64,000 nt of DNA from Microbulbifer sp. VAAF005 (GTDB lineage: Bacteria; Pseudomonadota; Gammaproteobacteria; Pseudomonadales; Cellvibrionaceae): assembly GCF_030012985.1 (NCBI RefSeq), contig NZ_CP120233.1:4955001-5019000 (forward strand), given 5' to 3'. The notes under the pieces were generated by a model, which was given only the letters and a program-made list of their open reading frames with translations, did no database searches and was not told the origin of the DNA. Positions within the stretch are counted from its first letter, which is position 1. Every line of letters begins with the position of its first letter. Below, piece after piece: positions 1 through 64,000 of this stretch. The translations under genes and the position numbers were made by a program.

Positions 1-21
1 CCGCTCAAAAAGAAAAAGTGA
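1..21 (+). CDS. infC: translation initiation factor IF-3, C-terminal end (partial)
   Basis: Only the last six codons and the stop lie in the window; they read P-L-K-K-K-K, the lysine-rich tail usual for IF-3. The identification rests mainly on context: infC, rpmI, rplT, pheS, pheT, ihfA is the classic gammaproteobacterial order. Too little sequence is present to judge the protein itself. Confidence 0.6.
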   Translation, partial: PLKKKK

Positions 22-167
22 GGTTTGGGGAAGTCATTCCCGGGATCTCCTTTGAGAAGTGGTTGGGCGACGGCTGCCTCCCCACTCTCGCAGTGCCGGT
101 AACTTCGGTTGTCGGCAGTTACTAAAGGTGCCTGTTTTACAGGCGAATATTAACTTTGGAGTACAAA

Positions 168-362
168 ATGCCGAAAGCAAAGACTCACAGTGGCGCTGCC
201 AAGCGCTTCAAGAAGACGGCTGCGGGCTACAAGCACAAGCACGCTAACAAGAGCCACATCCTCACCAAGATGACCACCAAGCGCAAGCGTCAGCTGCGTG
301 GCACCCAGACTATGAACAAGTCTGATGCTGGACTGGTCGATCGTATGCTGCGCGCCAAGTAA
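168..362 (+). CDS. rpmI: 50S ribosomal protein L35
   Basis: A 64-residue, very basic protein beginning [14 protein letters not shown] and ending MLRAK, full length for L35 of the large ribosomal subunit. An ATG with a GGAG ribosome binding site six bases upstream decides the start; an upstream in-frame TTG would add four residues and is less likely. It lies between infC and rplT and is presumably co-transcribed with them. In relatives, L20 represses this operon by binding leader RNA; the 146 bases between infC and rpmI could hold such a site, but I did not identify one. Confidence 0.97.
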
Positions 363-398
363 TTGGCCCAAATCGCAAAGGTTTAAGAGGATAGAAGT

Positions 399-758
399 AT
401 GGCCCGTGTAAAACGTGGTGTAGAGGCGCGTCGTCGTCACAAGAAGATTCTGAAGCAGGCTAAAGGTTACTACGGTGCGCGTTCACGCGTATTCCGCGTT
501 GCCAAGCAGGCAGTAATTAAAGCTGGTCAGTACGCATACCGTGACCGTCGCGTTAAAAAGCGTAACTTCCGCGCTCTGTGGATTACTCGTATTAACGCCC
601 AGTCCCGTGCTGAAGGCCTGAGCTACAGCCGCCTGATCGCAGGTCTGAAAAAAGCGGACATCGCACTGGATCGCCGTGTACTGGCTGATCTGGCTGTTTA
701 CGATAAAGTCGCTTTTGCTGCCGTAGTTGAAAAAGCTAAGGCAGCCCTGGCAGCGTAA
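399..758 (+). CDS. rplT: 50S ribosomal protein L20
   Basis: A 119-residue basic protein starting [19 protein letters not shown], standard length and sequence for L20, an early assembly protein of the 50S subunit and the translational repressor of its own operon in enteric bacteria. It starts 36 bases after rpmI with an AGAGG ribosome binding site. A strong intrinsic terminator follows its stop codon, so the ribosomal-protein part of the cluster probably ends here, with only partial read-through into pheST. Confidence 0.98.
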
Positions 759-790
759 GCTGTCACTTCAGTTGTAAAACTGAATACTCA

Positions 791-829
791 AAATAGGGAA
801 GGGCTGTAGTGGCCCTTCCCTATTTTTTT
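791..829 (+). terminator. intrinsic terminator after rplT
   Basis: A 14-base stem (AAATAGGGAAGGGC pairing with GCCCTTCCCTATTT) closes a short loop and runs into a T-rich tract. It separates the ribosomal protein genes from pheS. Confidence 0.9.
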
Positions 830-921
830 ATGGAGTTTCCGCTATTTTTTACCGGTGGCGGTGCCTGGGGAAATTCCCTCCGGTACAGAAAGTACCGGCC
901 GAACAAAGCAGAAAAAATTAA

Positions 922-1965
<1,044 letters not shown>

Positions 1966-2094
1966 GCCAAGTGACAGCGCGAATGGCAATGGCCCTTCGC
2001 AACAGCAGTCGAATTGTGGAGGCCTGGGAGGCGAAACAGCCCCAGGCGAAATGCGCACCAAGTTGCGCTGACGGAATACAGAAAGAGATCAACT

Positions 2095-4470
2095 ATGAAA
2101 ATCAGCAACTCCTGGTTGCGGGAATGGGTAAACCCGGAACTCACCACACAGGAACTGGCCGATCAAATCACCATGGCTGGCCTGGAAGTGGATGGCATAG
2201 AAAAAGTAGCGGGTGATTTTTCCGGAGTGGTTGTCGGCGAGATTGTCGCCTGTGAACAACACCCCGATGCAGACAAACTGCGCGTGTGTAAAGTGGCCGG
2301 TCACCCCGACGGTGAAATGCAGGTTGTATGCGGTGCTCCCAATGCGCGCACCGGAATCAAAATTCCTTTTGCCCTGGTCGGCGCCAAGCTGCCGGGCGAT
2401 TTTAAAATCAAGAAAGCCAAGCTCCGCGGTGTAGAGAGCTTCGGCATGCTCTGCGCACAGACCGAACTGGAACTGGGCGAAGACAACGACGGTATCTGGG
2501 AGCTGCCAGAAGACGCACCCACCGGTACCGATCTGCGCGAATACTTGCAGCTGGACGATGAGACCATCGAAGTGGATCTCACCCCGAACCGTTCCGACTG
2601 CCTCGGTGTTGCCGGTATTGCTCGCGAAGTGGGTGTATTGAATCGTTGCGCCGTTCAGGGCCCGGAAGTTGCTCCGGTACCCCAGCAGATCGACGAGAGC
2701 ATGCCCGTATCCCTGCTGGCCGAAGCCGCCTGCCCGCGCTACGTAGGTCGTGTGATTCGCAATATCGATATCAAAGCGGTAACGCCTCTGTGGATGCAAG
2801 AGCGCCTGCGTCGCAGCGGCCTGCGCAGTATCGACCCGGTAGTAGATGTTACCAACTATGTTTTGCTGGAACTGGGCCAGCCCATGCACGCCTTCGACCT
2901 GGAGAAACTCTCCGGCGGCATCAAAGTGCGTATGGCGGAAGCCGGTGAAGAGCTGACCCTGCTGGACGGCCAGGAAGTCAAACTGAAAGAGGGCACCCTG
3001 GTAATTGCCGATGAGGAAAAACCTCTGGCGATGGCCGGTATTATGGGTGGCTTGGATTCCTCCGTGACCACGGGCACACAGCATATCTTCCTGGAAAGCG
3101 CCTTCTTCAGCCCGCTGGCCATTGCCGGTAAGGCTCGCTCCTACGGCCTGCACACCGATTCCTCCCACCGTTTCGAACGCGGTGTGGACTACCACCTGCA
3201 AGAGAAGGCGGTGGAGCGCGCTACCCAGTTGCTGCTGGATATCGTTGGCGGTGAACCCGGCCCGGTACACGTGCGCGAGCTGACTGAAATTATGCCCGCC
3301 GAGCGCCACATTACCCTGCGCCGTGCGAAGGTAGAATTGGGCCTGGGCATCAAACTGGCCGATGACGAAATCGTCGATATCCTCACCCGCCTGGGCCTGG
3401 AAAAAATCGACCAGAACGACGAAGGCTGGACCTTCCTCGCCCCCAGCTTCCGTTTCGATATCGCTATCGAAGCAGACCTGCTGGAAGAGCTGGCCCGTGT
3501 ATACGGCTACAACCGTATCCCCAGCGAAAGCTTTACCGCCGAGCTGGAAATTGCCCCGCGCCCGGAGAGCACCATTGCCCAGGACAACCTGGAGCAAACC
3601 CTGCTGAGCCGTGGCTACTACGAAGCGATTACTTTCAGCTTTATCGATAGCGACAGTGCCGCGCTGTTTGATCCGGAAGCCGACCCGGTGGCCCTGCAAA
3701 ACCCGATCAGCGCCGAGCTGGCGGTTATGCGTACCACCTTGCTGCCGGGCCTGTGCAAAGCGTTGCAGTACAACCTGAATCGCCAGCAAAACCGCGTGCG
3801 CCTGTTTGAAACCGGCCTGCGCTTTGTGCCGGGTGCCGAGCTGCACCAAGAACAGATGATTGCCGGTCTTGCCTACGGCAGCCGTTACGCAGAAAACTGG
3901 ACTGGCAGCAAAGACGCCGTGGATTTCTTCGACGTGAAAGCCGATGTAGAAGCCCTGTTGGCTCGCACCGGTGTTGCCGATGAGTTCCACTTTGTCGCTG
4001 GCCAACACCCCGCGCTACACCCCGGCCAAACCGCCAAAATTATGCGCGGCGACCGCGAAGTAGGGGTTATCGGTGCCCTGCACCCGCAGTTGCAGAAGAA
4101 GTTGGACCTGTCCAAGCCCGCCTTCGTATTTGAACTGAGCCTGGAAGCGATCGGCGAGGGCAAAACCCCCGCTTTCCGTCCGCTGTCCAAATTCCCGGAA
4201 GTGCGCCGCGATCTGGCCCTGTTGATTGACGCAGAGGTTCCTGCCGCCAGCCTGGTGGAAACTGCTGTCGAAGTTGCAGGTGAAACCTTGACGGACCTCA
4301 AGATATTTGATGTCTACCAAGGCAAAGGTATTGATTTAAATAGAAAAAGTGTCGCTTTGGGGTTGACGTTTCAGCATTCGTCACGCACCCTTAATGACGA
4401 CGAAATCAATGCCGCTGTAGATGCGGTGGTCGGAAAACTAGAAGAAAAATATAACGCTAGTCTGCGCTAG
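2095..4470 (+). CDS. pheT: phenylalanyl-tRNA synthetase beta subunit
   Basis: A 791-residue beta subunit of PheRS, partner of PheS. In order: an EMAP/OB-fold tRNA-binding domain (about residues 40-150), the B3/B4 editing domain, B5, the catalytic-like core, and a C-terminal ferredoxin-fold anticodon-binding domain (FRPLSKFPEVRRDLA onward). The start MKISNSWLREW is the conserved family N-terminus; an upstream extension in the same frame lacks family similarity. Translation is probably coupled in supply to pheS through a shared transcript. The reading frame is undamaged. Confidence 0.98.
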   Translation: MKISNSWLREWVNPELTTQELADQITMAGLEVDGIEKVAGDFSGVVVGEIVACEQHPDADKLRVCKVAGHPDGEMQVVCGAPNARTGIKIPFALVGAKLPGDFKIKKAKLRGVESFGMLCAQTELELGEDNDGIWELPEDAPTGTDLREYLQLDDETIEVDLTPNRSDCLGVAGIAREVGVLNRCAVQGPEVAPVPQQIDESMPVSLLAEAACPRYVGRVIRNIDIKAVTPLWMQERLRRSGLRSIDPVVDVTNYVLLELGQPMHAFDLEKLSGGIKVRMAEAGEELTLLDGQEVKLKEGTLVIADEEKPLAMAGIMGGLDSSVTTGTQHIFLESAFFSPLAIAGKARSYGLHTDSSHRFERGVDYHLQEKAVERATQLLLDIVGGEPGPVHVRELTEIMPAERHITLRRAKVELGLGIKLADDEIVDILTRLGLEKIDQNDEGWTFLAPSFRFDIAIEADLLEELARVYGYNRIPSESFTAELEIAPRPESTIAQDNLEQTLLSRGYYEAITFSFIDSDSAALFDPEADPVALQNPISAELAVMRTTLLPGLCKALQYNLNRQQNRVRLFETGLRFVPGAELHQEQMIAGLAYGSRYAENWTGSKDAVDFFDVKADVEALLARTGVADEFHFVAGQHPALHPGQTAKIMRGDREVGVIGALHPQLQKKLDLSKPAFVFELSLEAIGEGKTPAFRPLSKFPEVRRDLALLIDAEVPAASLVETAVEVAGETLTDLKIFDVYQGKGIDLNRKSVALGLTFQHSSRTLNDDEINAAVDAVVGKLEEKYNASLR

Positions 4471-4481
4471 TAGAGCATGAT

Positions 4482-4516
4482 GCTCTCGGGTGCAGGCTGA
4501 ATTGCACCCCGAGAGC
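4482..4516 (+). other. stem-loop between pheT and ihfA
   Basis: GCTCTCGGGTGCA pairs with TGCACCCCGAGAGC across an 8-base loop. There is no following T tract, so it may act as an RNA-stability or processing hairpin in the pheT-ihfA transcript rather than as a terminator (inference). Confidence 0.7.
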
Positions 4517-4599
4517 GTCTGCTACCGGGTTGAAAGCCGCCGCGGTTTGGGCCGCTTCCGATCTGGAGTCGACGCCTCTGAATCAATTGGTAGGATCCA

Positions 4600-4905
4600 A
4601 TGACAGAGGCACTGACCAAGGCCGGGCTCGCCGAGAAACTGTACGAAGAGCTGGGCTTTAACAAGCGCGAAGCGAAAGAGATCGTCGAATATTTCTTCGA
4701 GGAGATCCGCAATGCGTTGGAAAGTAACGAGCAGGTCAAACTCTCCGGCTTTGGCAATTTCGACCTGCGCGATAAAAGCCAGCGTCCCGGTCGCAATCCC
4801 AAGACCGGCGAGGAAATCCCCATCTCGGCCCGCAGGGTAGTCACTTTTAAACCCGGGCAAAAACTCAAGACACGAGTAGAAGAGCATGCTGGAACCGAGC
4901 AATAA
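4600..4905 (+). CDS. ihfA: integration host factor alpha subunit
   Basis: A 101-residue DNABII protein that, with IhfB, binds and sharply bends DNA; it serves transcription, replication and site-specific recombination. The beta-arm signature [12 protein letters not shown] with the conserved Pro is present, and the start [14 protein letters not shown] matches the family. It lies downstream of pheT, as usual, and overlaps the start of the MerR gene by 20 bases, suggesting coupled translation. IHF may be relevant to the recombination-rich DNA next door, but the gene is a normal chromosomal copy. Confidence 0.98.
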
Positions 4906-5254
4906 CGCTCAGCTGCCTGCAATCCCCGGTAAGCGCTATTTCACCATTGGTGAAGTGAGTGAACTGTGCGCCGTTAAACCCCATGTCCTGCGTTACTGGG
5001 AGCAGGAATTCCCCCAGCTGAAACCCGTCAAACGTCGCGGCAACCGTCGTTACTATCAGCACCAAGATGTCATCATGATCCGCCAGATCCGTGCGCTCCT
5101 GTACGAAGAGGGCTATACCATTGGTGGAGCCCGCCAGCAGATCGAAACCGGCAGCGAGCGGGCAGAGGTGGTACAACTTCAACAAGTACTGCCCGAAGTG
5201 ATCGCAGAGCTAAAGGACGTGGTGGCCCTGCTGGAAGGGAAAAATAATTTATAA
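4886..5254 (+). CDS. MerR-family transcriptional regulator
   Basis: A 122-residue protein with an N-terminal winged helix-turn-helix of the MerR class ([25 protein letters not shown], about residues 18-42, followed by the wing KRRGNRRYY) and a short C-terminal coiled coil instead of a metal-binding domain. This small MerR gene is commonly found right after ihfA in gammaproteobacteria; its regulon is unknown. It overlaps ihfA by 20 bases. Confidence 0.92.
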
Positions 5255-5272
5255 AAAACTGTAAACCTGGGC

Positions 5273-5300
5273 TTGCAATCCAGCCGCACTCAGGTATGAT
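5273..5300 (+). promoter_or_regulatory. sigma70-type promoter of tRNA-Pro
   Basis: TTGCAA (-35) and TATGAT (-10) are separated by 16 bases, about 70 bases upstream of the tRNA. A palindromic AATCACTT ... AAGTGAGTGATT stem (5334-5362) lies between promoter and tRNA and may be part of the 5' leader removed during processing. Confidence 0.7.
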
Positions 5301-5368
5301 TCACGCCACATCGAGATACGATGTCTTTAAAAATCAATCACTTAGCGAAGTGAGTGATTTTTCAAAAT

Positions 5369-5445
5369 CGGAGCGTAGCGCAGCCTGGTAGCGCACCACA
5401 CTGGGGGTGTGGTGGTCGTCGGTTCAAATCCGGCCGCTCCGACCA
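5369..5445 (+). tRNA. tRNA-Pro (GGG anticodon)
   Basis: A 77-base tRNA with acceptor stem CGGAGCG/CGCTCCG, encoded CCA end, T-arm GGTTCAAATCC, and anticodon stem CCACA/TGTGG around a loop with GGG at positions 34-36. It is the last core feature; everything to about 49 kb downstream is accessory. tRNA 3' ends are common integration sites, but I found no second copy of this 3' end in the window. Confidence 0.97.
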
Positions 5446-5472
5446 TACATATCGTTGCATCGCAACGGCCAA

Positions 5473-5500
5473 GAAACCCGCTTTTTAGCGGGTTTTTTTG
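5473..5500 (+). terminator. intrinsic terminator after tRNA-Pro
   Basis: AACCCGC pairs with GCGGGTT across a TTTTTA loop, followed by a run of T residues. Confidence 0.9.
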
Positions 5501-5623
5501 TGGCTGGGGTTTTGATTAGGCGAGAAGTAGAGCTTTCAAAGCTCTGTACTTGGATATTCCTTCTTGAATGGTAGTTATTAAATAGGTAGATTTAATAACT
5601 CGTGTATGTTCAAAGGATTGAGT

Positions 5624-6550
5624 ATGCCTCTAGATGATTCTTCTCTTAAAGCCGTTTTATCCGCTCATTATCCAGGAATTCAGATTACTGGGAGGGCTAG
5701 TAAGTCGGGGCAGCGGACAGTCTATTTTTGCCATTTTAGGGATTTTGTACGACCTGGGGGAGATGAGGGGGAGGTTTGCTCTTGGTCCAGCTGGGCAGAG
5801 GTTGTAGTTAAAGTTGCGAATGGATCTAACCGGGTAGAGGTGGCAAGATCACAACAAGAAATTTCCGTTCTCAGGGAAATCAATTCACCCTTTTATCCAA
5901 AATTACATCACTTTGAGCTTCTTACTTTTGATCCAAGAACAGATGAGAAGTTACCTCGAAAGCTATCTGTGACCATTGAAGAAAAAATCTCAGGGCAGCC
6001 ACTATCTGAGTGTATAGATGGGTTTCAAACTGAATCTTCTGTAATTAAATTAATGTTGCAGCTCGTAACTGGATTAAATGTTCTATGGTCGGGTAGGCGT
6101 AAATATGTCCATCGAGATATTAAGCCTGAGAATATACTAGTTCGCGACGATTATAGTATCGTTATTATTGATTTGGGTATTTTAAGGGAGACTCTGTCCA
6201 AAGGAGTTACAGCAAGTGTGGCTCATATGGGCCCATGTACCCCCGAGTATGCAAGCCCCGAACAAGCAGCAAACCGAAAGTTAGAGATCTCGTATAAGAG
6301 CGATATGTTTAGTATTGGTGTACTTGCTTACAAGCTTCTATCAGGGATTAACCCATTCTCCTCTAGGGGTGAGTCTACCTGGGATGAGATCCTCCGGAAT
6401 ATATTAAATATCCACCCCCCACCTTTGAGGGAAGTTGCTGGAGTATCAAATGAGTTATCGGCCATTGTTGAAAGGTTAATGGAAAAAGAGCCATATCGGC
6501 GGTATAGACGCCCCGAACGGCTTTTGAATGATTTAAGGGAAATTTCATGA
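5624..6550 (+). CDS. Hanks-type serine/threonine protein kinase
   Basis: A 308-residue soluble kinase with no membrane segment or sensor domain. Visible motifs are the nucleotide-binding lysine (EVVVKVAN, about residue 60), the catalytic loop HRDIKPEN, a DLG in place of DFG, and an activation segment ending TPEYASPEQ. It should phosphorylate proteins on Ser/Thr. The ATG at 5624 has AAAGG eight bases upstream and is preferred over the ATG at 5606. The next gene starts in an ATGA overlap, so the two are translationally coupled. The AT-richer composition contrasts with the core genes and indicates acquired DNA. A role in phage defence is possible but is inference from context only. Confidence 0.88.
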   Translation: MPLDDSSLKAVLSAHYPGIQITGRASKSGQRTVYFCHFRDFVRPGGDEGEVCSWSSWAEVVVKVANGSNRVEVARSQQEISVLREINSPFYPKLHHFELLTFDPRTDEKLPRKLSVTIEEKISGQPLSECIDGFQTESSVIKLMLQLVTGLNVLWSGRRKYVHRDIKPENILVRDDYSIVIIDLGILRETLSKGVTASVAHMGPCTPEYASPEQAANRKLEISYKSDMFSIGVLAYKLLSGINPFSSRGESTWDEILRNILNIHPPPLREVAGVSNELSAIVERLMEKEPYRRYRRPERLLNDLREIS

Positions 6551-7728
6551 CAATTAAGCTATATCATCAGGTTGGGCATAACGCAAATTGGAATATTGAC
6601 TCTTTTCAGGATGATAATATTGGTGATGGCTTAATACTAAGCCCGGTACATCAGCCCATCAATCAAATCGAGAAATTGTCTTCTGAAACCAAAGGCTGTT
6701 CTTTCTTTGACCCTCAATTTTATTTACCTAATTCCCAAAAAAGTAAGCTTCAAACCTATGACTTCTTCCCGGAAGTGGTTAGTGGAGGTTTCTCAACAAT
6801 TGATTTTTCGGCTAGTGCTCATGAATCTGCAGAGAGGTGTATAGCATTTCAGTTGGGACAAAATTTTGACCGTGTCATTATTCCTGCTCGATTTTATGAT
6901 CAAATGATACCAAATTATGTAGAGCAGCAAGAAGCATATACGGTCTCCCCATTTCTACAGTGCTTGAAAGAAATTGATCTTAATAAACCTGTATATATGA
7001 CCCTCCCAGTTACCGATCATATGATAAAAAATACAAGTTATAGAAGTATGATTTTGAATTGGGTCACAAGTCATCCGGAAGTTGATGGGGTATATGTATT
7101 TGTAGATATTGAAAGGCGTAGAAAGCAAATTCAGGATATCGATTCGATTTTCGAGATGTTACGGTTTTTAGCTGATTTAAAAAAGGCTGATCTTGATGTT
7201 GTTATTGGTTACTCTAATACAGAGAGTTTACTGTTTGGTCTGGTGGGAGAAATAAGTGTTACTTGCGGAACTTTTGAAAACACCCGCATGTTTTCAATTG
7301 ATAAATTTTTGGAGTCTGATGACAGCCGAAGGGGGCCTAGGGCTAAGATGTACATCCCTGGGTTGTTGAATTGGGTTAGAATTAATGAGGCGAAAGAAAT
7401 AAAGAGTGTTTCCTCGGCCTTATGGGCAGATATATATCAGCCAACTATATATGGGGATTTGGCGATGTCGGCTTCAAAAGAGCCCGCCTTTAATCAGCCA
7501 AATCTCTATAAGGATTATTTTATTAATTTTTCAAAGCAGATATGTGAGTTAAGTTCATGCAGCGAAATTGAACGATATGAATTACTTAGAAGTTGGCTGA
7601 AATCAGCTCAAGATTTTTATAATAAAATTGAAAGTGAAAGAATTGACTTAGATCTTCACAGTAATGGGGATCATATTAACCCATGGCTCTCTGCAATTAA
7701 TAAGTATGCCAGAGAACATATTTCTTAA
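6547..7728 (+). CDS. unrecognised 393-residue protein coupled to the kinase
   Basis: I do not recognise the family. The protein is soluble and acidic, without signal peptide or membrane segment. The alternation of hydrophobic strands and helices between about residues 100 and 290 (for example FDRVIIPARFYD, KPVYMTLPVTDHM, VDGVYVFVDIE, LDVVIGYSNTES) suggests an alpha/beta, possibly barrel-like, fold. The start overlaps the kinase stop in ATGA, so it is probably a functional partner or kinase substrate. Its stop region overlaps by four bases the convergent gene on the other strand. Confidence 0.75.
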   Translation: MTIKLYHQVGHNANWNIDSFQDDNIGDGLILSPVHQPINQIEKLSSETKGCSFFDPQFYLPNSQKSKLQTYDFFPEVVSGGFSTIDFSASAHESAERCIAFQLGQNFDRVIIPARFYDQMIPNYVEQQEAYTVSPFLQCLKEIDLNKPVYMTLPVTDHMIKNTSYRSMILNWVTSHPEVDGVYVFVDIERRRKQIQDIDSIFEMLRFLADLKKADLDVVIGYSNTESLLFGLVGEISVTCGTFENTRMFSIDKFLESDDSRRGPRAKMYIPGLLNWVRINEAKEIKSVSSALWADIYQPTIYGDLAMSASKEPAFNQPNLYKDYFINFSKQICELSSCSEIERYELLRSWLKSAQDFYNKIESERIDLDLHSNGDHINPWLSAINKYAREHIS

Positions 7729-8399
7729 ATGGCTTTATCAAGTGCTAGCTTCGTCAAGTTGGCACTTGCCTGCCAGGATGTAATATCGGATTTTGGGTCA
7801 CGCATTTGTGGAGACCAAATTATATCAATTTTCCCACTTGTTGACATTGTTTTTAGACCAACGTTTAGGCGCTTAAACTCATTAAGATTGCGAAGTGCAG
7901 ACGAGCTGTATTTTTCGTCGAGCAATACCCATGATTGATTTGCGTATTCTAAATACCTATACGCTTGCTTTAAGGCTCTTTGCCAGTTTTTGAGTTTTGC
8001 CTCAATTGCAACTATTTTTTTTGTGGGTCTAGTTGGTTGTTTAAATTTAACCCATAAATCTGACCTCCCAGTTACTTTTCGGCAGTAGCCAGCAGACTCA
8101 TATTCTTTGAGTATTATCAACGCCGTCCTTTTGGTGGCCCCTGTTCTTTCAATAAAAAACTCTAAAGAAAATTGTTTTCTATATGGGAGGCTGAAGAGTG
8201 TAAATGCCCAGCGAGGAGCTATTCTTCCCAGTCCTGACTGTGCTTGCCAGTCTTTTCTGAGATTAAATAAGACTACATCAGCTATGCTACTTGCGCAGTC
8301 AAATTCTTGAGTCCAAGATTTAGTTTTGTCGTTCAGTTGAACAAGAGTCCCAGTATAGGTAGCAACTAAATCTTGTTCTGATTTGAAGCTACTGCCCAT
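7725..8399 (-). CDS. PD-(D/E)XK nuclease-like protein with winged helix
   Basis: A 224-residue protein. An N-terminal acidic strand (SSIADVVLFN, about residues 38-47) and a later IEAKLKNWQRALKQAYRY segment (about residues 132-149) give the D ... ExK layout of the restriction-endonuclease-like fold, including the Gln-Ala-x-x-Tyr helix often seen after ExK. Between them TGATKRTALIILKEYESAGY looks like a helix-turn-helix. It is convergent with the kinase operon, sharing four bases at the stops. A DNA-cleaving or DNA-sensing part of a defence locus is plausible; fold and catalysis are inferred from motif spacing only. Confidence 0.55.
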   Translation of the reverse strand: MGSSFKSEQDLVATYTGTLVQLNDKTKSWTQEFDCASSIADVVLFNLRKDWQAQSGLGRIAPRWAFTLFSLPYRKQFSLEFFIERTGATKRTALIILKEYESAGYCRKVTGRSDLWVKFKQPTRPTKKIVAIEAKLKNWQRALKQAYRYLEYANQSWVLLDEKYSSSALRNLNEFKRLNVGLKTMSTSGKIDIIWSPQMRDPKSDITSWQASANLTKLALDKAI

Positions 8400-8722
8400 A
8401 TTACTAGTCCTTAATCCATGATGCTGTGTGAAGATGGAATGCCTAGGCTGGCCGAATGTCCCTCACATAATTCTATGTATAATTCAGCTTTTTATCAATA
8501 TAAAAGGCATCTTTTGTTTTCTTGATACTATTAGTTTTCTATGAAACTTTGCGGAAAACTAGAATGAGGATGATATTTTCTCCATACACTTATAGATTCT
8601 TTTATTGACTGGTAGCTGATCGTAAACAGTTGTTCCAGACATAGATAAGTATCTGAGGGAAGGTATAGTAAGGCGAGGGCATAATTCTGTTTGCATAAAG
8701 GAGTACTTTACGTTTGGCAAAG
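8400..8722. other. intergenic region upstream of the nuclease-like gene
   Basis: No open frame or RNA gene is recognisable. It should hold the promoter of the leftward 7725-8399 gene. The repeated transposase relic begins just after it. Confidence 0.5.
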
Positions 8723-9400
8723 CAACCCTGGACACCCAAAGATTAGAGAGTGGGGTCAGCTGTTGCGTGACAGGCAGTCCATTAAGTACCCGCAGATCGG
8801 CCTGCGGAGTAGAAATGCTAAGAAATAAGTAAAATTTTTACGTCACCTTCCGGCAGATGGCATATCAATTCCGATACAGATGGAGATTCGGCGTAGATAG
8901 GCTGGGTTTGTGAATAATTGAGAAACAGGTGTGGAATACTGCCAGTCGCGCAATTGCTTTAGTGGTAGCTGAGAGGAAGCGCCGGCAGTCACCAATACCG
9001 TGTACCCAGCGTTTATTGAGGTGGCTACAGGCTTGCTGTACTACCTTCACTGATCCCACCAAGCCTTTAAAGCGACTTTCAAAATTCAGGTTGAGATAGA
9101 GCCAGTGCCTGGGTGAGATACCAAGCCGCTCCAGGATGGGAGGTGTGTTTTCGGCAATACAGCCTCGTTTTCTGGGATCTAAATGCCGGCCACTCCAGTC
9201 CACTAGCTCCAAATAGTGATCCAGCTGAAAAGGTAGCCCTTTCGGCATACTCAAACGCTCACCGCCGACAAACGGAAGTAGACTTTTGGACTGTTTACCT
9301 GAGGATACCGCACGAATACGCAGCTTCTTTTTTGCTGGGTGTCCAGAATTATCTCTATATATCTACACGACAGAAATGTCCCTCCTAAATAGTGAGGGCA
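8723..9400 (-). pseudogene. RAYT/Y1-type transposase C-terminal relic, copy A
   Basis: The minus strand at 8865-9254 encodes only the C-terminal part of a REP-associated tyrosine transposase: MPKGLPFQLDHYLELVDWSG, KRG, then PPILERLGISPRHWL and FKGLVGSV. The catalytic HUH/Tyr half is missing, so it is dead. A related block occurs at 10574-11365 with the same flank motif (GGACACCCAAAGATT), showing that the relic was duplicated as a unit. Confidence 0.7.
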
Positions 9401-9586
9401 CAGCTAGGGACTTGCGTTAAAAGATATCTGGGTGCTTCACGGAAGAGTTATTGGCTACACAATATTCGTATGGATGATATACAGATTTTAGAGAGGTTGT
9501 GCTCTTTTGTTAATCGATATATTGACCTATATATTGTATTTGGAGGTTGTCCATAAATGCTGATCATGATTGCAAGCCCTATTATC
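9401..9586. other. short non-coding interval
   Basis: No gene or convincing signal. A lone GCGTTAAAAG resembles an attC right box, but no partner is visible. Confidence 0.4.
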
Positions 9587-10378
9587 TCATACTATTTGTT
9601 CTTCATTTTTTGGAGATGGGACCTTTTTCGGGGCGGGAAGGGGAGTTGCGTTGGTTGCTAGTTCAGTCTGGTACATAGTTAAAAAGTACCGTAATTCTTT
9701 TACCCTTTCGGGTGGAGCTGGAACTATGGATGCTATTTGATAGCATAGGTACCCTAGAATCCCGAGATAACTAATTGCAACAGCGGCTTGCTCAATAGTT
9801 GCTGTCTTTGCGATGGTGGCTAGTAAAGCTAATATCAAGGCGGCAAAATATTTAGCCAGAACTTTTCCATATACCCCTGATGAATCGGCCAGTTTTTCTC
9901 TAGCTTCGAGAGTATCCATAATGTTCTCAATATCCTCACGACTTATGTTCTCCTCTCTTAATTTTGAGCTGAATTTAAGATATCTGAGTATACCTTCGTC
10001 AAAGTTCTCTGGTCGTTCCTGAGGTGAGTTCAAAATTGATTGTGTTTTATTAATATAGTTCTCTTTCAGTACCTGTAGAACTATTATGGCTAAGAACTCA
10101 AATGATAATGTCAAAAATATGTAGAAACCGCCTGCATTTGGTAAACCGAAGTAAAAATTGGTTATTTCAAGGAGTGTTAGTATATATCCAGACAAGCTTA
10201 GCAAGAATAGTACAGAAAAAATGGTGAGTAGCGTGATGTAGCCTTTACCTGATGAGAGGATTATCTCCTTAAATATTTTTCTTCTCGTGCACTCCCTTGA
10301 GTGAGTCTTCCATATGAACTCCCAGGTTTTCATTTTATCTATTCCAGTGTTTTTAACCAATTCCTTCTCCAAAAACAT
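9587..10378 (-). CDS. membrane protein with four predicted transmembrane segments
   Basis: Up to 263 residues. Hydrophobic segments lie near residues 49-72 and 83-105 and again near 172-192 and 200-222, separated by a charged, probably coiled cytoplasmic stretch (LREENISREDIENIMDTLEAREKL) and followed by a proline-rich tail. The first ATG overlaps the upstream small ORF by 26 bases; an internal ATG at 10333 (MKTWEF) is an alternative start. No family is recognised. The two-TM, coiled, two-TM layout resembles effector membrane proteins of some defence systems, but that is only a resemblance. Confidence 0.65.
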   Translation of the reverse strand: MFLEKELVKNTGIDKMKTWEFIWKTHSRECTRRKIFKEIILSSGKGYITLLTIFSVLFLLSLSGYILTLLEITNFYFGLPNAGGFYIFLTLSFEFLAIIVLQVLKENYINKTQSILNSPQERPENFDEGILRYLKFSSKLREENISREDIENIMDTLEAREKLADSSGVYGKVLAKYFAALILALLATIAKTATIEQAAVAISYLGILGYLCYQIASIVPAPPERVKELRYFLTMYQTELATNATPLPAPKKVPSPKNEEQIV

Positions 10379-10574
10379 ACCATGAATTATTTACGCGATC
10401 GATCCATTTCTCTTTATTCTTGATATAACCAGATGCTTCCTTGGCATAATTGATACCCTCGCTCAGTTTAGCTGTAGAATAGCCATCGAGAGAGGCTCTG
10501 AATTGAGAGGCAATAAATTCACGTTTTCTTAGATAAGTAGTTATACGGGATTTAGCGTGCGAATATGCCAGCAA
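10353..10574 (-). CDS. small hypothetical protein upstream of the membrane gene
   Basis: 73 residues, basic, with helices rich in Tyr, Lys and Ala (SEGINYAKEASGYIKNKEKWIDR). It overlaps the start of the membrane-protein gene and would be co-transcribed with it. Its 5' end abuts the repeated transposase relic, so it may be a truncated remainder of a longer gene. Function unknown. Confidence 0.45.
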   Translation of the reverse strand: MLAYSHAKSRITTYLRKREFIASQFRASLDGYSTAKLSEGINYAKEASGYIKNKEKWIDRVNNSWYVFGEGIG

Positions 10575-11365
10575 TCCCGGACACCAAAAGATTAGAGAAT
10601 GGAGTCAGTTGCGGGACAGGTAGCCCATTAAGCATCCGCAGATCAGCCCACGGAGTAGAAAACCAAGAAATGAATAAAATTTATACGTCATCATTAGGCA
10701 GATGGCACACTAACTCCAATACAAGAGGGAATTCAGCGCAGATAGGTTGGGTTTGTGAATAATTGATAAAGAGTAATCCAGGACACCCAAAGATTGGGGG
10801 AGTAGTGTCAGTTACGTGGCAAGCACCAGCTCTGGTAGCTTTTCCTCTCTGATTTAGTGGAAAAAGGGGGGATGCAGAGGGTCAGTGTTCAGTCTGTAGG
10901 TAGCGTAATTTTTGGATACAAAACCGGCAATCGTGCTATCGAATGTTTGGAGTAGGGCTAGATTAGTAGGGGGTAGCTGAGAGGAAGCGCCGGCAGTCAC
11001 CAATACCGTGTACCCAGCGTTTATTGAGGTGACTACAGATGCTGTACCACCTTCACTGATCCCACCAAGCCTTTAAAGCGACTTTCAAAATTCCGGTTGA
11101 GATAGAGCCAGTGCCTGGGTGAGATACCAGGCCGCTCCAGGATAGGAGGTGTGTTTTCGGCAATACAGCCTCGTTTTCTGAGATCTAAATGTCGGCCACT
11201 CCAATCCTCGAGCTCCAAATAGCGATCCAATTGAAAGGGTAGCCCTTTCGGCATACTCAAATGTTCACCGCCGACAAACGGAGGTAGATTTTTGGGTTGT
11301 CTGCCTGAGACTACCGTATGAATACGTTGTCAAAGCTTGAGATTTGAATGCCCCTCCGAAAAGTG
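10574..11365 (-). pseudogene. RAYT/Y1-type transposase C-terminal relic, copy B
   Basis: The block repeats copy A: the same GGACACC-containing flank, the same GGTAGCTGAGAGGAAGCGCC stretch, and a minus-strand fragment (11033-11260) MPKGLPFQLDRYLELEDWSG ... FKGLVGSVKVVQ. About 200 bases near 10770-10985 are absent from copy A. It is non-functional. Confidence 0.7.
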
Positions 11366-11415
11366 GCGACCTTACTTCTCCTCATAACAGTTAGGTGGAA
11401 GTTTGTTATGAAGCT

Positions 11416-11739
11416 CTACCCAGTATGGTATTTGTCATAGCCCTCTGACCACTCTTGCTGATAGCCTTGCTTTTTGAAGTAACCTCTAAATATATGAAGT
11501 GCTTTTTCTAGCCAAGACTGAATATCTGAAATACCCTCAATCATCTTGCAGTCTTTTTCGTCATCAACCGCTTGATCTGTCATTTTCCAGAAAAAGTAAG
11601 CCAAAGACTCTGCCACCTCTTTACTATCTAAATTGGAGTTTCCAGAAACAACCGATTGAGCAATTTCAGAGTTTAGTTGTTTCGCGTAATGCAGAACTAA
11701 AGTCTTCACTGATTGATTGTATTTATTGAAATTCATCAT
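11416..11739 (-). CDS. hypothetical protein, 107 residues
   Basis: A soluble, acidic and helical protein (MMNFNKYNQSVKTLVLHYAK ... YDKYHTG). No family recognised. It lies on the strand opposite to the later cassettes. Just past its stop, on its own strand, CATAAC and GTTATGA boxes lie about 20 bases apart, hinting at a reversed or trimmed cassette; this is weak. Confidence 0.55.
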   Translation of the reverse strand: MMNFNKYNQSVKTLVLHYAKQLNSEIAQSVVSGNSNLDSKEVAESLAYFFWKMTDQAVDDEKDCKMIEGISDIQSWLEKALHIFRGYFKKQGYQQEWSEGYDKYHTG

Positions 11740-11859
11740 GCTTTATAGGCTCTAGTGGCAAGTCATTCATTATGGTTATTCATTAAGCTCGTGGAGCTTT
11801 TCTATTTCGCTAGAATCGAGAGTGTACCTTTGAAGATAGCGTTGAGTTAGTACGGAAGT

Positions 11860-12115
11860 TCTTAAAAGCTCTCATCAGGGAGTAAGGATCTCGGTATCGG
11901 ACCAAGTTTTGGCGGCTTCTGCGCCGATATAGAGCGCAATACAGTAGTCCGTAGTGGTTGCTCATTACAGCATAGGCTGCAATATCGAACGCAAAGATGG
12001 CGACTAGCTTTTGCATTCTACCCTCAATACACTGACGCCGATGCTCAAAATCCTCTCCGGATTGGGTATCTTTCCCACAAAGAAAGGCCCTGCGTATGTA
12101 ACCAGAAGTACAATG
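11860..12115 (-). pseudogene. RAYT/Y1-type transposase N-terminal relic
   Basis: The minus strand reads RRAFLCGKDTQSGEDFEHRR, then a few residues later FAFDIAAYAVMSNHYGLLY, the N-terminal half of a Y1-type transposase. The HUH motif is altered (HYG in place of HYH), and the frame then decays. It is probably from the same family as the C-terminal relics at 8.7, 10.6, 13.0 and 21.4 kb. Confidence 0.7.
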
Positions 12116-12233
12116 ATTTACATTGGAGTCAAACTTACGAATGAAGATAGAAATAATCTTGAAATAGTTATCAATATGACTAGCTATTATTGATGGCTAT
12201 CTATTAAGCGCATTTATAAAGGAGATAACTGCC

Positions 12234-12857
12234 ATGCCATACAAAGAACTTGGAATGCTAAAAGATAGCGGTTTAAGTAAAGATACTTATAGTGGAGTTG
12301 TTGTGCCCTATATGAGTGAAGCTGAACGAGAAAAATATCAGGTTACGATACAAGATGGGCTTCTGTTTTGGCGCGGAGAGAGACTTAATACCAATCCTGG
12401 CGGATCTTGGGCATTCGTTATGGATAAAAATGGGCGTATCTTTTGTGGTAACAAAAATGGTGACATTCAGCACCATTCAGCATTTTTCTCGGGGCGACCA
12501 GTTGCTGCGGCTGGGCATATCTCGGTGGTAGGTGGAATAATAGAGCATATTAATAATTTCAGTGGCCACTATCAGCCCACTAGCGATTATATGGAGCAGT
12601 TTAAAGAAGAACTGGAAAAAAATAATGTTGACTTAAGTGAAACTGAAATGGATTTTGGGATTTCGTCAAAAACCTGTAAGTTGCGCTTAAAAAATTTTCA
12701 AGATCAGAATTATAGAGGCAAATGGTATCAACGTTTTCGCGGTACTGTTGTTAGAGAAACTGTCGATGGGAGCGAGGATACTTATACCGGCCGTACACAT
12801 ATTCAAGGGCAAAGGTTAAGGCTTTATCCTGATGGCCCCAGATGGCAGTGGCTCTGA
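12234..12857 (+). CDS. hypothetical protein with a toxin-associated-type beta domain
   Basis: A 207-residue protein with a strong AAGGAG site nine bases upstream of its ATG. The central part (SWAFVMDKNGRIFCGNK, then HHSAFFSGRPVAAAGHI, then INNFSGHYQPTSDY, about residues 58-120) resembles a small beta-rich module with a conserved GHY-P motif that I associate with toxin- or effector-type proteins; this is recollection of a family pattern, not a search result. No signal peptide. It stands alone between transposase relics. Confidence 0.6.
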   Translation: MPYKELGMLKDSGLSKDTYSGVVVPYMSEAEREKYQVTIQDGLLFWRGERLNTNPGGSWAFVMDKNGRIFCGNKNGDIQHHSAFFSGRPVAAAGHISVVGGIIEHINNFSGHYQPTSDYMEQFKEELEKNNVDLSETEMDFGISSKTCKLRLKNFQDQNYRGKWYQRFRGTVVRETVDGSEDTYTGRTHIQGQRLRLYPDGPRWQWL

Positions 12858-12949
12858 TGTAAATAGCCATAAAAGCTTTCTGCAGACTCTCCATCTCTGG
12901 CATAGAGGCAGGGGAAGTGAAGTACCAGAAATTGACGTTCAGCTTTTGG

Positions 12950-13400
12950 GGAAGGCTGATTATGGTGTTAGGCCAGATTATAAGGAGCGCTGAGAGGCAG
13001 CTGCCGGCAGCCAGCTACAGACTTTAATCTGCTTTCAAAATTCGGTAGCTACATAGCCAGTGGAGAGGTGGGGTATCAAGTCTCTCAGATAGGAGGGGGC
13101 GCACATACTACCTAGTTTTTAAGGATCTAAATACCGGCCACTCCAGTCACTGGCTCGGAATAGTGCTCCAATGGAAAGGGAAGTGCTTTAGGTTCTTTCA
13201 AGCGCTCACCACCAGTAATAAAGTAGAGTTTTGCGTTGCTCACTAGATACGACCGTGCGAATGCGCTGTTGAGTACAAGTGTAATCAGAGTCTTCAATAT
13301 CTTGGCAATACTGGTAAGAATAGAGCTAAGCTTGGAATTTAAAATGACCTCACCAGCGGCTACTTGTACGGTTGGTTTTAACTAAAAATAACCAAGCAAT
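12950..13400 (-). pseudogene. RAYT/Y1-type transposase C-terminal relic, copy D
   Basis: A heavily mutated copy of the C-terminal block seen at 8.7 and 10.6 kb: the words for CCGGCCACTCCAGTC and TCAAGCGCTCACCACC survive, but no frame is open. It forms the left edge of the first csrA-bearing repeat unit. Confidence 0.6.
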
Positions 13401-13923
13401 AGCACTAATGTGGAGAGGTGACTTGCAAGGTGGTAACTCCATGCTGAACTCAATATTTATCCCTACAACGGAAACCCGTTCTTCCAGTATTTAACAAAGG
13501 AGTGTGGATACGAGTTTAAAACTAATGAGCCAATAAAATCATTAGTGGACTTTCACATTCCCCGGTTTTGCCTTTAGTTAGCCATGTGATTGAGAATGTT
13601 GCTCTTTAATCTTTTAAGGAAAGCATGGAGTGAATTTCAATGTGAATTGAGTTTGCCAATGGTTGATTGAGATTTCCTCAGCTGAAAATAACTAAAAATA
13701 TAGGCGCGAAAATAATCCTATTGGAATTTATTCAGTTTGTTTCGCTCTCAAAGATGCGTAAAATCGATAGATATTTTGGGTATTTTGGCCGTAATTGAGC
13801 GAGCCAATTAAAAACGCCTCAGAAGTTTAAAGGATTTTGGAAGCTTCGATAGAGTCGAGAATTTTCTAAAAGACCCATCCCCTCAAAGGAGAACGGTAGC
13901 GTGACGTAAGAGTAAGTAAAAGG

Positions 13924-13964
13924 CGCTGACCCAAGGTGCTAGGAACACCCGGGGCCAGCTGACC
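13924..13964 (+). promoter_or_regulatory. structured leader element with GGA in the loop
   Basis: GGTG-CTAGGAA-CACC forms a hairpin with GGA in the loop, extended by CCC/GGG and GCTG/CAGC pairing. It is identical in both repeat units although their surroundings have diverged. GGA in a hairpin loop is the known recognition feature of CsrA, and csrA starts about 250 bases downstream, so this could be an autoregulatory or CsrA-titrating RNA element (inference). Confidence 0.5.
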
Positions 13965-14207
13965 AAATTGATAATCGCACTATCAAAATGGCTATATGGA
14001 TAATACGCTAGAAACCCGCTCGTCTTCAATAAAGTGGAGTACATTCAGCAGGTTGGGGCCTGTTCCCAAGCTCTGGATGCCTAGCGCCCGCCTTTTTCTC
14101 TTCTCTGCCTACCGCCCCCGCGCACCACCCCGCATTTCCTCCAAACGTTAAGCCCAAGCTTCCCCACCCCGGAAGCGCCCAAACTTTGACCATCGAAGGA
14201 AATAAGT

Positions 14208-14387
14208 ATGTTGATCTTAAAGCGACGGACAGGTGAACTTCTAAGGATTGGAGCAAATGTCTCAGTCACAGTGCTGGAGGTGAAAGGCAATCAAGTGAAG
14301 ATAGGCATAAGCGCACCCAAATCACTCCCCATCCACCGTGAAGAAATCTATGTGCGGATCAAAAAGCAGCAGAGAGCAAATGCCTGA
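14208..14387 (+). CDS. csrA: CsrA-family RNA-binding regulator, copy 1
   Basis: A 59-residue protein: [15 protein letters not shown], then [20 protein letters not shown], then HREEIYVRI. These are the CsrA/RsmA hallmarks, including the N-terminal beta strand with Leu4 and Arg6, and the critical C-terminal Arg of REEI (E. coli Arg44 region). CsrA dimers bind GGA motifs in mRNA leaders to block or stabilise messages. GAAGGA lies 8-13 bases before the ATG. It sits in a transposable-looking unit beside an integron array, not in the usual alaS-csrA chromosomal setting, so it is a mobile paralogue. Two residues differ from copy 2. Confidence 0.93.
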
Positions 14388-15522
14388 ATATCCTAAAAAG
14401 GGTGGGGCAACTTGAGGCACCCAATACTTGAAAACGGGACTCCGAGCAGAATCATTGCTCCTCTGTTCCTTAGGCGATATACGGGCTCTACTTCGAATGC
14501 CACTTGGGTGCCAAAGATGATTAGGTAACGAATTCGGAGTGGCCATGCTGGTGTCTTGGAGATGTTTAACAAGCAGGCCCTCTTATCCGACAGGAGGAGA
14601 GGGTAGGCAAGCCTTGCCAGCGCCAAAAGACGTGTACTCAATGCTTGACTTGCTATACACAGATCCTCCACATGATTGTTTCCGGGTCCATCAGTTGCTT
14701 CAAGCAGCCTTAAGGATTGCGCTGAAAACAGATCCTACGCAAAGTGAAGATGCCTAGCCTTTTGATGAAGGAGGTATATTCCCGTCAATACACCCTGGCT
14801 CTTGTGTACTGAGTCAGTGATCAATCAAGCTGCCAGCAGATGAGGTTCCATTTTTGAAGGAATCTATGCTTTGGCTTTTCTGTTCCTCGCCTAACATACA
14901 AGGTGTCCCTCCACATCGCTAGATTTCAACTCGTCACGCTCTTCCGAACCTGTATAGCCAGCCCCGCAGAATCGTTACCGTCACGTATAAGAATGGTAGC
15001 AACGGAGAACCTGTTGACGCCGTGTGACAAAAATCAGGATATCAATAAGGTCAAGGAAGAGGGGGTCGACCTGTGTTTACAACACAGTGAAGTTTAGGCT
15101 TACAGCTTGGATGGGAGGCTATGCCTGATGATATGGAGCACACCGCGTGCAAACACATATCAGTGATGGGGTTGCTTAGAGGGCACAAGTGGCTAGCAAG
15201 CCATAACCCTCAGATTATCAGTTTTGGGCCATGTAAATTGGTTAGCGCTGGTCGAAAAGTGTACAGCTGTACTTTCAATAACAAAAGCCAGCAGAAGCTT
15301 CTCCTACTTCTAGTTGAAACTCAGTAACTCATTGATACTTAAAGGGTGCCAAAGGTGATGTAAAGCTGAGAAAATACAGAATTATAAAGGCGCTGCTTTG
15401 TATATATTCTTGCGTATTTACACAAAAATAAGGTAACTTATTGATTTTATTGAGATTTGAAAGAAAATCGGGCGTAGAAATATAAAGCGGGCTGATATAA
15501 AGAAGCTTCTTTTGAATTAACA
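14388..15522. other. decayed tail of repeat unit 1
   Basis: About 1.1 kb between csrA and the first cassette with no convincing gene. Short open frames (for example 14539-14757 and 15121-15327) are not kept open in the homologous part of unit 2, so I treat them as chance or relic. The last 200 bases are the best conserved between units. Confidence 0.55.
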
Positions 15523-15542
15523 GTTAGCTGTCTGGGGTAGTC

Positions 15543-15845
15543 ATGAGCGAAGTCGCACAAGCTGGTGGGAAAGTACTGGCTTTGTGGCTAATTCTATTTT
15601 TGATGTTGGCCTACTTTGTTGTCGGAGCACTATCAAATGGAATAGTTATTCCCTGCCGAGATGGTACGTTGGCTTTAACAAGGCAAGCCGCGTGGGTAGC
15701 CTGTCTTTTCCCATTGTTTTGGTTGTCGGGTGATATTATTCGCCACTATCCGGGCATAACATTATCTAGCACTAAACGTAAAGTCGTTGCCTCAGCGCTT
15801 ACCGTCACAGGGGTAGGGCTGTTTTCTATGCAATCTATCCAGTAA
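15543..15845 (+). CDS. cassette: small membrane protein
   Basis: 100 residues with about three hydrophobic segments (residues 10-32, 48-65 and 79-97), likely an inner-membrane protein. No family recognised. First gene of the array, 19 bases after the GTTAGCT box that ends repeat unit 1; a good attC follows it. Confidence 0.7.
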   Translation: MSEVAQAGGKVLALWLILFLMLAYFVVGALSNGIVIPCRDGTLALTRQAAWVACLFPLFWLSGDIIRHYPGITLSSTKRKVVASALTVTGVGLFSMQSIQ

Positions 15846-15850
15846 TCAAC

Positions 15851-15940
15851 AGTTAACAAGTACATCAATCTCGCCAGCAGAGCTGGCTGGACTACAACAA
15901 ACTGCCGCGCCGTTTACGGCCGGTTATGTGAACGTTAGGT
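15851..15940 (+). repeat. attC site
   Basis: 90 bases between AGTTAAC and GTTAGGT with internal inverted repeats; a textbook layout. The next ORF starts 10 bases later. Confidence 0.85.
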
Positions 15941-15949
15941 ATACCATTC

Positions 15950-16357
15950 ATGAATCCGTACAAAGCACCTGAATCAGATATTGAGCTAGAGAAACTAGCT
16001 ACTCCTACAAGTATCAAGATGGTGTACCTCCTCATAGCCCTAAGCTTTCTAATCTTCTTGATTGAAGAGTTTATCTACGTGCTTAGCTCTGAAACAGGAA
16101 TACTCGACCCCTTTAATTACATATTCATCCCTATATGGGGTGCCATTTTGCTATGGGTCTCTGGCATGATCAGAAAAAGGACCGAGAATCCTAAAAGTAC
16201 CTTCCTGATCTTGGCTGTCGTAGTTTCCGGCATGAGCATTCTCACACCTCTGGGTGCTTACTCACTATATACGGGGATCGGCGAAGCTTCATGCTTTCTA
16301 GCGGTATACTATCTGCTAAACAAAAGAGCACCAGAACGCTGGTTTAAACCTGCCTAA
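15950..16357 (+). CDS. cassette: MNPYxxP-type membrane protein
   Basis: 135 residues: an N-terminal MNPYKAPES motif seen in a recurrent family of small bacterial membrane proteins, then four hydrophobic segments (about 24-45, 59-77, 86-106 and 108-124). Function unknown. The stop codon overlaps the attC left box. Confidence 0.75.
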   Translation: MNPYKAPESDIELEKLATPTSIKMVYLLIALSFLIFLIEEFIYVLSSETGILDPFNYIFIPIWGAILLWVSGMIRKRTENPKSTFLILAVVVSGMSILTPLGAYSLYTGIGEASCFLAVYYLLNKRAPERWFKPA

Positions 16358-16453
16358 CAATCCAATGAAGTCTGACTACTAAGCGCCGCTGGGTTGGCAC
16401 GAGGCCGTCCCTATTATAGGGGCCTCACTGGACAGTTTATTGGCGAGTTAGCC
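16352..16453 (+). repeat. attC site
   Basis: 102 bases from GCCTAAC to GTTAGCC with a long internal palindrome around GAGGCCGTCCC/GGGGCCTC. Confidence 0.85.
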
Positions 16454-16471
16454 TCTACATGAGTTCAAGGA

Positions 16472-16990
16472 ATGGAAGCAAGTATTTTAGATAGACCTCC
16501 ATTGTCTGGAGAATTTGAAGAGCATTCATTCATAGAGTCAGGAAATAATACTCTGTGGGTTAAATTTTTGGATTCGGAATACTTGGAATGGGTTGGCGTC
16601 TTTAGCCAAGGCGATTGCGAATCAACAAATTTAGTGCTCCCGTTACAAGATAAACACCTATTTTTAATTGTTGCTGGTGGTCAAGGCTATCTTGTAGATC
16701 CAGATTCTAGAAAAGTAATGGCAAAAACAGATTGGGATATGATTGAAGCAGTCGCGTACAATGGCGAAACAAATTGCTTTGTTGCCACAGATGGACTGTG
16801 TTTGGCTGTTATCGAGGGAACTAACATGGTCTGGTCAGGTAATCGAGTATCCGCAGATGGTATTTCTATCGAAAAGCAAGTGGGTTCTACTGTGTATGGA
16901 AGAGTCAACGATCTTACAGCTGAGGGCTGTGAATATAGCTTTAATATAAAAACTAAAGAGTTCAACTGTAAGTGGGAATGTTTCTTCTAG
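16472..16990 (+). CDS. cassette: hypothetical 172-residue beta-rich protein
   Basis: Soluble and acidic, with repeated short strands (LFLIVAGGQGYLVDP, NCFVATDGLCLAVIEG) suggesting a partial beta-propeller-like repeat. No signal peptide and no recognised family. Confidence 0.65.
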   Translation: MEASILDRPPLSGEFEEHSFIESGNNTLWVKFLDSEYLEWVGVFSQGDCESTNLVLPLQDKHLFLIVAGGQGYLVDPDSRKVMAKTDWDMIEAVAYNGETNCFVATDGLCLAVIEGTNMVWSGNRVSADGISIEKQVGSTVYGRVNDLTAEGCEYSFNIKTKEFNCKWECFF

Positions 16991-16997
16991 TTCCAAA

Positions 16998-17136
16998 GAC
17001 TAACAAGTTACTGTATTCAGGCACATACTACTACGCTCATTTTTATATCTGTCACTGTGCACCATTTTCACACAAAAATGCTCCCTGCAGTATGTCCCGG
17101 TGAGCAAGACATTTTCGCAAGGTATTAAGGTTAAGA
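16998..17136 (+). repeat. attC site (long)
   Basis: 139 bases from GACTAAC to GTTAAGA; the right box departs from the consensus at its last base. Confidence 0.65.
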
Positions 17137-17151
17137 CCAGTATCCATCAGA

Positions 17152-17442
17152 ATGAAATATCAAAGTATTGAACAACATTTGTCTTCGGAGTTTGGGTATG
17201 ATCAATATCAGGTCTCTGATCATGCAGTAAATCACCGGGAAGAAATTCTACGAAGTGAAATTTGCGGGTGTTTTATGTGCGAGGAGAATTTTCCACCAAG
17301 TGAGATTGTTCGCTGGACTGACAATGAGCAAACAGCTTGTTGTCCAAAATGTGGGTTAGGCAGCGTTGTTGTTGGGGCCTCTTCAGGTATGCCAGTAACT
17401 AATAAAACATTTTTAAGTTTAGTTGGTTTACATTGGTCATAA
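17152..17442 (+). CDS. cassette: zinc-binding cytoplasmic protein
   Basis: 96 residues with two metal-ligand pairs, CGCFMC (about residues 38-43) and CCPKCG (about 63-68), separated by FPPSEIVRWTDNEQTA. This matches a widespread small cytoplasmic zinc-ribbon family that I recognise by pattern. Its role is unknown. Confidence 0.75.
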   Translation: MKYQSIEQHLSSEFGYDQYQVSDHAVNHREEILRSEICGCFMCEENFPPSEIVRWTDNEQTACCPKCGLGSVVVGASSGMPVTNKTFLSLVGLHWS

Positions 17443-17445
17443 AAA

Positions 17446-17466
17446 ACTTAACAAGTTTAGGCGCCT
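17446..17466 (+). repeat. truncated attC site
   Basis: ACTTAACAAG is followed by only GTTTAGGCGCC before the next gene begins; the normal inner arms are missing. Confidence 0.5.
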
Positions 17467-17484
17467 GTATTACGAGATTATGAT

Positions 17485-17976
17485 ATGAATCGACTAGCAA
17501 TATTAACATATTTTTTGTGTGCCTCAGCTTTTGGCTACGATACAACTTTATTACACGTTCACGAGCTAAAATTGAAGGGCGTTCTTCCTGAGCCTTATAA
17601 GGAATTTTTTCTCGAAATAGAGCTTGATGAAAATACGGATAATGTCAGAATTTTTAATCTTAGAGTAGGCGACGAACAAATTAAGATGCCCGCTGCTGAG
17701 ATGAAGAAACTTAAGGACGTAAACTTGGGTAGCTTAAGAACAGAGTATGGTATGTTCGGGCATGTTTTTCCGGATGTTGGAGATCGAATTTATATTAGGA
17801 TGTCAGTAGGAGACTCAAAATATATCGAATGTAAGGGAGCAGAGGGAGTTGATGGTAAACGGGCTTTCGATACAATATTGATTGATATCAAACCCGGCTC
17901 ACCAATTGAGGTAACAAGTGAAACCAATTACATTCATTTTATTGGTTCGTATATCCCGTGCTATCGCAGCTCATAA
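17485..17976 (+). CDS. cassette: exported hypothetical protein
   Basis: 163 residues with a short N-terminal signal sequence (MNRLAILTYFLCASAFG) and a probable beta-rich mature domain. Two cysteines in the mature part (CKGAEG and CYRSS) could form a disulfide in the periplasm. Family unknown. Confidence 0.65.
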   Translation: MNRLAILTYFLCASAFGYDTTLLHVHELKLKGVLPEPYKEFFLEIELDENTDNVRIFNLRVGDEQIKMPAAEMKKLKDVNLGSLRTEYGMFGHVFPDVGDRIYIRMSVGDSKYIECKGAEGVDGKRAFDTILIDIKPGSPIEVTSETNYIHFIGSYIPCYRSS

Positions 17977-18075
17977 CAAAGCGTTACAGTACTTTGTCTA
18001 AAGTAGAGGGTCTTTTGTGATCGCAATGCCAATATCAAAAAAGTCACCCAGTTTTGGTCGCGGCTAAACGTGGTG
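17971..18075 (+). repeat. degenerate attC region
   Basis: CATAACAAAGCGTTACAG begins like an attC, but no clear right box precedes the next start codon. Confidence 0.4.
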
Positions 18076-18104
18076 TTGTATGCTTCAGCGGAGAGATATG
18101 AGTT

Positions 18105-18410
18105 TTGAGTAAGTGGCTTTATCTTTTAGTTATTTTTATACTAGCCGGCCTGCTTTATCCGGTAATCTACCTCCTCGGCCTGGAAAGGTTAGGGGGTGGA
18201 GCTTTACTGAGGGTCCCGGAGTTCATCATATATAGCGTATTGATAGGATTCCTATTGTATCCGTTCATAGAGGGCTACAGGTGCTATAAAACAGGTAGTC
18301 GCTCATTGGCTGCTATTTTTTTCATTTTCGGAATAATTTTACCAGTTATTAGTGGCGCTTTTTTAATACTTTTATTTGAATCTATGTTGAAGTCTATAAG
18401 CCATGAATAA
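18105..18410 (+). CDS. cassette: membrane protein (TTG start)
   Basis: 101 residues with three hydrophobic segments (about 4-24, 37-55 and 68-93). The TTG is preceded by a GGAGAGA stretch. No family recognised. Confidence 0.65.
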   Translation: MSKWLYLLVIFILAGLLYPVIYLLGLERLGGGALLRVPEFIIYSVLIGFLLYPFIEGYRCYKTGSRSLAAIFFIFGIILPVISGAFLILLFESMLKSISHE

Positions 18411-18419
18411 AAAAGCGAC

Positions 18420-18490
18420 GCATAACCAGGTCGAACAAGCTCGCCCAGCCATGTACATGTCATAGGGCATGCTGTTTTCATGTGTTATGT
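18420..18490 (+). repeat. attC site
   Basis: 71 bases from GCATAAC to GTTATGT with an internal ATGTACAT palindrome. Confidence 0.65.
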
Positions 18491-18605
18491 GGGTATGGTA
18501 GCTACTGCCGTCTTTTGATGGACGATTCGGTACTATGCCTAACGAGTAAAAGCACCGGACGCACCGGCGTGCGCTCGGTACATTTGCCCCCAATACTCTA
18601 AATAG
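18485..18605 (+). other. ORF-less mini-cassette
   Basis: About 121 bases lie between two attC right boxes (18484 and 18605), most of it being the second attC (18537-18611: GCCTAAC to GTTGATA, with CACCGGACGCACCGGCGTGCG inside). No open frame longer than about 10 codons is present. Confidence 0.5.
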
Positions 18606-18617
18606 TTGATAAGATAA

Positions 18618-18869
18618 ATGAGAAAATCATCACCTGAAGCTTTACTTACAATCGGCACTATCATTCTGTTGACATTACTCCCACTTCTGGTTGGATGGCT
18701 GCTGGTAAAAACCTACAGACTTATAAAGCCAATTCAAGAGAAAGAGCTTACGGGCCTTGCAAGTATAGGGGCGCCAAGGCGGGATAGTTTTTTTAAATTT
18801 GCAGTCTCAGGGTGGGCTGTCTGCGGCCCAATCTACTATTGGGTTTTCAGTTCTGGGATTCTTGGTTAG
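18618..18869 (+). CDS. cassette: small membrane protein
   Basis: 83 residues, a hydrophobic hairpin at about 10-30 and another segment near 61-80. Unknown function. The stop codon lies within GGTTAGCGCC, so its attC appears to be eroded; only GTTATAC at 18876 remains. Confidence 0.6.
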   Translation: MRKSSPEALLTIGTIILLTLLPLLVGWLLVKTYRLIKPIQEKELTGLASIGAPRRDSFFKFAVSGWAVCGPIYYWVFSSGILG

Positions 18870-18917
18870 CGCCATGTTATACAATCACAGGACATTTTCT
18901 ATGGGCCCCATACTTCT

Positions 18918-19270
18918 ATGAAGTACTTCATAATATTATATTTTTTAGTTGCTTGTATTGGATGTAATTCGACTTCTCCATATCGACAGGTTGCGAAGGA
19001 AATAGTGACCATAGATTTGGGAGATTTTGGTGTAGGGTTATCTGGTTGTTGGGTTGAGGACTACCGGAGTGAATGTGATTCATACGAATCAATGGAAATG
19101 TGACGTTCGAGCGGACAATTTTCGCTTGCATAGATTCTCTAGAAGAAATGAGTAGGGAAATATATGGCCCTAAATCATGGCCGAAGGACTCGATGGCTAC
19201 AATCCAGCTTGTTGCGTGTATGAGAGAAAATGGCTGGAAAGTAGTTGTGATGGAAATCGTTTCTACTTAG
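18918..19270 (+). pseudogene. cassette: frameshifted lipoprotein
   Basis: The first frame gives a lipoprotein signal (MKYFIILYFLVACIGC) and ends after YESMEM at 19103. A second frame continues with NVTFERTIFACIDSLEEM to CMRENGWKVVVMEIVST and a stop near 19270. One extra A in the AAA at about 19097-19099 would join them. Either a broken gene or a sequencing slip. Confidence 0.6.
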
Positions 19271-19914
19271 TAAAATTATATCAAGCGGATGTTATCGCTC
19301 TTGTGGAATTGGGGCAGCCCTTGAGCTTTTCCAATTCAGCCCCAAAGACAAATGTTAAGTCAATTAAGTATCAGAGAAACGGCAATATTGCACACCCAAA
19401 GATTAGTGTAAGGGGTACCTGGGCACTCCAGGGTAAAGTCATTGGCCTATAGGTACTGCGGTGGACATATATAAGTAATTTTGCGGGGTTCCCACCTTTG
19501 TCAACAGGATTGTCGGATTATGAACCTTGTTTGGTGGGTGCATGGGATTGTGGTCGAAGATCAACCTATTAACACCGAAGATATCTGGACAGGTTATGAT
19601 TGCATGTTCATAAGCTGGCTGCCCTCTCTAGCTTAGGCTAGGCCAATCGAACTGGCGGAAGGGCTCAAAAGCCTTTCCGTTGATCGCTATGATCTTTATT
19701 ACACTATCTCTGAAACCAGTCTGATCTGGGTGAGAGCCCTCAAGGGCAACCGGGACAGCACCGCTATAATTCTGAGGCCGTAAGTATCAATGATTAGTTT
19801 AACTGTCTAAATCTGACTTCGTGTGAGGTAATATTTCAGATCTTCTCTTAAATTAGCCTTGAGTGCGATTACACTTCATTACCTGTAGTTGATATCTGAA
19901 CTTCGGGGGGAATA
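19271..19914. other. decayed interval with a toxin-like scrap
   Basis: Contains CACACCCAAAGATTAG (19391 on), the flank motif of the transposase relics. At 19652-19783, in frame +, LAEGLKSLSVDRYDLYYTI ... VRALKGNRD resembles the C-terminal half of a RelE/ParE-type toxin, with a stop just upstream and no partner. No intact gene. Confidence 0.4.
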
Positions 19915-20613
19915 ATGATGCTCGTTGGTTTTTTTGTGAAATTGATATTTATTTTCTTAGGGGAACGCATGTCAGTGCTAAGGTCAGGAGAGACTGTTAT
20001 AGCTTCAGAAACGGATGTTCGATCTGGAACTATAGGGTATGGTGGAGTCAATGATGCATTCGATTTATATCTGGTGAAGTTGGCTAGTGGAAATTATTTA
20101 CTTATAGTTTTTATGAAGATCCAGTTCTTCTTTGAGGATGGAGAAGGTGGTAAGTGGAGTTCATCAGAAAAGTCACTTTTTGTTAGTCGGTGGAAGCTTG
20201 CTATACAGAACAAGTGGGGTGGAAGAATACTTAAATATCTGACATCTGGAAAAGCTATTGGTATAGATTTTAGGTTTGAGACGCAAATAGGTGGCTGGAT
20301 GTTGGATCACTGGGAAATAACCGTAGAAAAGGTTAGCAAGTTTGCTGTAAGTAGTGTTAATCCTGTAATGGGAACCGTTGCACTGGATAGTCAAGACTTG
20401 AAGCTTGTAAGGAAGTCGGGTGGTCAACGGCAGCGTGGTGCAGTCCATGAGTTTGGTCACATGCTTGGCCTTGAAGATGAATATCATAAATCAAGTAAGC
20501 ATAATGGGGACTATAGATCTGTTATGAATAGTGGCGAAACAGTACTTAAAAGGCATGACAGTACTCATATGAAATGGTTAGAAAGTAAATTAGCGAATCA
20601 TGGTATTTCATAG
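19915..20613 (+). CDS. zincin-like metallopeptidase domain protein
   Basis: 232 residues. AVHEFGHMLGLEDEY (about residues 175-189) is a zincin signature with two His and a Glu, followed by YRSVMNSG, a plausible Met-turn. This HEFGHxLGLxDEY plus MNxG pattern is typical of predicted zincin toxins at the C-terminus of secreted effectors (established for the motif; the role here is inference). Alternative start at MSVLRSG (19969). Its TAG overlaps the GTG start of the next lipoprotein gene, so the two are coupled, as in an effector-immunity pair. Confidence 0.7.
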   Translation: MMLVGFFVKLIFIFLGERMSVLRSGETVIASETDVRSGTIGYGGVNDAFDLYLVKLASGNYLLIVFMKIQFFFEDGEGGKWSSSEKSLFVSRWKLAIQNKWGGRILKYLTSGKAIGIDFRFETQIGGWMLDHWEITVEKVSKFAVSSVNPVMGTVALDSQDLKLVRKSGGQRQRGAVHEFGHMLGLEDEYHKSSKHNGDYRSVMNSGETVLKRHDSTHMKWLESKLANHGIS

Positions 20614-20963
20614 TGCTTAAAAATTTATGCTTAATATTATTGGTTTTTAGCCTGGTATCCTGCGGCAGGGGAGATAGTATGGGTGATATAAAAGTCCTAG
20701 CATCAAAGGTCGTTTCGAGCTCTACGGCCCAGGAGGAAGAGCGAGCTTTAGAGAGTGTGTGGGAATATGTTTATAAAAATAGAATTTACGTTGAGATATT
20801 ATCAGTGGATTCTGAAGGGGGTAAAGCTGATATCAATAATCTTGAAGGTTTGAGTGGAGTGGTTAAAGTTCAAGCTATATTTTCAAAGGGTGATCAGTCT
20901 TTTACTTTAGAGTGGGAGCCGCATGAGTTAGATAATGTGTTTATCCTATATAGAGAAAAATAG
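20613..20963 (+). CDS. lipoprotein coupled to the zincin-like gene
   Basis: 116 residues with signal and lipobox MLKNLCLILLVFSLVSC; the mature part is acidic and likely periplasmic. GTG start overlapping the preceding stop codon. A periplasmic lipoprotein next to a toxin-like peptidase would fit an immunity role, but no family is recognised. Confidence 0.65.
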   Translation: MLKNLCLILLVFSLVSCGRGDSMGDIKVLASKVVSSSTAQEEERALESVWEYVYKNRIYVEILSVDSEGGKADINNLEGLSGVVKVQAIFSKGDQSFTLEWEPHELDNVFILYREK

Positions 20964-21427
20964 GTGGATTGATCTGATCTCGTAGATAGAAAATTCTTTT
21001 GCGATCGTCTTATGGTGTCAATTGTTTGGTCGAGACTGGGGCGCGAGAGAAGAGTATTTTTTACAGCTTTTGAGTTAGTGGGTGTCCGAGATGGCAATTC
21101 TGGACACTCAATGATCACGATTGAGAACATTTATCAATTGAAAAGCATTTAGGTGAAGAACCTGACTTCCATACTAGTTGGTGAACTTTCAGAGGTTTGG
21201 CGTTAAAACAGGCGGTATGCTAGTCCTGATAGCCGCTTATCGGGTCAATTAGCAAGAGATTGCGCAAAGAGCTGCACAGCGAGCTAGCCGGTCCAGGTGA
21301 ATAGGCTGAATTTAGCAGGAGGTGGGAAGCAGAAAACGCTGGCAATCGCGTAACCCGTTCATCCAGCATTTGTTTTTCTGTGCACAGACTTGGCGCACCA
21401 CTTCCGCTGAGCCCACTAATCGCTTAA
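20964..21427. other. interval before repeat unit 2
   Basis: No gene. A GAGTTAGTGGGTGTCC near 21073 and a TCTGGACACTC near 21103 resemble the ends of the transposase-relic family. Confidence 0.4.
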
Positions 21428-21451
21428 GTGGCTTTCAAAGTTGAGGTAGAG

Positions 21452-21832
21452 CTAGTGCTTTGGAGAGATGCCCAGCTGTTTTCGGGTAGGTGGTGCATCC
21501 GCTCCAATGGCCCCGCGCCTTTTAGGGGGCAGCTGTCGGCCACTCCAATTTACCAGCTCTAAATAGTGGTCTACATCTGAAAAGGCAAGCCTTTGGGCAT
21601 ATTCCGGCGCCGCCCCGCCAGCCAGCGGTAAAAGATTTGTGGTTTGCTCACCTGAGATTGCAGTATGAATGCGTTGCTGGATTGAAGTGTAATCGAATTC
21701 CCCTGGAGCTTTAGCTATGCCAGAACAGACAAGGTTGAGGTCCACGTAACTGATAGAGCTAAGCCTAAAATCTAAAACGACCTTACCAGCGGCTACTTGT
21801 ACGGTTGGTTTTAACCCAAAATAACCAAGCAA
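21452..21832 (-). pseudogene. RAYT/Y1-type transposase C-terminal relic, copy E
   Basis: The minus strand retains the order FDYTSIQQRIHTAISGEQT ... LLPLAGG ... DHYLELVNWSG, the middle and C-terminal part of the transposase, but lacks the catalytic N-terminus. It marks the left edge of unit 2. Confidence 0.65.
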
Positions 21833-22323
21833 TAGCGCTAATGTGGGGAGTTGACTTGCAAGATGGTAACTTCACGCCGAACTCAATATTTATCCCTACA
21901 ATAGAATCCCGTTCATCTTGTATTTAACCAAGGGATGCGGCTACAAGCATAAAACTAATGAGCCATTTAAATCATTAGTGAACTTTCACAATCCACGATT
22001 TTGCCTTTAGTTAACTATATGAATAAGAGTATTACTCTTTAATCTTTTCAGAAAATCATGGGGTAAATTCCAATGTGAACTGAATTCTCCAATGGTTGAC
22101 TGAGGCTTCCTTAGTCAAAAATGTATAAAAATATAGGCGCGAAAATAATCTTATTGGAATTTATTCAGTTTGTTTAAATCTCAAAGCTGCGTAAAATCGA
22201 TAGATATTTCTGGTATTTTGGCCGTAATTGAGCGAGCCAATTAAAAACGCTTCAGAAGTTTAAATAGTATTGAAAGCTTCGAGAGAGTCGAGAATTTTCT
22301 AAAAGACCCATCCCCTCAAAGGA

Positions 22324-22400
22324 GAACGGTAGCGTGAAGTAAGAGTAAGTAAAAGGCGCTGACCCAAGGTGCTAGGAACACCCGGGGCCAGCTGACCAAA
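22324..22400 (+). promoter_or_regulatory. GGA-loop hairpin, second copy
   Basis: Identical GGTG-CTAGGAA-CACC core with flanking GCTG/CAGC pairing, as at 13924-13964, ending 22 bases before the intron boundary. Confidence 0.5.
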
Positions 22401-22461
22401 TTGATATTCTACCTATCAAAAGTCGAGTAGACCAAAGGAACTTCCCCTTCGACCTCTCACA

Positions 22462-22495
22462 GAACCGTACGTGAACCTCTCAATTCATACGGCTC
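22462..22495 (-). ncRNA. group II intron domain V
   Basis: A 34-base hairpin, GAGCCGTATG at the 5' side and CGTACGGTTC at the 3' side on the minus strand, with the canonical catalytic pairing and bulge layout. Confidence 0.9.
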
Positions 22496-22502
22496 TTCGT
22501 AT

Positions 22503-23801
22503 TCAGCACATTTTCAATCTTCCCATTCTCCAGTGTGCAAACAAGCCGCGCATTTGTTGACGAACTTTTCCAATAAAGGCCCAACTTTTGAAACAGCTTC
22601 GCTTCAGATGCTTAAACTTCTTCCTGGCCCAACGCATCAGCGTTTGGTCAAGATACTTCTGAAGTCGATAAACACCATATCTCCGCCCAAAGTGACCATA
22701 GTAGTTCAGCCAACCCTGTATTGCGGGATTAAGTACTTTTGCCATTTCAGATAGTGATCGATCCACCCAGTTTATTACTCGCCATTGCCTGACCTTATCC
22801 TTAATCCTCTTGAAGGCCTTAGGGCTCATTGAAGGACTAAATGCGGTGAAGATCTGTCCTTGGCGATTCCTTGCTTTTCTGGGACCAAATCGAAAGCCCA
22901 GAAAGTCAAAGTGGATCACTGGGTGGGAGTCTTTACGATTACTGTTCTTGCAATAGACCTTGCGCGTTTTCTCTGGATGAGCCTCAAGCCCGCAGGTAGT
23001 CAAGCGTGCTTTTAGAGCCGCCAGTAAGCGATCCGCCTCTCGAGGATTACGACAATGGTAAACAGCATCATCCGCGTAACGCTCAAAAGGAATATCTCTG
23101 TGCGTTCTCACCATCCAGGCGTCCAGCGCGTAGTGCAAAAACAAGTTTGCCAGTAGAGGGCTGATTACACCCCCTTGTGGAGTACCTTGTGTTCGCTCTT
23201 CAAGCTGTCCGTCCCGATGTTGTACTGGAGCCGTTAACCAGCGCTGTACATAGAGCCTGACCCACTGATGATTATTATGTTTATCTAATGCCTTCAGCAG
23301 GAGTTCGTGATTAATATTGTCAAAGAAACCCTTGATATCTAAATCAACTACCCAGATTCTATCCCAGCATCGTTGTCGAGCTCGGCGCACTGCGTCTATA
23401 GCAGATTTGCCTGGCCGATAGCCGTAGGAGTCAGGGTGAAATACCTTCTCCAATTCTGGCTCCAGCAGTTGCTTAGCCACCATTTGCGCAATGCGATCTT
23501 CGATTGTGGGGATACCCAGTGGTCGCAGGCTGCCATCGAGTTTCGGAATATCCACTCGTTTGACGGCTGATGGAAAATAGCTGCCAGATGACATCCGATT
23601 CCATAGCTTGTACAGGTTTTTGGCGAGATTCGATTCATATTGCTCTATCGTTATCTCATCAATCCCCGCTCCGCCGCCATTGGCCTTGATCTGCTTCCAC
23701 GCTTCCCAAACCGCTCGCTTGGGAATATTGAATGGCTTTGCGCTAATCGTTAATTCCTCCCCATCTGGGTTGATTACACGGTTAGTCGCCGAATACGACA
23801 A
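22503..23801 (-). CDS. ltrA-like: group II intron reverse transcriptase/maturase
   Basis: 432 residues. RT blocks are visible in order: RPLGIPTIEDRIAQ, DSYGYRPGKSAIDA, VVDLDIKGFFDNI, GTPQGGVISPLLANL, and the catalytic FERYADDAVY; then LGF and a C-terminal maturase (GIIM) domain with WLNYYGHF. No HNH endonuclease domain follows, so retrohoming would use nicked or replicating DNA targets. It assists splicing and reverse transcription of its own intron. It is encoded in domain IV on the minus strand, opposite to the array genes. Confidence 0.95.
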   Translation of the reverse strand: MSYSATNRVINPDGEELTISAKPFNIPKRAVWEAWKQIKANGGGAGIDEITIEQYESNLAKNLYKLWNRMSSGSYFPSAVKRVDIPKLDGSLRPLGIPTIEDRIAQMVAKQLLEPELEKVFHPDSYGYRPGKSAIDAVRRARQRCWDRIWVVDLDIKGFFDNINHELLLKALDKHNNHQWVRLYVQRWLTAPVQHRDGQLEERTQGTPQGGVISPLLANLFLHYALDAWMVRTHRDIPFERYADDAVYHCRNPREADRLLAALKARLTTCGLEAHPEKTRKVYCKNSNRKDSHPVIHFDFLGFRFGPRKARNRQGQIFTAFSPSMSPKAFKRIKDKVRQWRVINWVDRSLSEMAKVLNPAIQGWLNYYGHFGRRYGVYRLQKYLDQTLMRWARKKFKHLKRSCFKSWAFIGKVRQQMRGLFAHWRMGRLKMC

Positions 23802-24518
23802 CCCCTTCGCTCCACGTCCATTACAGCCGCTTCTCCACTACTACGGGTTGTTCCGCCCCTGTGACCAGTCTTGGTACTCAACGTCTTGCAGGGCCTCTAC
23901 TTGACGCTCTTCCTTAACACCTGGACGACAGGTTCTCCTGTTCCACCCAAAAGCCTGTTGTGTGTTCACGCCACCTCTATGCCGGATGCCACTCGGTCGG
24001 TAAACAGGTAACCTCCAAGCTTATCCCCGCACTTAGCCAGTGCACGGGTTTTGACATCATCTTGGTAATACGCTTTCGACACCTCATCAGTGGTTCATTT
24101 GCATTCGTCTCTACACAACATACCTGACGTATCTCGTACGCCTTTTCCTCAAGCGCTTCTAACCAAAGCTCTTTACTCCGATCACCTTGAGGGGGTTTGT
24201 TATCACTTCCTGCAAAGCGATAACGGAGGGCCGACCTCCATCTCCTGGATAGCACGTATTTTTTTTTTTATTTATAAAAAAAAAATACTCAGGACGCACT
24301 GGCTATATGGATAATACGCTAGAAACCCGCTCGTCTTCAATAAAGTGGAGTACATTCAGCGGCTTGGGGCCTGTTCCCAAGCTCTGGAAGCCTAGCGCCC
24401 GTCTTTTCCTCTTCTCTGCCTACCGCCCCCGCGCACCACCCCACATTTCCTCCAAACGTTAAACCCAAGCTTTCCCACCCCGGAAGCGCCCAAACTTTGA
24501 CCATCGAAGGAAATAAGT

Positions 24519-24698
24519 ATGTTGATCTTAAAGCGACGGACAGGTGAACTTCTAAGGATTGGAGCAAATGTCTCAGTCACAGTGCTGGAGGTGAAAGGTA
24601 ATCAAGTGAAGATAGGCATAAGCGCACCCAAATCACTCCCCATCTACCGTGAAGAAATCTATGTGCGGATCAAAAAGCAGCAGAGAGCAAAGGCCTGA
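24519..24698 (+). CDS. csrA: CsrA-family RNA-binding regulator, copy 2
   Basis: 59 residues, identical to copy 1 except His-to-Tyr in the HREEI motif (here YREEI) and a C-terminal Asn-to-Lys change. The GAAGGA ribosome binding site and upstream sequence are conserved. Its leader region is split from the GGA hairpin by the group II intron, so expression from any promoter upstream of the intron would require read-through across an antisense-oriented element. Both copies being open supports recent or selected function. Confidence 0.92.
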
Positions 24699-24699
24699 A

Positions 24700-25794
24700 T
24701 ATCCTAAAAAGGGTAGGGCAACTTAAGGCACCCAGTAATTAAAAGATGGGATTCCAAGTAGAATCATTGCGCCTCTGTTCGGTAGGGGATATACGCGCTC
24801 TGATTCGAATGCCTCTTGGATCCCAAAGGTGATTAGGTAGCGAACTCGGAGTGGCCATGCTGAAGTCTTGGAGGTGTTTAACAAGCAGACCCTCTTATCC
24901 GACAGGAAGAGAGGGTAGGCAAGCCTTGCCAGCGCCATAAGACGTGTACTCAATGCTTGGCTTGCTATACACAGACCCTCCAGATGAATGTTGACGAGCC
25001 CACCAGTTGTTTAAAGCGGCTTTCGGCGTTGTGCTAAAGCTAGAGCCCACGGCTGCCAAGATATCTAGCCTCATAGTGATGGAGGAATATTTCCGTCAGT
25101 GCTCCCTAGCTCTTGTGCGCCGAGTCAGCGATCAATCCAGCTGCCAGCAATGGAGGTTCCACTTTTGACGGAATCTGTGCTTCCCTTCATGCTTTCCCGA
25201 GCCTGTAGTCAGCCCCCCAGATTCGTTGTTGCCACGTATAAGGGTGGTAGCAGCGGAGAACCTGTTGACGCCGGGTGACAAAAATTAGGAGATCAATAAA
25301 GTAGGGGTAGAAAGGTGAGTGGAGGTACTGTATATCGACCTGTACTTACAAGAAAGTGAAGCTTGGGCTTACAGGTGGGGAGGAGGTCGCGCCTGATGAT
25401 ATGGAGTACACCGTGCGCAAGCGCCTGCGAGTGATGGGGCTGATTTTAGGGTATAAGTGGTAGGCTAGACATAACTCTCAGATCGTCGGTTTGTGGTTAT
25501 ATAGATAGGTTTTGACTGAAAAGTATACAGTTGTGCACTCTACAACAAAATCAGCAGCAGCTGCTCCTATTTCTAGGTGAAACTCCGTAACTCATTGATA
25601 CTTAAAGGGTTCCAAAAATGATATAAAGCAGAGAATATACAGAATTATAAAGACGCTGCTTGGTATTTATTCTTGCATATTTGCGCCAAGTTACGATAAT
25701 TCATTGATTTTATGAGCTTTTTTGAGTCCCCAAAGGAAGTGAGGCATAGAAATATAAAGCAGGGTGATATAAAGAAGCTTCTTTTGAATTAACT
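24700..25794. other. decayed tail of repeat unit 2
   Basis: Homologous to 14388-15522, with stops in every short frame that is open there. No gene called. Confidence 0.55.
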
Positions 25795-25811
25795 GTTAAG
25801 TCATAGTAGAA

Positions 25812-26345
25812 ATGAGATACGTGGAATCAAGTTATTGGAGATTAACGGTGCTAGTACTGTCGGTTACGGCAGTTCTGATTTTTTTCCGATTTCATATTTT
25901 TATCACGGTAACTCCATTCGAATGCTGGAGTTTTGAGGAAGTATGGGATTACCGCCCGGATCCATTGAATCCTTTTTGGATGTATACGATAGTTTTCCTG
26001 TTGCTTGCTATCTGGTCACTTTTGGAGTTGGTACTTGGTATAGTTGCAAAATCCCAGCGATTTGTTCCTTTTTTCTCGCTCGTTTTAATGATATCTGTTT
26101 TCTTTGGGCATATGCATTTTTGGCAATCATTCCAAGTTATGCGTGGAGAACAAGAGTTTAGTTACTTTACTCTCAAGCTGGTTCACTTTAAGAAAATTGG
26201 GCCAGAGGTTAGGCTTTCAGGTTTCCCTCCGAGCTGGCAGGAGTATGTGATCGAAAATAGGTGCGCTAAAGGTTTGGCAATTTCAAACATGTCAGATCAA
26301 GAGCGGAAAGAGCTTCATAGCAAGTACTTGAAGCTCTGGCAGTAG
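25812..26345 (+). CDS. cassette: membrane protein
   Basis: 177 residues with hydrophobic segments at about 10-32, 53-76 and 81-105, then a soluble C-terminal tail rich in charged residues. It begins 17 bases after the GTTAAGT box of repeat unit 2. Function unknown. Confidence 0.7.
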   Translation: MRYVESSYWRLTVLVLSVTAVLIFFRFHIFITVTPFECWSFEEVWDYRPDPLNPFWMYTIVFLLLAIWSLLELVLGIVAKSQRFVPFFSLVLMISVFFGHMHFWQSFQVMRGEQEFSYFTLKLVHFKKIGPEVRLSGFPPSWQEYVIENRCAKGLAISNMSDQERKELHSKYLKLWQ

Positions 26346-26347
26346 GG

Positions 26348-26446
26348 ATTTAACAAGTTGCTGAAGTACACTCCGGTCGCAAAGATCGCGGCCTCCGTGG
26401 GACAACCTACACTGCGTTTCGGTTGCCCCTTAGCAAAGCGCTAAGT
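26348..26446 (+). repeat. attC site, right box abutting IS
   Basis: ATTTAAC begins the site; its far end reads GCAAAGCGCTAA where the sister site at 30277-30360 has GCAAAGCGTTAAAG. The IS4-family element starts at this mutated right box. Confidence 0.65.
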
Positions 26447-27910
26447 TTTATACACAAGTTTTTCCGGTTTTATTATGTAAATCAATAAGTTACAGTTTGA
26501 CCTGGCATGAATTACAGATTTGATTGGATAATTATGCAGGACTGGGTCATGGACGAAATAAAAAATCAGGTTATGGATGATACACGCTTGAATAAGCGCC
26601 TGTCTAATATTCTCAGTAATTTAAGTTCCGACCCAAAGAATAGTATTCCCTGCGCAAACAAAACTTGGGCAGAAACGTTTGCGGCTTATCGCTTTATCGA
26701 AAATGATAAAGTCAACTTTGACTCTATTATGAGCGGCCATAAATCAGCAACTCTTGAGAGAATCAAAGCGCAGCCCGTTGTTCTTATTCCTCAAGATACT
26801 ACCTTTTTAAATTTTGCCACTGACCTAGAAAGTAAAGAGATGGGAACTCTTCGACGGAAAGAGACCAATCAGCAACTTTTGCACACCTCAATCGCTATAA
26901 CGCCATCAAGGGTTAACTTGGGTGTTGTTGAGGGTAGTATGTGGCAGAGAGACAAGGTGTCAAGCTCTAATTCTCGCTATACCAAGTCGACAAAGGATAA
27001 GGAGAGTCGACGCTGGCTAGACCATTACGAAACGGCTTGTCAGATACAGGAGCGCTGCCCTGAAAGCACAATTGTGAGTATTGCTGATAGAGAGGGTGAT
27101 ATTCATGAGTGGTTTCAACGGGCTGAAGATCAAAGTGAACAGCGGCGGGCGAGCTATATCGTTCGAGCTAAGGCCAATCGCACTTTAGAGCTCGATGGAG
27201 AAGAAACAGTTTTGCTTTGGGATCATATGAATGAGCAGAAATCTGTTGGTCTATACACGGTAGATATTCCCAAACGGAATGGAGAACCTGGAAGAAAAGC
27301 CAAAGTCAGTGTATCCACTACTGAGATACGGCTACTTGGGAAAGGAAAATCTAAACGACCACTTTCTCTCTATGCTGTATTGGCTAAAGAATTAAACCCA
27401 CCAGAGGGTGAAAAAGGCATTGAGTGGATGCTGTTAACTGATCTTCCAGTTGAAGACTTTAAGCAGGCAAGAGTTATCATTGAGTGGTATCGAAGCCGGT
27501 GGGAAATTGAAACCTATTTTCGGGTAGTAAAAGGCGGATGCCAGATAGAAAGTAATCGTTTTAGAGCAGAGCAGCGAATGTTGAATTGTATTGCGATCTA
27601 TATGATTATTGGATGGCGACTACATTCGATAACTACACAAGCAAGAAGTCTTCCTGATGAACCATGTACGAGTGCTTACTCTGAAAAAGAATGGCGCATG
27701 GTATGGATGATGCGAGATAAAAGTTCCCCACCGAATATACCTCCAAGCATAAGAGATATAACGCGTATGTTGGCAGGCCTAGGGGGATTTCTAGGACGTA
27801 AAGGTGATGGCGAACCAGGGGTTAAAACTGTTTGGCAGGGATATACCAAACTGCTCCATTATATTGAAGCAGCAGAGGCTTTAAATGGGCTTAAATGATG
27901 TGTATAAAAC
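26445..27910 (+). mobile_element. IS4-family insertion sequence
   Basis: 1,466 bp bounded by the inverted repeats GTTTTATACACA (26445-26456) and its complement (27899-27910), containing one transposase gene. No target duplication is evident (left flank GCGCTAA, right flank ATAGTGC), which suggests rearrangement after insertion. Confidence 0.88.
26507..27898 (+). CDS. IS4-family transposase
   Basis: 463 residues of the Tn5/IS50-like branch. The N-terminal DNA-binding domain (TRLNKRLSNILSNLSSDP, then CANKTWAETFAAYRFIEND) is followed by a DDE catalytic core: Asp in IPQDTTFLNF, Asp in SIADREGDIH, and Glu in the YREK signature YRSRWEIETYFRVVK. The frame is intact, so the element could be active. 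Start MNYRFDW; a later MQDWVMDE is an alternative. Confidence 0.93.
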   Translation: MNYRFDWIIMQDWVMDEIKNQVMDDTRLNKRLSNILSNLSSDPKNSIPCANKTWAETFAAYRFIENDKVNFDSIMSGHKSATLERIKAQPVVLIPQDTTFLNFATDLESKEMGTLRRKETNQQLLHTSIAITPSRVNLGVVEGSMWQRDKVSSSNSRYTKSTKDKESRRWLDHYETACQIQERCPESTIVSIADREGDIHEWFQRAEDQSEQRRASYIVRAKANRTLELDGEETVLLWDHMNEQKSVGLYTVDIPKRNGEPGRKAKVSVSTTEIRLLGKGKSKRPLSLYAVLAKELNPPEGEKGIEWMLLTDLPVEDFKQARVIIEWYRSRWEIETYFRVVKGGCQIESNRFRAEQRMLNCIAIYMIIGWRLHSITTQARSLPDEPCTSAYSEKEWRMVWMMRDKSSPPNIPPSIRDITRMLAGLGGFLGRKGDGEPGVKTVWQGYTKLLHYIEAAEALNGLK

Positions 27911-27941
27911 ATAGTGCAGGCGTTATGTGTCGTAGAGATAT

Positions 27942-28160
27942 ATGGGAATATTTGAAGTATTCATGATCGTTTTCATTCCAGCTGGCACTCTGTTGTTGAA
28001 TGCCTGGCGGAAGAATATGAACGGTACAAAAAGGTGGCCGCAACTTGCATACCTATTTGTATCATTGGCGATGGCTGGTTCGCCTTTGATTTATGTACGC
28101 AGCATAGCGCCAAACCACACGGCACTTGCGGTTGTATTAGCTGGAGTAGCGTTTTTTTGA
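27942..28160 (+). CDS. cassette: small membrane protein
   Basis: 72 residues, two to three hydrophobic segments. It starts 31 bases past the IS; GGCGTTATGTG just upstream is probably the remainder of an attC right box. Unknown function. Confidence 0.55.
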   Translation: MGIFEVFMIVFIPAGTLLLNAWRKNMNGTKRWPQLAYLFVSLAMAGSPLIYVRSIAPNHTALAVVLAGVAFF

Positions 28161-28190
28161 TTCGCAATAGTTGGGGGGCGTAGTGCAAAC

Positions 28191-28282
28191 ACATAACAAG
28201 TTTGTCAACGATCGCCCTTCGGGCTGGACAGCATTAAGCGCTGCTTCGCAGCAAAGCTACCCGTTACAAAGGCGTAAAGGCA
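28191..28282 (+). repeat. attC site
   Basis: ACATAAC left box, internal CGATCGCCCTTCGGGCTGG, and a right box shortened to GCGTAAAGG (one T fewer than GCGTTAAAGG). It closely resembles the site at 30643-30732. Confidence 0.75.
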
Positions 28283-28289
28283 AGTAAAC

Positions 28290-28544
28290 ATGTACAAAGG
28301 CTTGTGCCATATATGTGATCGTCAGATTCAGAACACTGGATTTGATAAGTGTATGTATTGTGGTGCTGAGCTTTTAGAGAATCAGAAATTTACAGAGTCT
28401 GAGAAATCTGTAATCGAAGATAAGCGAAAAGTTGTAGAGAAAGAATTGCGGCAGAAGAAAGCAGCGCAAACAAGAGTGCCATCGTCAACTGATGGTTTTG
28501 GTGGTGGCATAGATTTTGGTTTCGGTGACTCAGGCTGCGATTAG
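28290..28544 (+). CDS. cassette: zinc-ribbon protein with Gly-rich tail
   Basis: 84 residues: an N-terminal zinc ribbon (CHIC ... CMYC, about residues 6-23), a charged helix (EKSVIEDKRKVVEKELRQKK), and a Gly/Asp-rich tail ending GFGDSGCD. Such layouts occur in small integron proteins; function unknown. Confidence 0.7.
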   Translation: MYKGLCHICDRQIQNTGFDKCMYCGAELLENQKFTESEKSVIEDKRKVVEKELRQKKAAQTRVPSSTDGFGGGIDFGFGDSGCD

Positions 28545-28550
28545 TTGAGG

Positions 28551-28693
28551 CCTTAACAAACACAGGCAGTTTGCCACGGCCCTCCGGACCCCTGCGGGAC
28601 GGCTTACCTTGTGCGCTTTTTTCGCAGGTCGCTCCGCTCCCATTTTTTCGCAAAACGTGCACAAAGTAAGCCGCCCTGCTGTGGATGTTTAGG
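28551..28693 (+). repeat. attC site (long)
   Basis: 143 bases from CCTTAAC to GTTTAGG, with long inner arms (TTGTGCGC ... GTGCACAA, GCCGCCCTGCTGTG). The 165-bp element copy 1 begins inside the right box. Confidence 0.75.
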
Positions 28694-28856
28694 CTGTAGA
28701 AAAACTAATTTATGTCTTTGCTTTCTTAGATGCGATCAAATATTGACCATAAATGGAGATTCTCCGTGAATTCTGATCTAGCTTTCACTGGTGAGTAGGC
28801 TGTTTTTTACGTAGAAGCACAGTACGAAAAGAGGGCTGAGTTTTTCTACACCCTCG
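28692..28856 (+). repeat. 165-bp TIR element, copy 1
   Basis: Starts GGCTGTAGAAAAACT and ends AGTTTTTCTACACCCTCG: 14 of 15 terminal bases are inverted repeats. Placed between an attC right box and the next cassette start (TTATGTG). No open frame. Confidence 0.85.
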
Positions 28857-28886
28857 TTATGTGAATCAGGCTGCTGAGATATAGGC

Positions 28887-29168
28887 ATGGAAGATCTACT
28901 GGGGTTCGTGTTAATTGGCTTGCTCTTAGATGTCACATTTTGGGGGATTAGCTATGCTACTGGCGCTGTATTAACTCCAATAATCTCTTTAGGAAGATGG
29001 AGGCCCGAAAGTATTAGTCTCAATAGAGAGGGTGGGGGTAGGCGCAGTAAACAAAACGGATTCACTCTCATTGAAAGAGATGACCAAGTTTATCTCGGAG
29101 CATTAGCAGTTGCGTTTATCGGTCTGGTTTTTTGGGTGGTAGTTATAATTCTATTGTGTATCACATAA
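28887..29168 (+). CDS. cassette: membrane protein
   Basis: 93 residues, hydrophobic at about 4-35 and 71-92, with a Gly/Arg-rich loop between. Follows a 165-bp element. Family unknown. Confidence 0.65.
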   Translation: MEDLLGFVLIGLLLDVTFWGISYATGAVLTPIISLGRWRPESISLNREGGGRRSKQNGFTLIERDDQVYLGALAVAFIGLVFWVVVIILLCIT

Positions 29169-29245
29169 CAAGTTTATGTTGTCGCCACTTCGTGGCTGGG
29201 ACGTCTTACGCTACGCTCCAGCCGCCCCAAATAAAAGCGTTAGGT
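29163..29245 (+). repeat. attC site
   Basis: 83 bases from ACATAAC to GTTAGGT; the left box overlaps the preceding stop. Confidence 0.85.
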
Positions 29246-29253
29246 ATACAGGC

Positions 29254-29652
29254 ATGGACCAGCTACTCAGAAAGATTTTAGATGATATCCAATCGGTGCC
29301 GGATTTTTCCGGCACCGATCTTAAGGACATAAATGACACGAATGCATTTGGTGATAACGCTCTCCATTGTGTTTGCGTATGGGGTGACATAGATGCTGCA
29401 AAATTGCTTGTAGAAAATGGCATCAATATCGAGCAAAAAGGTGAAGGTGGATTTACACCTTTGAAAGTGGCTGATGATTTTGAGCACTTTGAAATTGTTC
29501 GCTATCTAATATCGAAGGGTGCCAATGTCGAAGCTCTTGAAGCGGAATTCCAGTTTGACCGTGAGGCTAACTCACAGCATATGAGCAATCTACAGGAAAG
29601 CATCAAAGAGCTTGAGCAAAAAGTTAAAAACGAGTGTGGTAAAAATTCCTAA
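29254..29652 (+). CDS. cassette: ankyrin-repeat protein
   Basis: 132 residues. Two ankyrin repeats are clear: NAFGDNALHCVCVWGDIDAA then KLLVENGINIEQ, and GGFTPLKVADDFEHFEIVRY then LISKGANVE. A C-terminal coiled coil (LQESIKELEQKVK) follows. A protein-binding role is likely. Start at 29254 because the longer frame runs back into the attC. Confidence 0.85.
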   Translation: MDQLLRKILDDIQSVPDFSGTDLKDINDTNAFGDNALHCVCVWGDIDAAKLLVENGINIEQKGEGGFTPLKVADDFEHFEIVRYLISKGANVEALEAEFQFDREANSQHMSNLQESIKELEQKVKNECGKNS

Positions 29653-29757
29653 CAAACGTCAGAAATCCGACATTTATTCCGGTGCTTGTTTTGTGTTCGC
29701 TGCGCTCATAATACAAAACAATCCTCTCCAGAAATGCGGTTGTGGCGGACGTTAGCT
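29647..29757 (+). repeat. attC site
   Basis: 111 bases from TCCTAAC to GTTAGCT with TTTTGTGTTCGC/GCGCTCATAATACAAAA inner arms. Confidence 0.85.
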
Positions 29758-29775
29758 GAATAAAGAATTAGAGAT

Positions 29776-30282
29776 ATGGCAGGAATATTTAGCTTTACAT
29801 GTTCATGTTGCGGTGAAGTCCACGAAGGCTCTCCTAGCTTTGGTTTCAAAGCTCCTGATCCGTGGTTGTCACAACCAGATGAAGTAAAAGAGAAAGGAAA
29901 GATCAGTGATGACCTTTGCTATTACACAGATGAAGGTGGCACACATTATTTTGCAAGAGTAATAATAGAGATACCTATCCACGGTGTAACAGACCCATTC
30001 ATGTGGGGTGTCTGGGTATCTTTAAGTGAACAAAGCTTCAAACATTATATCGAGAATTGGGACGAACCAGATACTGGCACAGGTTACTTTGGTTGGTTCT
30101 GCAGTGAACTTCCTTATTATAAAAGCACTCATTCTTTAGCAGCAGATGTAAACCCTCAAAGCGAAGGTTCAAGACCAACACTGTGCTTACATGAAACAGA
30201 GCATGAGTTTTATCATGACTTTATTAATGGTATAAGCATAGAAAAGGCGCAGAATATTGCAGAAATTTGCATGCATGGCTAA
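29776..30282 (+). CDS. cassette: DUF2199-family protein
   Basis: 168 residues matching the DUF2199 pattern as I know it: an N-terminal FTCSCCGEVHEGSPSFGF, the central DDLCYY, FMWGVWVSLSE, FGWFCSELPYY, and a C-terminal HEFYHDFINGIS. CxCC and later residues could bind metal. Function unknown; frequent in integrons and near polymorphic-toxin loci. Confidence 0.82.
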   Translation: MAGIFSFTCSCCGEVHEGSPSFGFKAPDPWLSQPDEVKEKGKISDDLCYYTDEGGTHYFARVIIEIPIHGVTDPFMWGVWVSLSEQSFKHYIENWDEPDTGTGYFGWFCSELPYYKSTHSLAADVNPQSEGSRPTLCLHETEHEFYHDFINGISIEKAQNIAEICMHG

Positions 30283-30360
30283 CAAGTTGTCGCACAATCG
30301 TCCCTTCGGGGCTGGGCAGCCTACACTGCATTTCGGCTGCCTGTGGGCAAAGCGTTAAAG
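30277..30360 (+). repeat. attC site
   Basis: 84 bases from GGCTAAC to GTTAAAG with ATCGTCCCTTCGGGGCTGGGCAG inside arms split around a short loop. Confidence 0.85.
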
Positions 30361-30365
30361 GTCTT

Positions 30366-30641
30366 ATGCGAAACTTCGTGGTTTTAGTACAAGGTGAAAA
30401 TTTCAACTTAGATGTTGAGGGGGCAATTCAACCTGCGGGATTTTTCGCTACTAGGCGTGCCGAGGCCGAAACCGAAGAGGAGGCGTCTAGCCAGGTAATT
30501 TCACAACTACTTACGGAACCAGAAATTAGTGGCAAAGGACTACCCGGCCACACCATACTTGTAAAAGTGGCTCATGAAATGCCCATAGAACACAAGAATA
30601 CATATTCGGGTTTTACTTTCTACCCACTGGAGAAAGCATGA
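30366..30641 (+). CDS. cassette: hypothetical 91-residue protein
   Basis: MRNFVVLVQGENFNLDVEG start, five bases after the attC right box; the longer frame from 30267 runs through the attC. The body has FFATRRAEAETEEEASSQVI and FTFYPLE; a small alpha/beta protein is likely. Unknown function. Confidence 0.7.
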   Translation: MRNFVVLVQGENFNLDVEGAIQPAGFFATRRAEAETEEEASSQVISQLLTEPEISGKGLPGHTILVKVAHEMPIEHKNTYSGFTFYPLEKA

Positions 30642-30642
30642 C

Positions 30643-30732
30643 CTTTAACAAGTTTGTCAACGATCGGCCTTCGGGCTGGGCAGCCTTAAGTGTGGCTTCG
30701 CCACACAGCTGCTCGGTACAAAGGCGTTAGGC
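30643..30732 (+). repeat. attC site
   Basis: 90 bases from CTTTAAC to GTTAGGC, a strong consensus right box. Confidence 0.87.
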
Positions 30733-30743
30733 GATATTAAGTC

Positions 30744-31181
30744 ATGGAGCAAATTCAGATAATCAAAGATAGGTCCAAGCTAGAAGGAACATGTTATATC
30801 GAGCTATGCTTAGGGAAGTACAAGGGTAAGCATTGGGACGAGAGTAGCCTGTTTTTCGATGAAGAGGTTTTTGGTCTTATCGAAGTAATATTTGAAAGGA
30901 ATATTCCTAATTATAACCACTACTGTATGAATGATGCTGATTCAAACTCATGGGGTAAAATATTAACTGAGCTAAAAGAACTGAGTGAGTCACTAAGATC
31001 AGCAAATGACTTTAATGAAATCATCGGAAAAGTGAGTTTTGTATTCGGTGGTACTAGGGACTATTTTCAAAATCATTTCCAGTCTTGCAGAGGCCAGCTT
31101 CAAGAAATGATTTCACAATTGTCAGCTTGGGCAGAAACAAATATTAATAAATATGGGCACATTGCGGTATTGGGCATTTAG
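30744..31181 (+). CDS. cassette: hypothetical 145-residue protein
   Basis: Soluble, acidic, with alternating short strands and helices (CYIELCLGKYKGKHWDES, then WGKILTELKELSESL). No family recognised; size and composition are like those of immunity-type proteins. Confidence 0.65.
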   Translation: MEQIQIIKDRSKLEGTCYIELCLGKYKGKHWDESSLFFDEEVFGLIEVIFERNIPNYNHYCMNDADSNSWGKILTELKELSESLRSANDFNEIIGKVSFVFGGTRDYFQNHFQSCRGQLQEMISQLSAWAETNINKYGHIAVLGI

Positions 31182-31193
31182 GCAAGATTCAGC

Positions 31194-31271
31194 GCCTAAC
31201 AAGCGGCAGCAGTCGGATAGTTTTTCCACTCCTTCGTCGCTCCAAAACCCCCTCTGTGCCAAACGTTAGGT
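31194..31271 (+). repeat. attC site
   Basis: 78 bases from GCCTAAC to GTTAGGT, near-perfect boxes. Confidence 0.88.
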
Positions 31272-31277
31272 ATAGGT

Positions 31278-31769
31278 ATGAATCGAGATTACGTTCTAAA
31301 ATATTCTCCGGCTTTACTACAGTCAGCTGCTCTTTCCTATATAAAACAACTAATCGGGCCAGTATTCCCAGTCGTTTTTATTGGTTTGTCGATATACTCC
31401 GGCATTCAAGTATATAATGAAGACTATTCTTGGAGGGTAGGCTTGGCGGGCGGCGGTGTATTTATTGTTGGTGCAATAATGATTTCATTATTTATCGGCC
31501 ACTTGAAGCATGCTAAAACAACGGCCAATGAGCTGAGAAATGGAGAAACTATATTTGGTTTATCTGAATCTGGTATTAGTTTTAGTTCACCGCTAGGTTT
31601 CGCAGAAATACCATGGGGTCAGATATCTTCACTTCACCAGCATAAAGACTTTTTCATCCTTTTAGTTAACCGGGGTAATTATACATCGGTACCTCTTGCA
31701 TCCATTGATGATGAGGCTATGGAATTTATAAGAAAATCTGTTCTCAAGCATGGTGGAAAAGTTGCTTAG
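31278..31769 (+). CDS. cassette: YcxB-like membrane protein
   Basis: 163 residues: two membrane segments (about 28-45 and 54-75) followed by a cytoplasmic PH-like domain with FGLSESGISFSSPLGFAEIPW, then ISSLHQHKDFFILLVNRG. This matches the YcxB-like pattern known from many Gram-positive and Gram-negative proteins. Role unknown. Confidence 0.75.
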   Translation: MNRDYVLKYSPALLQSAALSYIKQLIGPVFPVVFIGLSIYSGIQVYNEDYSWRVGLAGGGVFIVGAIMISLFIGHLKHAKTTANELRNGETIFGLSESGISFSSPLGFAEIPWGQISSLHQHKDFFILLVNRGNYTSVPLASIDDEAMEFIRKSVLKHGGKVA

Positions 31770-31869
31770 CAAAAACCAGTATGACAGCCTTCGTAAACTT
31801 TGCTTGAAAAGCAGCAAAAAATTTCAATTCGATGTGTGTGGTTGGTGTTACGTGACTTTTGGTTCCTAG
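31770..31869. other. degenerate attC region
   Basis: No left box; GTTACGT at 31847 could be a right box. The region between has a GCTTGAAAAGC hairpin. Confidence 0.35.
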
Positions 31870-32451
31870 ATGGATACGACAAGTTTAATGAATAACGCTC
31901 AGAGTCGGATTGAGTGTGCATTGTTAAATTTCAATGATCTTGAGGCGATCAATCGCGAGTTAGCGTCAATCTACAACCTAATACAATCTGATATTCCCTT
32001 AGCCATCCCAGTAAGTTTGGAAGTTGTTGAAACTAAGTCGCTGCAATATAGAATCTTTTATCAAGCTGGCTATGGAATGTCAGTTAATTCTATTTTGATT
32101 TCTCAAGGAGAATTTGAATCCTACCTCTGGTCTGATTGCGATGGTTGGTGTCTAGATGACGATTACTGGGATGTTAGAGAAATTGCCAGGCATCTATCCA
32201 AAATCCCTGTAATTGTTGATTATCCGAAAAATGTGGGTGAACTGTATAATAATTTTGTCCAAGGGCTTTGGGTATTTTCCCTTAGCAACGTGCCAAGCTT
32301 CGGTGGTGAGCCTCCAAGAGATTTGGAAGAAGTGATCTCATGGGATCAAAAAAATGTTCTTGTTGGAACTGAGGTTTCAAACATGGAAATCGTACCGAGG
32401 GAGACATGGGATAATATTTGCGAGCGTGAAAGTACATGGTTTAGTGGCTAG
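31870..32451 (+). CDS. cassette: hypothetical 193-residue protein
   Basis: Soluble, acidic, with several Trp and Asp residues (YLWSDCDGWCLDDDYWDVREI). The repeated short acidic strand-turn pattern is reminiscent of immunity-type folds, but no family is recognised. Confidence 0.65.
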   Translation: MDTTSLMNNAQSRIECALLNFNDLEAINRELASIYNLIQSDIPLAIPVSLEVVETKSLQYRIFYQAGYGMSVNSILISQGEFESYLWSDCDGWCLDDDYWDVREIARHLSKIPVIVDYPKNVGELYNNFVQGLWVFSLSNVPSFGGEPPRDLEEVISWDQKNVLVGTEVSNMEIVPRETWDNICERESTWFSG

Positions 32452-32459
32452 TACGTCGT

Positions 32460-32548
32460 ACGTAACAAAACAATTAACTTCGCTCCAGCCACTGCGTGAT
32501 TTCGGCCGGACCTCCGGCGCCTCCGGCCGGCTATTGCGGGCGTTAACT
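32460..32548 (+). repeat. attC site
   Basis: 89 bases from ACGTAAC to GTTAACT with the GC-rich inner arms GGCCGGACC and CGGCCGGC. Confidence 0.8.
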
Positions 32549-32564
32549 GTTGTAATGGGTAAAT

Positions 32565-32906
32565 GTGATATCTGATAAATTCGAGAGAATTGAAAACCCA
32601 GACTGGGAGCCTGATGCCCTTATGCAAGTATATTTTTCTGATAAAGATACCACCGTAAAAAGTGGATACCGACCTCACTATAAGGTTAAAGCCGACTATC
32701 TTACAACTACGATTTATTGGTTTATTGATTCAGGGATTACGGAACCTAACAGGCGCGCTCTAGCGTTTGTCAAATTCACCACATCAGAGGCATATCCAAA
32801 ATGCCTAAAGGTAGGTTCCAATCTAGAGGTTCGCGAAGGCTCAAGAGTAGTTGGCCATGCTAAGATACAGGAAATATATAATGACCGACCACGTAAAAGC
32901 AGCTAA
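32565..32906 (+). CDS. cassette: EF-Tu domain-3-like protein (GTG start)
   Basis: 113 residues. The segment GYRPHYKVKADYL ... PKCLKVGSNLEVREGSRVVG ... AKIQEIYND follows the pattern of the third (beta-barrel) domain of elongation factor Tu, without any GTPase domain. As EF-Tu domain 3 binds tRNA and EF-Ts, a tRNA- or EF-Ts-related role is conceivable (inference). Confidence 0.7.
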   Translation: MISDKFERIENPDWEPDALMQVYFSDKDTTVKSGYRPHYKVKADYLTTTIYWFIDSGITEPNRRALAFVKFTTSEAYPKCLKVGSNLEVREGSRVVGHAKIQEIYNDRPRKSS

Positions 32907-32980
32907 TAATCATAGGGAAGTTTCTATGGGCCTTCGCGGGACAGCCTACGCTTCGATCGCCCGCGCTGTGGACGTTAAAA
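32898..32980 (+). repeat. attC site
   Basis: Right box GTTAAAA at 32974 with GGGCCTTCGCGGGACAGCC inside; the left box (AGCTAAT) is weak. Confidence 0.65.
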
Positions 32981-32982
32981 GT

Positions 32983-33606
32983 ATGAAGAAGGAATACGCA
33001 CAATACATGATTTCATGGATTGAAAAGATTGAGTCACAATTTCAATCCCCCATTTCTGACTCCTATGAAGTAATGAAGGCTTATTGGTCAGGATCAGGTG
33101 TGGACTTCAATGAGGGTGAAATGAAGGGAAGATTGTGGGCATGGGTAGATGGTAATAGTGGGCCTAGGGAGCCTCTGAATAACTCCGTGATACCTCTGGC
33201 ATGCAGAGCGGTTCACAATCAAGGCGCGGCTTCGCAGGAATGTCTAGACCTTTCAAGAAGTCGCAACGCGGAGTGTGAATCGCTCTGCAAGCCCCGAAGG
33301 GCGGGCCTTGAAGGCCACAGCTGCTGCGTTGCAGCTCTTGCAAAGGGCTACGGCCATTCGCGGCGAGCCGCGCCTAACATCTGCAGCCTTCAAGACCCGC
33401 AGAGGCATTACGGAGTTATTCAGAGGCTCCCTAGAATAACAAGTGACCAAGAAATGGCTGTGACACATATGGTTTTATGCCTTGCCTACAAAGACGAGGC
33501 AACTATGGATGAGATCAAAGATATAGGATTCTTCGAAGATCTATTAGAGCAGTATGGGTATTCTAGGTCAGAGATAAATCGTACCTATGATCAGCAAAAT
33601 TTTTAA
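32983..33606 (+). CDS. cassette gene carrying an in-frame MITE
   Basis: An N-terminal MKKEYAQYMISWIEKIESQF ... GRLWAWVDGNSG and a C-terminal ITSDQEMAVTHMVLCLAYKD ... YDQQNF flank 89 codons supplied by a MITE plus its duplicated CTAG. The total is 207 residues; without the insert 118. The MITE translation is open throughout, so a longer protein with a foreign Cys/Arg-rich middle may be made. Start at 32983, two bases after the attC right box. Parent family unknown. Confidence 0.7.
   Translation: MKKEYAQYMISWIEKIESQFQSPISDSYEVMKAYWSGSGVDFNEGEMKGRLWAWVDGNSGPREPLNNSVIPLACRAVHNQGAASQECLDLSRSRNAECESLCKPRRAGLEGHSCCVAALAKGYGHSRRAAPNICSLQDPQRHYGVIQRLPRITSDQEMAVTHMVLCLAYKDEATMDEIKDIGFFEDLLEQYGYSRSEINRTYDQQNF
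33168..33430. mobile_element. MITE, 263 bp, with CTAG target duplication
   Basis: Terminal inverted repeats GGAGCCTCTGAATAACTCCG and its complement bound the element; CTAG is duplicated at both sides (33164-33167 and 33431-33434), as for some IS5-family elements. A subterminal TGCAGAGCG ... CGCTCTGCA hairpin lies inside. It has no gene of its own. Confidence 0.92.
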
Positions 33607-33677
33607 AAACTAAAGGCACCGGACGTAAAAATCGTCGCTTCGCTTTGGTATTGCCGCAGGTGCTCTAATCGTTAAGG
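33603..33677 (+). repeat. attC site
   Basis: Right box GTTAAGG; the left box is degenerate (AAACTAA). Inner arms GGCACCGGACG and CAGGTGC. Confidence 0.6.
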
Positions 33678-33683
33678 TACTTC

Positions 33684-34028
33684 ATGAGTAAGCTCGTCAC
33701 TCTATTACTGCTAAGTAGCAATGCTTTTTTAGCTCAGGATCTAGAAGGCACTTGGGAGGATAGGAGTGGGGGCATATTTGGTGGTGAATCGGGATGGGAT
33801 AAGTGTGAGTTTAGATATGACAACACTTTTCTGTGCACTAACTATCCAAAACTAGGCAGTTTGGTTTTACCCTTTGAAGGAACTTGGAAATTAATAGGGA
33901 GCACACTCACTCTTCGTTTAAATAGTTCTCATATAATAAAAACTCATATTGCCGAGATTGATCAGGATTTCTTTAGGGGGCTGGTAGAAGGTGGTAATAA
34001 ATTTACGTTTAACAGGAAAAAACCTTAA
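33684..34028 (+). CDS. cassette: exported lipocalin-like protein
   Basis: 114 residues: signal peptide (MSKLVTLLLLSSNAFLA), then a small beta-barrel-like pattern with LEGTWEDRSGG, LPFEGTWKLIGSTLTLRL and FTFNRKK. Two cysteines, CEF and CTN, could form a disulfide. Likely periplasmic; ligand unknown. Confidence 0.65.
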   Translation: MSKLVTLLLLSSNAFLAQDLEGTWEDRSGGIFGGESGWDKCEFRYDNTFLCTNYPKLGSLVLPFEGTWKLIGSTLTLRLNSSHIIKTHIAEIDQDFFRGLVEGGNKFTFNRKKP

Positions 34029-34141
34029 CAAGGCAATGCAGTTGACGTCTTACTTTGTGCGCTTTTTACATAGTCGCAGAACTCCAATATGCATGTAAAA
34101 AATGTACGCAAAGCAAGCCGCCATCGATTTCGACGTTATGT
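34023..34141 (+). repeat. attC site (long)
   Basis: 119 bases from CCTTAAC to GTTATGT; GTGCGC ... GCATGT inner palindromes. Confidence 0.75.
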
Positions 34142-34155
34142 ATTAGGAGAGTTCC

Positions 34156-34562
34156 GTGTCACCACTAGAAATTGAAAAAAAGGTACGTGACAAACTCAAT
34201 AAACTCATTGGTACCACGGCAAAGAAGGAAATACTAAGTCTTTCTGAGGGGGGCCATCACACGAGTTTGATATTTTTGAGGAAGGTAAAATTATTGGTGG
34301 AGTCAGTACATCTCTATGGTTCAATAATCCTAATGCGAAAGGTAAGCAAACTGGCAATACTTCAGGTCAGGATCGTGCGGCAACTGAAATCCTGTGGCTC
34401 ACTCTTTGGCAAGGTCCTGAACGAAGGCTTCATATCCTTACCGATAAAGAAATGGCAGATAGAATCTTCAAAAAATTTAATGGTGCAGTTTTCCCCAACA
34501 ATGTCGAAATCCAGCACTTTGATCTAGGCTCGGGTAGCTTCAATCATGTTGGAACATTGTGA
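34156..34562 (+). pseudogene. cassette: hypothetical gene with a G-run frameshift
   Basis: GTG start, MSPLEIEKKVRDKLNKLIG to LSEGG, then the good frame continues as HEFDIFEEGKIIGGVSTSLW ... GQDRAATEILWLTLW ... HFDLGSGSFNHVGTL. Adding one G to the G6 at 34248-34253 yields a 135-residue protein. The uncorrected frame runs to 34527 but reads as noise. Function unknown. Confidence 0.7.
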
Positions 34563-34564
34563 AA

Positions 34565-34660
34565 AACAAAACAAGTTGATACTGTTTGTTTCGGCGCTGC
34601 GAGCCTCTACCAGATAGTCCACGCTTAGCGTGGCCTACCGCAGATTAAGGTGCTCAGGCT
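34565..34660 (+). repeat. attC site followed by element copy 2
   Basis: AACAAAACAAG begins a weak site with CACGCTTAGCGTGG arms; the right box is altered to GTGCTCAGG, where the 165-bp element starts. Confidence 0.5.
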
Positions 34661-34820
34661 GTAGAAAAACTAATGTGCATCTATGACCCTTTAAGTATGG
34701 TCAAATATTGACCGCATGTGATGGTTCTCTGTGAATTCTGATTTAGATTTCACTGATAAATAGGCTATTTTACACGTGAAGCGCAATACGAAAAGAGGAA
34801 TGAGTTTTTCTCCACACTCG
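34657..34820 (+). repeat. 165-bp TIR element, copy 2
   Basis: GGCTGTAGAAAAACT at the left, AGTTTTTCTCCACACTCG at the right, 164 bases, strongly similar to copies 1 and 3-5. Confidence 0.85.
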
Positions 34821-34831
34821 TTACATGCCTT

Positions 34832-35176
34832 ATGGAAAATGACGTCATAGAGTTCGTATCGAACTTTACAGGGATAGCAGCAGAGAAGATCCACCTAGAA
34901 ACCCTAGTGAACGACGACCTGGCTGTCGATGGTGATGATGGTGATGAGTTCCTCATCGAATTCTCTCATAAATTCAATGTAGACATCTCTGGTATCGATC
35001 GTGCGTACTTTGGCCCAGAAGGTATCTCTTTAAACCCATTTGAAGGCATCTGGGCCTTTTTAAAAGGATTTTTGTATGGATGTAAAGGAGTCACTAGAGA
35101 AAACTGGGATGACATCGCCCCTCTTCCTGTATTGGTTTTGGTTAACTCGGCTAAGTCCGGTACTTGGGAGGACTAG
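34832..35176 (+). CDS. cassette: DUF1493-family (acyl-carrier-like) protein
   Basis: 114 residues; VIEFVSNFTGIAAEKIHLET, then DLAVDGDDGDEFLIEFSHKF, then YFGPEG, fit DUF1493. The region around DGDDGDEF resembles acyl carrier proteins but lacks the DSL serine. Such proteins occur with immunity-like cassettes. Starts 11 bases after a 165-bp element. Confidence 0.8.
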   Translation: MENDVIEFVSNFTGIAAEKIHLETLVNDDLAVDGDDGDEFLIEFSHKFNVDISGIDRAYFGPEGISLNPFEGIWAFLKGFLYGCKGVTRENWDDIAPLPVLVLVNSAKSGTWED

Positions 35177-35267
35177 GCATATAATAGGGCGCTCAATGCA
35201 GCGCAGTGCTACAAAGGGCACGGACTCTAGCGGCTACGCAGCTTTCGCCGCGTTAGCGGGGGTTGCA
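35164..35267 (+). repeat. degenerate attC site
   Basis: A left box is not clear; right-hand candidates are GTTAGCG and GTTGCAA near 35254-35267. Confidence 0.4.
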
Positions 35268-35291
35268 AGTATCTAAAAAGTACGTATTTTC

Positions 35292-35570
35292 ATGAATAAA
35301 GATAGAAATGCTGGGCCCTTGATTACGGCTCAAACAGGTTGGGAAGAAGCATACCTTATTGGTACTGAAGCTGAGCTTCTGGAATTTGCCGAAAACATCA
35401 TTCAGGCAGTAAAATCTGCTAAAAGTGAAGACTTCTTTGGAGAGCCAGTTAGAGTTTCAGCTTTTGACGGAAAGGTTGGGCAATTCAGCGAGGTTTATTT
35501 CGACTGGCTTGTTGTAACCAAAGATCGAGAACAAACAATAGACCTTTCACGTAAGGTGTTGGGTTTGTAA
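35292..35570 (+). CDS. cassette: hypothetical 92-residue protein
   Basis: Acidic protein (AYLIGTEAELLEFAENIIQA, FDGKVGQFSEVYFDWLVV), an alpha/beta pattern resembling small immunity proteins. No family named. Confidence 0.65.
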   Translation: MNKDRNAGPLITAQTGWEEAYLIGTEAELLEFAENIIQAVKSAKSEDFFGEPVRVSAFDGKVGQFSEVYFDWLVVTKDREQTIDLSRKVLGL

Positions 35571-35629
35571 CAAGGCGCTGCACTCGACTCAGGTGCTATC
35601 GCAACTCCGCTTGGATACATAAAAGCCAA
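35565..35629 (+). repeat. attC site, right box eroded
   Basis: TTGTAACAAGGCGCTGCAC begins well; no GTT box precedes the next ATG. Confidence 0.5.
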
Positions 35630-36019
35630 ATGAATATTATCTACACAAAACTAATAGAACTGATAGGCTTAAATGAAGGAATTGTGTGGGGTGAAAGATC
35701 GTGCCATGACTCCCACTTCCGTTTACAATTTTACATTCATAATTCTAAAACCAGATTGTTGGCTCATTATGTAGCGGAGGCTTCAAATACGCCATTAAAT
35801 GTTTATGCGAAAAGGCCCCTAGGAGAGCTTGATTGCGAGAATAACTTTGATAGTGAGCTTGTCCATGAATACAGGTCTGGTTTGGATGATGATACTTTGG
35901 ATAAAGCATGTTGGCTAGGTTCGCATTTTACCTGGGCTATGTATAAAACTGGTATTATCAGCTCAAAAATGGAGCAAGAGTTTTGTGGTGTGTTTGGTGC
36001 GGTAAGTAGAAATGCATAG
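35630..36019 (+). CDS. cassette: hypothetical 129-residue protein
   Basis: Soluble protein with several Cys and Trp residues (GERSCHDSHFRLQFYIHN, then KACWLGSHFTWAMY). Family unknown. Confidence 0.65.
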   Translation: MNIIYTKLIELIGLNEGIVWGERSCHDSHFRLQFYIHNSKTRLLAHYVAEASNTPLNVYAKRPLGELDCENNFDSELVHEYRSGLDDDTLDKACWLGSHFTWAMYKTGIISSKMEQEFCGVFGAVSRNA

Positions 36020-36088
36020 CAAGCGTATATTATTCGCCGCTGGACGGCTTTCGGTACGCTTCACCCGTCGCAAATACATACGTTAAGT
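36013..36088 (+). repeat. attC site
   Basis: Right box GTTAAGT; left box TGCATAGC departs from the consensus. Confidence 0.65.
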
Positions 36089-36092
36089 TATT

Positions 36093-36485
36093 ATGAAAAT
36101 TGAGTGCTATCAATTATTCAAAGAATACAAAGATAAGGGTTTGAAGAAAAAATCTTCAAAGTCTATCCGTACCTTTATTTCACAATTTGAAAATGATGAA
36201 GAGATAAATAGCTGGGTATGGGAATGCTTGCCTAAATTGGAAACAAATAGGCACTCCAGAATTCGGTATGAGATATTTCGTGAGCTGGTATGTTCAATAT
36301 TAAAGTGCGGCTCTAAAAACAACGATTTTTCCAGTACTCTTTGGCTAGGGAAGCTCGCTCAAATTATATATCAGGCTCAGCAACTAGATAAAGAGCACAA
36401 GTATAGTCAATCTATTAAAGAATACATTAAAAAGCTTAGCGAGTATCGAGATAAACTTAACAATCAAAGGCAAAGGATGCAGTAA
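36093..36485 (+). CDS. cassette: basic helical protein, 130 residues
   Basis: Helical and Lys-rich (EYKDKGLKKKSSKSIRTF ... EYIKKLSEYRDKLNNQRQR). Starts four bases after the attC right box. A nucleic-acid contact is possible from charge only. Confidence 0.6.
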   Translation: MKIECYQLFKEYKDKGLKKKSSKSIRTFISQFENDEEINSWVWECLPKLETNRHSRIRYEIFRELVCSILKCGSKNNDFSSTLWLGKLAQIIYQAQQLDKEHKYSQSIKEYIKKLSEYRDKLNNQRQRMQ

Positions 36486-36502
36486 ACGGCACCCCGCTTT
36501 GG

Positions 36503-36985
36503 GTGCTATTAGCCAAATGGAGTGAAGCTATAAATATTTTTTTACGGATAATTGCAGTGTTTTCTGCGCTACTTTTTTGTTTGCTATCGTGGTTCGGCCC
36601 TATGGCTGAGACTTGTACTATGGGGGATACAGGTGGTTACGTTGGAAGTGTCATTCTATCTGTTCCTTTTGCATTACTTGCCTCCTTCATTATTTTTAAG
36701 GTCAAGCCGACAAATGTTTACTTTGAAAACATCTCAGCTAGTTTAATATTAATATTGTGTTTATTTGTAGGGTATATATGGTCTTTGCTTTTAGTAAACA
36801 CTACTATTAGCGGCAATCACTTATGTGGCCCTGATTATAATAGTTATCTTAATGAGTACGGCACAAATTATTGGTATATTCCTTTAATACAATTAATTGC
36901 CTGCGCTCAATTGATGTTTTTTTCAATTAGGTCAGCACATAACAAATCAAGCAAGAAGAATACAGTAAATCGCACCCGTTCCTGA
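36503..36985 (+). CDS. cassette: membrane protein (GTG start)
   Basis: 160 residues with four hydrophobic segments (about 13-30, 47-65, 78-98 and 125-143). Its C-terminus reads through the attC left box. The preceding attC is reduced to a few bases (GCACCCCGCTTTGGGTGC), so this and the previous gene may have fused into one cassette. Confidence 0.6.
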   Translation: MLLAKWSEAINIFLRIIAVFSALLFCLLSWFGPMAETCTMGDTGGYVGSVILSVPFALLASFIIFKVKPTNVYFENISASLILILCLFVGYIWSLLLVNTTISGNHLCGPDYNSYLNEYGTNYWYIPLIQLIACAQLMFFSIRSAHNKSSKKNTVNRTRS

Positions 36986-36995
36986 GGAGTTATGT
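36937..36995 (+). repeat. attC site (short)
   Basis: 59 bases from ACATAAC to GTTATGT, overlapping the 3' end of the membrane-protein gene. Confidence 0.65.
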
Positions 36996-37006
36996 GAATA
37001 CACGTT

Positions 37007-37252
37007 ATGAAACTTACTGACATAAGAACGGAGATTGGAAGCGACTTATTGAAGAAGTTGGTCAAGGAGCATGGCTGGCGGATTCAATCTGAATATAATT
37101 TAGATGCTTTCTATAAAGGAATAGACTACGATTGCTATATTCTCGAAAAGCATGGTGACGAAATACATATGGAGTGGACAAATTGGTTAGAGTGGGAAAT
37201 ATCTGGTGAGCAAAGTACCCTCAAAAGTTTGTCCATTACGTATGGTTTGTAG
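37007..37252 (+). CDS. cassette: hypothetical 81-residue protein
   Basis: MKLTDIRTEIGSDLLKKLVK ... EWTNWLEWEISGEQ; a mixed alpha/beta protein with no membrane segment. Unknown. Confidence 0.6.
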   Translation: MKLTDIRTEIGSDLLKKLVKEHGWRIQSEYNLDAFYKGIDYDCYILEKHGDEIHMEWTNWLEWEISGEQSTLKSLSITYGL

Positions 37253-37283
37253 ACTTCGCAACTTCAGAATTGGGCAAGAACAA

Positions 37284-37369
37284 CCATACAAGTGCATCAA
37301 CTTCGCTCCAGCCTCTACGAGGCTTCTGCCGGACAGCCCATGCTTCGCGCGGCCTGCCGGGCGTTAAAT
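37284..37369 (+). repeat. attC site
   Basis: Right box GTTAAAT; left box ACCATAC is weak; the centre has CTTCGCTCCAGCC and GGACAGCCC arms like other sites here. Confidence 0.65.
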
Positions 37370-37378
37370 TCCAAGTCC

Positions 37379-37642
37379 ATGTTTGAGGAATATTCAATAA
37401 TTGAGAAATTTGAGGTTATAGACCGAGGTGTGGTTGTTGTGATTGCTGAAGTCACTGATAGAGCCCCTGGAGAGGTGTATAGAGTAAAAATAAGAAGTGC
37501 ATCTGAAGAGTGTATCGAGGCGGAAGCTGTCAAGGAGTGGCTATTGTGTAAAGATCCAGTACCGATAGAAAAAGAAGCTTACGTACTCAAGGGAGTTCAT
37601 GAATATGATCTGCAAGAAAATGCGGTTCTGGTTTTCTTCTAG
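37379..37642 (+). CDS. cassette: hypothetical 87-residue protein
   Basis: MFEEYSIIEKFEVIDRGVVV ... beta-rich, acidic protein. The start is placed after the attC because the longer frame from 37292 translates attC DNA. Confidence 0.62.
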   Translation: MFEEYSIIEKFEVIDRGVVVVIAEVTDRAPGEVYRVKIRSASEECIEAEAVKEWLLCKDPVPIEKEAYVLKGVHEYDLQENAVLVFF

Positions 37643-37651
37643 AGCATCGAA

Positions 37652-37744
37652 ATTTAATAAGCGGCTTTTGCCGCGCTCTCGGTTCTGGGACCTCCCTTCC
37701 GCTGCTTCGCATATCCTAGTCCGCCCCGAAGCCGGGCGTTAACT
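37652..37744 (+). repeat. attC site
   Basis: Right box GTTAACT; left part TTTAATAAGCGGC; inner arms GGACCTCCC and CCGCCCCGAAGC. Confidence 0.65.
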
Positions 37745-37761
37745 TTCAGCAGTAATCGAAC

Positions 37762-38259
37762 ATGGCTGAATTTAAATTAGATCTTAAAACCCTTGCGTAT
37801 GGGCCCGTGGCCAAATACTTTGATTTAGCATTATTTGAGAAAGACATATCATGGTATGAAGACGCGGGATATAAAGTGTACTTCTTAGATGGAGGAAAAT
37901 GGTACACAATGGAGAGCTTCCATAGTGATTGCCATGAAGTATTTTCTTTCCCTAGTTACTATGGACGCAATTGGGGAGCTTTTGACGATGTCATTTCTGA
38001 GATTGAGAGAGGTTCTCAAGGTGATGTATTAGTCTGCGTGAGAAATTTTGATTCTTGGAGTAAACGAGATATTTCCAACTCACAAGTGTTTCTAGAGATA
38101 ATGTCTGATCAAACTTATTCCTATCTTGTTTACGGAAGAAAATTCGTTACGTTAATCCATAGTAACGATCCCAATCTCTCAATTAGGGAAGTGGGAGCAA
38201 AGAGTGTTCACTGGAATCAAAAAGAATGGAATGAAAGTGATCGGAGAGAGAAATGTTAA
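37762..38259 (+). CDS. cassette: barstar-like ribonuclease inhibitor
   Basis: 165 residues. The motif HEVFSFPSYYGRNWGAFDDV (about residues 53-72) is the barstar signature, in which an acidic helix blocks the active site of barnase-type RNases. No barnase homologue is visible nearby, so it is an orphan immunity protein, as often found in mobile arrays. Confidence 0.85.
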   Translation: MAEFKLDLKTLAYGPVAKYFDLALFEKDISWYEDAGYKVYFLDGGKWYTMESFHSDCHEVFSFPSYYGRNWGAFDDVISEIERGSQGDVLVCVRNFDSWSKRDISNSQVFLEIMSDQTYSYLVYGRKFVTLIHSNDPNLSIREVGAKSVHWNQKEWNESDRREKC

Positions 38260-38319
38260 CAAGACGTCGCACCCGACTCCGGCGCTGTGGCGCCTCTGCC
38301 GGTGAGATTGGCGTTAAAT
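38254..38319 (+). repeat. attC site
   Basis: 66 bases from TGTTAAC to GTTAAAT; short and clean, with CCGGCGCTGTGGCGCC inside. Confidence 0.85.
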
Positions 38320-38331
38320 TACGAATATGAG

Positions 38332-38510
38332 GGCAAAGCTACTTTCCACAGAATCCAGAGGCATATACAGGTGTTATTCTATCAAACTTAGAAATGGAGA
38401 CAGGCCAACATAGCCCAACATATGAGAACTTCACACAAAGAATTGATCGTGGTATTTATAGAATTCATTCTGATACAATCCGTGACAGGGAAGATGAGAT
38501 CAACACTTAA
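38332..38510 (+). pseudogene. cassette with a 5'-damaged short ORF
   Basis: Between two attC sites one frame reads YFPQNPEAYTGVILSNLEME-like sequence and continues to SPTYENFTQRIDRGIYRIHS to a stop, but a stop codon lies just upstream and no start fits. It is probably the remainder of a truncated gene. Confidence 0.45.
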
Positions 38511-38585
38511 TAAGCATCTTCATTTCGATCCGGCCTGTGGCCTTTAGTGGACTTGCTGCGCTCGCCGATGAGCCGGGCGTTACAT
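38505..38585 (+). repeat. attC site
   Basis: Right box GTTACAT; ACTTAATAAGC left part; arms GATCCGGCC and GAGCCGGGC. Confidence 0.6.
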
Positions 38586-38592
38586 TTTGAGC

Positions 38593-39111
38593 ATGATTAA
38601 GCACATAGATAATCCACATGTAGAATCGCTTCATGGCTACTTGAAATGTCTGTCGAAGCTTTGTGCGAATGGATATAGATTCGGAGTGGCAGCCTACGCA
38701 GCTGAGCAAGAAATTGATTTTTTCGTAAGTGAACTTGTTGCGCATTGGTCAGAAGGGGATGAATATCTCGCGGCGAAAGAATACCGTTTTAACGGTCGAG
38801 TAGAGGTCGAATCAGATTGGCTATTCAAAGAAATAGAAAGTTATATTTTCAATGGACTACTGAATAAACAGCTGATGCCAGATGAAGATGCAAGAGGGTA
38901 TGCGTCGAAGATTTTGATTGAGGATATAAACGAGTATTACGGACTGCTTTCATCTTCACTAAATAAAGATGGCGTATTCCATCCCCTTTTGAGAAACCCC
39001 ATTTACAAGCTTGATATAGAGGTAGAGAACGTCGAAAAATCTCTCTATTTCATTATTAAGATAGAAAATGTCTACGTATTGACATGCTTTATGAAGAGAT
39101 CGCGCAGATAG
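38593..39111 (+). CDS. cassette: hypothetical 172-residue protein
   Basis: Soluble, helical N-terminal half (YLKCLSKLCANGYRFGVAAY), then a beta-rich C-terminal half. ATG at 38593 is preferred to the TTG at 38587. Unknown. Confidence 0.62.
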   Translation: MIKHIDNPHVESLHGYLKCLSKLCANGYRFGVAAYAAEQEIDFFVSELVAHWSEGDEYLAAKEYRFNGRVEVESDWLFKEIESYIFNGLLNKQLMPDEDARGYASKILIEDINEYYGLLSSSLNKDGVFHPLLRNPIYKLDIEVENVEKSLYFIIKIENVYVLTCFMKRSRR

Positions 39112-39113
39112 AA

Positions 39114-39179
39114 ATGTAACAAAGCGCTGTACTGGAATTCGGTGCTAACACGTCTCCGCATATGAGTTTGGAGTTATTT
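39114..39179 (+). repeat. attC site
   Basis: 66 bases from ATGTAAC to GTTATTT; the right box deviates from consensus. Confidence 0.65.
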
Positions 39180-39186
39180 ATAGGAT

Positions 39187-39525
39187 ATGAAAAGATCTCG
39201 CACTAAAAAAAATAGAAGGAAAAATCTAAATTCAGATCAGGGCTGTTTAAAAAGAAAATTTGAAGTTCTAGAAGATGTTACCTCTTTGGTATGTCAAAAC
39301 TGGTTGTGGTTCTGCATTTTTATTTTTTCTGCAATTTGGTTGGGAGGCCATCTTTGGCAAGCCGTAACAGAGTTCGGAATTCCTAATGTCCGCACTACAG
39401 ATATTATATGGTTGAAAATTCATCCATTTTTGTTTTTGGTAGTTTTTGTTCTTAAGTTGGCTTTTTGGTTTCTAAGTACAGCTTCAGTGATAGTCTTCCT
39501 TAAAAATATAGGACGTGCCAAGTAA
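39187..39525 (+). CDS. cassette: membrane protein with basic N-terminus
   Basis: 112 residues; an Arg/Lys-rich N-terminus (MKRSRTKKNRRKN), then hydrophobic segments about 39-58 and 77-105. Unknown role. Confidence 0.62.
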   Translation: MKRSRTKKNRRKNLNSDQGCLKRKFEVLEDVTSLVCQNWLWFCIFIFSAIWLGGHLWQAVTEFGIPNVRTTDIIWLKIHPFLFLVVFVLKLAFWFLSTASVIVFLKNIGRAK

Positions 39526-39526
39526 T

Positions 39527-39599
39527 GGATAACAATTGCAGGCATTCTATTCCGGTCCTGTGGTCCTCTACGGGACACCAAATGCTGCGGGCGTTCTAA
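39527..39599 (+). repeat. attC site
   Basis: 73 bases from GGATAAC to GTTCTAA; arms GGTCCTGTGGTCC. Confidence 0.7.
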
Positions 39600-39617
39600 C
39601 TAAACAGTCGAGTAGAG

Positions 39618-39923
39618 ATGGAAGTAAAATTAAAAATTTATAGGAATAGGATAGAGCTGTTTACTGGCTCTAAATTTCACTTTGAGACTCCTAAAGAGGC
39701 ATTCTCAACTCAAAGACTTTTGGTTGGAGATTTTGATGCGGCGTGGAATTGCATCGTGAATGCTGAGAAAAAGTTATCTATAAAAGGACTCTTTAAACGG
39801 AAGCCCAAGGTAATTGTAGAGCCTAAAGAAATGGTTGAAGGTGGTATTTCCTCAGTAGAGGAACGTATATTCCGAGAACTAGCAATGGCTTTGAATCCTA
39901 AAAGTGTGGAAGTGCATGTGTAG
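39618..39923 (+). CDS. cassette: hypothetical 101-residue protein
   Basis: Starts MEVKLKIYRNRIELF; contains KGLFKRKPKVIVEPKEM and EERIFRELAMALNPKSVEVHV, a pattern reminiscent of a fragment of the actin-like MreB fold, but too short to function as such. Treated as unknown. Confidence 0.6.
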   Translation: MEVKLKIYRNRIELFTGSKFHFETPKEAFSTQRLLVGDFDAAWNCIVNAEKKLSIKGLFKRKPKVIVEPKEMVEGGISSVEERIFRELAMALNPKSVEVHV

Positions 39924-39926
39924 TAC

Positions 39927-40000
39927 ACTAGTTATAAAAAATAAAGATATCCGACATCAAAACCATCGATTCGTTTTGGTTTTGAGGCAGGCGCTAAAAG
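39927..40000 (+). repeat. degenerate attC site
   Basis: AAAGATATCCGACATCAAAACC parallels the better site at 48184-48255; the right part reads GGCGCTAAAAGG, with C for the first T of the box. Confidence 0.5.
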
Positions 40001-40015
40001 GGTAATATTTAAAGC

Positions 40016-40282
40016 ATGAATAATATTTTCCTGGCAATTTACAATCTAGCTGTGCTATTCGGTGTCCTTTTAATGGCGATAATGGCTGGCTTATGGTGGA
40101 CCTTTGACGATGGCAAACTATCTGAAGGGGTCGTTTTTCTTGTTGGAACCTGGGTGTTGGCTTTTAACTTTCTTCCAGTCCAGGGGTTGAAGTGCTTAAA
40201 AGAGCCGGTGGTAAAATTTTACTACTTGCCGCTGGCAATACTTGGATTAATTGGTTTCATTTATGGTGTGGTGCAACATTAA
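40016..40282 (+). CDS. cassette: small membrane protein
   Basis: 88 residues, three hydrophobic segments (about 6-28, 38-53, 66-85). No family. Confidence 0.65.
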   Translation: MNNIFLAIYNLAVLFGVLLMAIMAGLWWTFDDGKLSEGVVFLVGTWVLAFNFLPVQGLKCLKEPVVKFYYLPLAILGLIGFIYGVVQH

Positions 40283-40371
40283 AATAACAAGTTTACCAAA
40301 CATCACTACGGCTAAAAAACGATCTTCACTGGGCGCTCAGAAAGCGCGCGCCGCTTATAAAATTGTTCAAT
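40282..40371 (+). repeat. attC site
   Basis: AAATAAC left box; right box GTTCAAT is atypical. Confidence 0.6.
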
Positions 40372-40389
40372 TCCTCTTGGAGATTTGCA

Positions 40390-41261
40390 ATGGATTTTGA
40401 TTTCTTAAAGCCGAAGGAAAGGTTGCGACTCATGGACTTGCTCAAGCAAGTGGGTATTGATGTAAGTGATTGAGGTAACTATAAGCGAGGAGAAGAATAC
40501 GCGGCTAGTAATCCAAAATACTGCTATGAGTGGACCTTTCAAGATCATGATAGCGAACTAATTGTGCTTAATTTATGGTACGAAAATATTAAGCTTCGCG
40601 AAGAAAGTATCATCCAACAATTGAACATGAGAACACTTGCAGAAGAAATGAGTTGCTCCCCCAAAGAAGAAGGGCATTCGAAATGGACTTTGCGCTTCAA
40701 AAAGCGGCACGACTTAATTGGCCTGTGAGAGTAATAATTTGTGATGGTACCCTTAGGGACGACACTCCAGATAGAAAGCGTTCGGAAACAGAAACAAGAA
40801 TGCTTGATGATGAACCGTGGACATTAGAGAGTTACGATAGAGATTCAGGAGAGTGTATTTTAGTTAGAGGCATTGATGGTCCAGCGAAATATATAGATCA
40901 ATTTGACGAATCAATTGTTAAATCAGCTCCGGTAGTGAGAGAAGAAGTAGCTAGCAACCAGTATTCTCGAAACCCTGACGTTAGACGGAGTGTACTGGAA
41001 AGAGCAAAAGGCTACTGCGAATTTTGTGGAGCTGAGGGGTTTAAAACCTTAGCAGGAGCTAGGTATCTCGAAACACACCATATAGTTCCATTGTCAGAGT
41101 TGGGGGAGGATTCAGCTAGCAATGTCATTGCCCTTTGCCCTAACCATCATCGCCAAGCTCATTATGGGGAAAATCGTGATTTGCTCAGAGAGAAATTTAT
41201 GATTCACGTATCAAAATTGAACAAGTCAATACACTCGACCGCTGAGGCAGTGGCTGATTGA
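40390..41261 (+). pseudogene. cassette: HNH endonuclease gene, nonsense plus frameshift
   Basis: The first frame reads MDFDFLKPKERLRLMDLLKQ to VSD, then TGA at 40471 where the family pattern has Trp, then GNYKRGEEYAASNPKYCYEW and LNLWYEN. A C5 run at 40658-40662 shifts the frame; one added C gives QRRRAFEMDFALQKA and the rest (PVRVIICDG). The HNH core CEFCGAEGF ... THHIVPL ... NVIALCPNHHRQAH is intact in 40653-41261. This is the McrA/5-methylcytosine-type HNH family pattern. Two lesions argue for loss of function, although the 202-residue C-terminal ORF might be made alone. Confidence 0.8.
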
Positions 41262-41281
41262 GGCATTATGTGTAGGCCGTT

Positions 41282-41632
41282 ATGAGATCGATAGTTCTAC
41301 TTCTATTTATAATTTCTAGTAACGTCATGGCATCTGGCACATGTATCTGTATAGGAGGAGCGACCGTGGTTAGTACTTCTGACGCAGCGGTTGAGGTTTC
41401 TATCTCTGAGGGGATAGCTTGTGAGGGTAATGGTTGTTGTATAACTGAGGGCTCAGATCACTCTGTCTTCTTTGAAAAAGAAAATAGCGTAGAACCTTTC
41501 CAACACTATATGTCAAAATCGGGGGCATACTTGAAAAACATGCCAAAATCATACGAATTTGGTTTCGTCTACTCGTGCCGTACAAGCGAAGAAGGTGGTT
41601 TTTCACAGTGGCTTATAGAACCACAGAAGTAA
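41282..41632 (+). CDS. cassette: exported Cys-rich protein
   Basis: 116 residues with signal peptide (MRSIVLLLFIISSNVMASG) and cysteines in CICIG, CEGNGCC and CRT, likely disulfide-bonded in the periplasm. The ATG overlaps the GTTATGA box at 41279; the attC before it is nearly absent. Confidence 0.65.
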   Translation: MRSIVLLLFIISSNVMASGTCICIGGATVVSTSDAAVEVSISEGIACEGNGCCITEGSDHSVFFEKENSVEPFQHYMSKSGAYLKNMPKSYEFGFVYSCRTSEEGGFSQWLIEPQK

Positions 41633-41636
41633 AAAT

Positions 41637-41778
41637 ACATACAAGCGCAAGTAGTTGGTACAGCCTTTCGGGCCTCCGAGGGACGCCCAACGCCATGTAT
41701 GTTTTGCGCAGGTCGCTGCGCTCCCAGATTTGTACAAATCGGGCATAGTATTGAGTGCCCCTGTTGCGGGCGTTCCGG
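41637..41778 (+). repeat. attC site (long)
   Basis: Left ACATACAAGCGC, right GTTCCGG; about 142 bases with TTTGCGCAGGTCGCTGCGC arms resembling the site at 28551. Element copy 3 starts in its right box. Confidence 0.6.
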
Positions 41779-41941
41779 CTGTAGAAAAACTAATGTACAT
41801 CTATGACTCTTCAAGTGTGATCAAATATTAACTGCATATGATGATTCTGCGTGAATTCTGATTTAGCTTTCACTGATGAGTAAGTTATTTTTCACTTAGA
41901 AGCACAATATGAAAAGAGGGCTGAGTTTTTCTACACTCTCG
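41777..41941 (+). repeat. 165-bp TIR element, copy 3
   Basis: GGCTGTAGAAAAACT ... AGTTTTTCTACACTCTCG; 165 bases, followed by TTAAGTG. Confidence 0.87.
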
Positions 41942-41963
41942 TTAAGTGACAAGGGGATAGTCA

Positions 41964-42212
41964 ATGAAATCATTCATCATTAATCTTGTCGGTTTAGTTG
42001 GGTCTTGGTATATGATTGATCTTACTTCCGAAAACTCGCTTAATTCTGTTTTTGCTCCGTTATTATTTACAGCTTTCCTAATTTCTAGTGTACTGTGGTT
42101 TATTGTGAAGTTCGGGGTAACTCAGGGCTCTAGCTCTGGTGGTTACTATGGCAGTGGTGATTCTGGTAGTTTTGGAGGTGGAGATGGAGCGGGTAGTGAT
42201 GGTGAGTGTTAA
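41964..42212 (+). CDS. cassette: membrane protein with Gly/Ser-rich tail
   Basis: 82 residues, two hydrophobic segments (about 4-20 and 30-48), then a low-complexity GGYYGSGDSGSFGGGDG tail ending in Cys. The tail type recurs in the 28290 cassette. Unknown. Confidence 0.65.
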   Translation: MKSFIINLVGLVGSWYMIDLTSENSLNSVFAPLLFTAFLISSVLWFIVKFGVTQGSSSGGYYGSGDSGSFGGGDGAGSDGEC

Positions 42213-42215
42213 ATC

Positions 42216-42299
42216 ACTTAACAAGCGCATGTTGCTCGCCGTTATAGCGACCGGACAGCTTATACTACGCTTTACCAGCCGCAAATACGAATGTTATAT
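42216..42299 (+). repeat. attC site
   Basis: 84 bases from ACTTAAC to GTTATAT with GCTCGCCGTTATAGCGACC arms. Confidence 0.78.
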
Positions 42300-42314
42300 T
42301 CACGAGGGAAATGA

Positions 42315-42605
42315 GTGAAGAAAGTCCCGATATTTATTTCAATATTCCTCATTCTTGTGCAAGCTGGTTGTACAACGCAGTCACAAATTAAGCTTCTACA
42401 GGGAAAGGATGAGTTTAGAGGGGAATTTCTTGTAGATTGCAAAGGTATAAAAACAATTTACGAGGGGCACAATAGCTCAGGCTACTATTTTGAGGGCTAT
42501 AGCGGTGGAGCGTTCACAAAACACTCAATTAGCTTGTCAGAAATGACATCGTGGCTCAAAGAGTGTGGAGTTGATCTAAGTACCGTAAGCCAAATAATAG
42601 AGTAA
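42315..42605 (+). CDS. cassette: small lipoprotein (GTG start)
   Basis: 96 residues with lipobox LVQAGC at about residue 19 and a small acidic mature domain holding two more Cys. Probably anchored in the outer membrane. Unknown. Confidence 0.68.
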   Translation: MKKVPIFISIFLILVQAGCTTQSQIKLLQGKDEFRGEFLVDCKGIKTIYEGHNSSGYYFEGYSGGAFTKHSISLSEMTSWLKECGVDLSTVSQIIE

Positions 42606-42712
42606 CAACAATACTAGCATTGCATAACTAGTAAAGCAGCACCGCCCACTACATGTGACTGAACAGTTTTAAGTAGCTGCGCTGCTCGAAATCTACCGCT
42701 GTTTGCGGTGTT
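42602..42712 (+). repeat. degenerate attC region
   Basis: GAGTAAC and GCATAAC are left-box candidates; TGTTTGCGG at the right is far from consensus. Confidence 0.4.
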
Positions 42713-42733
42713 TTGCAACATGAGTACTTAAGC

Positions 42734-43117
42734 ATGAAAGAAGTTCAAGAAGTTGGCAGAAGCCTGGTTGCCGAAAAAGAAAGCAATGACTTTTGCTTTT
42801 CTCATGAAGGTCAGTTGTACAGATACAAGAAAGGCCAAGTTAAATTGCTGTGCAAGGCAAATCCTAAACTAAAGTACACAATTGATAAAGGGAAAAGCGG
42901 TAATAGATCTTACCACTATGTATTTGAGGTTATGTCGCCATTAAGAGCTGGGCCCACGGAAGTTGTGGTCCCATCAGTCAAAATGGCTTCTAAATCTGGT
43001 TTTTCGAGCACTTTAGCAACTTATGTTCCGTTTGCTCAGTTTGTTGGCAGCCAAGATGACTTCAAGTCTTACTGTTTCCAGATTTTTGAGAACGTGACAG
43101 AAAAAGAAAGTCCATAG
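42734..43117 (+). CDS. cassette: hypothetical 127-residue protein
   Basis: MKEVQEVGRSLVAEKESNDF start; Lys-rich (YRYKKGQVKLLCKANPKLKY), ending SYCFQIFENVTEKES. A TTG at 42713 would add seven residues. Unknown. Confidence 0.6.
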   Translation: MKEVQEVGRSLVAEKESNDFCFSHEGQLYRYKKGQVKLLCKANPKLKYTIDKGKSGNRSYHYVFEVMSPLRAGPTEVVVPSVKMASKSGFSSTLATYVPFAQFVGSQDDFKSYCFQIFENVTEKESP

Positions 43118-43120
43118 AAA

Positions 43121-43206
43121 TGTCAAGCACGAACGCAAGCAGAACTGGCTGGACTTACATTCCGCAGCTTCGCTGCTCCATTTCGGAACGTGTTGGCGGC
43201 ATTATG
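43121..43206 (+). repeat. degenerate attC region
   Basis: AATGTCAAGC ... GGCATTATGCC with CGCAGCTTCGCTGC hairpin; both boxes mutated. Confidence 0.4.
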
Positions 43207-43216
43207 CCTCAATAGC

Positions 43217-43525
43217 ATGAATATGAAATTTGCAATGATTTTTAGCTTCACTCTGACTGGGTGTGTAAGCTTCAATATGGGCGATGGCATGTTCATTGTT
43301 CAAGGCTCTACAGCTGGAGATTGCCTCCTCTCAATATCAAAGCAAGATGACAGCCTTGTGAGTCACAATATTCGCGAGGTGGCCGGATTGTTTAGCCAAG
43401 ATTTTGTGGTTTCACCTAACGAGGAAAAATATTCAGCGTCATTATTGTGCGATAATCAAGTTTTGCGACAGAAGACATTCGTATACCCAACTGAAATCAG
43501 GGTGGGTGGTGTACTTCATCTTTAA
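43217..43525 (+). CDS. cassette: small lipoprotein
   Basis: 102 residues, lipobox FTLTGC at about residue 15. The mature part is beta-rich with two Cys (DCLLS, LLCDN). The upstream TTG start is less likely because it lies in attC DNA. Confidence 0.65.
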   Translation: MNMKFAMIFSFTLTGCVSFNMGDGMFIVQGSTAGDCLLSISKQDDSLVSHNIREVAGLFSQDFVVSPNEEKYSASLLCDNQVLRQKTFVYPTEIRVGGVLHL

Positions 43526-43616
43526 CTGCGTAGTTCAGAGGCATGACAATATAGGCCGGGTGCTACGGCTCCTGTCAAAGCCTTCGCGGGGCAGCCTACG
43601 CTGCGGGTGTTTAGGC
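43521..43616 (+). repeat. attC site
   Basis: TTTAACT to GTTTAGG, with GCCTTCGCGGGGCAGCC inside; element copy 4 starts in the right box. Confidence 0.6.
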
Positions 43617-43778
43617 TGTAGAAAAATGAATGTGCATCTATGACTCTTCAAATATGATTAAGTATCGACCACAAGTGGTGATTTTACGTGAATTCTGATT
43701 TAGCTTTTACTTGTGAGTAGGCTATTTTTCACGTAGAGGCACAATACGAAAAGAGGGCTGAGTTTTTCTACATTCTCG
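43614..43778 (+). repeat. 165-bp TIR element, copy 4
   Basis: GGCTGTAGAAAAATG at the left (one base shift from the other copies), AGTTTTTCTACATTCTCG at the right; 165 bases, followed by TTAAGCA. Confidence 0.85.
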
Positions 43779-43800
43779 TTAAGCATAAATAGGTGGGAAG

Positions 43801-44151
43801 ATGTTACAGGCTGCAATAACTGCGTTGATACTGGTAGGTATCTACAAGTTAATTGATGGAAACAATGCCGAAAGTAGTGACTCTGATATTGATTGGTGGA
43901 TTGCATTTGTCTTCGTTTTTGCACCAATGATTCTTATATTCATAATCAGTTTAGTAGTTGTAGGAAACGATTTTTCGGGGATTATTATTTTATCGGCATA
44001 TTCCTTATATTTTATTATTCCGTTTATCTATTTAAAGAAAGTGCTAGGGTATTCATCAAAAAAATCTCTAAAGTGCTCTGTATGGATTCCGGTTACGGTG
44101 TTGGCTATAGAAATTCCATATACTTTGATTTTCGGCGTACACAATGCTTAA
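43801..44151 (+). CDS. cassette: membrane protein
   Basis: 116 residues with hydrophobic segments near 4-18, 32-53, 60-78 and 94-111. Family unknown. Confidence 0.65.
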   Translation: MLQAAITALILVGIYKLIDGNNAESSDSDIDWWIAFVFVFAPMILIFIISLVVVGNDFSGIIILSAYSLYFIIPFIYLKKVLGYSSKKSLKCSVWIPVTVLAIEIPYTLIFGVHNA

Positions 44152-44227
44152 CAAAGTTGTGTTGTCGCCTTCGGTTTGAATAACCTACTGCGTAGGTCGC
44201 CACATACAACGACGTAATGCGTTATAA
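44146..44227 (+). repeat. attC site
   Basis: 82 bases from GCTTAAC to GTTATAA with TTGTGTTGTCGCC / GGTCGCCACATACAA arms. Confidence 0.75.
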
Positions 44228-44249
44228 AACATAGAGTATTGATTGAAGA

Positions 44250-44495
44250 ATGAGCAAAGAGTAACCAAATAATCCGCTACATGGTATTACTCTTGAGAAA
44301 GTTGTTACCCGTTTGCAGGAGCACTATGGCTGGGATGGCTTGGCAGATAGGATTAATATCAGTTGCTTTAAGAGTGACCCATCAGTTAAGTCTTCGCTCA
44401 AGTTTTTACGCAAAACCCAGTGGGCGCGAGATAAAGTTGAGAATCTGTATATCTCAACTTTTGAAAAGAAATCGCCGTGGGCTAATCGTGAATAA
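44250..44495 (+). pseudogene. cassette: VF530-family gene with nonsense codon 5
   Basis: ATG AGC AAA GAG then TAA, then [22 protein letters not shown] ... [11 protein letters not shown] ... [17 protein letters not shown] to a natural stop. It is the VF530 (DUF2132) family, small basic putative DNA-binding proteins. A CAA-to-TAA change would explain codon 5. No good internal start follows, so it is probably silent unless read through. Confidence 0.85.
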
Positions 44496-44566
44496 GCACT
44501 ATTTGGCAACGACATGGATGTCGCAGTGATTAGACAGGGACAGGCAGGTAGCAAGGGAATCAATGT

Positions 44567-44641
44567 GATTAACCAAGCCCGTTACTTTTTTCTGACCAAA
44601 AAATCGCCAGATTGGCCGGCCGGTTATTACGGGGGTTAAGT
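44567..44641 (+). repeat. attC site
   Basis: GATTAAC to GTTAAGT, 75 bases, with GATTGGCCGGCCGG arms. Confidence 0.6.
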
Positions 44642-44654
44642 ATCCAAGATAATT

Positions 44655-44957
44655 ATGCATTGTTGTAAAGAAATGGGAAAAAGAGTCGAGCTTAACTGTA
44701 GGGATCACAAGAATAACTATGAGTGTCCAGACACCCTTGTTTCCTTTATCCCAAAGTTTGATGAATATGGTCTCATTATTCATGATGGTGGTAGTAGTTC
44801 TATTTCTATCAGGTTTTGTCCATGGTGTGGCCAGGAGCTACCGGGCTCAAAACGAGATAAATGGTTTGATAAGTTAGAGAGTATGGGATTTGATGATCCT
44901 ACTGAACAAAATATACCCGAGGAATTCAATAGTGATGCTTGGTTCCGAAACACTTAA
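44655..44957 (+). CDS. cassette: DUF6980-like zinc-binding protein
   Basis: 100 residues; MHCCKEM, CRDHKNNYECPDTLVSFIPKF and FCPWCGQELPGSKRDKWFDK carry three Cys pairs, consistent with a zinc-ribbon fold. The CPWCG-x-LP-SKRD-WF pattern belongs to a small family common in integron cassettes. Function unknown. Confidence 0.78.
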   Translation: MHCCKEMGKRVELNCRDHKNNYECPDTLVSFIPKFDEYGLIIHDGGSSSISIRFCPWCGQELPGSKRDKWFDKLESMGFDDPTEQNIPEEFNSDAWFRNT

Positions 44958-45035
44958 AAGCGCAGGTTGTTCGCCGCTATCGTAGCCGGACGACTTCCGC
45001 TATACTCCAGCCGCGAAAATTTCGAACATTAGCCT
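44951..45035 (+). repeat. attC site
   Basis: CACTTAAAAGCGC ... CATTAGCC; both boxes off by one or two bases from consensus. Confidence 0.55.
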
Positions 45036-45056
45036 GTAAATAGAAATATATCAATC

Positions 45057-45512
45057 ATGAAAAGTTGGATAGTATTTATAAGTACATTGGTATTAGCAGC
45101 AATTCACCTGCTTCTTGTAGTCATTGAGTATCCCAAATACTCAGTTAAAAGTACGTTTTCAGCTTGGCTGCATATAGAATATCTTGTTATTTTCACTCTT
45201 TCTTTTTTGTGCCTCTTTGCTTTATACAAGAAAAACTCCCTTTCATATAAAGGTGCAGTTGCATTTCTATCATTTGGGATTTTAATGCAACTGAAAAATA
45301 CAGGTGTGTGGTTAATGCTTAGCTGTGGTATAGGTGTAATAAAATGCCCCGCTAATGCGGGTCCAATTAGTATATTTGTAGGTTGGGTTATGTTTGGGTA
45401 CTTACTATTTCTTATATATTTACTAAATAGCTATATTAAATGCCCAAGGCTGAAGTCCTGGTACAAGCTAACAACTAATTCAAGAGGGGCGCCGCGAAGC
45501 GGAGCCCTTTAA
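45057..45512 (+). CDS. cassette: membrane protein
   Basis: 151 residues with four hydrophobic segments (about 4-22, 42-58, 67-85, 103-126). The last 15 codons are attC DNA. Unknown. Confidence 0.65.
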   Translation: MKSWIVFISTLVLAAIHLLLVVIEYPKYSVKSTFSAWLHIEYLVIFTLSFLCLFALYKKNSLSYKGAVAFLSFGILMQLKNTGVWLMLSCGIGVIKCPANAGPISIFVGWVMFGYLLFLIYLLNSYIKCPRLKSWYKLTTNSRGAPRSGAL

Positions 45513-45525
45513 TTGGGTGTTCAGA
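45466..45525 (+). repeat. attC site (short)
   Basis: 60 bases from AGCTAAC to GTTCAGA with GGCGCCGCGAAGCGGAGCC inside; element copy 5 starts in its right box. Confidence 0.65.
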
Positions 45526-45692
45526 CTGTAGAAAAACTAATGTGCACCTATGACCCTTTAAGTTCACTTGGTTTCAACTATTAACCATAAATGGTGATTC
45601 TACGTGAATTCTTATTGAGCTTTCACTGATGAATAGGCTATTTTTCATGCAGATGCACAATGCAAAATAGGGGTGAGTTTTCTATACCCTCG
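45524..45692 (+). repeat. 165-bp TIR element, copy 5
   Basis: GACTGTAGAAAAACT ... GAGTTTTCTATACCCTCG; 169 bases, the most divergent full copy, followed by TTATGTT. Confidence 0.82.
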
Positions 45693-45713
45693 TTATGTTG
45701 CTCCGAGAACATT

Positions 45714-46091
45714 ATGAATTTTAAAGAAATAGAAGAATCCCTAGATATCGAACTTCCTCAAAGCTACAAGGAGTTCATTTCAAACTATCCAGATATGCTG
45801 TTAGCTGATGGTTTTTGGGCTGCGGAAGTAGAGCTTCTTAACAATCAAAATCGACTGGTAGAACTCAATCGGTTTGTAAGGTTGCACCTAGATATTGAAC
45901 TTAGCTACTTTTTGATTGGAGGAAGTGGCTGTGGAGATTATTACTTTATCGACATAAGTGATGAAGAATCGCCCGTGTACTTTTGGAATCATGATATAGC
46001 AGGCTTCGACGATGATGAAGAATCGGTAAATCTGATTGAGCATGCAGGAAAGTTGCTCGAGTCTTATACTTATGTCATCAAAAACACATAA
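45714..46091 (+). CDS. cassette: SMI1/KNR4-family protein
   Basis: 125 residues: MNFKEIEESLDIELPQSYKE then FISNYPD at the N-terminus, and LIGGSGCGDYYFIDISDEES with VYFWNHD further on, the SMI1/KNR4 (SUKH) pattern. SUKH proteins act as immunity proteins against diverse nuclease and deaminase toxins in many bacteria; no cognate toxin is seen here. Start is set after the 165-bp element. Confidence 0.85.
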   Translation: MNFKEIEESLDIELPQSYKEFISNYPDMLLADGFWAAEVELLNNQNRLVELNRFVRLHLDIELSYFLIGGSGCGDYYFIDISDEESPVYFWNHDIAGFDDDEESVNLIEHAGKLLESYTYVIKNT

Positions 46092-46157
46092 CTAGTTTGG
46101 GCAGTACGGACTGTGTGGCCCAGACGTGATACATGTGCTGCAGCCAAAGGCATTATA
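46086..46157 (+). repeat. attC site
   Basis: ACATAAC left box; right part GGCATTATAAA has A for the first T-preceding G. Confidence 0.6.
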
Positions 46158-46172
46158 AATTATGAGGACCTT

Positions 46173-46571
46173 GTGATTTACATAAAGTATTTGTTTGCAA
46201 TCCTGCTTCCTTGGTTAGCGTTTTTTACAGGTGACAAGATCTATGGCTCCTCGCATTTGATGTTCCATCATCCCTGCGTTCAATCAGAGTATGGTTGCTG
46301 GTTAATGGATTTTATGAGCTTTGCCATAAAAGGGGCGTTGCTTGGCATCCTTTTAGGTTTGGCGAGATTTTCAGCCAGTCAGCTTAAAACCTCTGTAGTA
46401 TCGGCGGTGGTATTGTTGACTATGGTTACTGTAAGGCTAGGCGCTGCTCGAATGGAAGGAGTCTTAACTGTCGTACTGGATTGGTACTATTGGCTAAGCT
46501 TGTTTGTCCCATTATTATTAGCTGCGGTGGTTTTTTACTTAGGTTCACGATATGTGGCAGAAAAGTTATAA
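46173..46571 (+). CDS. cassette: membrane protein (GTG start)
   Basis: About 132 residues beginning VIYIKYLFAILLPWL, four hydrophobic segments. GTG at 46173 with GAGG upstream is preferred over the GTG at 46113, which lies in the attC. Confidence 0.6.
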   Translation: MIYIKYLFAILLPWLAFFTGDKIYGSSHLMFHHPCVQSEYGCWLMDFMSFAIKGALLGILLGLARFSASQLKTSVVSAVVLLTMVTVRLGAARMEGVLTVVLDWYYWLSLFVPLLLAAVVFYLGSRYVAEKL

Positions 46572-46640
46572 TAAATTGTGGAAGCACGGATGCTTTACGC
46601 AGGGCCTGTTTAACAGCAGCCCCCGCACTCCGTGTTAACT
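46566..46640 (+). repeat. attC site
   Basis: Right box GTTAACT; left box degenerate; arms GCACGGATGC and CGCACTCCGTG. Confidence 0.6.
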
Positions 46641-46644
46641 TCAT

Positions 46645-46797
46645 GTGAATATAGAGAGAATTAAGCGAAAGAGGCAAAAGAATACTCAAGAGCAAAATTC
46701 TCTTGAAAAATATTCAATGAAAGAAGGAACCTTAGGCTTTCTAATTTCCATGGAAGGCTACAAATATTTTTTTGGATCTTTGATATCTATGGAATAG
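46645..46797 (+). CDS. cassette: 50-residue peptide (GTG start)
   Basis: MNIERIKRKRQKNTQEQ ... EGTLGFLISMEGYKYF ... SLISME. Five bases after an attC right box, like its neighbours. Basic N-terminal half, hydrophobic C-terminal half. Real but unproven. Confidence 0.45.
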   Translation: MNIERIKRKRQKNTQEQNSLEKYSMKEGTLGFLISMEGYKYFFGSLISME

Positions 46798-46872
46798 ATA
46801 TGAGAAGTGGCATTCTTATTTCTCTATATATTTGTCTTGAGCAAGGTTCAGTAAAAAAATGTAATGCAATAT

Positions 46873-47006
46873 GACTAACTTCAGAATAAAATACTCAACT
46901 ACACTCCGGCCGTAAGCGGCCTAATTATTCCTTGTCGATGAGTCGACTGTTTCACGTAGAAGCACTAAATAAAAATTGGGATGAGTGTGTCTAAGTCCCG
47001 TTATAA
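46873..47006 (+). repeat. attC-like site containing partial element copy 6
   Basis: GACTAAC begins the region; from 46937 to 47000 the sequence follows the right 60% of the 165-bp element (GATGAGT ... TTTCACGTAGAAGCAC ... GGGATGAGTGTGTCTAAGTCCCG). GTTATAA follows. The left end of the element is missing. Confidence 0.6.
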
Positions 47007-47016
47007 ATAGGAGAAA

Positions 47017-47301
47017 ATGATGAGCAGTGAACCAAAAGAAAAATCGAAAGCGATGAAGATTATCCAATCTATTTGCTCACTGTCTATAGTAGGTGTTATC
47101 TGTTATAGTCTAATCTATGGAGTAGAGTTAGTGTCTTCAGCTATCATTGTATCCTCAATAGCTGGCCTTGTAATACCGACGGTTATTTCTGAGTTTACAA
47201 TGGGGGTCGTTGAGATTTTAACTGGCGTTTTGGAAGCCTTCATAGACGGTTTGGTTGACGCAGTTACGGGTGTGCTTGAGGCTATCGGCTCAATTTTTTA
47301 G
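47017..47301 (+). CDS. cassette: membrane-active helical protein
   Basis: 94 residues with AGGAG upstream. Two membrane segments (about 20-35 and 38-60), then a long amphipathic helix (VVEILTGVLEAFIDGLVDAV). Unknown. Confidence 0.65.
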   Translation: MMSSEPKEKSKAMKIIQSICSLSIVGVICYSLIYGVELVSSAIIVSSIAGLVIPTVISEFTMGVVEILTGVLEAFIDGLVDAVTGVLEAIGSIF

Positions 47302-47411
47302 TTAACGCTATAGGATTTTATAGGAAGTTTCTGCCCCCGATGGTCTTCACTCTGCTAGCATAATCGATTTGATTTCGGTTGTGGCGTAGCAAAGTATTAT
47401 ATGGGTTAAAT
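47301..47411 (+). repeat. attC site
   Basis: AGTTAAC to GTTAAAT, 111 bases; the left box overlaps the preceding stop. Confidence 0.65.
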
Positions 47412-47417
47412 AAGTAG

Positions 47418-47708
47418 ATGAAAGATGAGTTTAAGAAGTTACGTAGAAAGCAAATTATGGGAAGCATTTTCTTTGCTCCTGCTCTTATCGGTCTTTTTGT
47501 CTCTCTAGAGGCTATGGAAAGTGGGGTGGAAACCTTTGCCGGTATACCTATAGTGGCCTGGATGATCGGATGCATTCTCGCTATAGTTGCATATTTAGTT
47601 TTCTCTAGATTCAATTGGCGGTGTCCTAAGTGCACAAATTATCTAGGTAAAGGTTTGAACCCGAAATTCTGCAAGAGTTGCGGCTTTGATTTGAGTTCAT
47701 CCACATAA
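47418..47708 (+). CDS. cassette: membrane protein with C-terminal zinc ribbon
   Basis: 96 residues: two hydrophobic segments (about 14-32 and 46-63), then RCPKC ... FCKSCGFDL, a zinc ribbon facing the cytoplasm. Unknown role. Confidence 0.72.
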   Translation: MKDEFKKLRRKQIMGSIFFAPALIGLFVSLEAMESGVETFAGIPIVAWMIGCILAIVAYLVFSRFNWRCPKCTNYLGKGLNPKFCKSCGFDLSSST

Positions 47709-47759
47709 CAAACAGTAGTACGATCGCCCGATAAATTTGACTGGCGGCCGACGTTATGT
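47703..47759 (+). repeat. attC site (short)
   Basis: 57 bases, ACATAAC to GTTATGT, arms GATCGCCCG / CTGGCGGCC. Confidence 0.8.
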
Positions 47760-48183
47760 TTCGGTCGTCCATGTGCTGAGATCTGGCTGTATTAGGGAGC
47801 CTGGAGTATTTTTTAAAGGGAACTAATCTATTGATCTTAAAGCGAATGGCACTGTGTTCTGGAGTTCAATCTGCTGAATGGCCTGCTGTAAAAGAATTGA
47901 GTTTAATTTAAATGAGTTCAATGTAAGTTCTCATCCCAGACATTTGTTAATGTAGTTATCTCTACGCACTCGAATCACTGCTCCAGGCGAAATTCAAGGT
48001 ATCTTTATGTATGCACTCTATCTTGGTCACTAGCGGTGAGCCCTTCAATGAAAGATTCGGATGATATTCTATGGCGGTAGATTGGTAGAGGCTAGGGAGC
48101 GATTAATCCTTACTCAGAAACTCTCATGATTTACTGCCAAAAAGAGGCGTGAGTTGAAGCCAGTGAACTGAATTTAGGGGGTT
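47760..48183. other. cassette-sized interval without an intact gene
   Basis: No complete open frame. CTATTGATCTTAAAGCGAATGG near 47829, split by a mismatch, recalls the first codons of the csrA copies, but the similarity stops after about six codons. Confidence 0.4.
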
Positions 48184-48255
48184 AGTTAACAAGTAAAGCT
48201 ATCCGACGTCAAAACAGTCGTTTAGGTTTTGCCACCGGTGCTTTTATCGTTAGAC
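48184..48255 (+). repeat. attC site
   Basis: AGTTAAC to GTTAGAC, 72 bases; the last good attC of the array, with inner arms CCGACGTCAAAAC and GTTTTGCCACCGG. Confidence 0.85.
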
Positions 48256-48268
48256 ATCTTAGGGAATT

Positions 48269-48586
48269 ATGAATAAGCAAGAAAATAAAATTTTACGTTC
48301 TGTAGTCCGTTCCTACTCAAGAAATAGGATGCCAGTCTATGCTCGCATGCCCTTTGTTGTTATTAGCTCGATTGGCATGATTGTTTTATTGGTTGCTGTG
48401 AAACGATTATTGGTAGCTGGCGAAATTAATATTTACGTGACCTTTTCAATTTTGCTATTTTCAGGTGGTGCAATAGGATTTGTATCTATAGTTAGAGCAA
48501 GCTATAAATGTCAACCATTTATCAAGCCGTATTTGGATCTAAGTGCCATAGAGCAAAAATTAAGTGACGCAGACAAAAGAGAATAG
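48269..48586 (+). CDS. cassette: last intact array gene, membrane protein
   Basis: 105 residues, two hydrophobic segments (about 27-46 and 55-75), basic N-terminus. No attC is recognised after it. Confidence 0.65.
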   Translation: MNKQENKILRSVVRSYSRNRMPVYARMPFVVISSIGMIVLLVAVKRLLVAGEINIYVTFSILLFSGGAIGFVSIVRASYKCQPFIKPYLDLSAIEQKLSDADKRE

Positions 48587-48814
48587 TCTCCCATGGAAGT
48601 TGAGAAGTGTAAGTAAATAAGAGGTCGGTTTTACTGAATTAATAGGTGTATATTTATATTTGTTTTGGCTGTTTTCCAGGGTGAAGACTCAAATGATCTA
48701 TTGATTTTAACGGTCAAGATATGAAATACCTTTGTATTTCGTAGGGGTTTTATCTATGGCCTTAATATGTCTAATAGTCTCTTCCATCTTCTTTATAGTG
48801 GGAGAGCCTGAAGT

Positions 48815-49151
48815 TATTTGGTATGGTTGATATTTTCAGTATTTTTTATACTGTTTCAATTATCAATTCTATTGGAAGGAATACATAGGAAGAGGGTTGA
48901 GTTACGGCGGGAGTATGTTGAATTTGACTCAGGAAGAATAAAAAGAGTTATTTTCGGCCAGTTGGAATAGTTGATAAATGGTTGGAGATTGTAGGGGTTG
49001 CTAAAGTAACTAGCAATGTGGGGTTCAGTGATGGTATCCACTGGATGATCATGAATTCTGAAACAATGTATCTAATGGCGCACTAGCTTCCCTTAAGCCA
49101 ATTGAAAAATTACAGACATTACCTAACTCTAATGATGATGTGGTTAATTAA
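48815..49151 (+). pseudogene. multiply frameshifted membrane-protein gene
   Basis: Three frames read on from each other: VWLIFSVFFILFQLSILLEG to VIFGQL, then IVDKWLEIVGVAKVTSNVGF to TMYLMA, then ASLKPIEKLQTLPNSNDDVV to a stop. One added base at each junction would rebuild a protein of about 110 residues. It marks the edge of the accessory region. Confidence 0.6.
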
Positions 49152-49475
49152 GGAGTGGGAAGTGTAGACAATAACTACGTTGTCGGTTGGAAGAGGTAGT
49201 TTTTAGTAGCTAAAACTCAGAATTATTTTAGAGCATTGCTGCGAAAGAAAAAGTACTCACAGCTTTGTGTGCGCCAGTTAGTAAGCAGTACCTGCGAATG
49301 AAAAGAGTTTCTTTGAGAGCCATTCTGACCGGGGGAGGTAAGTAAAAATCTTGAGTGGTGCTTGAAAACAAACTTCGCCTACTATTTAGCAATGACTGAG
49401 CCCAACAGGTATTAGTTTTTTCTCAGCCCGCTTTTCGAGCTCCAGGTATTTTTTATTATCGCCAATGGGGTACCC
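49152..49475. other. non-coding interval at the right edge of the accessory region
   Basis: No gene, attC or terminator recognised. Confidence 0.4.
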
Positions 49476-51051
49476 TTATCTATCCCTTAAAATCTCCATC
49501 GCAGCATTATGTCCTGGAATTCCAGTAACTCCACCTCCGGGGTGGCTACCAGAACCGCAGAGATACAACCCCCGAATCGGTGTGCGATAATCAGCAAAGC
49601 CCATAAAAGGGCGGTTGCTCCACAGTTGGTCCAGCCCCAAGGCGCCATGAAATATATCTCCCCCTATCAAGCCAAACTTGCGCTCTAAATCTAGCGGTGA
49701 ATGAATTTGTTGGGCGATGATGGAGTCATGGAAATTGGGGGCATGTCTAGTGACAGTATCGATGATAGTTTGGGCTGCAAGCTCACGACAATCATCCCAG
49801 CTTTTGCCATCTGGCAGTTCTGGAGCGAATTGTTGGCAGAAAAGGCTGGCGACATGCTGACCTTGAGGAGTCAGGGAGGGGTCTATAGTAGAGGGAATCA
49901 ACATCTCTACAATAGGTTGTGTTGACCAGCCGTGTTGGATTGCATCCATATAGGCCTGCTCCAAGTAGTTCATTGTGGGGCCGATGACAATTCCAGACTG
50001 GTGATGCGGTTGTAGATGAATTCCGGGCTTGCAGGTGAAGTCTGGCAGTTCAGACAGTGCCACGTTCATACGAAAAGTACCGGAACCTACTCTGAAAGCG
50101 CGCACGCGGCGACGGAATTCCGGTTCTAGATGTTGTTCATCAATCATTTGGGAGTAGAGCAGTTTAGGGCCGACATTGGCGATTACTTTTTTGGCTGTAA
50201 TCGTCTCCCCGTTACTTAGCTGTACACCGCTAGTACTACCTCCTTTAACCAACACCTTGCTAACTTCAGTATCTGTACGAATAGTAATCCCGAGGAGTTC
50301 TGCTTCTTTAAGCATAGCTTGGGTGATAGCACCCATACCGCCCATGGCATGCCCCCAAGCACCTTTCTCACCGTTAGCCTCACCAAACACATGATGTAAT
50401 AGTACATAAGCGGAGCCGGGGGTACTGGGAGCCGCATAGTTTCCGACAATAGAATCGAAGGCGAATGCTGCTTTGACATGGTCACTTTCAAACCAGGCAT
50501 CCAATACACTCGTGGCGCTCTTGGTAAATAAGTCAAGCGCATCACGGCGTGATGCCATACTCAGTTTCTTTGCCCTTAAACCAAAGCCGCCTGCACGCAC
50601 CAAGTCCGCAAAGCCGCCACCCACATTGGGGGAGAGCGCAATAGCTCCTCACGCAGAATATTAGCTACGGATTCCAGCATGGCATAAAAGTCAGGTAGGG
50701 TAGCTGCATCCCTCTCTGAGAAGCGAGCGACTTCTGCTTGTGTATCCAAAAGATTTTTATGGAAGGAGAGACTTTTTCTATCTGACAGCGGGAAAAAGTT
50801 AGATTGTGGCCGTAATTTGATTTCCAGGCCATGCTCATGCAAGTTCAGATCTTCGATGATTTTTGGGTTGAGTAAACTCACAGTGTAGCTTGCCACTGAG
50901 TTTCGGAAACCTGGATGAAACTCTTCAGTAACCGCAGCGCCGCCTACTATAGATCGGCGCTCAAGGATTGTTACTTTTTTCCCGCTTTTGCCAAGTAGCA
51001 AGCACACACTAGGCCATTATGACCTCCACCAATAATCAAAAAATCCTTCAT
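49476..51051 (-). pseudogene. CrtI/PYROXD2-like FAD oxidoreductase, two frameshifts
   Basis: The conceptual protein starts MKDFLIIGGGHNGLVCACYL with the FAD-binding GGGHNG, and continues KVTILERRSIVGGAAVTEEF; the A6 run (T6 at 50975-50980 on the plus strand) lacks one base. It then runs to REELLRSPP; the C5 run (G5 at 50628-50632) lacks one base before NVGGGFADLVRAGGF. The C-terminal FAD motif GLYLCGSGSHPGGGVTGIPG is intact. Family: phytoene-desaturase-like amine oxidoreductases. If the runs are miscalled, this is a functional enzyme of about 525 residues. Confidence 0.85.
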
Positions 51052-51376
51052 TATTATTCTCTATGTAGATGAGGATTAGGTTAGATATATAAAAAAATAC
51101 CAGAAAATAAGGGGGAAATAAATATTTCAAGCACGGTTTATGTGGCTCAAGATGATGCCTGACCATTTATCACAATAGATCTAAGATGGAGTTGGATTTC
51201 TGGATTTTTATTGTGATGGGATAGGCCAATTTACCGATATTGATATTACACAGTGATAGAGTGCCTTTCTTGTTATATGTTTCACTATGTCAGATGGGTA
51301 GAATGATAGAGCCTATTAAATCAACCTTGTATCTGACTATTAATGTTTTACGTTTCAATCACTGAAAGGAATTCTA
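51052..51376. other. divergent promoter region
   Basis: 325 bases between the leftward oxidoreductase and the rightward exported-protein gene; must hold both promoters, none assigned with confidence. Confidence 0.4.
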
Positions 51377-51733
51377 ATGAAAACTATACTGCTTGTTGTG
51401 TTGATGACTATGCTTATGCCCCTATCCGTATATGGAGACTGTGAAAGAGCATGGAATATTAGTGGTAATATTTATGTTGAAGGTGTTAGTTTTCAGAAAA
51501 AAGAGCATGCAGGCGAAATGTATTGCTATGCTGAATTTTACTATGATAATGGCGATTACCTGCTCGATAATTACACTCTCGAGGAGTGCTATATTGGTGA
51601 AACAATAGTAGACTGGCGGGGGAAAGAGATGGCAACCATTAAAATGACGATGATTGCCAAAGTGCCAGATATACATGGGGATTATGGGGTCAGTAATAAG
51701 ATAACTCATACTTACTACAACTGTATCAATTGA
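51377..51733 (+). CDS. exported hypothetical protein
   Basis: 118 residues with signal peptide (MKTILLVVLMTMLMPLSVYG) and four mature-part cysteines, rich in Tyr. GAAAGGAA lies 5' of the ATG. Likely periplasmic or secreted; family unknown. Confidence 0.7.
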   Translation: MKTILLVVLMTMLMPLSVYGDCERAWNISGNIYVEGVSFQKKEHAGEMYCYAEFYYDNGDYLLDNYTLEECYIGETIVDWRGKEMATIKMTMIAKVPDIHGDYGVSNKITHTYYNCIN

Positions 51734-51883
51734 ATTTAGTTATCGTTGACGTAAGTTTATGATTGTTTATCCTGTTATATAAAGCTAATTTATTAAAGAC
51801 GATTGTTGATTAAAATGTTCCATCAGGGCCTACCGATACGTTGGTTATTGTCAGTGGGCCCTGGGTTAATTGAAAGAAGCTAA

Positions 51884-53902
51884 TTAATATACATACACTG
51901 CGCCGGCTAAAGGTGCATCATTGTTATCCTGCCCGACACCTTCAGTTCCATCAGAATTCCCATCTTCGAAAGGTGTTGCGATGACTAAGGTCTGCCCGTC
52001 AGATGATATTGCCAAATTGTGTCCAAACATATCACGAGAATCTGTATTACTGGCCTTGATATAGTTGCCTGTTTCCCATGTACCAGATAGAGCGTTATAG
52101 AGATAAATGTAGGCCGCACCAGAATTTAGCTTAGATTGATCTTCAATTAGTCCTCCCACACCTGTAGCCCCGCCATTATTGTTCGGAGCAGCGATAGCCA
52201 AAATGCCACCATCACCAGATAACTGAACTGATTGACCAAAATACTCGCTGCTCTGTGGAGAGAGAGACTTTATATAAACCGGATTCCCCGGCAGGTTACT
52301 ATCATTGTATCCAGACCATGGGTCAACCTTTTCATTTGCATCAGGCTCTCGATATATATAAGTCGCACCAGCGTATAGATAGTCGTAGTCAAATTCTACT
52401 GGGGGGGTTGCAGTAACTCCGCTACCGGAGCCTACTTCTCTAGGCGCTCCGATAGCAAGTACTCGACCATTTTGGGAAAGAGAAACAGAGTAACCAAAAT
52501 TTTGACCATAATCAGAGTCAGAACTCTTTAAGTAGGCGGCTTGCTCCCAGATTTGGGTATCAGTCTCTCGAAAAACAAAAACTGCACCGTAATCGAGATT
52601 ATCAGAGCTTGATGGTGTATATTCCCTATCGCCTGGGTCAATCCAATCCATTGGTGCTCCAACAGCTAATATTTCACCATTTTTAGAAAAAGCAAGTGCT
52701 GCTCCAAATTTGGATTCATAGAGATATTCTTCTGGAAATTTCGTATCTGTATCTGAGCCGGTAAATTTTGGAGCCAATGTTTGTAAGTATTTTACCTCGG
52801 AACCTTCCTCTGCATAGATGTCAATCTCATAAATGGAAATGCCTTCCAAGGTTTTAGCCGCTAAGCGCTTACCATTTGAAGATAAGGCTAATGGACTTCT
52901 ATATAGAAATTTATCATTCCAGTCATATGTGTGAGAAAACGTATTAAAAAGTTTCCAATCCGTATTTTCACGTTTAAATAGATGGAAAATAAAGTTTTTT
53001 GACATCACTGCTAGTATTTTTCCATCAGCTGAAAGTTGTAATTTCCGCCCAAAATAAGCTTTTTCCTGCGGGTTAGCTTCAATCAGCTTACTTCTCTGTT
53101 CCCATTCAAAATTCTCATTCCGTTCAAAGGTATATACTGCACCTTGAGAGTCCTCCTTACCGGAGTAACTGGATGCAGAAACTACCATAACCGTACCATC
53201 GTCAGAGATAGCCGTTGAGTATCCAAATAACTCCCAGTCAGTGGAATTATCTGACTTTAAATAGCTAATAAGATCTTTGGATTCATCTGTTTCCGGCGTA
53301 TCCAGTGCTTGAGTTGAAGCTATAATTCCCCCCTCAGCATCGACGGCATGTAGTTGAAATTGGATATCTTTATTGGTGTTTGGCTGGAAAAGATGAAGCG
53401 GAACATGGAACTTAAAAGTATGTGCACCCTTGGAGATTGAATCAAAGAGAATCCTCGCGTCTGGGGTGCTGCCATCAGACCCTACGATACTGCCGAAGGA
53501 GCCATCAAGTTGAAAATGATTGAGTTGAAGTATGGCATTTACTTCATCATTTAAAACCCACTCAATTTGAAAGCTAGCCTGAGCATTCCCTATATTCTCG
53601 ACTGCTTTAATAGTGGCAGTAGAGAATAGTTCGGGTTCGGGTTCGGGTTCGGGTTCGGGTTCGGGTTCGGGTTCGGGTTCGGGTTCGGGTTCGGGTTCGG
53701 GTTCGGGTTCGGGTTCGGGTTCGGGTTTAGGTTCAGGTTCAGGTTCAGGTTCAGGTTCAGGTTCAGGTTCGGGTCCAGATTCTGACACAGGAGCTGCTTG
53801 TGAGTCCGATACCGACTTTTCCGTGCTTTCACTACCGCCACCACCACATCCTGTTAAGATGGTGATTGCTGCTAAAATACTAAATAATATAGTTTTATTC
53901 AT
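51884..53902 (-). CDS. lipoprotein with Glu-Pro tract and seven FG-GAP-like repeats
   Basis: About 672 residues from [19 protein letters not shown] (lipobox LTGC). A Glu-Pro repeat tract (about residues 44-92) follows, then a fibronectin-like stretch, and then seven repeats with the core FG-x-(S/A)-x-x-x-S-x-(D/N)-G-x-x-(L/M)-x-V-x-(A/S)-P, for example [19 protein letters not shown] and [19 protein letters not shown]. Seven repeats predict a seven-bladed beta-propeller on an outer-membrane anchor with a proline-rich stalk, likely a surface adhesion or binding protein. Start at codon 6 of the longer frame. Confidence 0.88.
53629..53775. repeat. hexanucleotide tandem repeat (GGTTCG/GGTTCA)n
   Basis: About 24 units of a 6-bp repeat encoding Glu-Pro on the minus strand. 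The unit is a multiple of three, so slippage changes stalk length without breaking the frame. The CAG-type variants cluster at the 5' side of the gene. Confidence 0.95.
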
Positions 53903-53939
53903 CGAATCAATATTCATCCAAGCTGAATTTAATCTTTAA

Positions 53940-54364
53940 GTGAGTATCTTCCAGATACTTAGCTTTTAACTAGGTTTACTTTGCCTTGCTAAAACATATG
54001 GTCTTCAAGTATATCAAGCACTTGTGTTTTCTAGCTACCTTCATTCATCAAATAGAAGAGAAGTTAATTGGTACATATGTGGAGTTATTGTCAGAAAAAA
54101 TGGATTCTTCAATAGGGGCTAAGCTCTGACTTTTTTAATTTTAGATCGAAACTTGATTGGTAAACAGCTCGATTCTTGTTGGCTTGGCTCGACTGGCTGC
54201 GATATCTACCGATATCCCTATGGAGATCAGATCGAAGTGTAAAAAATATAGATGTTACTTAATGATAGAGCGAACTTAAATTGCATCTATCAAGCATAAG
54301 ATTTACCAAAAACGACAGCTTAATCAGTTGGTGCAAATTAAGTTGAAGTCTTTGGTGGGAATAT
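53940..54364. other. intergenic region upstream of the propeller lipoprotein
   Basis: No gene seen; expected to contain the promoter of the leftward lipoprotein gene. Confidence 0.4.
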
Positions 54365-54492
54365 TTATGAGGGTTTTGATTGGGGGGAGTTATTTTTCCA
54401 CTGCGCTCTGCGGTGGCGTTTCCAAGATCTGTAGTGGTCTAATCCTTCCGGACACTTCGTTAAGATGGTAAAACTACCTAGCGAGGTGAAGT

Positions 54493-54783
54493 ATGACAAC
54501 AAAAGGTACACGCCGGAAATTCAAGCCGGAGTTCAAGAAAGACGCCGTAGCTCTTGTCTCAGAACAAGGGTATTCGATTTCCAAGGCCGCAGAGGCTGTA
54601 GGAACCACTGCTAACAATCTGCGACGCTGGATAAAGGAGCTGGAGCAGGAAGAGAGCGGAGTAAGGTTGGATTCGGGCGAACGAGCTGAACTGGATCAAC
54701 TGCGACGTGAAGTAAAGCAATTGCGGATGGAGAAGGAAATCCTAAAAAAGGCCAGCGCCTTCTTTGCGAAAGAAATGAAATAA
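54493..54783 (+). CDS. IS3-family transposase OrfA
   Basis: 96 residues: helix-turn-helix (FKPEFKKDAVALVSEQGYSI, then KAAEAVGTTANNLRRWI) and a C-terminal leucine-zipper-like coil (LDQLRREVKQLRMEKEILKK). It binds the IS ends and is joined to OrfB by -1 frameshifting near the run at its end, as is known for IS3 elements. Confidence 0.93.
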   Translation: MTTKGTRRKFKPEFKKDAVALVSEQGYSISKAAEAVGTTANNLRRWIKELEQEESGVRLDSGERAELDQLRREVKQLRMEKEILKKASAFFAKEMK

Positions 54784-54827
54784 AGTACGAATTTATTAAA
54801 AAGCAGCAAGGTAGCTTTCCAGTTAGA

Positions 54828-55631
54828 GTGCTCTGCCGAGTAATGCAAGTAAATAAGAGCAGCTATTACGAATGGTGTCGTCGTAGTGATAGCCCAATAG
54901 ATGGCCAGATTTGGCAACTATGCCATCGATTGAAGGCCTTATTTGCAGAATCTCGTGAGAGTCTCGGAAGCCGTCGGTTAATGAAGCTGTTGCGCAAAGA
55001 AGGCTTTGAAATTGGGCGTTATCGAGTCCGCAAACTCATGAAAAAGCTCGGCTTGGTAGTAAAACAGAAGAAGCGATTTACACTAACCACAAATAGCAAG
55101 CACCAACTGCCAGTTGCTGAGAATCTTCTAAATAGGGATTTCTCACCGAGTGCTAAAAATCAAGTTTGGACTACGGATATTACCTATATCTGGACTTTGC
55201 AGGGTTGGTTATACCTAGCAGTGGTAATTGATCTTTATTCACGCCGGATTGTTGGCTGGCACTTAGACCGCCAGATGGAGACGGCCCTGGCAAGTCGTGC
55301 ACTGGTTATGGCTATCAATTTGCGCACCCCAACAAAAGGTCTGCTGCATCACTCTGATCGAGGTAGCCAGTATGCCAGCCATAGCTACCAAGCGCTACTA
55401 AAGCAGCATGGAATGGTGTGCTCAATGAGCCGCAAGGGAAATTGTTGGGACAATGCACCTACTGAGCGTTTTTTTAGTAGCCTGAAGCGGGAATGGTTAA
55501 CAGGAAACCTCTATCCGACAAGGGAGGGTGCGATAACAGACGTGAGGGCCTATATTGCGTATTACAATTCACGCAGGATACATACAACACTGGGGGACGT
55601 AACCCCTATCGAATTTGAAAAATGTGCTTAG
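54828..55631 (+). CDS. IS3-family transposase OrfB (DDE integrase domain)
   Basis: 267 residues from the listed ATG/CTG-type start; the -1 frame is open further upstream (IKYEFIKKQQGSFPVRVL), consistent with an OrfAB fusion. DDE residues are in VWTTDITYIW, LLHHSDRGSQY and NAPTERFFSSLK. Intact, so probably active. Confidence 0.93.
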   Translation: MLCRVMQVNKSSYYEWCRRSDSPIDGQIWQLCHRLKALFAESRESLGSRRLMKLLRKEGFEIGRYRVRKLMKKLGLVVKQKKRFTLTTNSKHQLPVAENLLNRDFSPSAKNQVWTTDITYIWTLQGWLYLAVVIDLYSRRIVGWHLDRQMETALASRALVMAINLRTPTKGLLHHSDRGSQYASHSYQALLKQHGMVCSMSRKGNCWDNAPTERFFSSLKREWLTGNLYPTREGAITDVRAYIAYYNSRRIHTTLGDVTPIEFEKCA

Positions 55632-55863
55632 GAAAGTGTCCGGTTGGAGTTGACCACAACAATCTTTCAAAACAACAAAAGTAGTCCTCCCAAGCATGCG
55701 GTAGGTTTGCGGGTTTTCTCCGGTCCCTAATTTTTATAAAAATTTCTAGTTCATTTTCAATGGAAGCATAGTATTGCTTCATTTCATTTTTGGTGTGAGG
55801 GTTTCGAAAGTAACGGTAGCTCACTTTGATCTCCATTAGCTGAGAGTTGCTAATGAAAACCAA

Positions 55864-56884
55864 AGCCGTTATATGCCAATATTAACTTGTGGCTCATGTT
55901 TTTTTTGCTCACTAAAATTATGTCCTCCGAAGTGAGGATTGTAGCAGGTTTATTCAGTTCTTAACAATCATAAAAATAATAGTGGCTGGTACGTAAACTG
56001 TCATTTGTAAGATTTGACAAGATATTTTAGTAAGGTGCAAATTGATGTGGTGTTGTAATTATAGCCTAAATGCTATTTGTAAATTCTAATAATTTAACTT
56101 TTAAATATGGCACTTTGTATTAATCCTAGGTTTTGTGAGTGGCGGTGGTTAAAAGTTAACTTTGTGGGGCGGCGCATTGTTTGAGCTCTATTAGTACATT
56201 GGTGGTAAGCTTGAACAGATGTTCCACTATAGTGAGTACTTTCAAAGCTTAGTCCAGCTATATTTATGGATTAACTATTAGATCTTTAGGTTAATTCTTA
56301 TCCTATCCAACTATATTCATACTGTGGAGTAGGGGCAACGAAAAATCCTAGGGGATGTGTTTGAAGGCATCGTTAAAGGATACCGATTTTGATAAAGAAA
56401 TGGATGTTTGTAAGTGGTCGTCTGGAAAGTAGGCGTGGATGAGATATTGTCGGAAGAATTGTTTTTGAAGTTGCCGGGCAATTTTATCGCAACTACTACT
56501 AGAACTTAGAGGTTACTTTACGGAAATAGAGAGTAGCTATATAAGTGAGTTTTATATTAACGTCTCATCTGTTGTTGGTACTAAGGGATGTAATTGAGGC
56601 TGGATATTGCATAGCGCTTAATTTCGTATTTCTACGTGGTGATGAAGGCTATGTAAGAGCTTACCGGTAAGTAGGGATCTGTCCGTTTAGTAGCTTAAAT
56701 ACAGTTACAAAATAAGGAAATCTTATGTTTTTGTGGATTTTTATCAGTCATTACTGATTATCACAAATAAAAATGAGCTATCTATTGTGGTATGAGTAAC
56801 TTCCATTTGTTTGTATTCTGTTTGATTGATACAGTCATCAAAGTATTTTCACGTAGTTTATACACTTCAAAAGGATTTAATAAT
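55864..56884. other. 1-kb AT-rich interval without a recognised gene
   Basis: Both strands are closed apart from short chance frames. Not similar to the repeats elsewhere in the window. It must hold the promoter of the beta-lactamase-like gene, which has AAAAGG about 12 bases before its ATG. Confidence 0.45.
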
Positions 56885-58023
56885 ATGTACAAACGTTTTA
56901 CTTTTAGTACAGCGCTTTTATTGTGCGCTTTATTTCAGTCTGCAAATGCAGAATCTCATGTAGATAACTTGGATGATCTTTTTGATAGCGTGATTTCTGA
57001 GGATTCAGTGCCAGGAGTTAGTGTTGCTATAGGAGAAAATGGGCATGTTAGTTGGGCAAAAGGCTATGGCTATGCTGATTTGGAATCTCATGTTCCAATG
57101 ACAAGAAGGACAAAGTTGAGGATAGCAAGTATATCAAAGGTTGTTACAGCAGCTGCTTTAATGAGATTAAAAGATCGGGGAGTCATTGAGTTGGATTCCT
57201 ATGTTGGTCCATTGGTGGAAGCGTGGCCTGGATCACATGCAGATATTAGCTTTAGGCAGATAACAAATCACACTTCTGGCATACGCTACTATAGCTCTAT
57301 GGAGGAAATACTATCTAATGTGGAATATAGCTCTACGATAGATGCATTAGATATTTTTAAAGATGATGATTTACTTTTCTATCCTGGAACAGACTTCCAA
57401 TATTCAACCTATGCCTGGACACTACTTGCTGCAGCGATGGAGTCCGCATCAGGAGTTGAATTTAAGGAGTTAGTGCAAGAGGAAGTATTTGATTCCCTAA
57501 ATCTAAAAAATAGTACCTTTGATGAGAATTCTCCTATCATATCTCATAGGCAGAGGGCCTATTCTTATTGGGGGAGAGTCTTAGCAATTCACCTGAGGTG
57601 AATAGCAGCTATAAATACGCCGGCGGCGGTATGCTCTCAACACCAAGTGATCTGGTTAGGTTTGCATTATCTCATCTTGATAGCCGCTACTTGAGTGATG
57701 AATCGATTTCTGAGCTTTTTACTCCAGGTACTCTAACGAGTGGCGATGAACTGGACTTTGGTGTGGGCTGGGTCGTTGCTTTCAATACCTTGCTAGATCG
57801 GTATAATTCAGAAGAGGATGTAGACCTGATTAGAGTTATTCAGGAGCACCCAAATGTTAAGATGATTGATGGTGCGAGTGTTGGCGCTACTAGTGTCCTG
57901 ATGCTTTGCCCCGACCATGCCCGTTCTGTAAGTATTATAAAGAATGTAGATAGTGAACAAACGGCGGACTTAACTGCGTTGTCGTTAAAGGTGTTGGATT
58001 TTTTTCACACAAGAAGTAGGTAG
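56885..58023 (+). pseudogene. serine hydrolase of the beta-lactamase superfamily, G-run frameshift
   Basis: Signal peptide (MYKRFTFSTALLLCALF to SANA), then the S-x-x-K motif ISISK near IASISKVVTAAALM, a YST at the Tyr motif, and GGGMLSTPSDLVRFALS. The frame breaks at the G5 run 57570-57574; one added G joins AYSYW to GESLSNSPEVNSSYKYAGGG. The repaired protein has about 379 residues, class C beta-lactamase/esterase-like, likely periplasmic. Paralogue of the gene at 62005. Confidence 0.85.
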
Positions 58024-58236
58024 TTTTAATTGGTAAAGAGTTAAAGCTGCGGGTTATAAAATTGTCTTTCCCTTCCTCAATTTCACCGTATGAAATCATA
58101 GGTGAGGGAAAGCGGTTTGATCTCTTTGCTTTGACTTTAATTTGTAGCGTGCTAAATTTTTGTCTCATGTTCAGATTTATATTTCTGAGATAAAGCAAGG
58201 TTGTTTTAGCCTTAGTGGTAAGCATGTTGTCTGACA
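58024..58236. other. intergenic, convergent gene ends
   Basis: CTTTCCCTTCCTCAATTTCACC ... GGTGAGGGAAAG (58065-58113), interrupted by a loop, forms an inverted repeat that could terminate transcription from either side. Confidence 0.5.
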
Positions 58237-58845
58237 TCAGGGTATTATAAAGTTACTTCTAGCCCTCTGTATTTTTGATCGGGTTATGCACCCCTCCAGG
58301 TGATCATTAACCAGTCCCATTGCTTGCATAAAGGCATATACTGTCGTTGGACCTACAAATTTCCAGCCTAGCTTCTTTAAGTCTTTCGATAATGCAATTG
58401 ATTCACTTGAAGTAGACTTAGATTGAGGTTTTGCAAGTACTTTATCTTCAGGTTCATATTTCCAAACAAATGATGCAAGAGAGCCCTCACTCTTAACGAT
58501 TTCTTTGGCACATTTTGCATTGTTAATAACTGCTTCAATTTTTCCTCGATGTCGAACTATCCCTTTATTTGTGATTAATTGCTCGATACTTTTCCTGTTA
58601 AAGTGAGCCACTTTATTAAAGTTAAAGTCGTGAAATGCCTCCCGAAAATTTTCCCTTTTTGAGAGGATAGTTCGCCAGCTTAGACCGGCTTGAAAACCCT
58701 CCAGGCATAATTTTTCAAATAGTCGGAAATCATTATCAACTGGATATCCCCACTCATTATCATGGTACTGCAGAAAGTCTGGTGCAGAGAAACACCAGCT
58801 ACAGCGGTAGTTACCGTCAGAACCTTGAGTAAGTTGTGTAGTCAT
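58237..58845 (-). CDS. tag: DNA-3-methyladenine glycosylase I
   Basis: 202 residues of the Tag family, which excises 3-methyladenine in base-excision repair. Conserved features: RCSWCFSAPDFLQYHDNEWG near the N-terminus (zinc ligand Cys), FEKLCLEGFQAGLSWRTIL, the helix-hairpin region NKGIVRHRGKIEAV, and GWKFVGPTTVYAFMQAMG with NDH for the second zinc site (GLVNDHLEGC). MTTQLTQ is the preferred start, directly after the YCII gene stop. Confidence 0.95.
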   Translation of the reverse strand: MTTQLTQGSDGNYRCSWCFSAPDFLQYHDNEWGYPVDNDFRLFEKLCLEGFQAGLSWRTILSKRENFREAFHDFNFNKVAHFNRKSIEQLITNKGIVRHRGKIEAVINNAKCAKEIVKSEGSLASFVWKYEPEDKVLAKPQSKSTSSESIALSKDLKKLGWKFVGPTTVYAFMQAMGLVNDHLEGCITRSKIQRARSNFIIP

Positions 58846-58846
58846 A

Positions 58847-59146
58847 TTAATTTCTCTCAGCATTTAATAGAAATTTAAGCGATTGGTTAGCTTTCGATGA
58901 ATTAATCTCTATGACTTCAGCGCTAACGATACTTTCAGAGACAAAAGGATCTTGGTTGATACGTACTAGTAGATCTTCATGGGTGGTGTTGAATGCTAAA
59001 ATGCCCCCGCCGATTCCAGGCTTAATACTGCCCGATAATAGAAATACTCCATCATCGAAACCTTTCTGAAGCCACGCTTTGTGGTCTGGCATATATTTTG
59101 CCGCGTGTGCTTTTTTCTCTGAAAATTTCAACAAGATAATAAACAT
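58847..59146 (-). CDS. YCII-domain protein
   Basis: 99 residues, MFIILLKFSEKKAHAAKYMP, then HKAWLQKGFDDGVFLLSGSI, then DPFVSESIVSAEVIEI: a YCII-related ferredoxin-like fold with the conserved His of DHKAWL. Such proteins are often enzyme accessories. It is in an apparent leftward operon with tetR upstream and tag downstream. Confidence 0.85.
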   Translation of the reverse strand: MFIILLKFSEKKAHAAKYMPDHKAWLQKGFDDGVFLLSGSIKPGIGGGILAFNTTHEDLLVRINQDPFVSESIVSAEVIEINSSKANQSLKFLLNAERN

Positions 59147-59172
59147 ATACTTGCTCTTCCTTACAGATGATA

Positions 59173-59745
59173 TTATTTTTCCATTCTATATGTATCGACC
59201 CAATGGCACATTTTACTGATTTCTTGCTCGGCGTAGCTCTTGTCTTGAAAAGCGGTTGCCATGGTTGCAATTCCCTGACTCCAAGAGAGTACTTGTAGCG
59301 CAAGATTATCTGCATCAATATTGTGGGAAATTTGTGTGAATTGTTTTCTCAGCCATTCTCGGAATAAGGTGAAAACTTTAGTGGCATCTTTGCGATTCAA
59401 ATGATTCAACTTGGCAAGTTCATTGGATAGCGTGCCTACGGGACAGCCGAAATCCTTAATTTTATCCCAGTTAGCATCCACAATACGGATATAACACTTG
59501 ATTCTTTGGTTGGGTGTGTCTCCTTGTTTTTCCCATTCTTCAAGCATTGCTTTGGTTTTTTTTAGTCTTCTTTCTATAACGCCAGATAAGATTTGGTCTT
59601 TTGTTTTAAAATGGTGGTAGAAGTTTCCTCTGGATATATTTAATAGATTTGCGATATCCTTGAACGAAGTGTGTTCAAAACCCTGCTGATAGAATAAGTC
59701 ATCTGCTATGGCGATGATTCGGTCTCGGGTGTCTATTTTTTCCAT
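59173..59745 (-). CDS. TetR-family repressor (NemR/AcuR-like)
   Basis: 190 residues: N-terminal helix-turn-helix (IAIADDLFYQQGFEHTSFKD, then IANLLNISRGNFYHHFKTKD) and a ligand-binding C-terminal domain holding a Cys (FGCPVGTLSNELAK) at the place where NemR-like regulators sense electrophiles. MEKIDTRDR is preferred because the longer frame overlaps the reductase gene by 53 bases. It probably represses the upstream reductase operon through the sites at 60875-60921. Confidence 0.88.
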   Translation of the reverse strand: MEKIDTRDRIIAIADDLFYQQGFEHTSFKDIANLLNISRGNFYHHFKTKDQILSGVIERRLKKTKAMLEEWEKQGDTPNQRIKCYIRIVDANWDKIKDFGCPVGTLSNELAKLNHLNRKDATKVFTLFREWLRKQFTQISHNIDADNLALQVLSWSQGIATMATAFQDKSYAEQEISKMCHWVDTYRMEK

Positions 59746-59764
59746 AGGGATCACATTATTGAGT

Positions 59765-60841
59765 TTATACTTGAGTTGCGAAAAATGGATAGTCGGTGTA
59801 GCCTTTTTCATTTCCACCGTAAAAAGTCGAGTGGTCGGCCTGGTTGAGTGGTATGCCTTTTTTAAGTCGGTATACTAAATCAGGGTTAGCTAAAAATGGT
59901 GTTCCAAATGCAATTAGGTCGGCACTATTATTTTTTAGGGATTTTTGAGCTCGTTCAAGATTGTAGCTATTATTGGCAATGTAAACACCCTTGAAACTTT
60001 CGCGTAGAGCTTGATAGTTTAAAGTCCTTTTATTCTTTATCATGTCGCCTTCCAAAATATGCACGTAGGAAATATTTCGATAATTTAGCTGCTGTAATAC
60101 ATACTCGAAATTTTCTTGTGGATTGGAGTCGTACATTGAATTAAAACTGTTCTCTGGTGTGAGACGTATGCCAATGCGATTTGAAGGCCAAGTTTCCAAT
60201 ATGGAATCAATGACTTCGTTTAAGAGGCGCATCCGGCTTTCTATATTCCCGCCATAGACATCATTGCGCTGATTAGTTCCGTCACGCAGAAATTGATCAA
60301 TTAGATAACCGTTAGCACCGTGAACTTCAACTCCATCAAAGCCAGCTTCTTTCGCCATTTGTGCTGCAAAACCAAATTGCTCCACGACTTCTGGAATCTC
60401 ACAAGTTTCTAATGCGCGGGGATAGACAAAATCCTTTTTGCCCTCGTAGGTAACAGCTTGTCCAGTTGGCTTGATTGCCGATGCACTAACGGGAACCTCT
60501 CCACTTGGCTGTAGAGTGGGATGGGATATCCGACCGCAGTGTTGCAGCTGTATATAGATTTTCCCATCAGCCTGATGTACTGCATGGGTTAACTTTTTCC
60601 AGCTATCAACTTGCTCAGTAGTGTATATACCTGGTGTATAGGGATATCCAATGCCTTGGGTAGAGACAGGAGATGATTCAGCGATAATTAGGCCAGCGCT
60701 TGCCCGCTGTTGGTAGTGAGTAACCATTATAGGGGTTACGACTCCATTTTTGTCCGCCCGATTTCGCGTCATCGGTGCCATAACCATTCGGTTTGTAAGT
60801 TGAAGACCGGATAAGTCGAAGGGGTGAAATAGACTTGCCAT
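59765..60841 (-). CDS. Old Yellow Enzyme family alkene reductase (NemA-like)
   Basis: 358 residues, FMN-dependent NADPH:enal/enone reductase. Motifs: N-terminal LTNRMVMAPMTRNRA, the active-site H-x-x-N region as EVHGANGYLIDQFLRDGTNQ, and C-terminal DLIAFGTPFLANPDLVYRLK. Reduces activated C=C bonds and N-ethylmaleimide-like electrophiles. Immediately upstream of tetR, suggesting the nemRA-like pair in reverse order. Confidence 0.93.
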   Translation of the reverse strand: MASLFHPFDLSGLQLTNRMVMAPMTRNRADKNGVVTPIMVTHYQQRASAGLIIAESSPVSTQGIGYPYTPGIYTTEQVDSWKKLTHAVHQADGKIYIQLQHCGRISHPTLQPSGEVPVSASAIKPTGQAVTYEGKKDFVYPRALETCEIPEVVEQFGFAAQMAKEAGFDGVEVHGANGYLIDQFLRDGTNQRNDVYGGNIESRMRLLNEVIDSILETWPSNRIGIRLTPENSFNSMYDSNPQENFEYVLQQLNYRNISYVHILEGDMIKNKRTLNYQALRESFKGVYIANNSYNLERAQKSLKNNSADLIAFGTPFLANPDLVYRLKKGIPLNQADHSTFYGGNEKGYTDYPFFATQV

Positions 60842-60874
60842 GCTGTATCTCCTTTTGACCTGGCATTAATACGA

Positions 60875-60921
60875 CTAGGACGGGCGACCTAGACACATTA
60901 ATGCTAGGTCAATCGTCCTAG
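60875..60921. promoter_or_regulatory. paired palindromic operator for the TetR regulator
   Basis: CTAGGACGGGCGACCTAG (60875-60892) and, in opposite orientation, CTAGGTCAATCGTCCTAG (60904-60921) are two near-identical 18-bp palindromes. They lie between the leftward reductase gene and the rightward hydrolase gene, so both could be controlled by the same repressor. Confidence 0.75.
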
Positions 60922-61013
60922 ATGTGTCAACTGTTTGTTTATTTCTATACTTGTGAGAACTCAAGCGGTGACAATTTATACAGTCGGCATGTCCGGCTAA
61001 TGGTGATGCCAAT

Positions 61014-61721
61014 ATGGCAACATTTGTCCTGGTTCATGGTGCTTGGCAGGGTGGCTGGTGTTGGAAGCGGGTCTCAGCGTTACTTAGGCAATATGGCCAT
61101 GAGGTATATTGTCCGACTTTGACTGGCCTTGGGGAGAGGGCACACCTACTATGTGAGTCGATAGACCTAGATACGCATATTCAAGATATCCTCGGTGTTG
61201 TTGCCTGTGAAGAGTTAACAGATATTGTTCTGTGCGGCCATAGCTATGGCGGAGTGGTAATAACAGGTGTTGCTGACAAATTGCATCAATATATTCGCTC
61301 ACTAGTCTATCTCGATGCCTTGGTCCCAGAAAATGGACAAAATGTCATCGATCTTTTGCCCGCTGATATCGGCATGGAGCTTCAGAAAGCTGCTAGAACC
61401 AAGGGGGATGGCTATCGTGTAGCGCCAACTCCGGCTATAGCTTTTGGGGTCGGCATGCAAGATCAGGGTTGGGTGGATCGACACTGTGTCGATCATCCGT
61501 TGGGGTCTTTTGTACAAGCAATAGAGCTGCAAGGATTGTGGAAGCAGGTAGCTCGATATCGATATATCTACGCGACTGGGTGGACGCCAGGTATTGGCGG
61601 GCCGTTCTTCAAAAAAGCTCAGAGAGAAGTTGGTTGGGAAGCGATGACCATTCCCTGTGGCCATGATGTGATGATAGATATGCCCAAGGAACTTGCACAA
61701 ATTTTGGTGGCTTCGATTTAA
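61014..61721 (+). CDS. alpha/beta hydrolase
   Basis: 235 residues; oxyanion HGAWQGGWCW near the start, nucleophile elbow GHSYGG (about residues 94-99), and the catalytic His in CGHDVMIDMP near the C-terminus. Similar to small esterases of the MenH/salicylate-esterase type. Divergent from the reductase gene with the operator region between them; probably co-regulated. Confidence 0.9.
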   Translation: MATFVLVHGAWQGGWCWKRVSALLRQYGHEVYCPTLTGLGERAHLLCESIDLDTHIQDILGVVACEELTDIVLCGHSYGGVVITGVADKLHQYIRSLVYLDALVPENGQNVIDLLPADIGMELQKAARTKGDGYRVAPTPAIAFGVGMQDQGWVDRHCVDHPLGSFVQAIELQGLWKQVARYRYIYATGWTPGIGGPFFKKAQREVGWEAMTIPCGHDVMIDMPKELAQILVASI

Positions 61722-62004
61722 CGCTTGTCGTCACTTAAGGTAAATACTGAGCATCCACTTATACGAGCTTTGATAAGTGTTAAACCGGAAATATTGCAGT
61801 GTACTGTAGGTTTACGACCGGTAATAAAAAAGTTTGCCTTGCTGAATCCATTTTTAGCATTAGATGCGTCTAATAAATTTGTTGTTGCTTCAATATGGCT
61901 CACCTCGGTTTGGGAATATTTGCAAACTTTAGTAGTTGATAAGCGAGTGTGCCTCATTGGGTAAAGAGTTCCGGTGTGACTATGGTAAGTTCGAAGTGAA
62001 AAAA
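61722..62004. other. intergenic region
   Basis: An open frame (61725-61964) covers it but lacks a ribosome binding site and family features; I do not call it. Confidence 0.4.
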
Positions 62005-63174
62005 ATGTTAAAAAATTATTTATTATTTGGTTTGGTAGCGTTATTTGCTGGCTTGAGTTTGAGAGCCTATGCTGCTGATGATAAATTTTATAGCGCGGAA
62101 CAGAAGATTGTAGAGCTAAAGGAAGAGTTTAATTTACCATCACTATCTGTTGCAATTGGACTTAACAATAGACTAACTTTTGCCCAAGCAGTAGGATATT
62201 CCGATATTGAAAAGGATCTGGAAGCTAATACGGATACCCAATATTCGGTTGGCAGCTTGTCTAAACCAATGACTGGCTTGGCTGTGGCCCGGTTAGTTGC
62301 TACTGGGAAACTGGACTTGCGACAGCCAGTAAGTGATTATCTGGAGCGTCCTCAATATACGTCGAAATTTAGTATTGCTGAGCTTGCGGCACACACTGCT
62401 GGAGTGCCACACGATACTCCTGAGAGAGATTTAGCTGAGTTCATTGATGTAAAGGATCATCAACGTCCTATGGATGCGTTTTACGTATTCGATAAACATC
62501 CTCTTTTATTTGAACCTGGAACCGGGCAGCACTATTCATCAAATGGATACATATTGCTATCTGCTGTTATCGAGGAGGCATCTTCAAAAGGATATGTCGA
62601 TTATCTTAGCTCTGAGGTCTGGGATCGTTTGGGAATGAAGGCTACTGAACTGGATACCTCTTTTGCCGGACAGGAGAGTGAAGCAACTTACTATTCCAGT
62701 GTGAACAAAGAAGGATTACATGTTCGCTCGCTCGACAAGCGAGATAGGAGTTTCCTTTTTGGTGGTGGAGGTTTTATTTCAACACCAACTGATCTAGTGC
62801 GAATGGCTCAAGCCACCTATGGAGTAGGGTATCTGTCAGTAGAGGCCCTACAAGCGCTTTCAATGCCGGTAAAATTGCGTAGTGGCGAGATCAATGAGGA
62901 AAAATACTCACTTGGTTGGAGGGTGGCTAGTGTCAAGCTAGGAAAGGATGATAAGTCATGGTTAGCGCTGCATCATGGTGGAGTGACTGATAATGCTGCT
63001 ACGGCTTACCTTTTAGTTGTTCCTGAATGCAAAGCTTCAATAGCTTTTGCGACTAATTATGTGCCAGGTCAGTTCTGGCGCATGAGGGGGCGTATTGCGT
63101 CAATCTTGAAGGAATATATTGATATTCAAAGTTGTGACCGTTGGAGCTTTGCTCAGTCTTCAGTGGATGCTTAG
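62005..63174 (+). CDS. serine hydrolase of the beta-lactamase superfamily
   Basis: 389 residues with signal peptide (MLKNYLLFGLVALFAGLSL to YAAD). Catalytic S-x-x-K as SLSK in SVGSLSKPMTGLAV, the Tyr-x-Asn motif in YSSNGYILLS, and HHGG near the C-terminus in place of KTG. Class C-like esterase or peptidase in the periplasm. Paralogue of the broken gene at 56885; here the frame is intact. Confidence 0.9.
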   Translation: MLKNYLLFGLVALFAGLSLRAYAADDKFYSAEQKIVELKEEFNLPSLSVAIGLNNRLTFAQAVGYSDIEKDLEANTDTQYSVGSLSKPMTGLAVARLVATGKLDLRQPVSDYLERPQYTSKFSIAELAAHTAGVPHDTPERDLAEFIDVKDHQRPMDAFYVFDKHPLLFEPGTGQHYSSNGYILLSAVIEEASSKGYVDYLSSEVWDRLGMKATELDTSFAGQESEATYYSSVNKEGLHVRSLDKRDRSFLFGGGGFISTPTDLVRMAQATYGVGYLSVEALQALSMPVKLRSGEINEEKYSLGWRVASVKLGKDDKSWLALHHGGVTDNAATAYLLVVPECKASIAFATNYVPGQFWRMRGRIASILKEYIDIQSCDRWSFAQSSVDA

Positions 63175-63612
63175 TACCTACCGCTTGATTTCAGCCAAGG
63201 TAGCCTGTGCAGTACCACTATGTATCCATGATACTACTGGATATGGGAGCGATTCACTATAGCATTTGAGCTAGAAAATATTTCCAAAACTTGTCTTTAG
63301 GGAGAGAGAGAGGCTTTTACCACCTAAAGCTTGATAAAGTGACTGCATTGAGAGTCGAGGTATTTTGGTAAAGCGTATTGGCCCCTAAGGGAGTTGGTGG
63401 TAGTTTATTTAACTTACTAAATACAGACGGCTTTTTATTCCTAAAGCGCAATAGCTTCATGTTTAGTTTTGATTTCTGACCTTAAACAAAAAGGATAACT
63501 TACTGTTCCGTGGTTAAAATGAATCGAGCTAGCTAAACTAATATTACTGGCAGCAGGGCCAATCAGGTTAAATAGATACGATACCTGCGAAACACTCCAG
63601 AAAACGGTTGAT
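63175..63612. other. 438-bp intergenic region
   Basis: No gene recognised on either strand; the minus-strand frame at 63441-63677 is antisense to the permease start. Confidence 0.45.
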
Positions 63613-64000
63613 ATGGGTCGTGCCAAAGGCGGGAAAAAACGCGTTTCTCTGTTGAGTGCTACGCTGCTTAGTGCCACCTGTATGATAGGTTCGGGTTGGT
63701 TGTTCAGTGCACAACTTACTGCAAACTATGCCGGTAATTGGGCTTTTGGAGCTTGGATATTAGCGGCACTTTTGGTCTTGATGGTAGGTTTGTGTCTAAG
63801 TCGGGTAGTTGCATTTTATCCGGTTCGTGGGGCTCTAGCACAGTCTAGTGCACTGTCACACAATAGCATCTTTGGGATGCCATTTGCGTTCGCTAACTGG
63901 TTTGGCACATTAATGGTTGTTGCAACCGAGGCGCAGGCAACAACCCAATACCTCTCGTCTGCAATAGATTCTTCTTTGTTAATTGATAATCATACCTTGA
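63613..64000 (+). CDS. APC-family amino-acid permease, N-terminal part (partial)
   Basis: The frame is open to the window end. MGRAKGGKKRVSLLSATLLS, then MIGSGWLFSAQLTANYAGNW: the first transmembrane helix with the GSGW substrate-binding glycine motif of the amino acid-polyamine-organocation family. Two more membrane segments follow (LAALLVLMVGLCLSRVV, FANWFGTLMVVATEAQA). Transports an amino acid or amine; specificity cannot be read. Confidence 0.85.
   Translation, partial: MGRAKGGKKRVSLLSATLLSATCMIGSGWLFSAQLTANYAGNWAFGAWILAALLVLMVGLCLSRVVAFYPVRGALAQSSALSHNSIFGMPFAFANWFGTLMVVATEAQATTQYLSSAIDSSLLIDNHTL

Follow-up and report, generated by a model that had tools for sequence, protein, structure and literature searches.

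The window analysed here, a 64,000-nt stretch of Microbulbifer sp. VAAF005, carries five full copies and one 3´ fragment of a short repeated element, each lying between an attC-like end and the following cassette (Table 1). With copy 1 as the query against the whole genome, the other four full copies in the window were recovered far above chance (E 4e-31 to 9e-44), and a search of a 400-nt stretch aligned the fragment at 46937-47003 (74% over 70 nt, E 1e-9). The alignments thus bear out the five full copies and one partial copy recognised from the sequence alone, and the placement given for them, between an attC end and the next cassette, held for all six.

Table 1. Copies of the element and neighbouring features in the window (positions count from its first base).
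Feature	Position	Strand	Length	Left triplet	Right triplet	Remark
attC of cassette preceding copy 1	28550..28687	+				R'' GCCTTAAC at attC 5´ end
Putative MITE, copy 1	28690..28855	+	166 bp	GTT, 28687-28689	GTT, 28856-28858	
Putative MITE, copy 2	34655..34819	+	165 bp	GCT	GTT, 34820-34822	
attC of cassette preceding copy 3	41641..41772	+				matched at many places in the genus (query stretch about 13465-13642)
Putative MITE, copy 3	41775..41940	+	166 bp	GTT, 41772-41774	GTT, 41941-41943	
Cassette following copy 3	41942..42296	+				six relatives in four genomes (G003, G014, G062, G068)
Putative MITE, copy 4	43612..43777	+	166 bp	GTT, 43609-43611	GTT, 43778-43780	
Putative MITE, copy 5	45522..45691	+	170 bp	GTT, 45519-45521	GTT, 45692-45694	
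Putative MITE, sixth copy	46937..46999	+			then GTTA	3´ fragment only

The edges required some revision. The TT-to-CTCG spans of the five full copies (28688-28856, 34653-34820, 41773-41941, 43610-43778 and 45520-45692) begin 4 bases before the starts first assigned, and the proposed size of 165 bp fits copy 2, but not the other four when measured between the triplets. The start of the next cassette had been read as CTCG-TTA; in our boundary assignment, CTC belongs to the element, and GTTA represents the target and the next cassette. The common terminal inverted repeats described in the sequence-only reading are exact over 12 bases on both sides in copies 1 and 3 (2/5), whereas copy 2 has one mismatch on the right, copy 4 has two on the left and the right end of copy 5 is worn.

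Eight further places of the element, one truncated, were found elsewhere on the chromosome, and by eye these also are preceded by attC-like ends. Among 13 aligned copies of this genome, all in the same orientation, the left triplet is GTT in 9, GCT in 3 and GGT in 1, and the right triplet is GTT in 12. The 3´ half appears by eye to be the best conserved part, and the longest closed ATG ORF among the 13 copies encodes 24 aa. The element thus has the characteristics of a MITE, being short (165-170 bp in the window), lacking a transposase and ending in terminal inverted repeats.

Copy 1 sits within the R' core of the preceding cassette's attC, a site (query stretch 401-557) with matches at many places in the genus, and the attC upstream of copy 5 scored 14.5 and 12.5 in two detector runs. 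The junction before the cassette following copy 3 is filled in one of its six relatives and empty, with a single GTT, in the other five. Another empty junction with a single GTT was seen for a cassette in G010 that carries a truncated copy in G068. These are the empty sites that the initial reading had proposed to look for in related strains, and, with GTT on both sides of the element and one GTT when it is absent, they are consistent with target-site duplication.

We searched for relatives using a 20-nt pattern comprising the right end and the target, which matched at least 115 stretches in genome contigs, from which 80 loci were taken. Among the matches listed (82), 12 had a left repeat 1.4-2.0 kb upstream and a transposase between the repeats, reading the same way in 12/12. 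The query came from one of these complete elements (L042), to which the best pieces of the remaining 11 are 40-90% identical. The L042 transposase contains the PF13751, PF05598 and PF01609 domains and, in one protein run, passed the NF033551 transpos_IS1182 model (273.4 bits, cut-off 270). The putative MITE and the full-size IS1182 elements end in the same kind of terminal repeat, (C/G)AGGCTGTAGAAAAAC. Since the left ends of the 12 complete elements were picked with a bonus for GTT, the count of GTT there is not independent, in contrast to the repeat-only count given below (94 ends). At two additional loci, L063 and L068, the transposase match is on the opposite strand and they were not counted as complete; the far end of L068 was looked for and not found.

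In the VAAF005 genome itself, the four match rows of a transposase search amount to one decayed IS at 620 kb, which has GTT outside both ends, and one 5´ remnant at 4.02 Mb with a left end of the same kind, so the parent IS in this genome is probably dead. A plasmid search detected no relatives of the element; for the transposase, at E 1e-60, both hits were Pseudoalteromonas records (at 43% and 40%). Downstream of the gene, the former shows a right end resembling the repeat, GTTATTCTACAGGCTC-GTTAG; no left end was found there. A search by sequence gave no solved relative.

We also assessed target preference without reference to the target, using only the terminal repeat in the search; matches came from 39 of the 369 genomes of the class, and part of the places were extracted. 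GTT lay outside 81 of 94 distinct ends (41 GTT and 40 AAC) and was missing outside the remaining 13. It was also present on the right of 20/23 complete elements that had been picked for GTT on the left. At both edges GTT is mostly followed by A and corresponds in position to the middle triplet of the R' box of attC. Since the repeat by itself suffices to reveal this preference, any collection of genomes can serve for checking the claim.

The left flanks were enriched for attC hairpins, with a score of at least 9 in 19/40 compared to 28/830 controls (p 1e-15; one of the 40, L292, is an empty flank and counts as a miss); this threshold is one of seven printed, and 7, 8 and 10 separate the two groups too. 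The score was 0 in 14/40 left flanks, including those of L280 and L281, both full-size IS. A strict R'' motif was present in 10/30 flanks of the set found by right end plus target and in 33/800 controls (p 7e-7). This set and the repeat-only set overlap and are not independent: L256 agrees with L098 in contig and element length, and some contigs of G294 are as long as those of L048, L072 and L086. Sites in the element's own genus were not separated from controls (score of at least 9 in 3/13 versus 25/287; strict R'' motif in 1/13), and ordinary cassette junctions in the window likewise score low with the detector. The attC detectors are crude and self-made; two versions separated sites from controls poorly, and an unanchored version gave no separation at scores of 8-9 but did at 10 or more.

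One copy outside integrons was seen, in the congener G068. It interrupts the gene of an IS1182 transposase rather than an attC and is bordered by GTT at each end. When joined, the flanks of this copy align with the homologous IS of G000 at 88%, gapless at the junction, and the G000 IS reads GGT at the position of the G068 GTT.

Judging from these sequence comparisons, we consider it very probable that the 165-bp element is a MITE mobilised in trans, the enzyme being a DDE transposase of the IS1182 family that has specialised on the attC sites of integrons. Both the MITE and the full-size IS most likely settle mainly at integron cassette joints, which would make them a further kind of integron-specialised parasite. 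By eye the body of the MITE has only the terminal repeats in common with the IS, and the parentage thus rests on about 17 bases and the target. All complete IS point one way, an arrangement not expected of perfect inverted repeats. In this scheme, the IS transposase would bind the ends common to IS and MITE, excise the element and link it to the G^TT core within attC, possibly in the form of a folded hairpin that perhaps helps targeting, and staggered joining would leave GTT duplicated. With a GTT at each edge, neither the upstream nor the downstream crossover triplet is lost, and the element and the downstream gene might still leave via IntI as one composite cassette.

Alternatively, the element could be a mobile promoter, retained for its driving of the following cassette, with transposition as its mode of arrival; the initial reading had also raised a promoter for the next gene, an idea that gained no support here, and on the sequence at hand we regard this as unlikely. 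The better conserved 3´ half and a CTACGTGAATTCTG-like motif kept in related bodies across genera are in line with such a role, but shared descent likewise yields conservation, and scans at 2/5 window copies were no better than shuffles (1 and 0 predicted consensus hits for copies 3 and 1, compared to 0.7 and 0.2 in shuffles). The sole hit, in the copy 3 region, is downstream of the element. The scan decides little, since promoters of gene-less cassettes cannot be identified in silico according to a Vibrio study (PMC11014356).

Two options had been offered from the sequence alone, a MITE targeting attC and an ORF-less cassette. The first stood, with IS1182 elements having the same ends and target and with one non-attC copy. 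The second, in which IntI moves the element between G^TT points, is very improbable. It would account for the G^TT edges on both sides, the shared orientation of the copies aligned in this genome and the empty junctions at G^TT, and gene-less cassettes are known in Vibrio from that study (PMC11014356). However, a detector of limited sensitivity found no attC at the element's own 3´ end (13/13 score 0-5.5, 10 at zero), an IS1182 transposase lies between ends of the same kind, and the G068 copy inside a transposase gene contradicts it. Nor is the orientation fixed, as movement by IntI only would have it. A profile of the body matched 3/17 short elements of other genomes at E below 0.01, all three inverted. 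With a whole-element profile, L041 (E 7e-10) and L091 (E 9e-9) gave their best match in the orientation of the window copies and L076 and L065 in the inverted one, so inversion is firmest for L076 and L065.

A non-autonomous IS1111-attC (IS110-type) element with a guide RNA is scarcely credible: the lack of a gene, the attC target, outer bases beyond the repeats and six PF02371 matches in the genome would suit it, but elements with the MITE's ends carry an IS1182 transposase, the ends of those IS1111-type copies of the genome that were read differ (TATGGTT...) and by eye these enter attC at the 5´ side, and no conserved fold was found (2/18 predicted pairs with two-sided change, consensus energy -2.4). 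We rejected IS1111 parentage given the differing ends, with no IS110-type transposase found together with matching ends, and a structured or guide RNA given the little covariation and z values, for one copy, of -1.1 for the bottom strand as DNA and -1.2 for the top strand as RNA. Rfam (E up to 0.5, 22000-50000) returned group II intron matches only.

To our knowledge, the known attC-targeting elements are IS1111-attC elements and group IIC introns. IS1111-attC elements (ISKpn4, ISPst6) differ from the MITE in their transposase type, which uses an RNA guide, in their ends and, by eye, in the side of attC that they enter. Copies of IS1111 type are present in the VAAF005 genome. MITE-like structures attributed to Gillings 2009 reportedly flank and move a whole Tn402-like class 1 integron; they likewise link a MITE with an integron and are set apart by flanking the whole integron. 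Group IIC-attC introns likewise are mobile elements entering attC and differ by a ribozyme and reverse transcriptase (PMC7923331). The window contains a group II intron.

IS1272 is a member of the IS1182 family, the model for which the full-size relatives here pass, as judged from the L042 protein. IS1272 of staphylococci, about 1.9 kb with 16-bp repeats, reportedly targets inverted repeats that are potential stem-loops and replaces its stem-loop without target duplication (PMC5678879), whereas here GTT is repeated and attC stays. For Paracoccus ISPse1 (IS1182), a table gives 16/16 and 4, values that we take to be the length of the repeats and a duplication of 4 bp (PMC3281130). The Vibrio gene-less promoter cassettes likewise are ORF-less units in arrays but are described as cassettes (PMC11014356), while our detector finds no attC belonging to the present element. 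No IS1182 element was described as attC-targeting in the portions of the literature retrieved by our search.

A broader proposal, which we advance tentatively and hold as somewhat doubtful, is of an IS1182 DDE clade, with several MITE families of its own, that is specialised on attC across Gamma- and Betaproteobacteria. Its transposase would recognise the folded attC hairpin and join at the IntI crossover triplet, and insertions would leave usable recombination points, such that composite cassettes could be spread by IntI; the clade would join IS1111-attC elements and group IIC introns as a third lineage parasitic on attC. If true, a DDE transposon that duplicates the IntI crossover triplet would be a simple test case for recognition of a structured site by a DDE enzyme. 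The element adds repeated non-coding modules to cassette arrays, and annotation may mistake these for cassettes.

The cassette array of the window holds five copies of the element, each 165-170 bp, and these and a 3´ fragment lie between an attC-like end and the next cassette, as the sequence-only reading had described. Alignment of the copies gave abrupt edges of homology, with an attC-like stretch and G before the element, and GTTA (GTCA in one) followed by unrelated sequence after it. The terminal repeat is approximately CAGGCTGTAGAAAAACT at the left and AGTTTTTCTACACCCTC at the right, and among 13 aligned element sequences the triplet just outside was GTT (9), GCT (3) or GGT (1) on the left and GTT in 12 on the right. 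Using copies 1 and 3 as queries against the 5.40 Mb, one-contig chromosome, we found 13 distinct places, fragment excluded, the one at 164 kb being truncated. The element was matched in 4 of 48 genus genomes, namely its own, G068 (five places, one only 70 nt), G010 and G062 (one each); G016 gave a weak match of 32 nt in only one of the searches. Since the 18 full copies are just 59-92% identical pairwise, most look old.

Of the two explanations left open earlier, a MITE that targets attC is favored by the IS1182 ends and by a copy outside attC sites. This copy, at locus L294 of G068 (G068:C12:151770-151938), interrupts an IS1182 transposase gene, with GTT on both flanks, and lies outside integrons. 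The interrupted IS has ends of the kind seen in the presumed parent of the MITE. The joined flanks aligned without a gap at the junction to a homologous IS of genome G000 (88%; triplet GGT), as well as to more distant IS1182 copies. The site, AAGC-GTT-AGCT, is attC-core-like with a very short inverted repeat. The other explanation, an ORF-less cassette, is argued against by this insertion, by the lack of an own attC according to our attC detector, by inverted bodies, and by filled and empty junctions. With ends removed, the bodies of short elements from L041 (Marinobacter; E 3e-5), L076 (Oceanospirillum; E 5e-4) and L065 (Microbulbifer taiwanensis; E 8e-3) matched the body profile in inverted orientation, compared with a best E of 3.5 for 340 shuffled bodies; with ends kept, L041 and L091 matched best in direct orientation and L076 and L065 inverted. 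The empty sites sought in relatives were found: at one and the same base, the element is present in some copies of a cassette and missing from others. Where the cassette downstream of copy 3 is concerned, the window and G062 elements are less alike (69%) than their cassettes (86%), suggesting that the element inserted independently into a single position.

A pattern scan for the right end plus target gave at least 115 stretches, of which 80 loci were taken for study; the titles of these loci were mostly Gamma- and Betaproteobacteria, apart from a single Desulfuromonadales and a single Nitrospirae bin. Pairing 82 right-end matches with the left repeat yielded at least 20 short elements of 98-223 bp (14 of 20 being 157-176 bp) and at least 12 elements of 1.4-2.0 kb, each with a transposase inside. 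GTT lay at the left of 11 of these 12, in a pairing that favored GTT; the twelfth starts at the locus edge. The single query transposase came out narrowly above the cut-off of the IS1182 model of NCBIfam. Other bacteria also have shorter elements, of ~98-109 bp, that share these ends and this target (L044, L087, L104, L286, L287). In the window's own genome, the transposase search gave remnants only; the remnant at 620 kb keeps both ends, with GTT outside each. In genome G309 (L280-L284), an IS of 1735-1737 bp is present five times, each copy flanked by GTT at left and right; another such end directly follows one of the copies, and this IS is possibly active.

Because the pattern scan already contained the target, we also searched 369 genomes across the class with 15 bases of the terminal repeat alone. 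The repeat was present in 39, and a reversed control pattern gave one match among the matches listed. At 94 distinct ends in the loci taken, a subset of the listed places, the outer triplet was GTT (41), AAC (40) or other (13); several of the last are without the usual GA at the terminus as well and appear to be chance matches. We scored 40 left ends with GTT for an R´´-anchored hairpin ending at G, with 830 C/T-GTT sites in the same loci as controls, and scores of at least 9 were obtained for 19 of 40 flanks versus 28 of 830 controls. Fourteen flanks scored 0, including one empty flank sequence counted as a miss; among them, L241 and L278 resemble attC with an altered R´´ or a very short attC, and L280, L281 and L289 have no such likeness. 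Given the many high-scoring flanks and these exceptions, attC is the main insertion site, and other sites are used too. The transposase points toward the downstream cassette in 12 IS of the target-pattern set and 8 of the repeat-only set, with one element probably included twice and five from one genome; perfect inverted repeats would not predict such a uniform orientation.

The only integron-integrase match over the cut-off in this genome lies at 1.63 Mb. Along the record, ~3.3 Mb separate it from the window, and on a circular chromosome the distance would be ~2 Mb; the array is therefore an attC cluster without an adjacent integrase. Six PF02371 matches (L013-L018) were found in the genome, those read sitting on the 5´ side of attC-like sites, and IS1111-type elements also occupy attC-like sites. 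Within the array, a stretch at ~37250-37300 resembles the left end of an IS1111-type element. A second repeat, of ~272 bp, is 99% identical at five other places among the matches listed and is matched in many genus genomes; in contrast to the attC MITE, it is recent.

Features in and around the array (window positions)
Feature	Position	Strand	Remarks
Element, 3´ fragment	46937-47003		
Second MITE-like repeat, ~272 bp	33163-33434		Near-perfect inverted ends CTAGGGAGCCTCTGAATAACTCCGT
Group II intron	22422-24239	-	Rfam D1-D4 and D5 matches; adjoins array
Transposase-like genes, IS4-like and IS3-like	~26550-27900 and 54490-55640		By eye
Tandem hexamer repeat, TTCGGG and variants	53630-53790		Inside predicted (-) reading frame; by eye

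The open literature searched, as far as its accessible text goes and with subscription papers and ISfinder outside its scope, held no description of an attC-targeting IS1182 element or MITE, which is weak evidence that none had been described. At the sequence level, the ends, the target, GTT on both edges and one non-attC insertion can be taken as established; an IS1182 transposase would mobilize the element in trans. Short GCGTTA-like sequences are expected to be common in a genome, yet the 13 chromosomal copies come after attC-like ends, mostly recognised by eye and not confirmed by our attC detector. Since, in addition, stem-loops are the reported target of IS1272 (PMC5678879), the attC hairpin may itself aid insertion.
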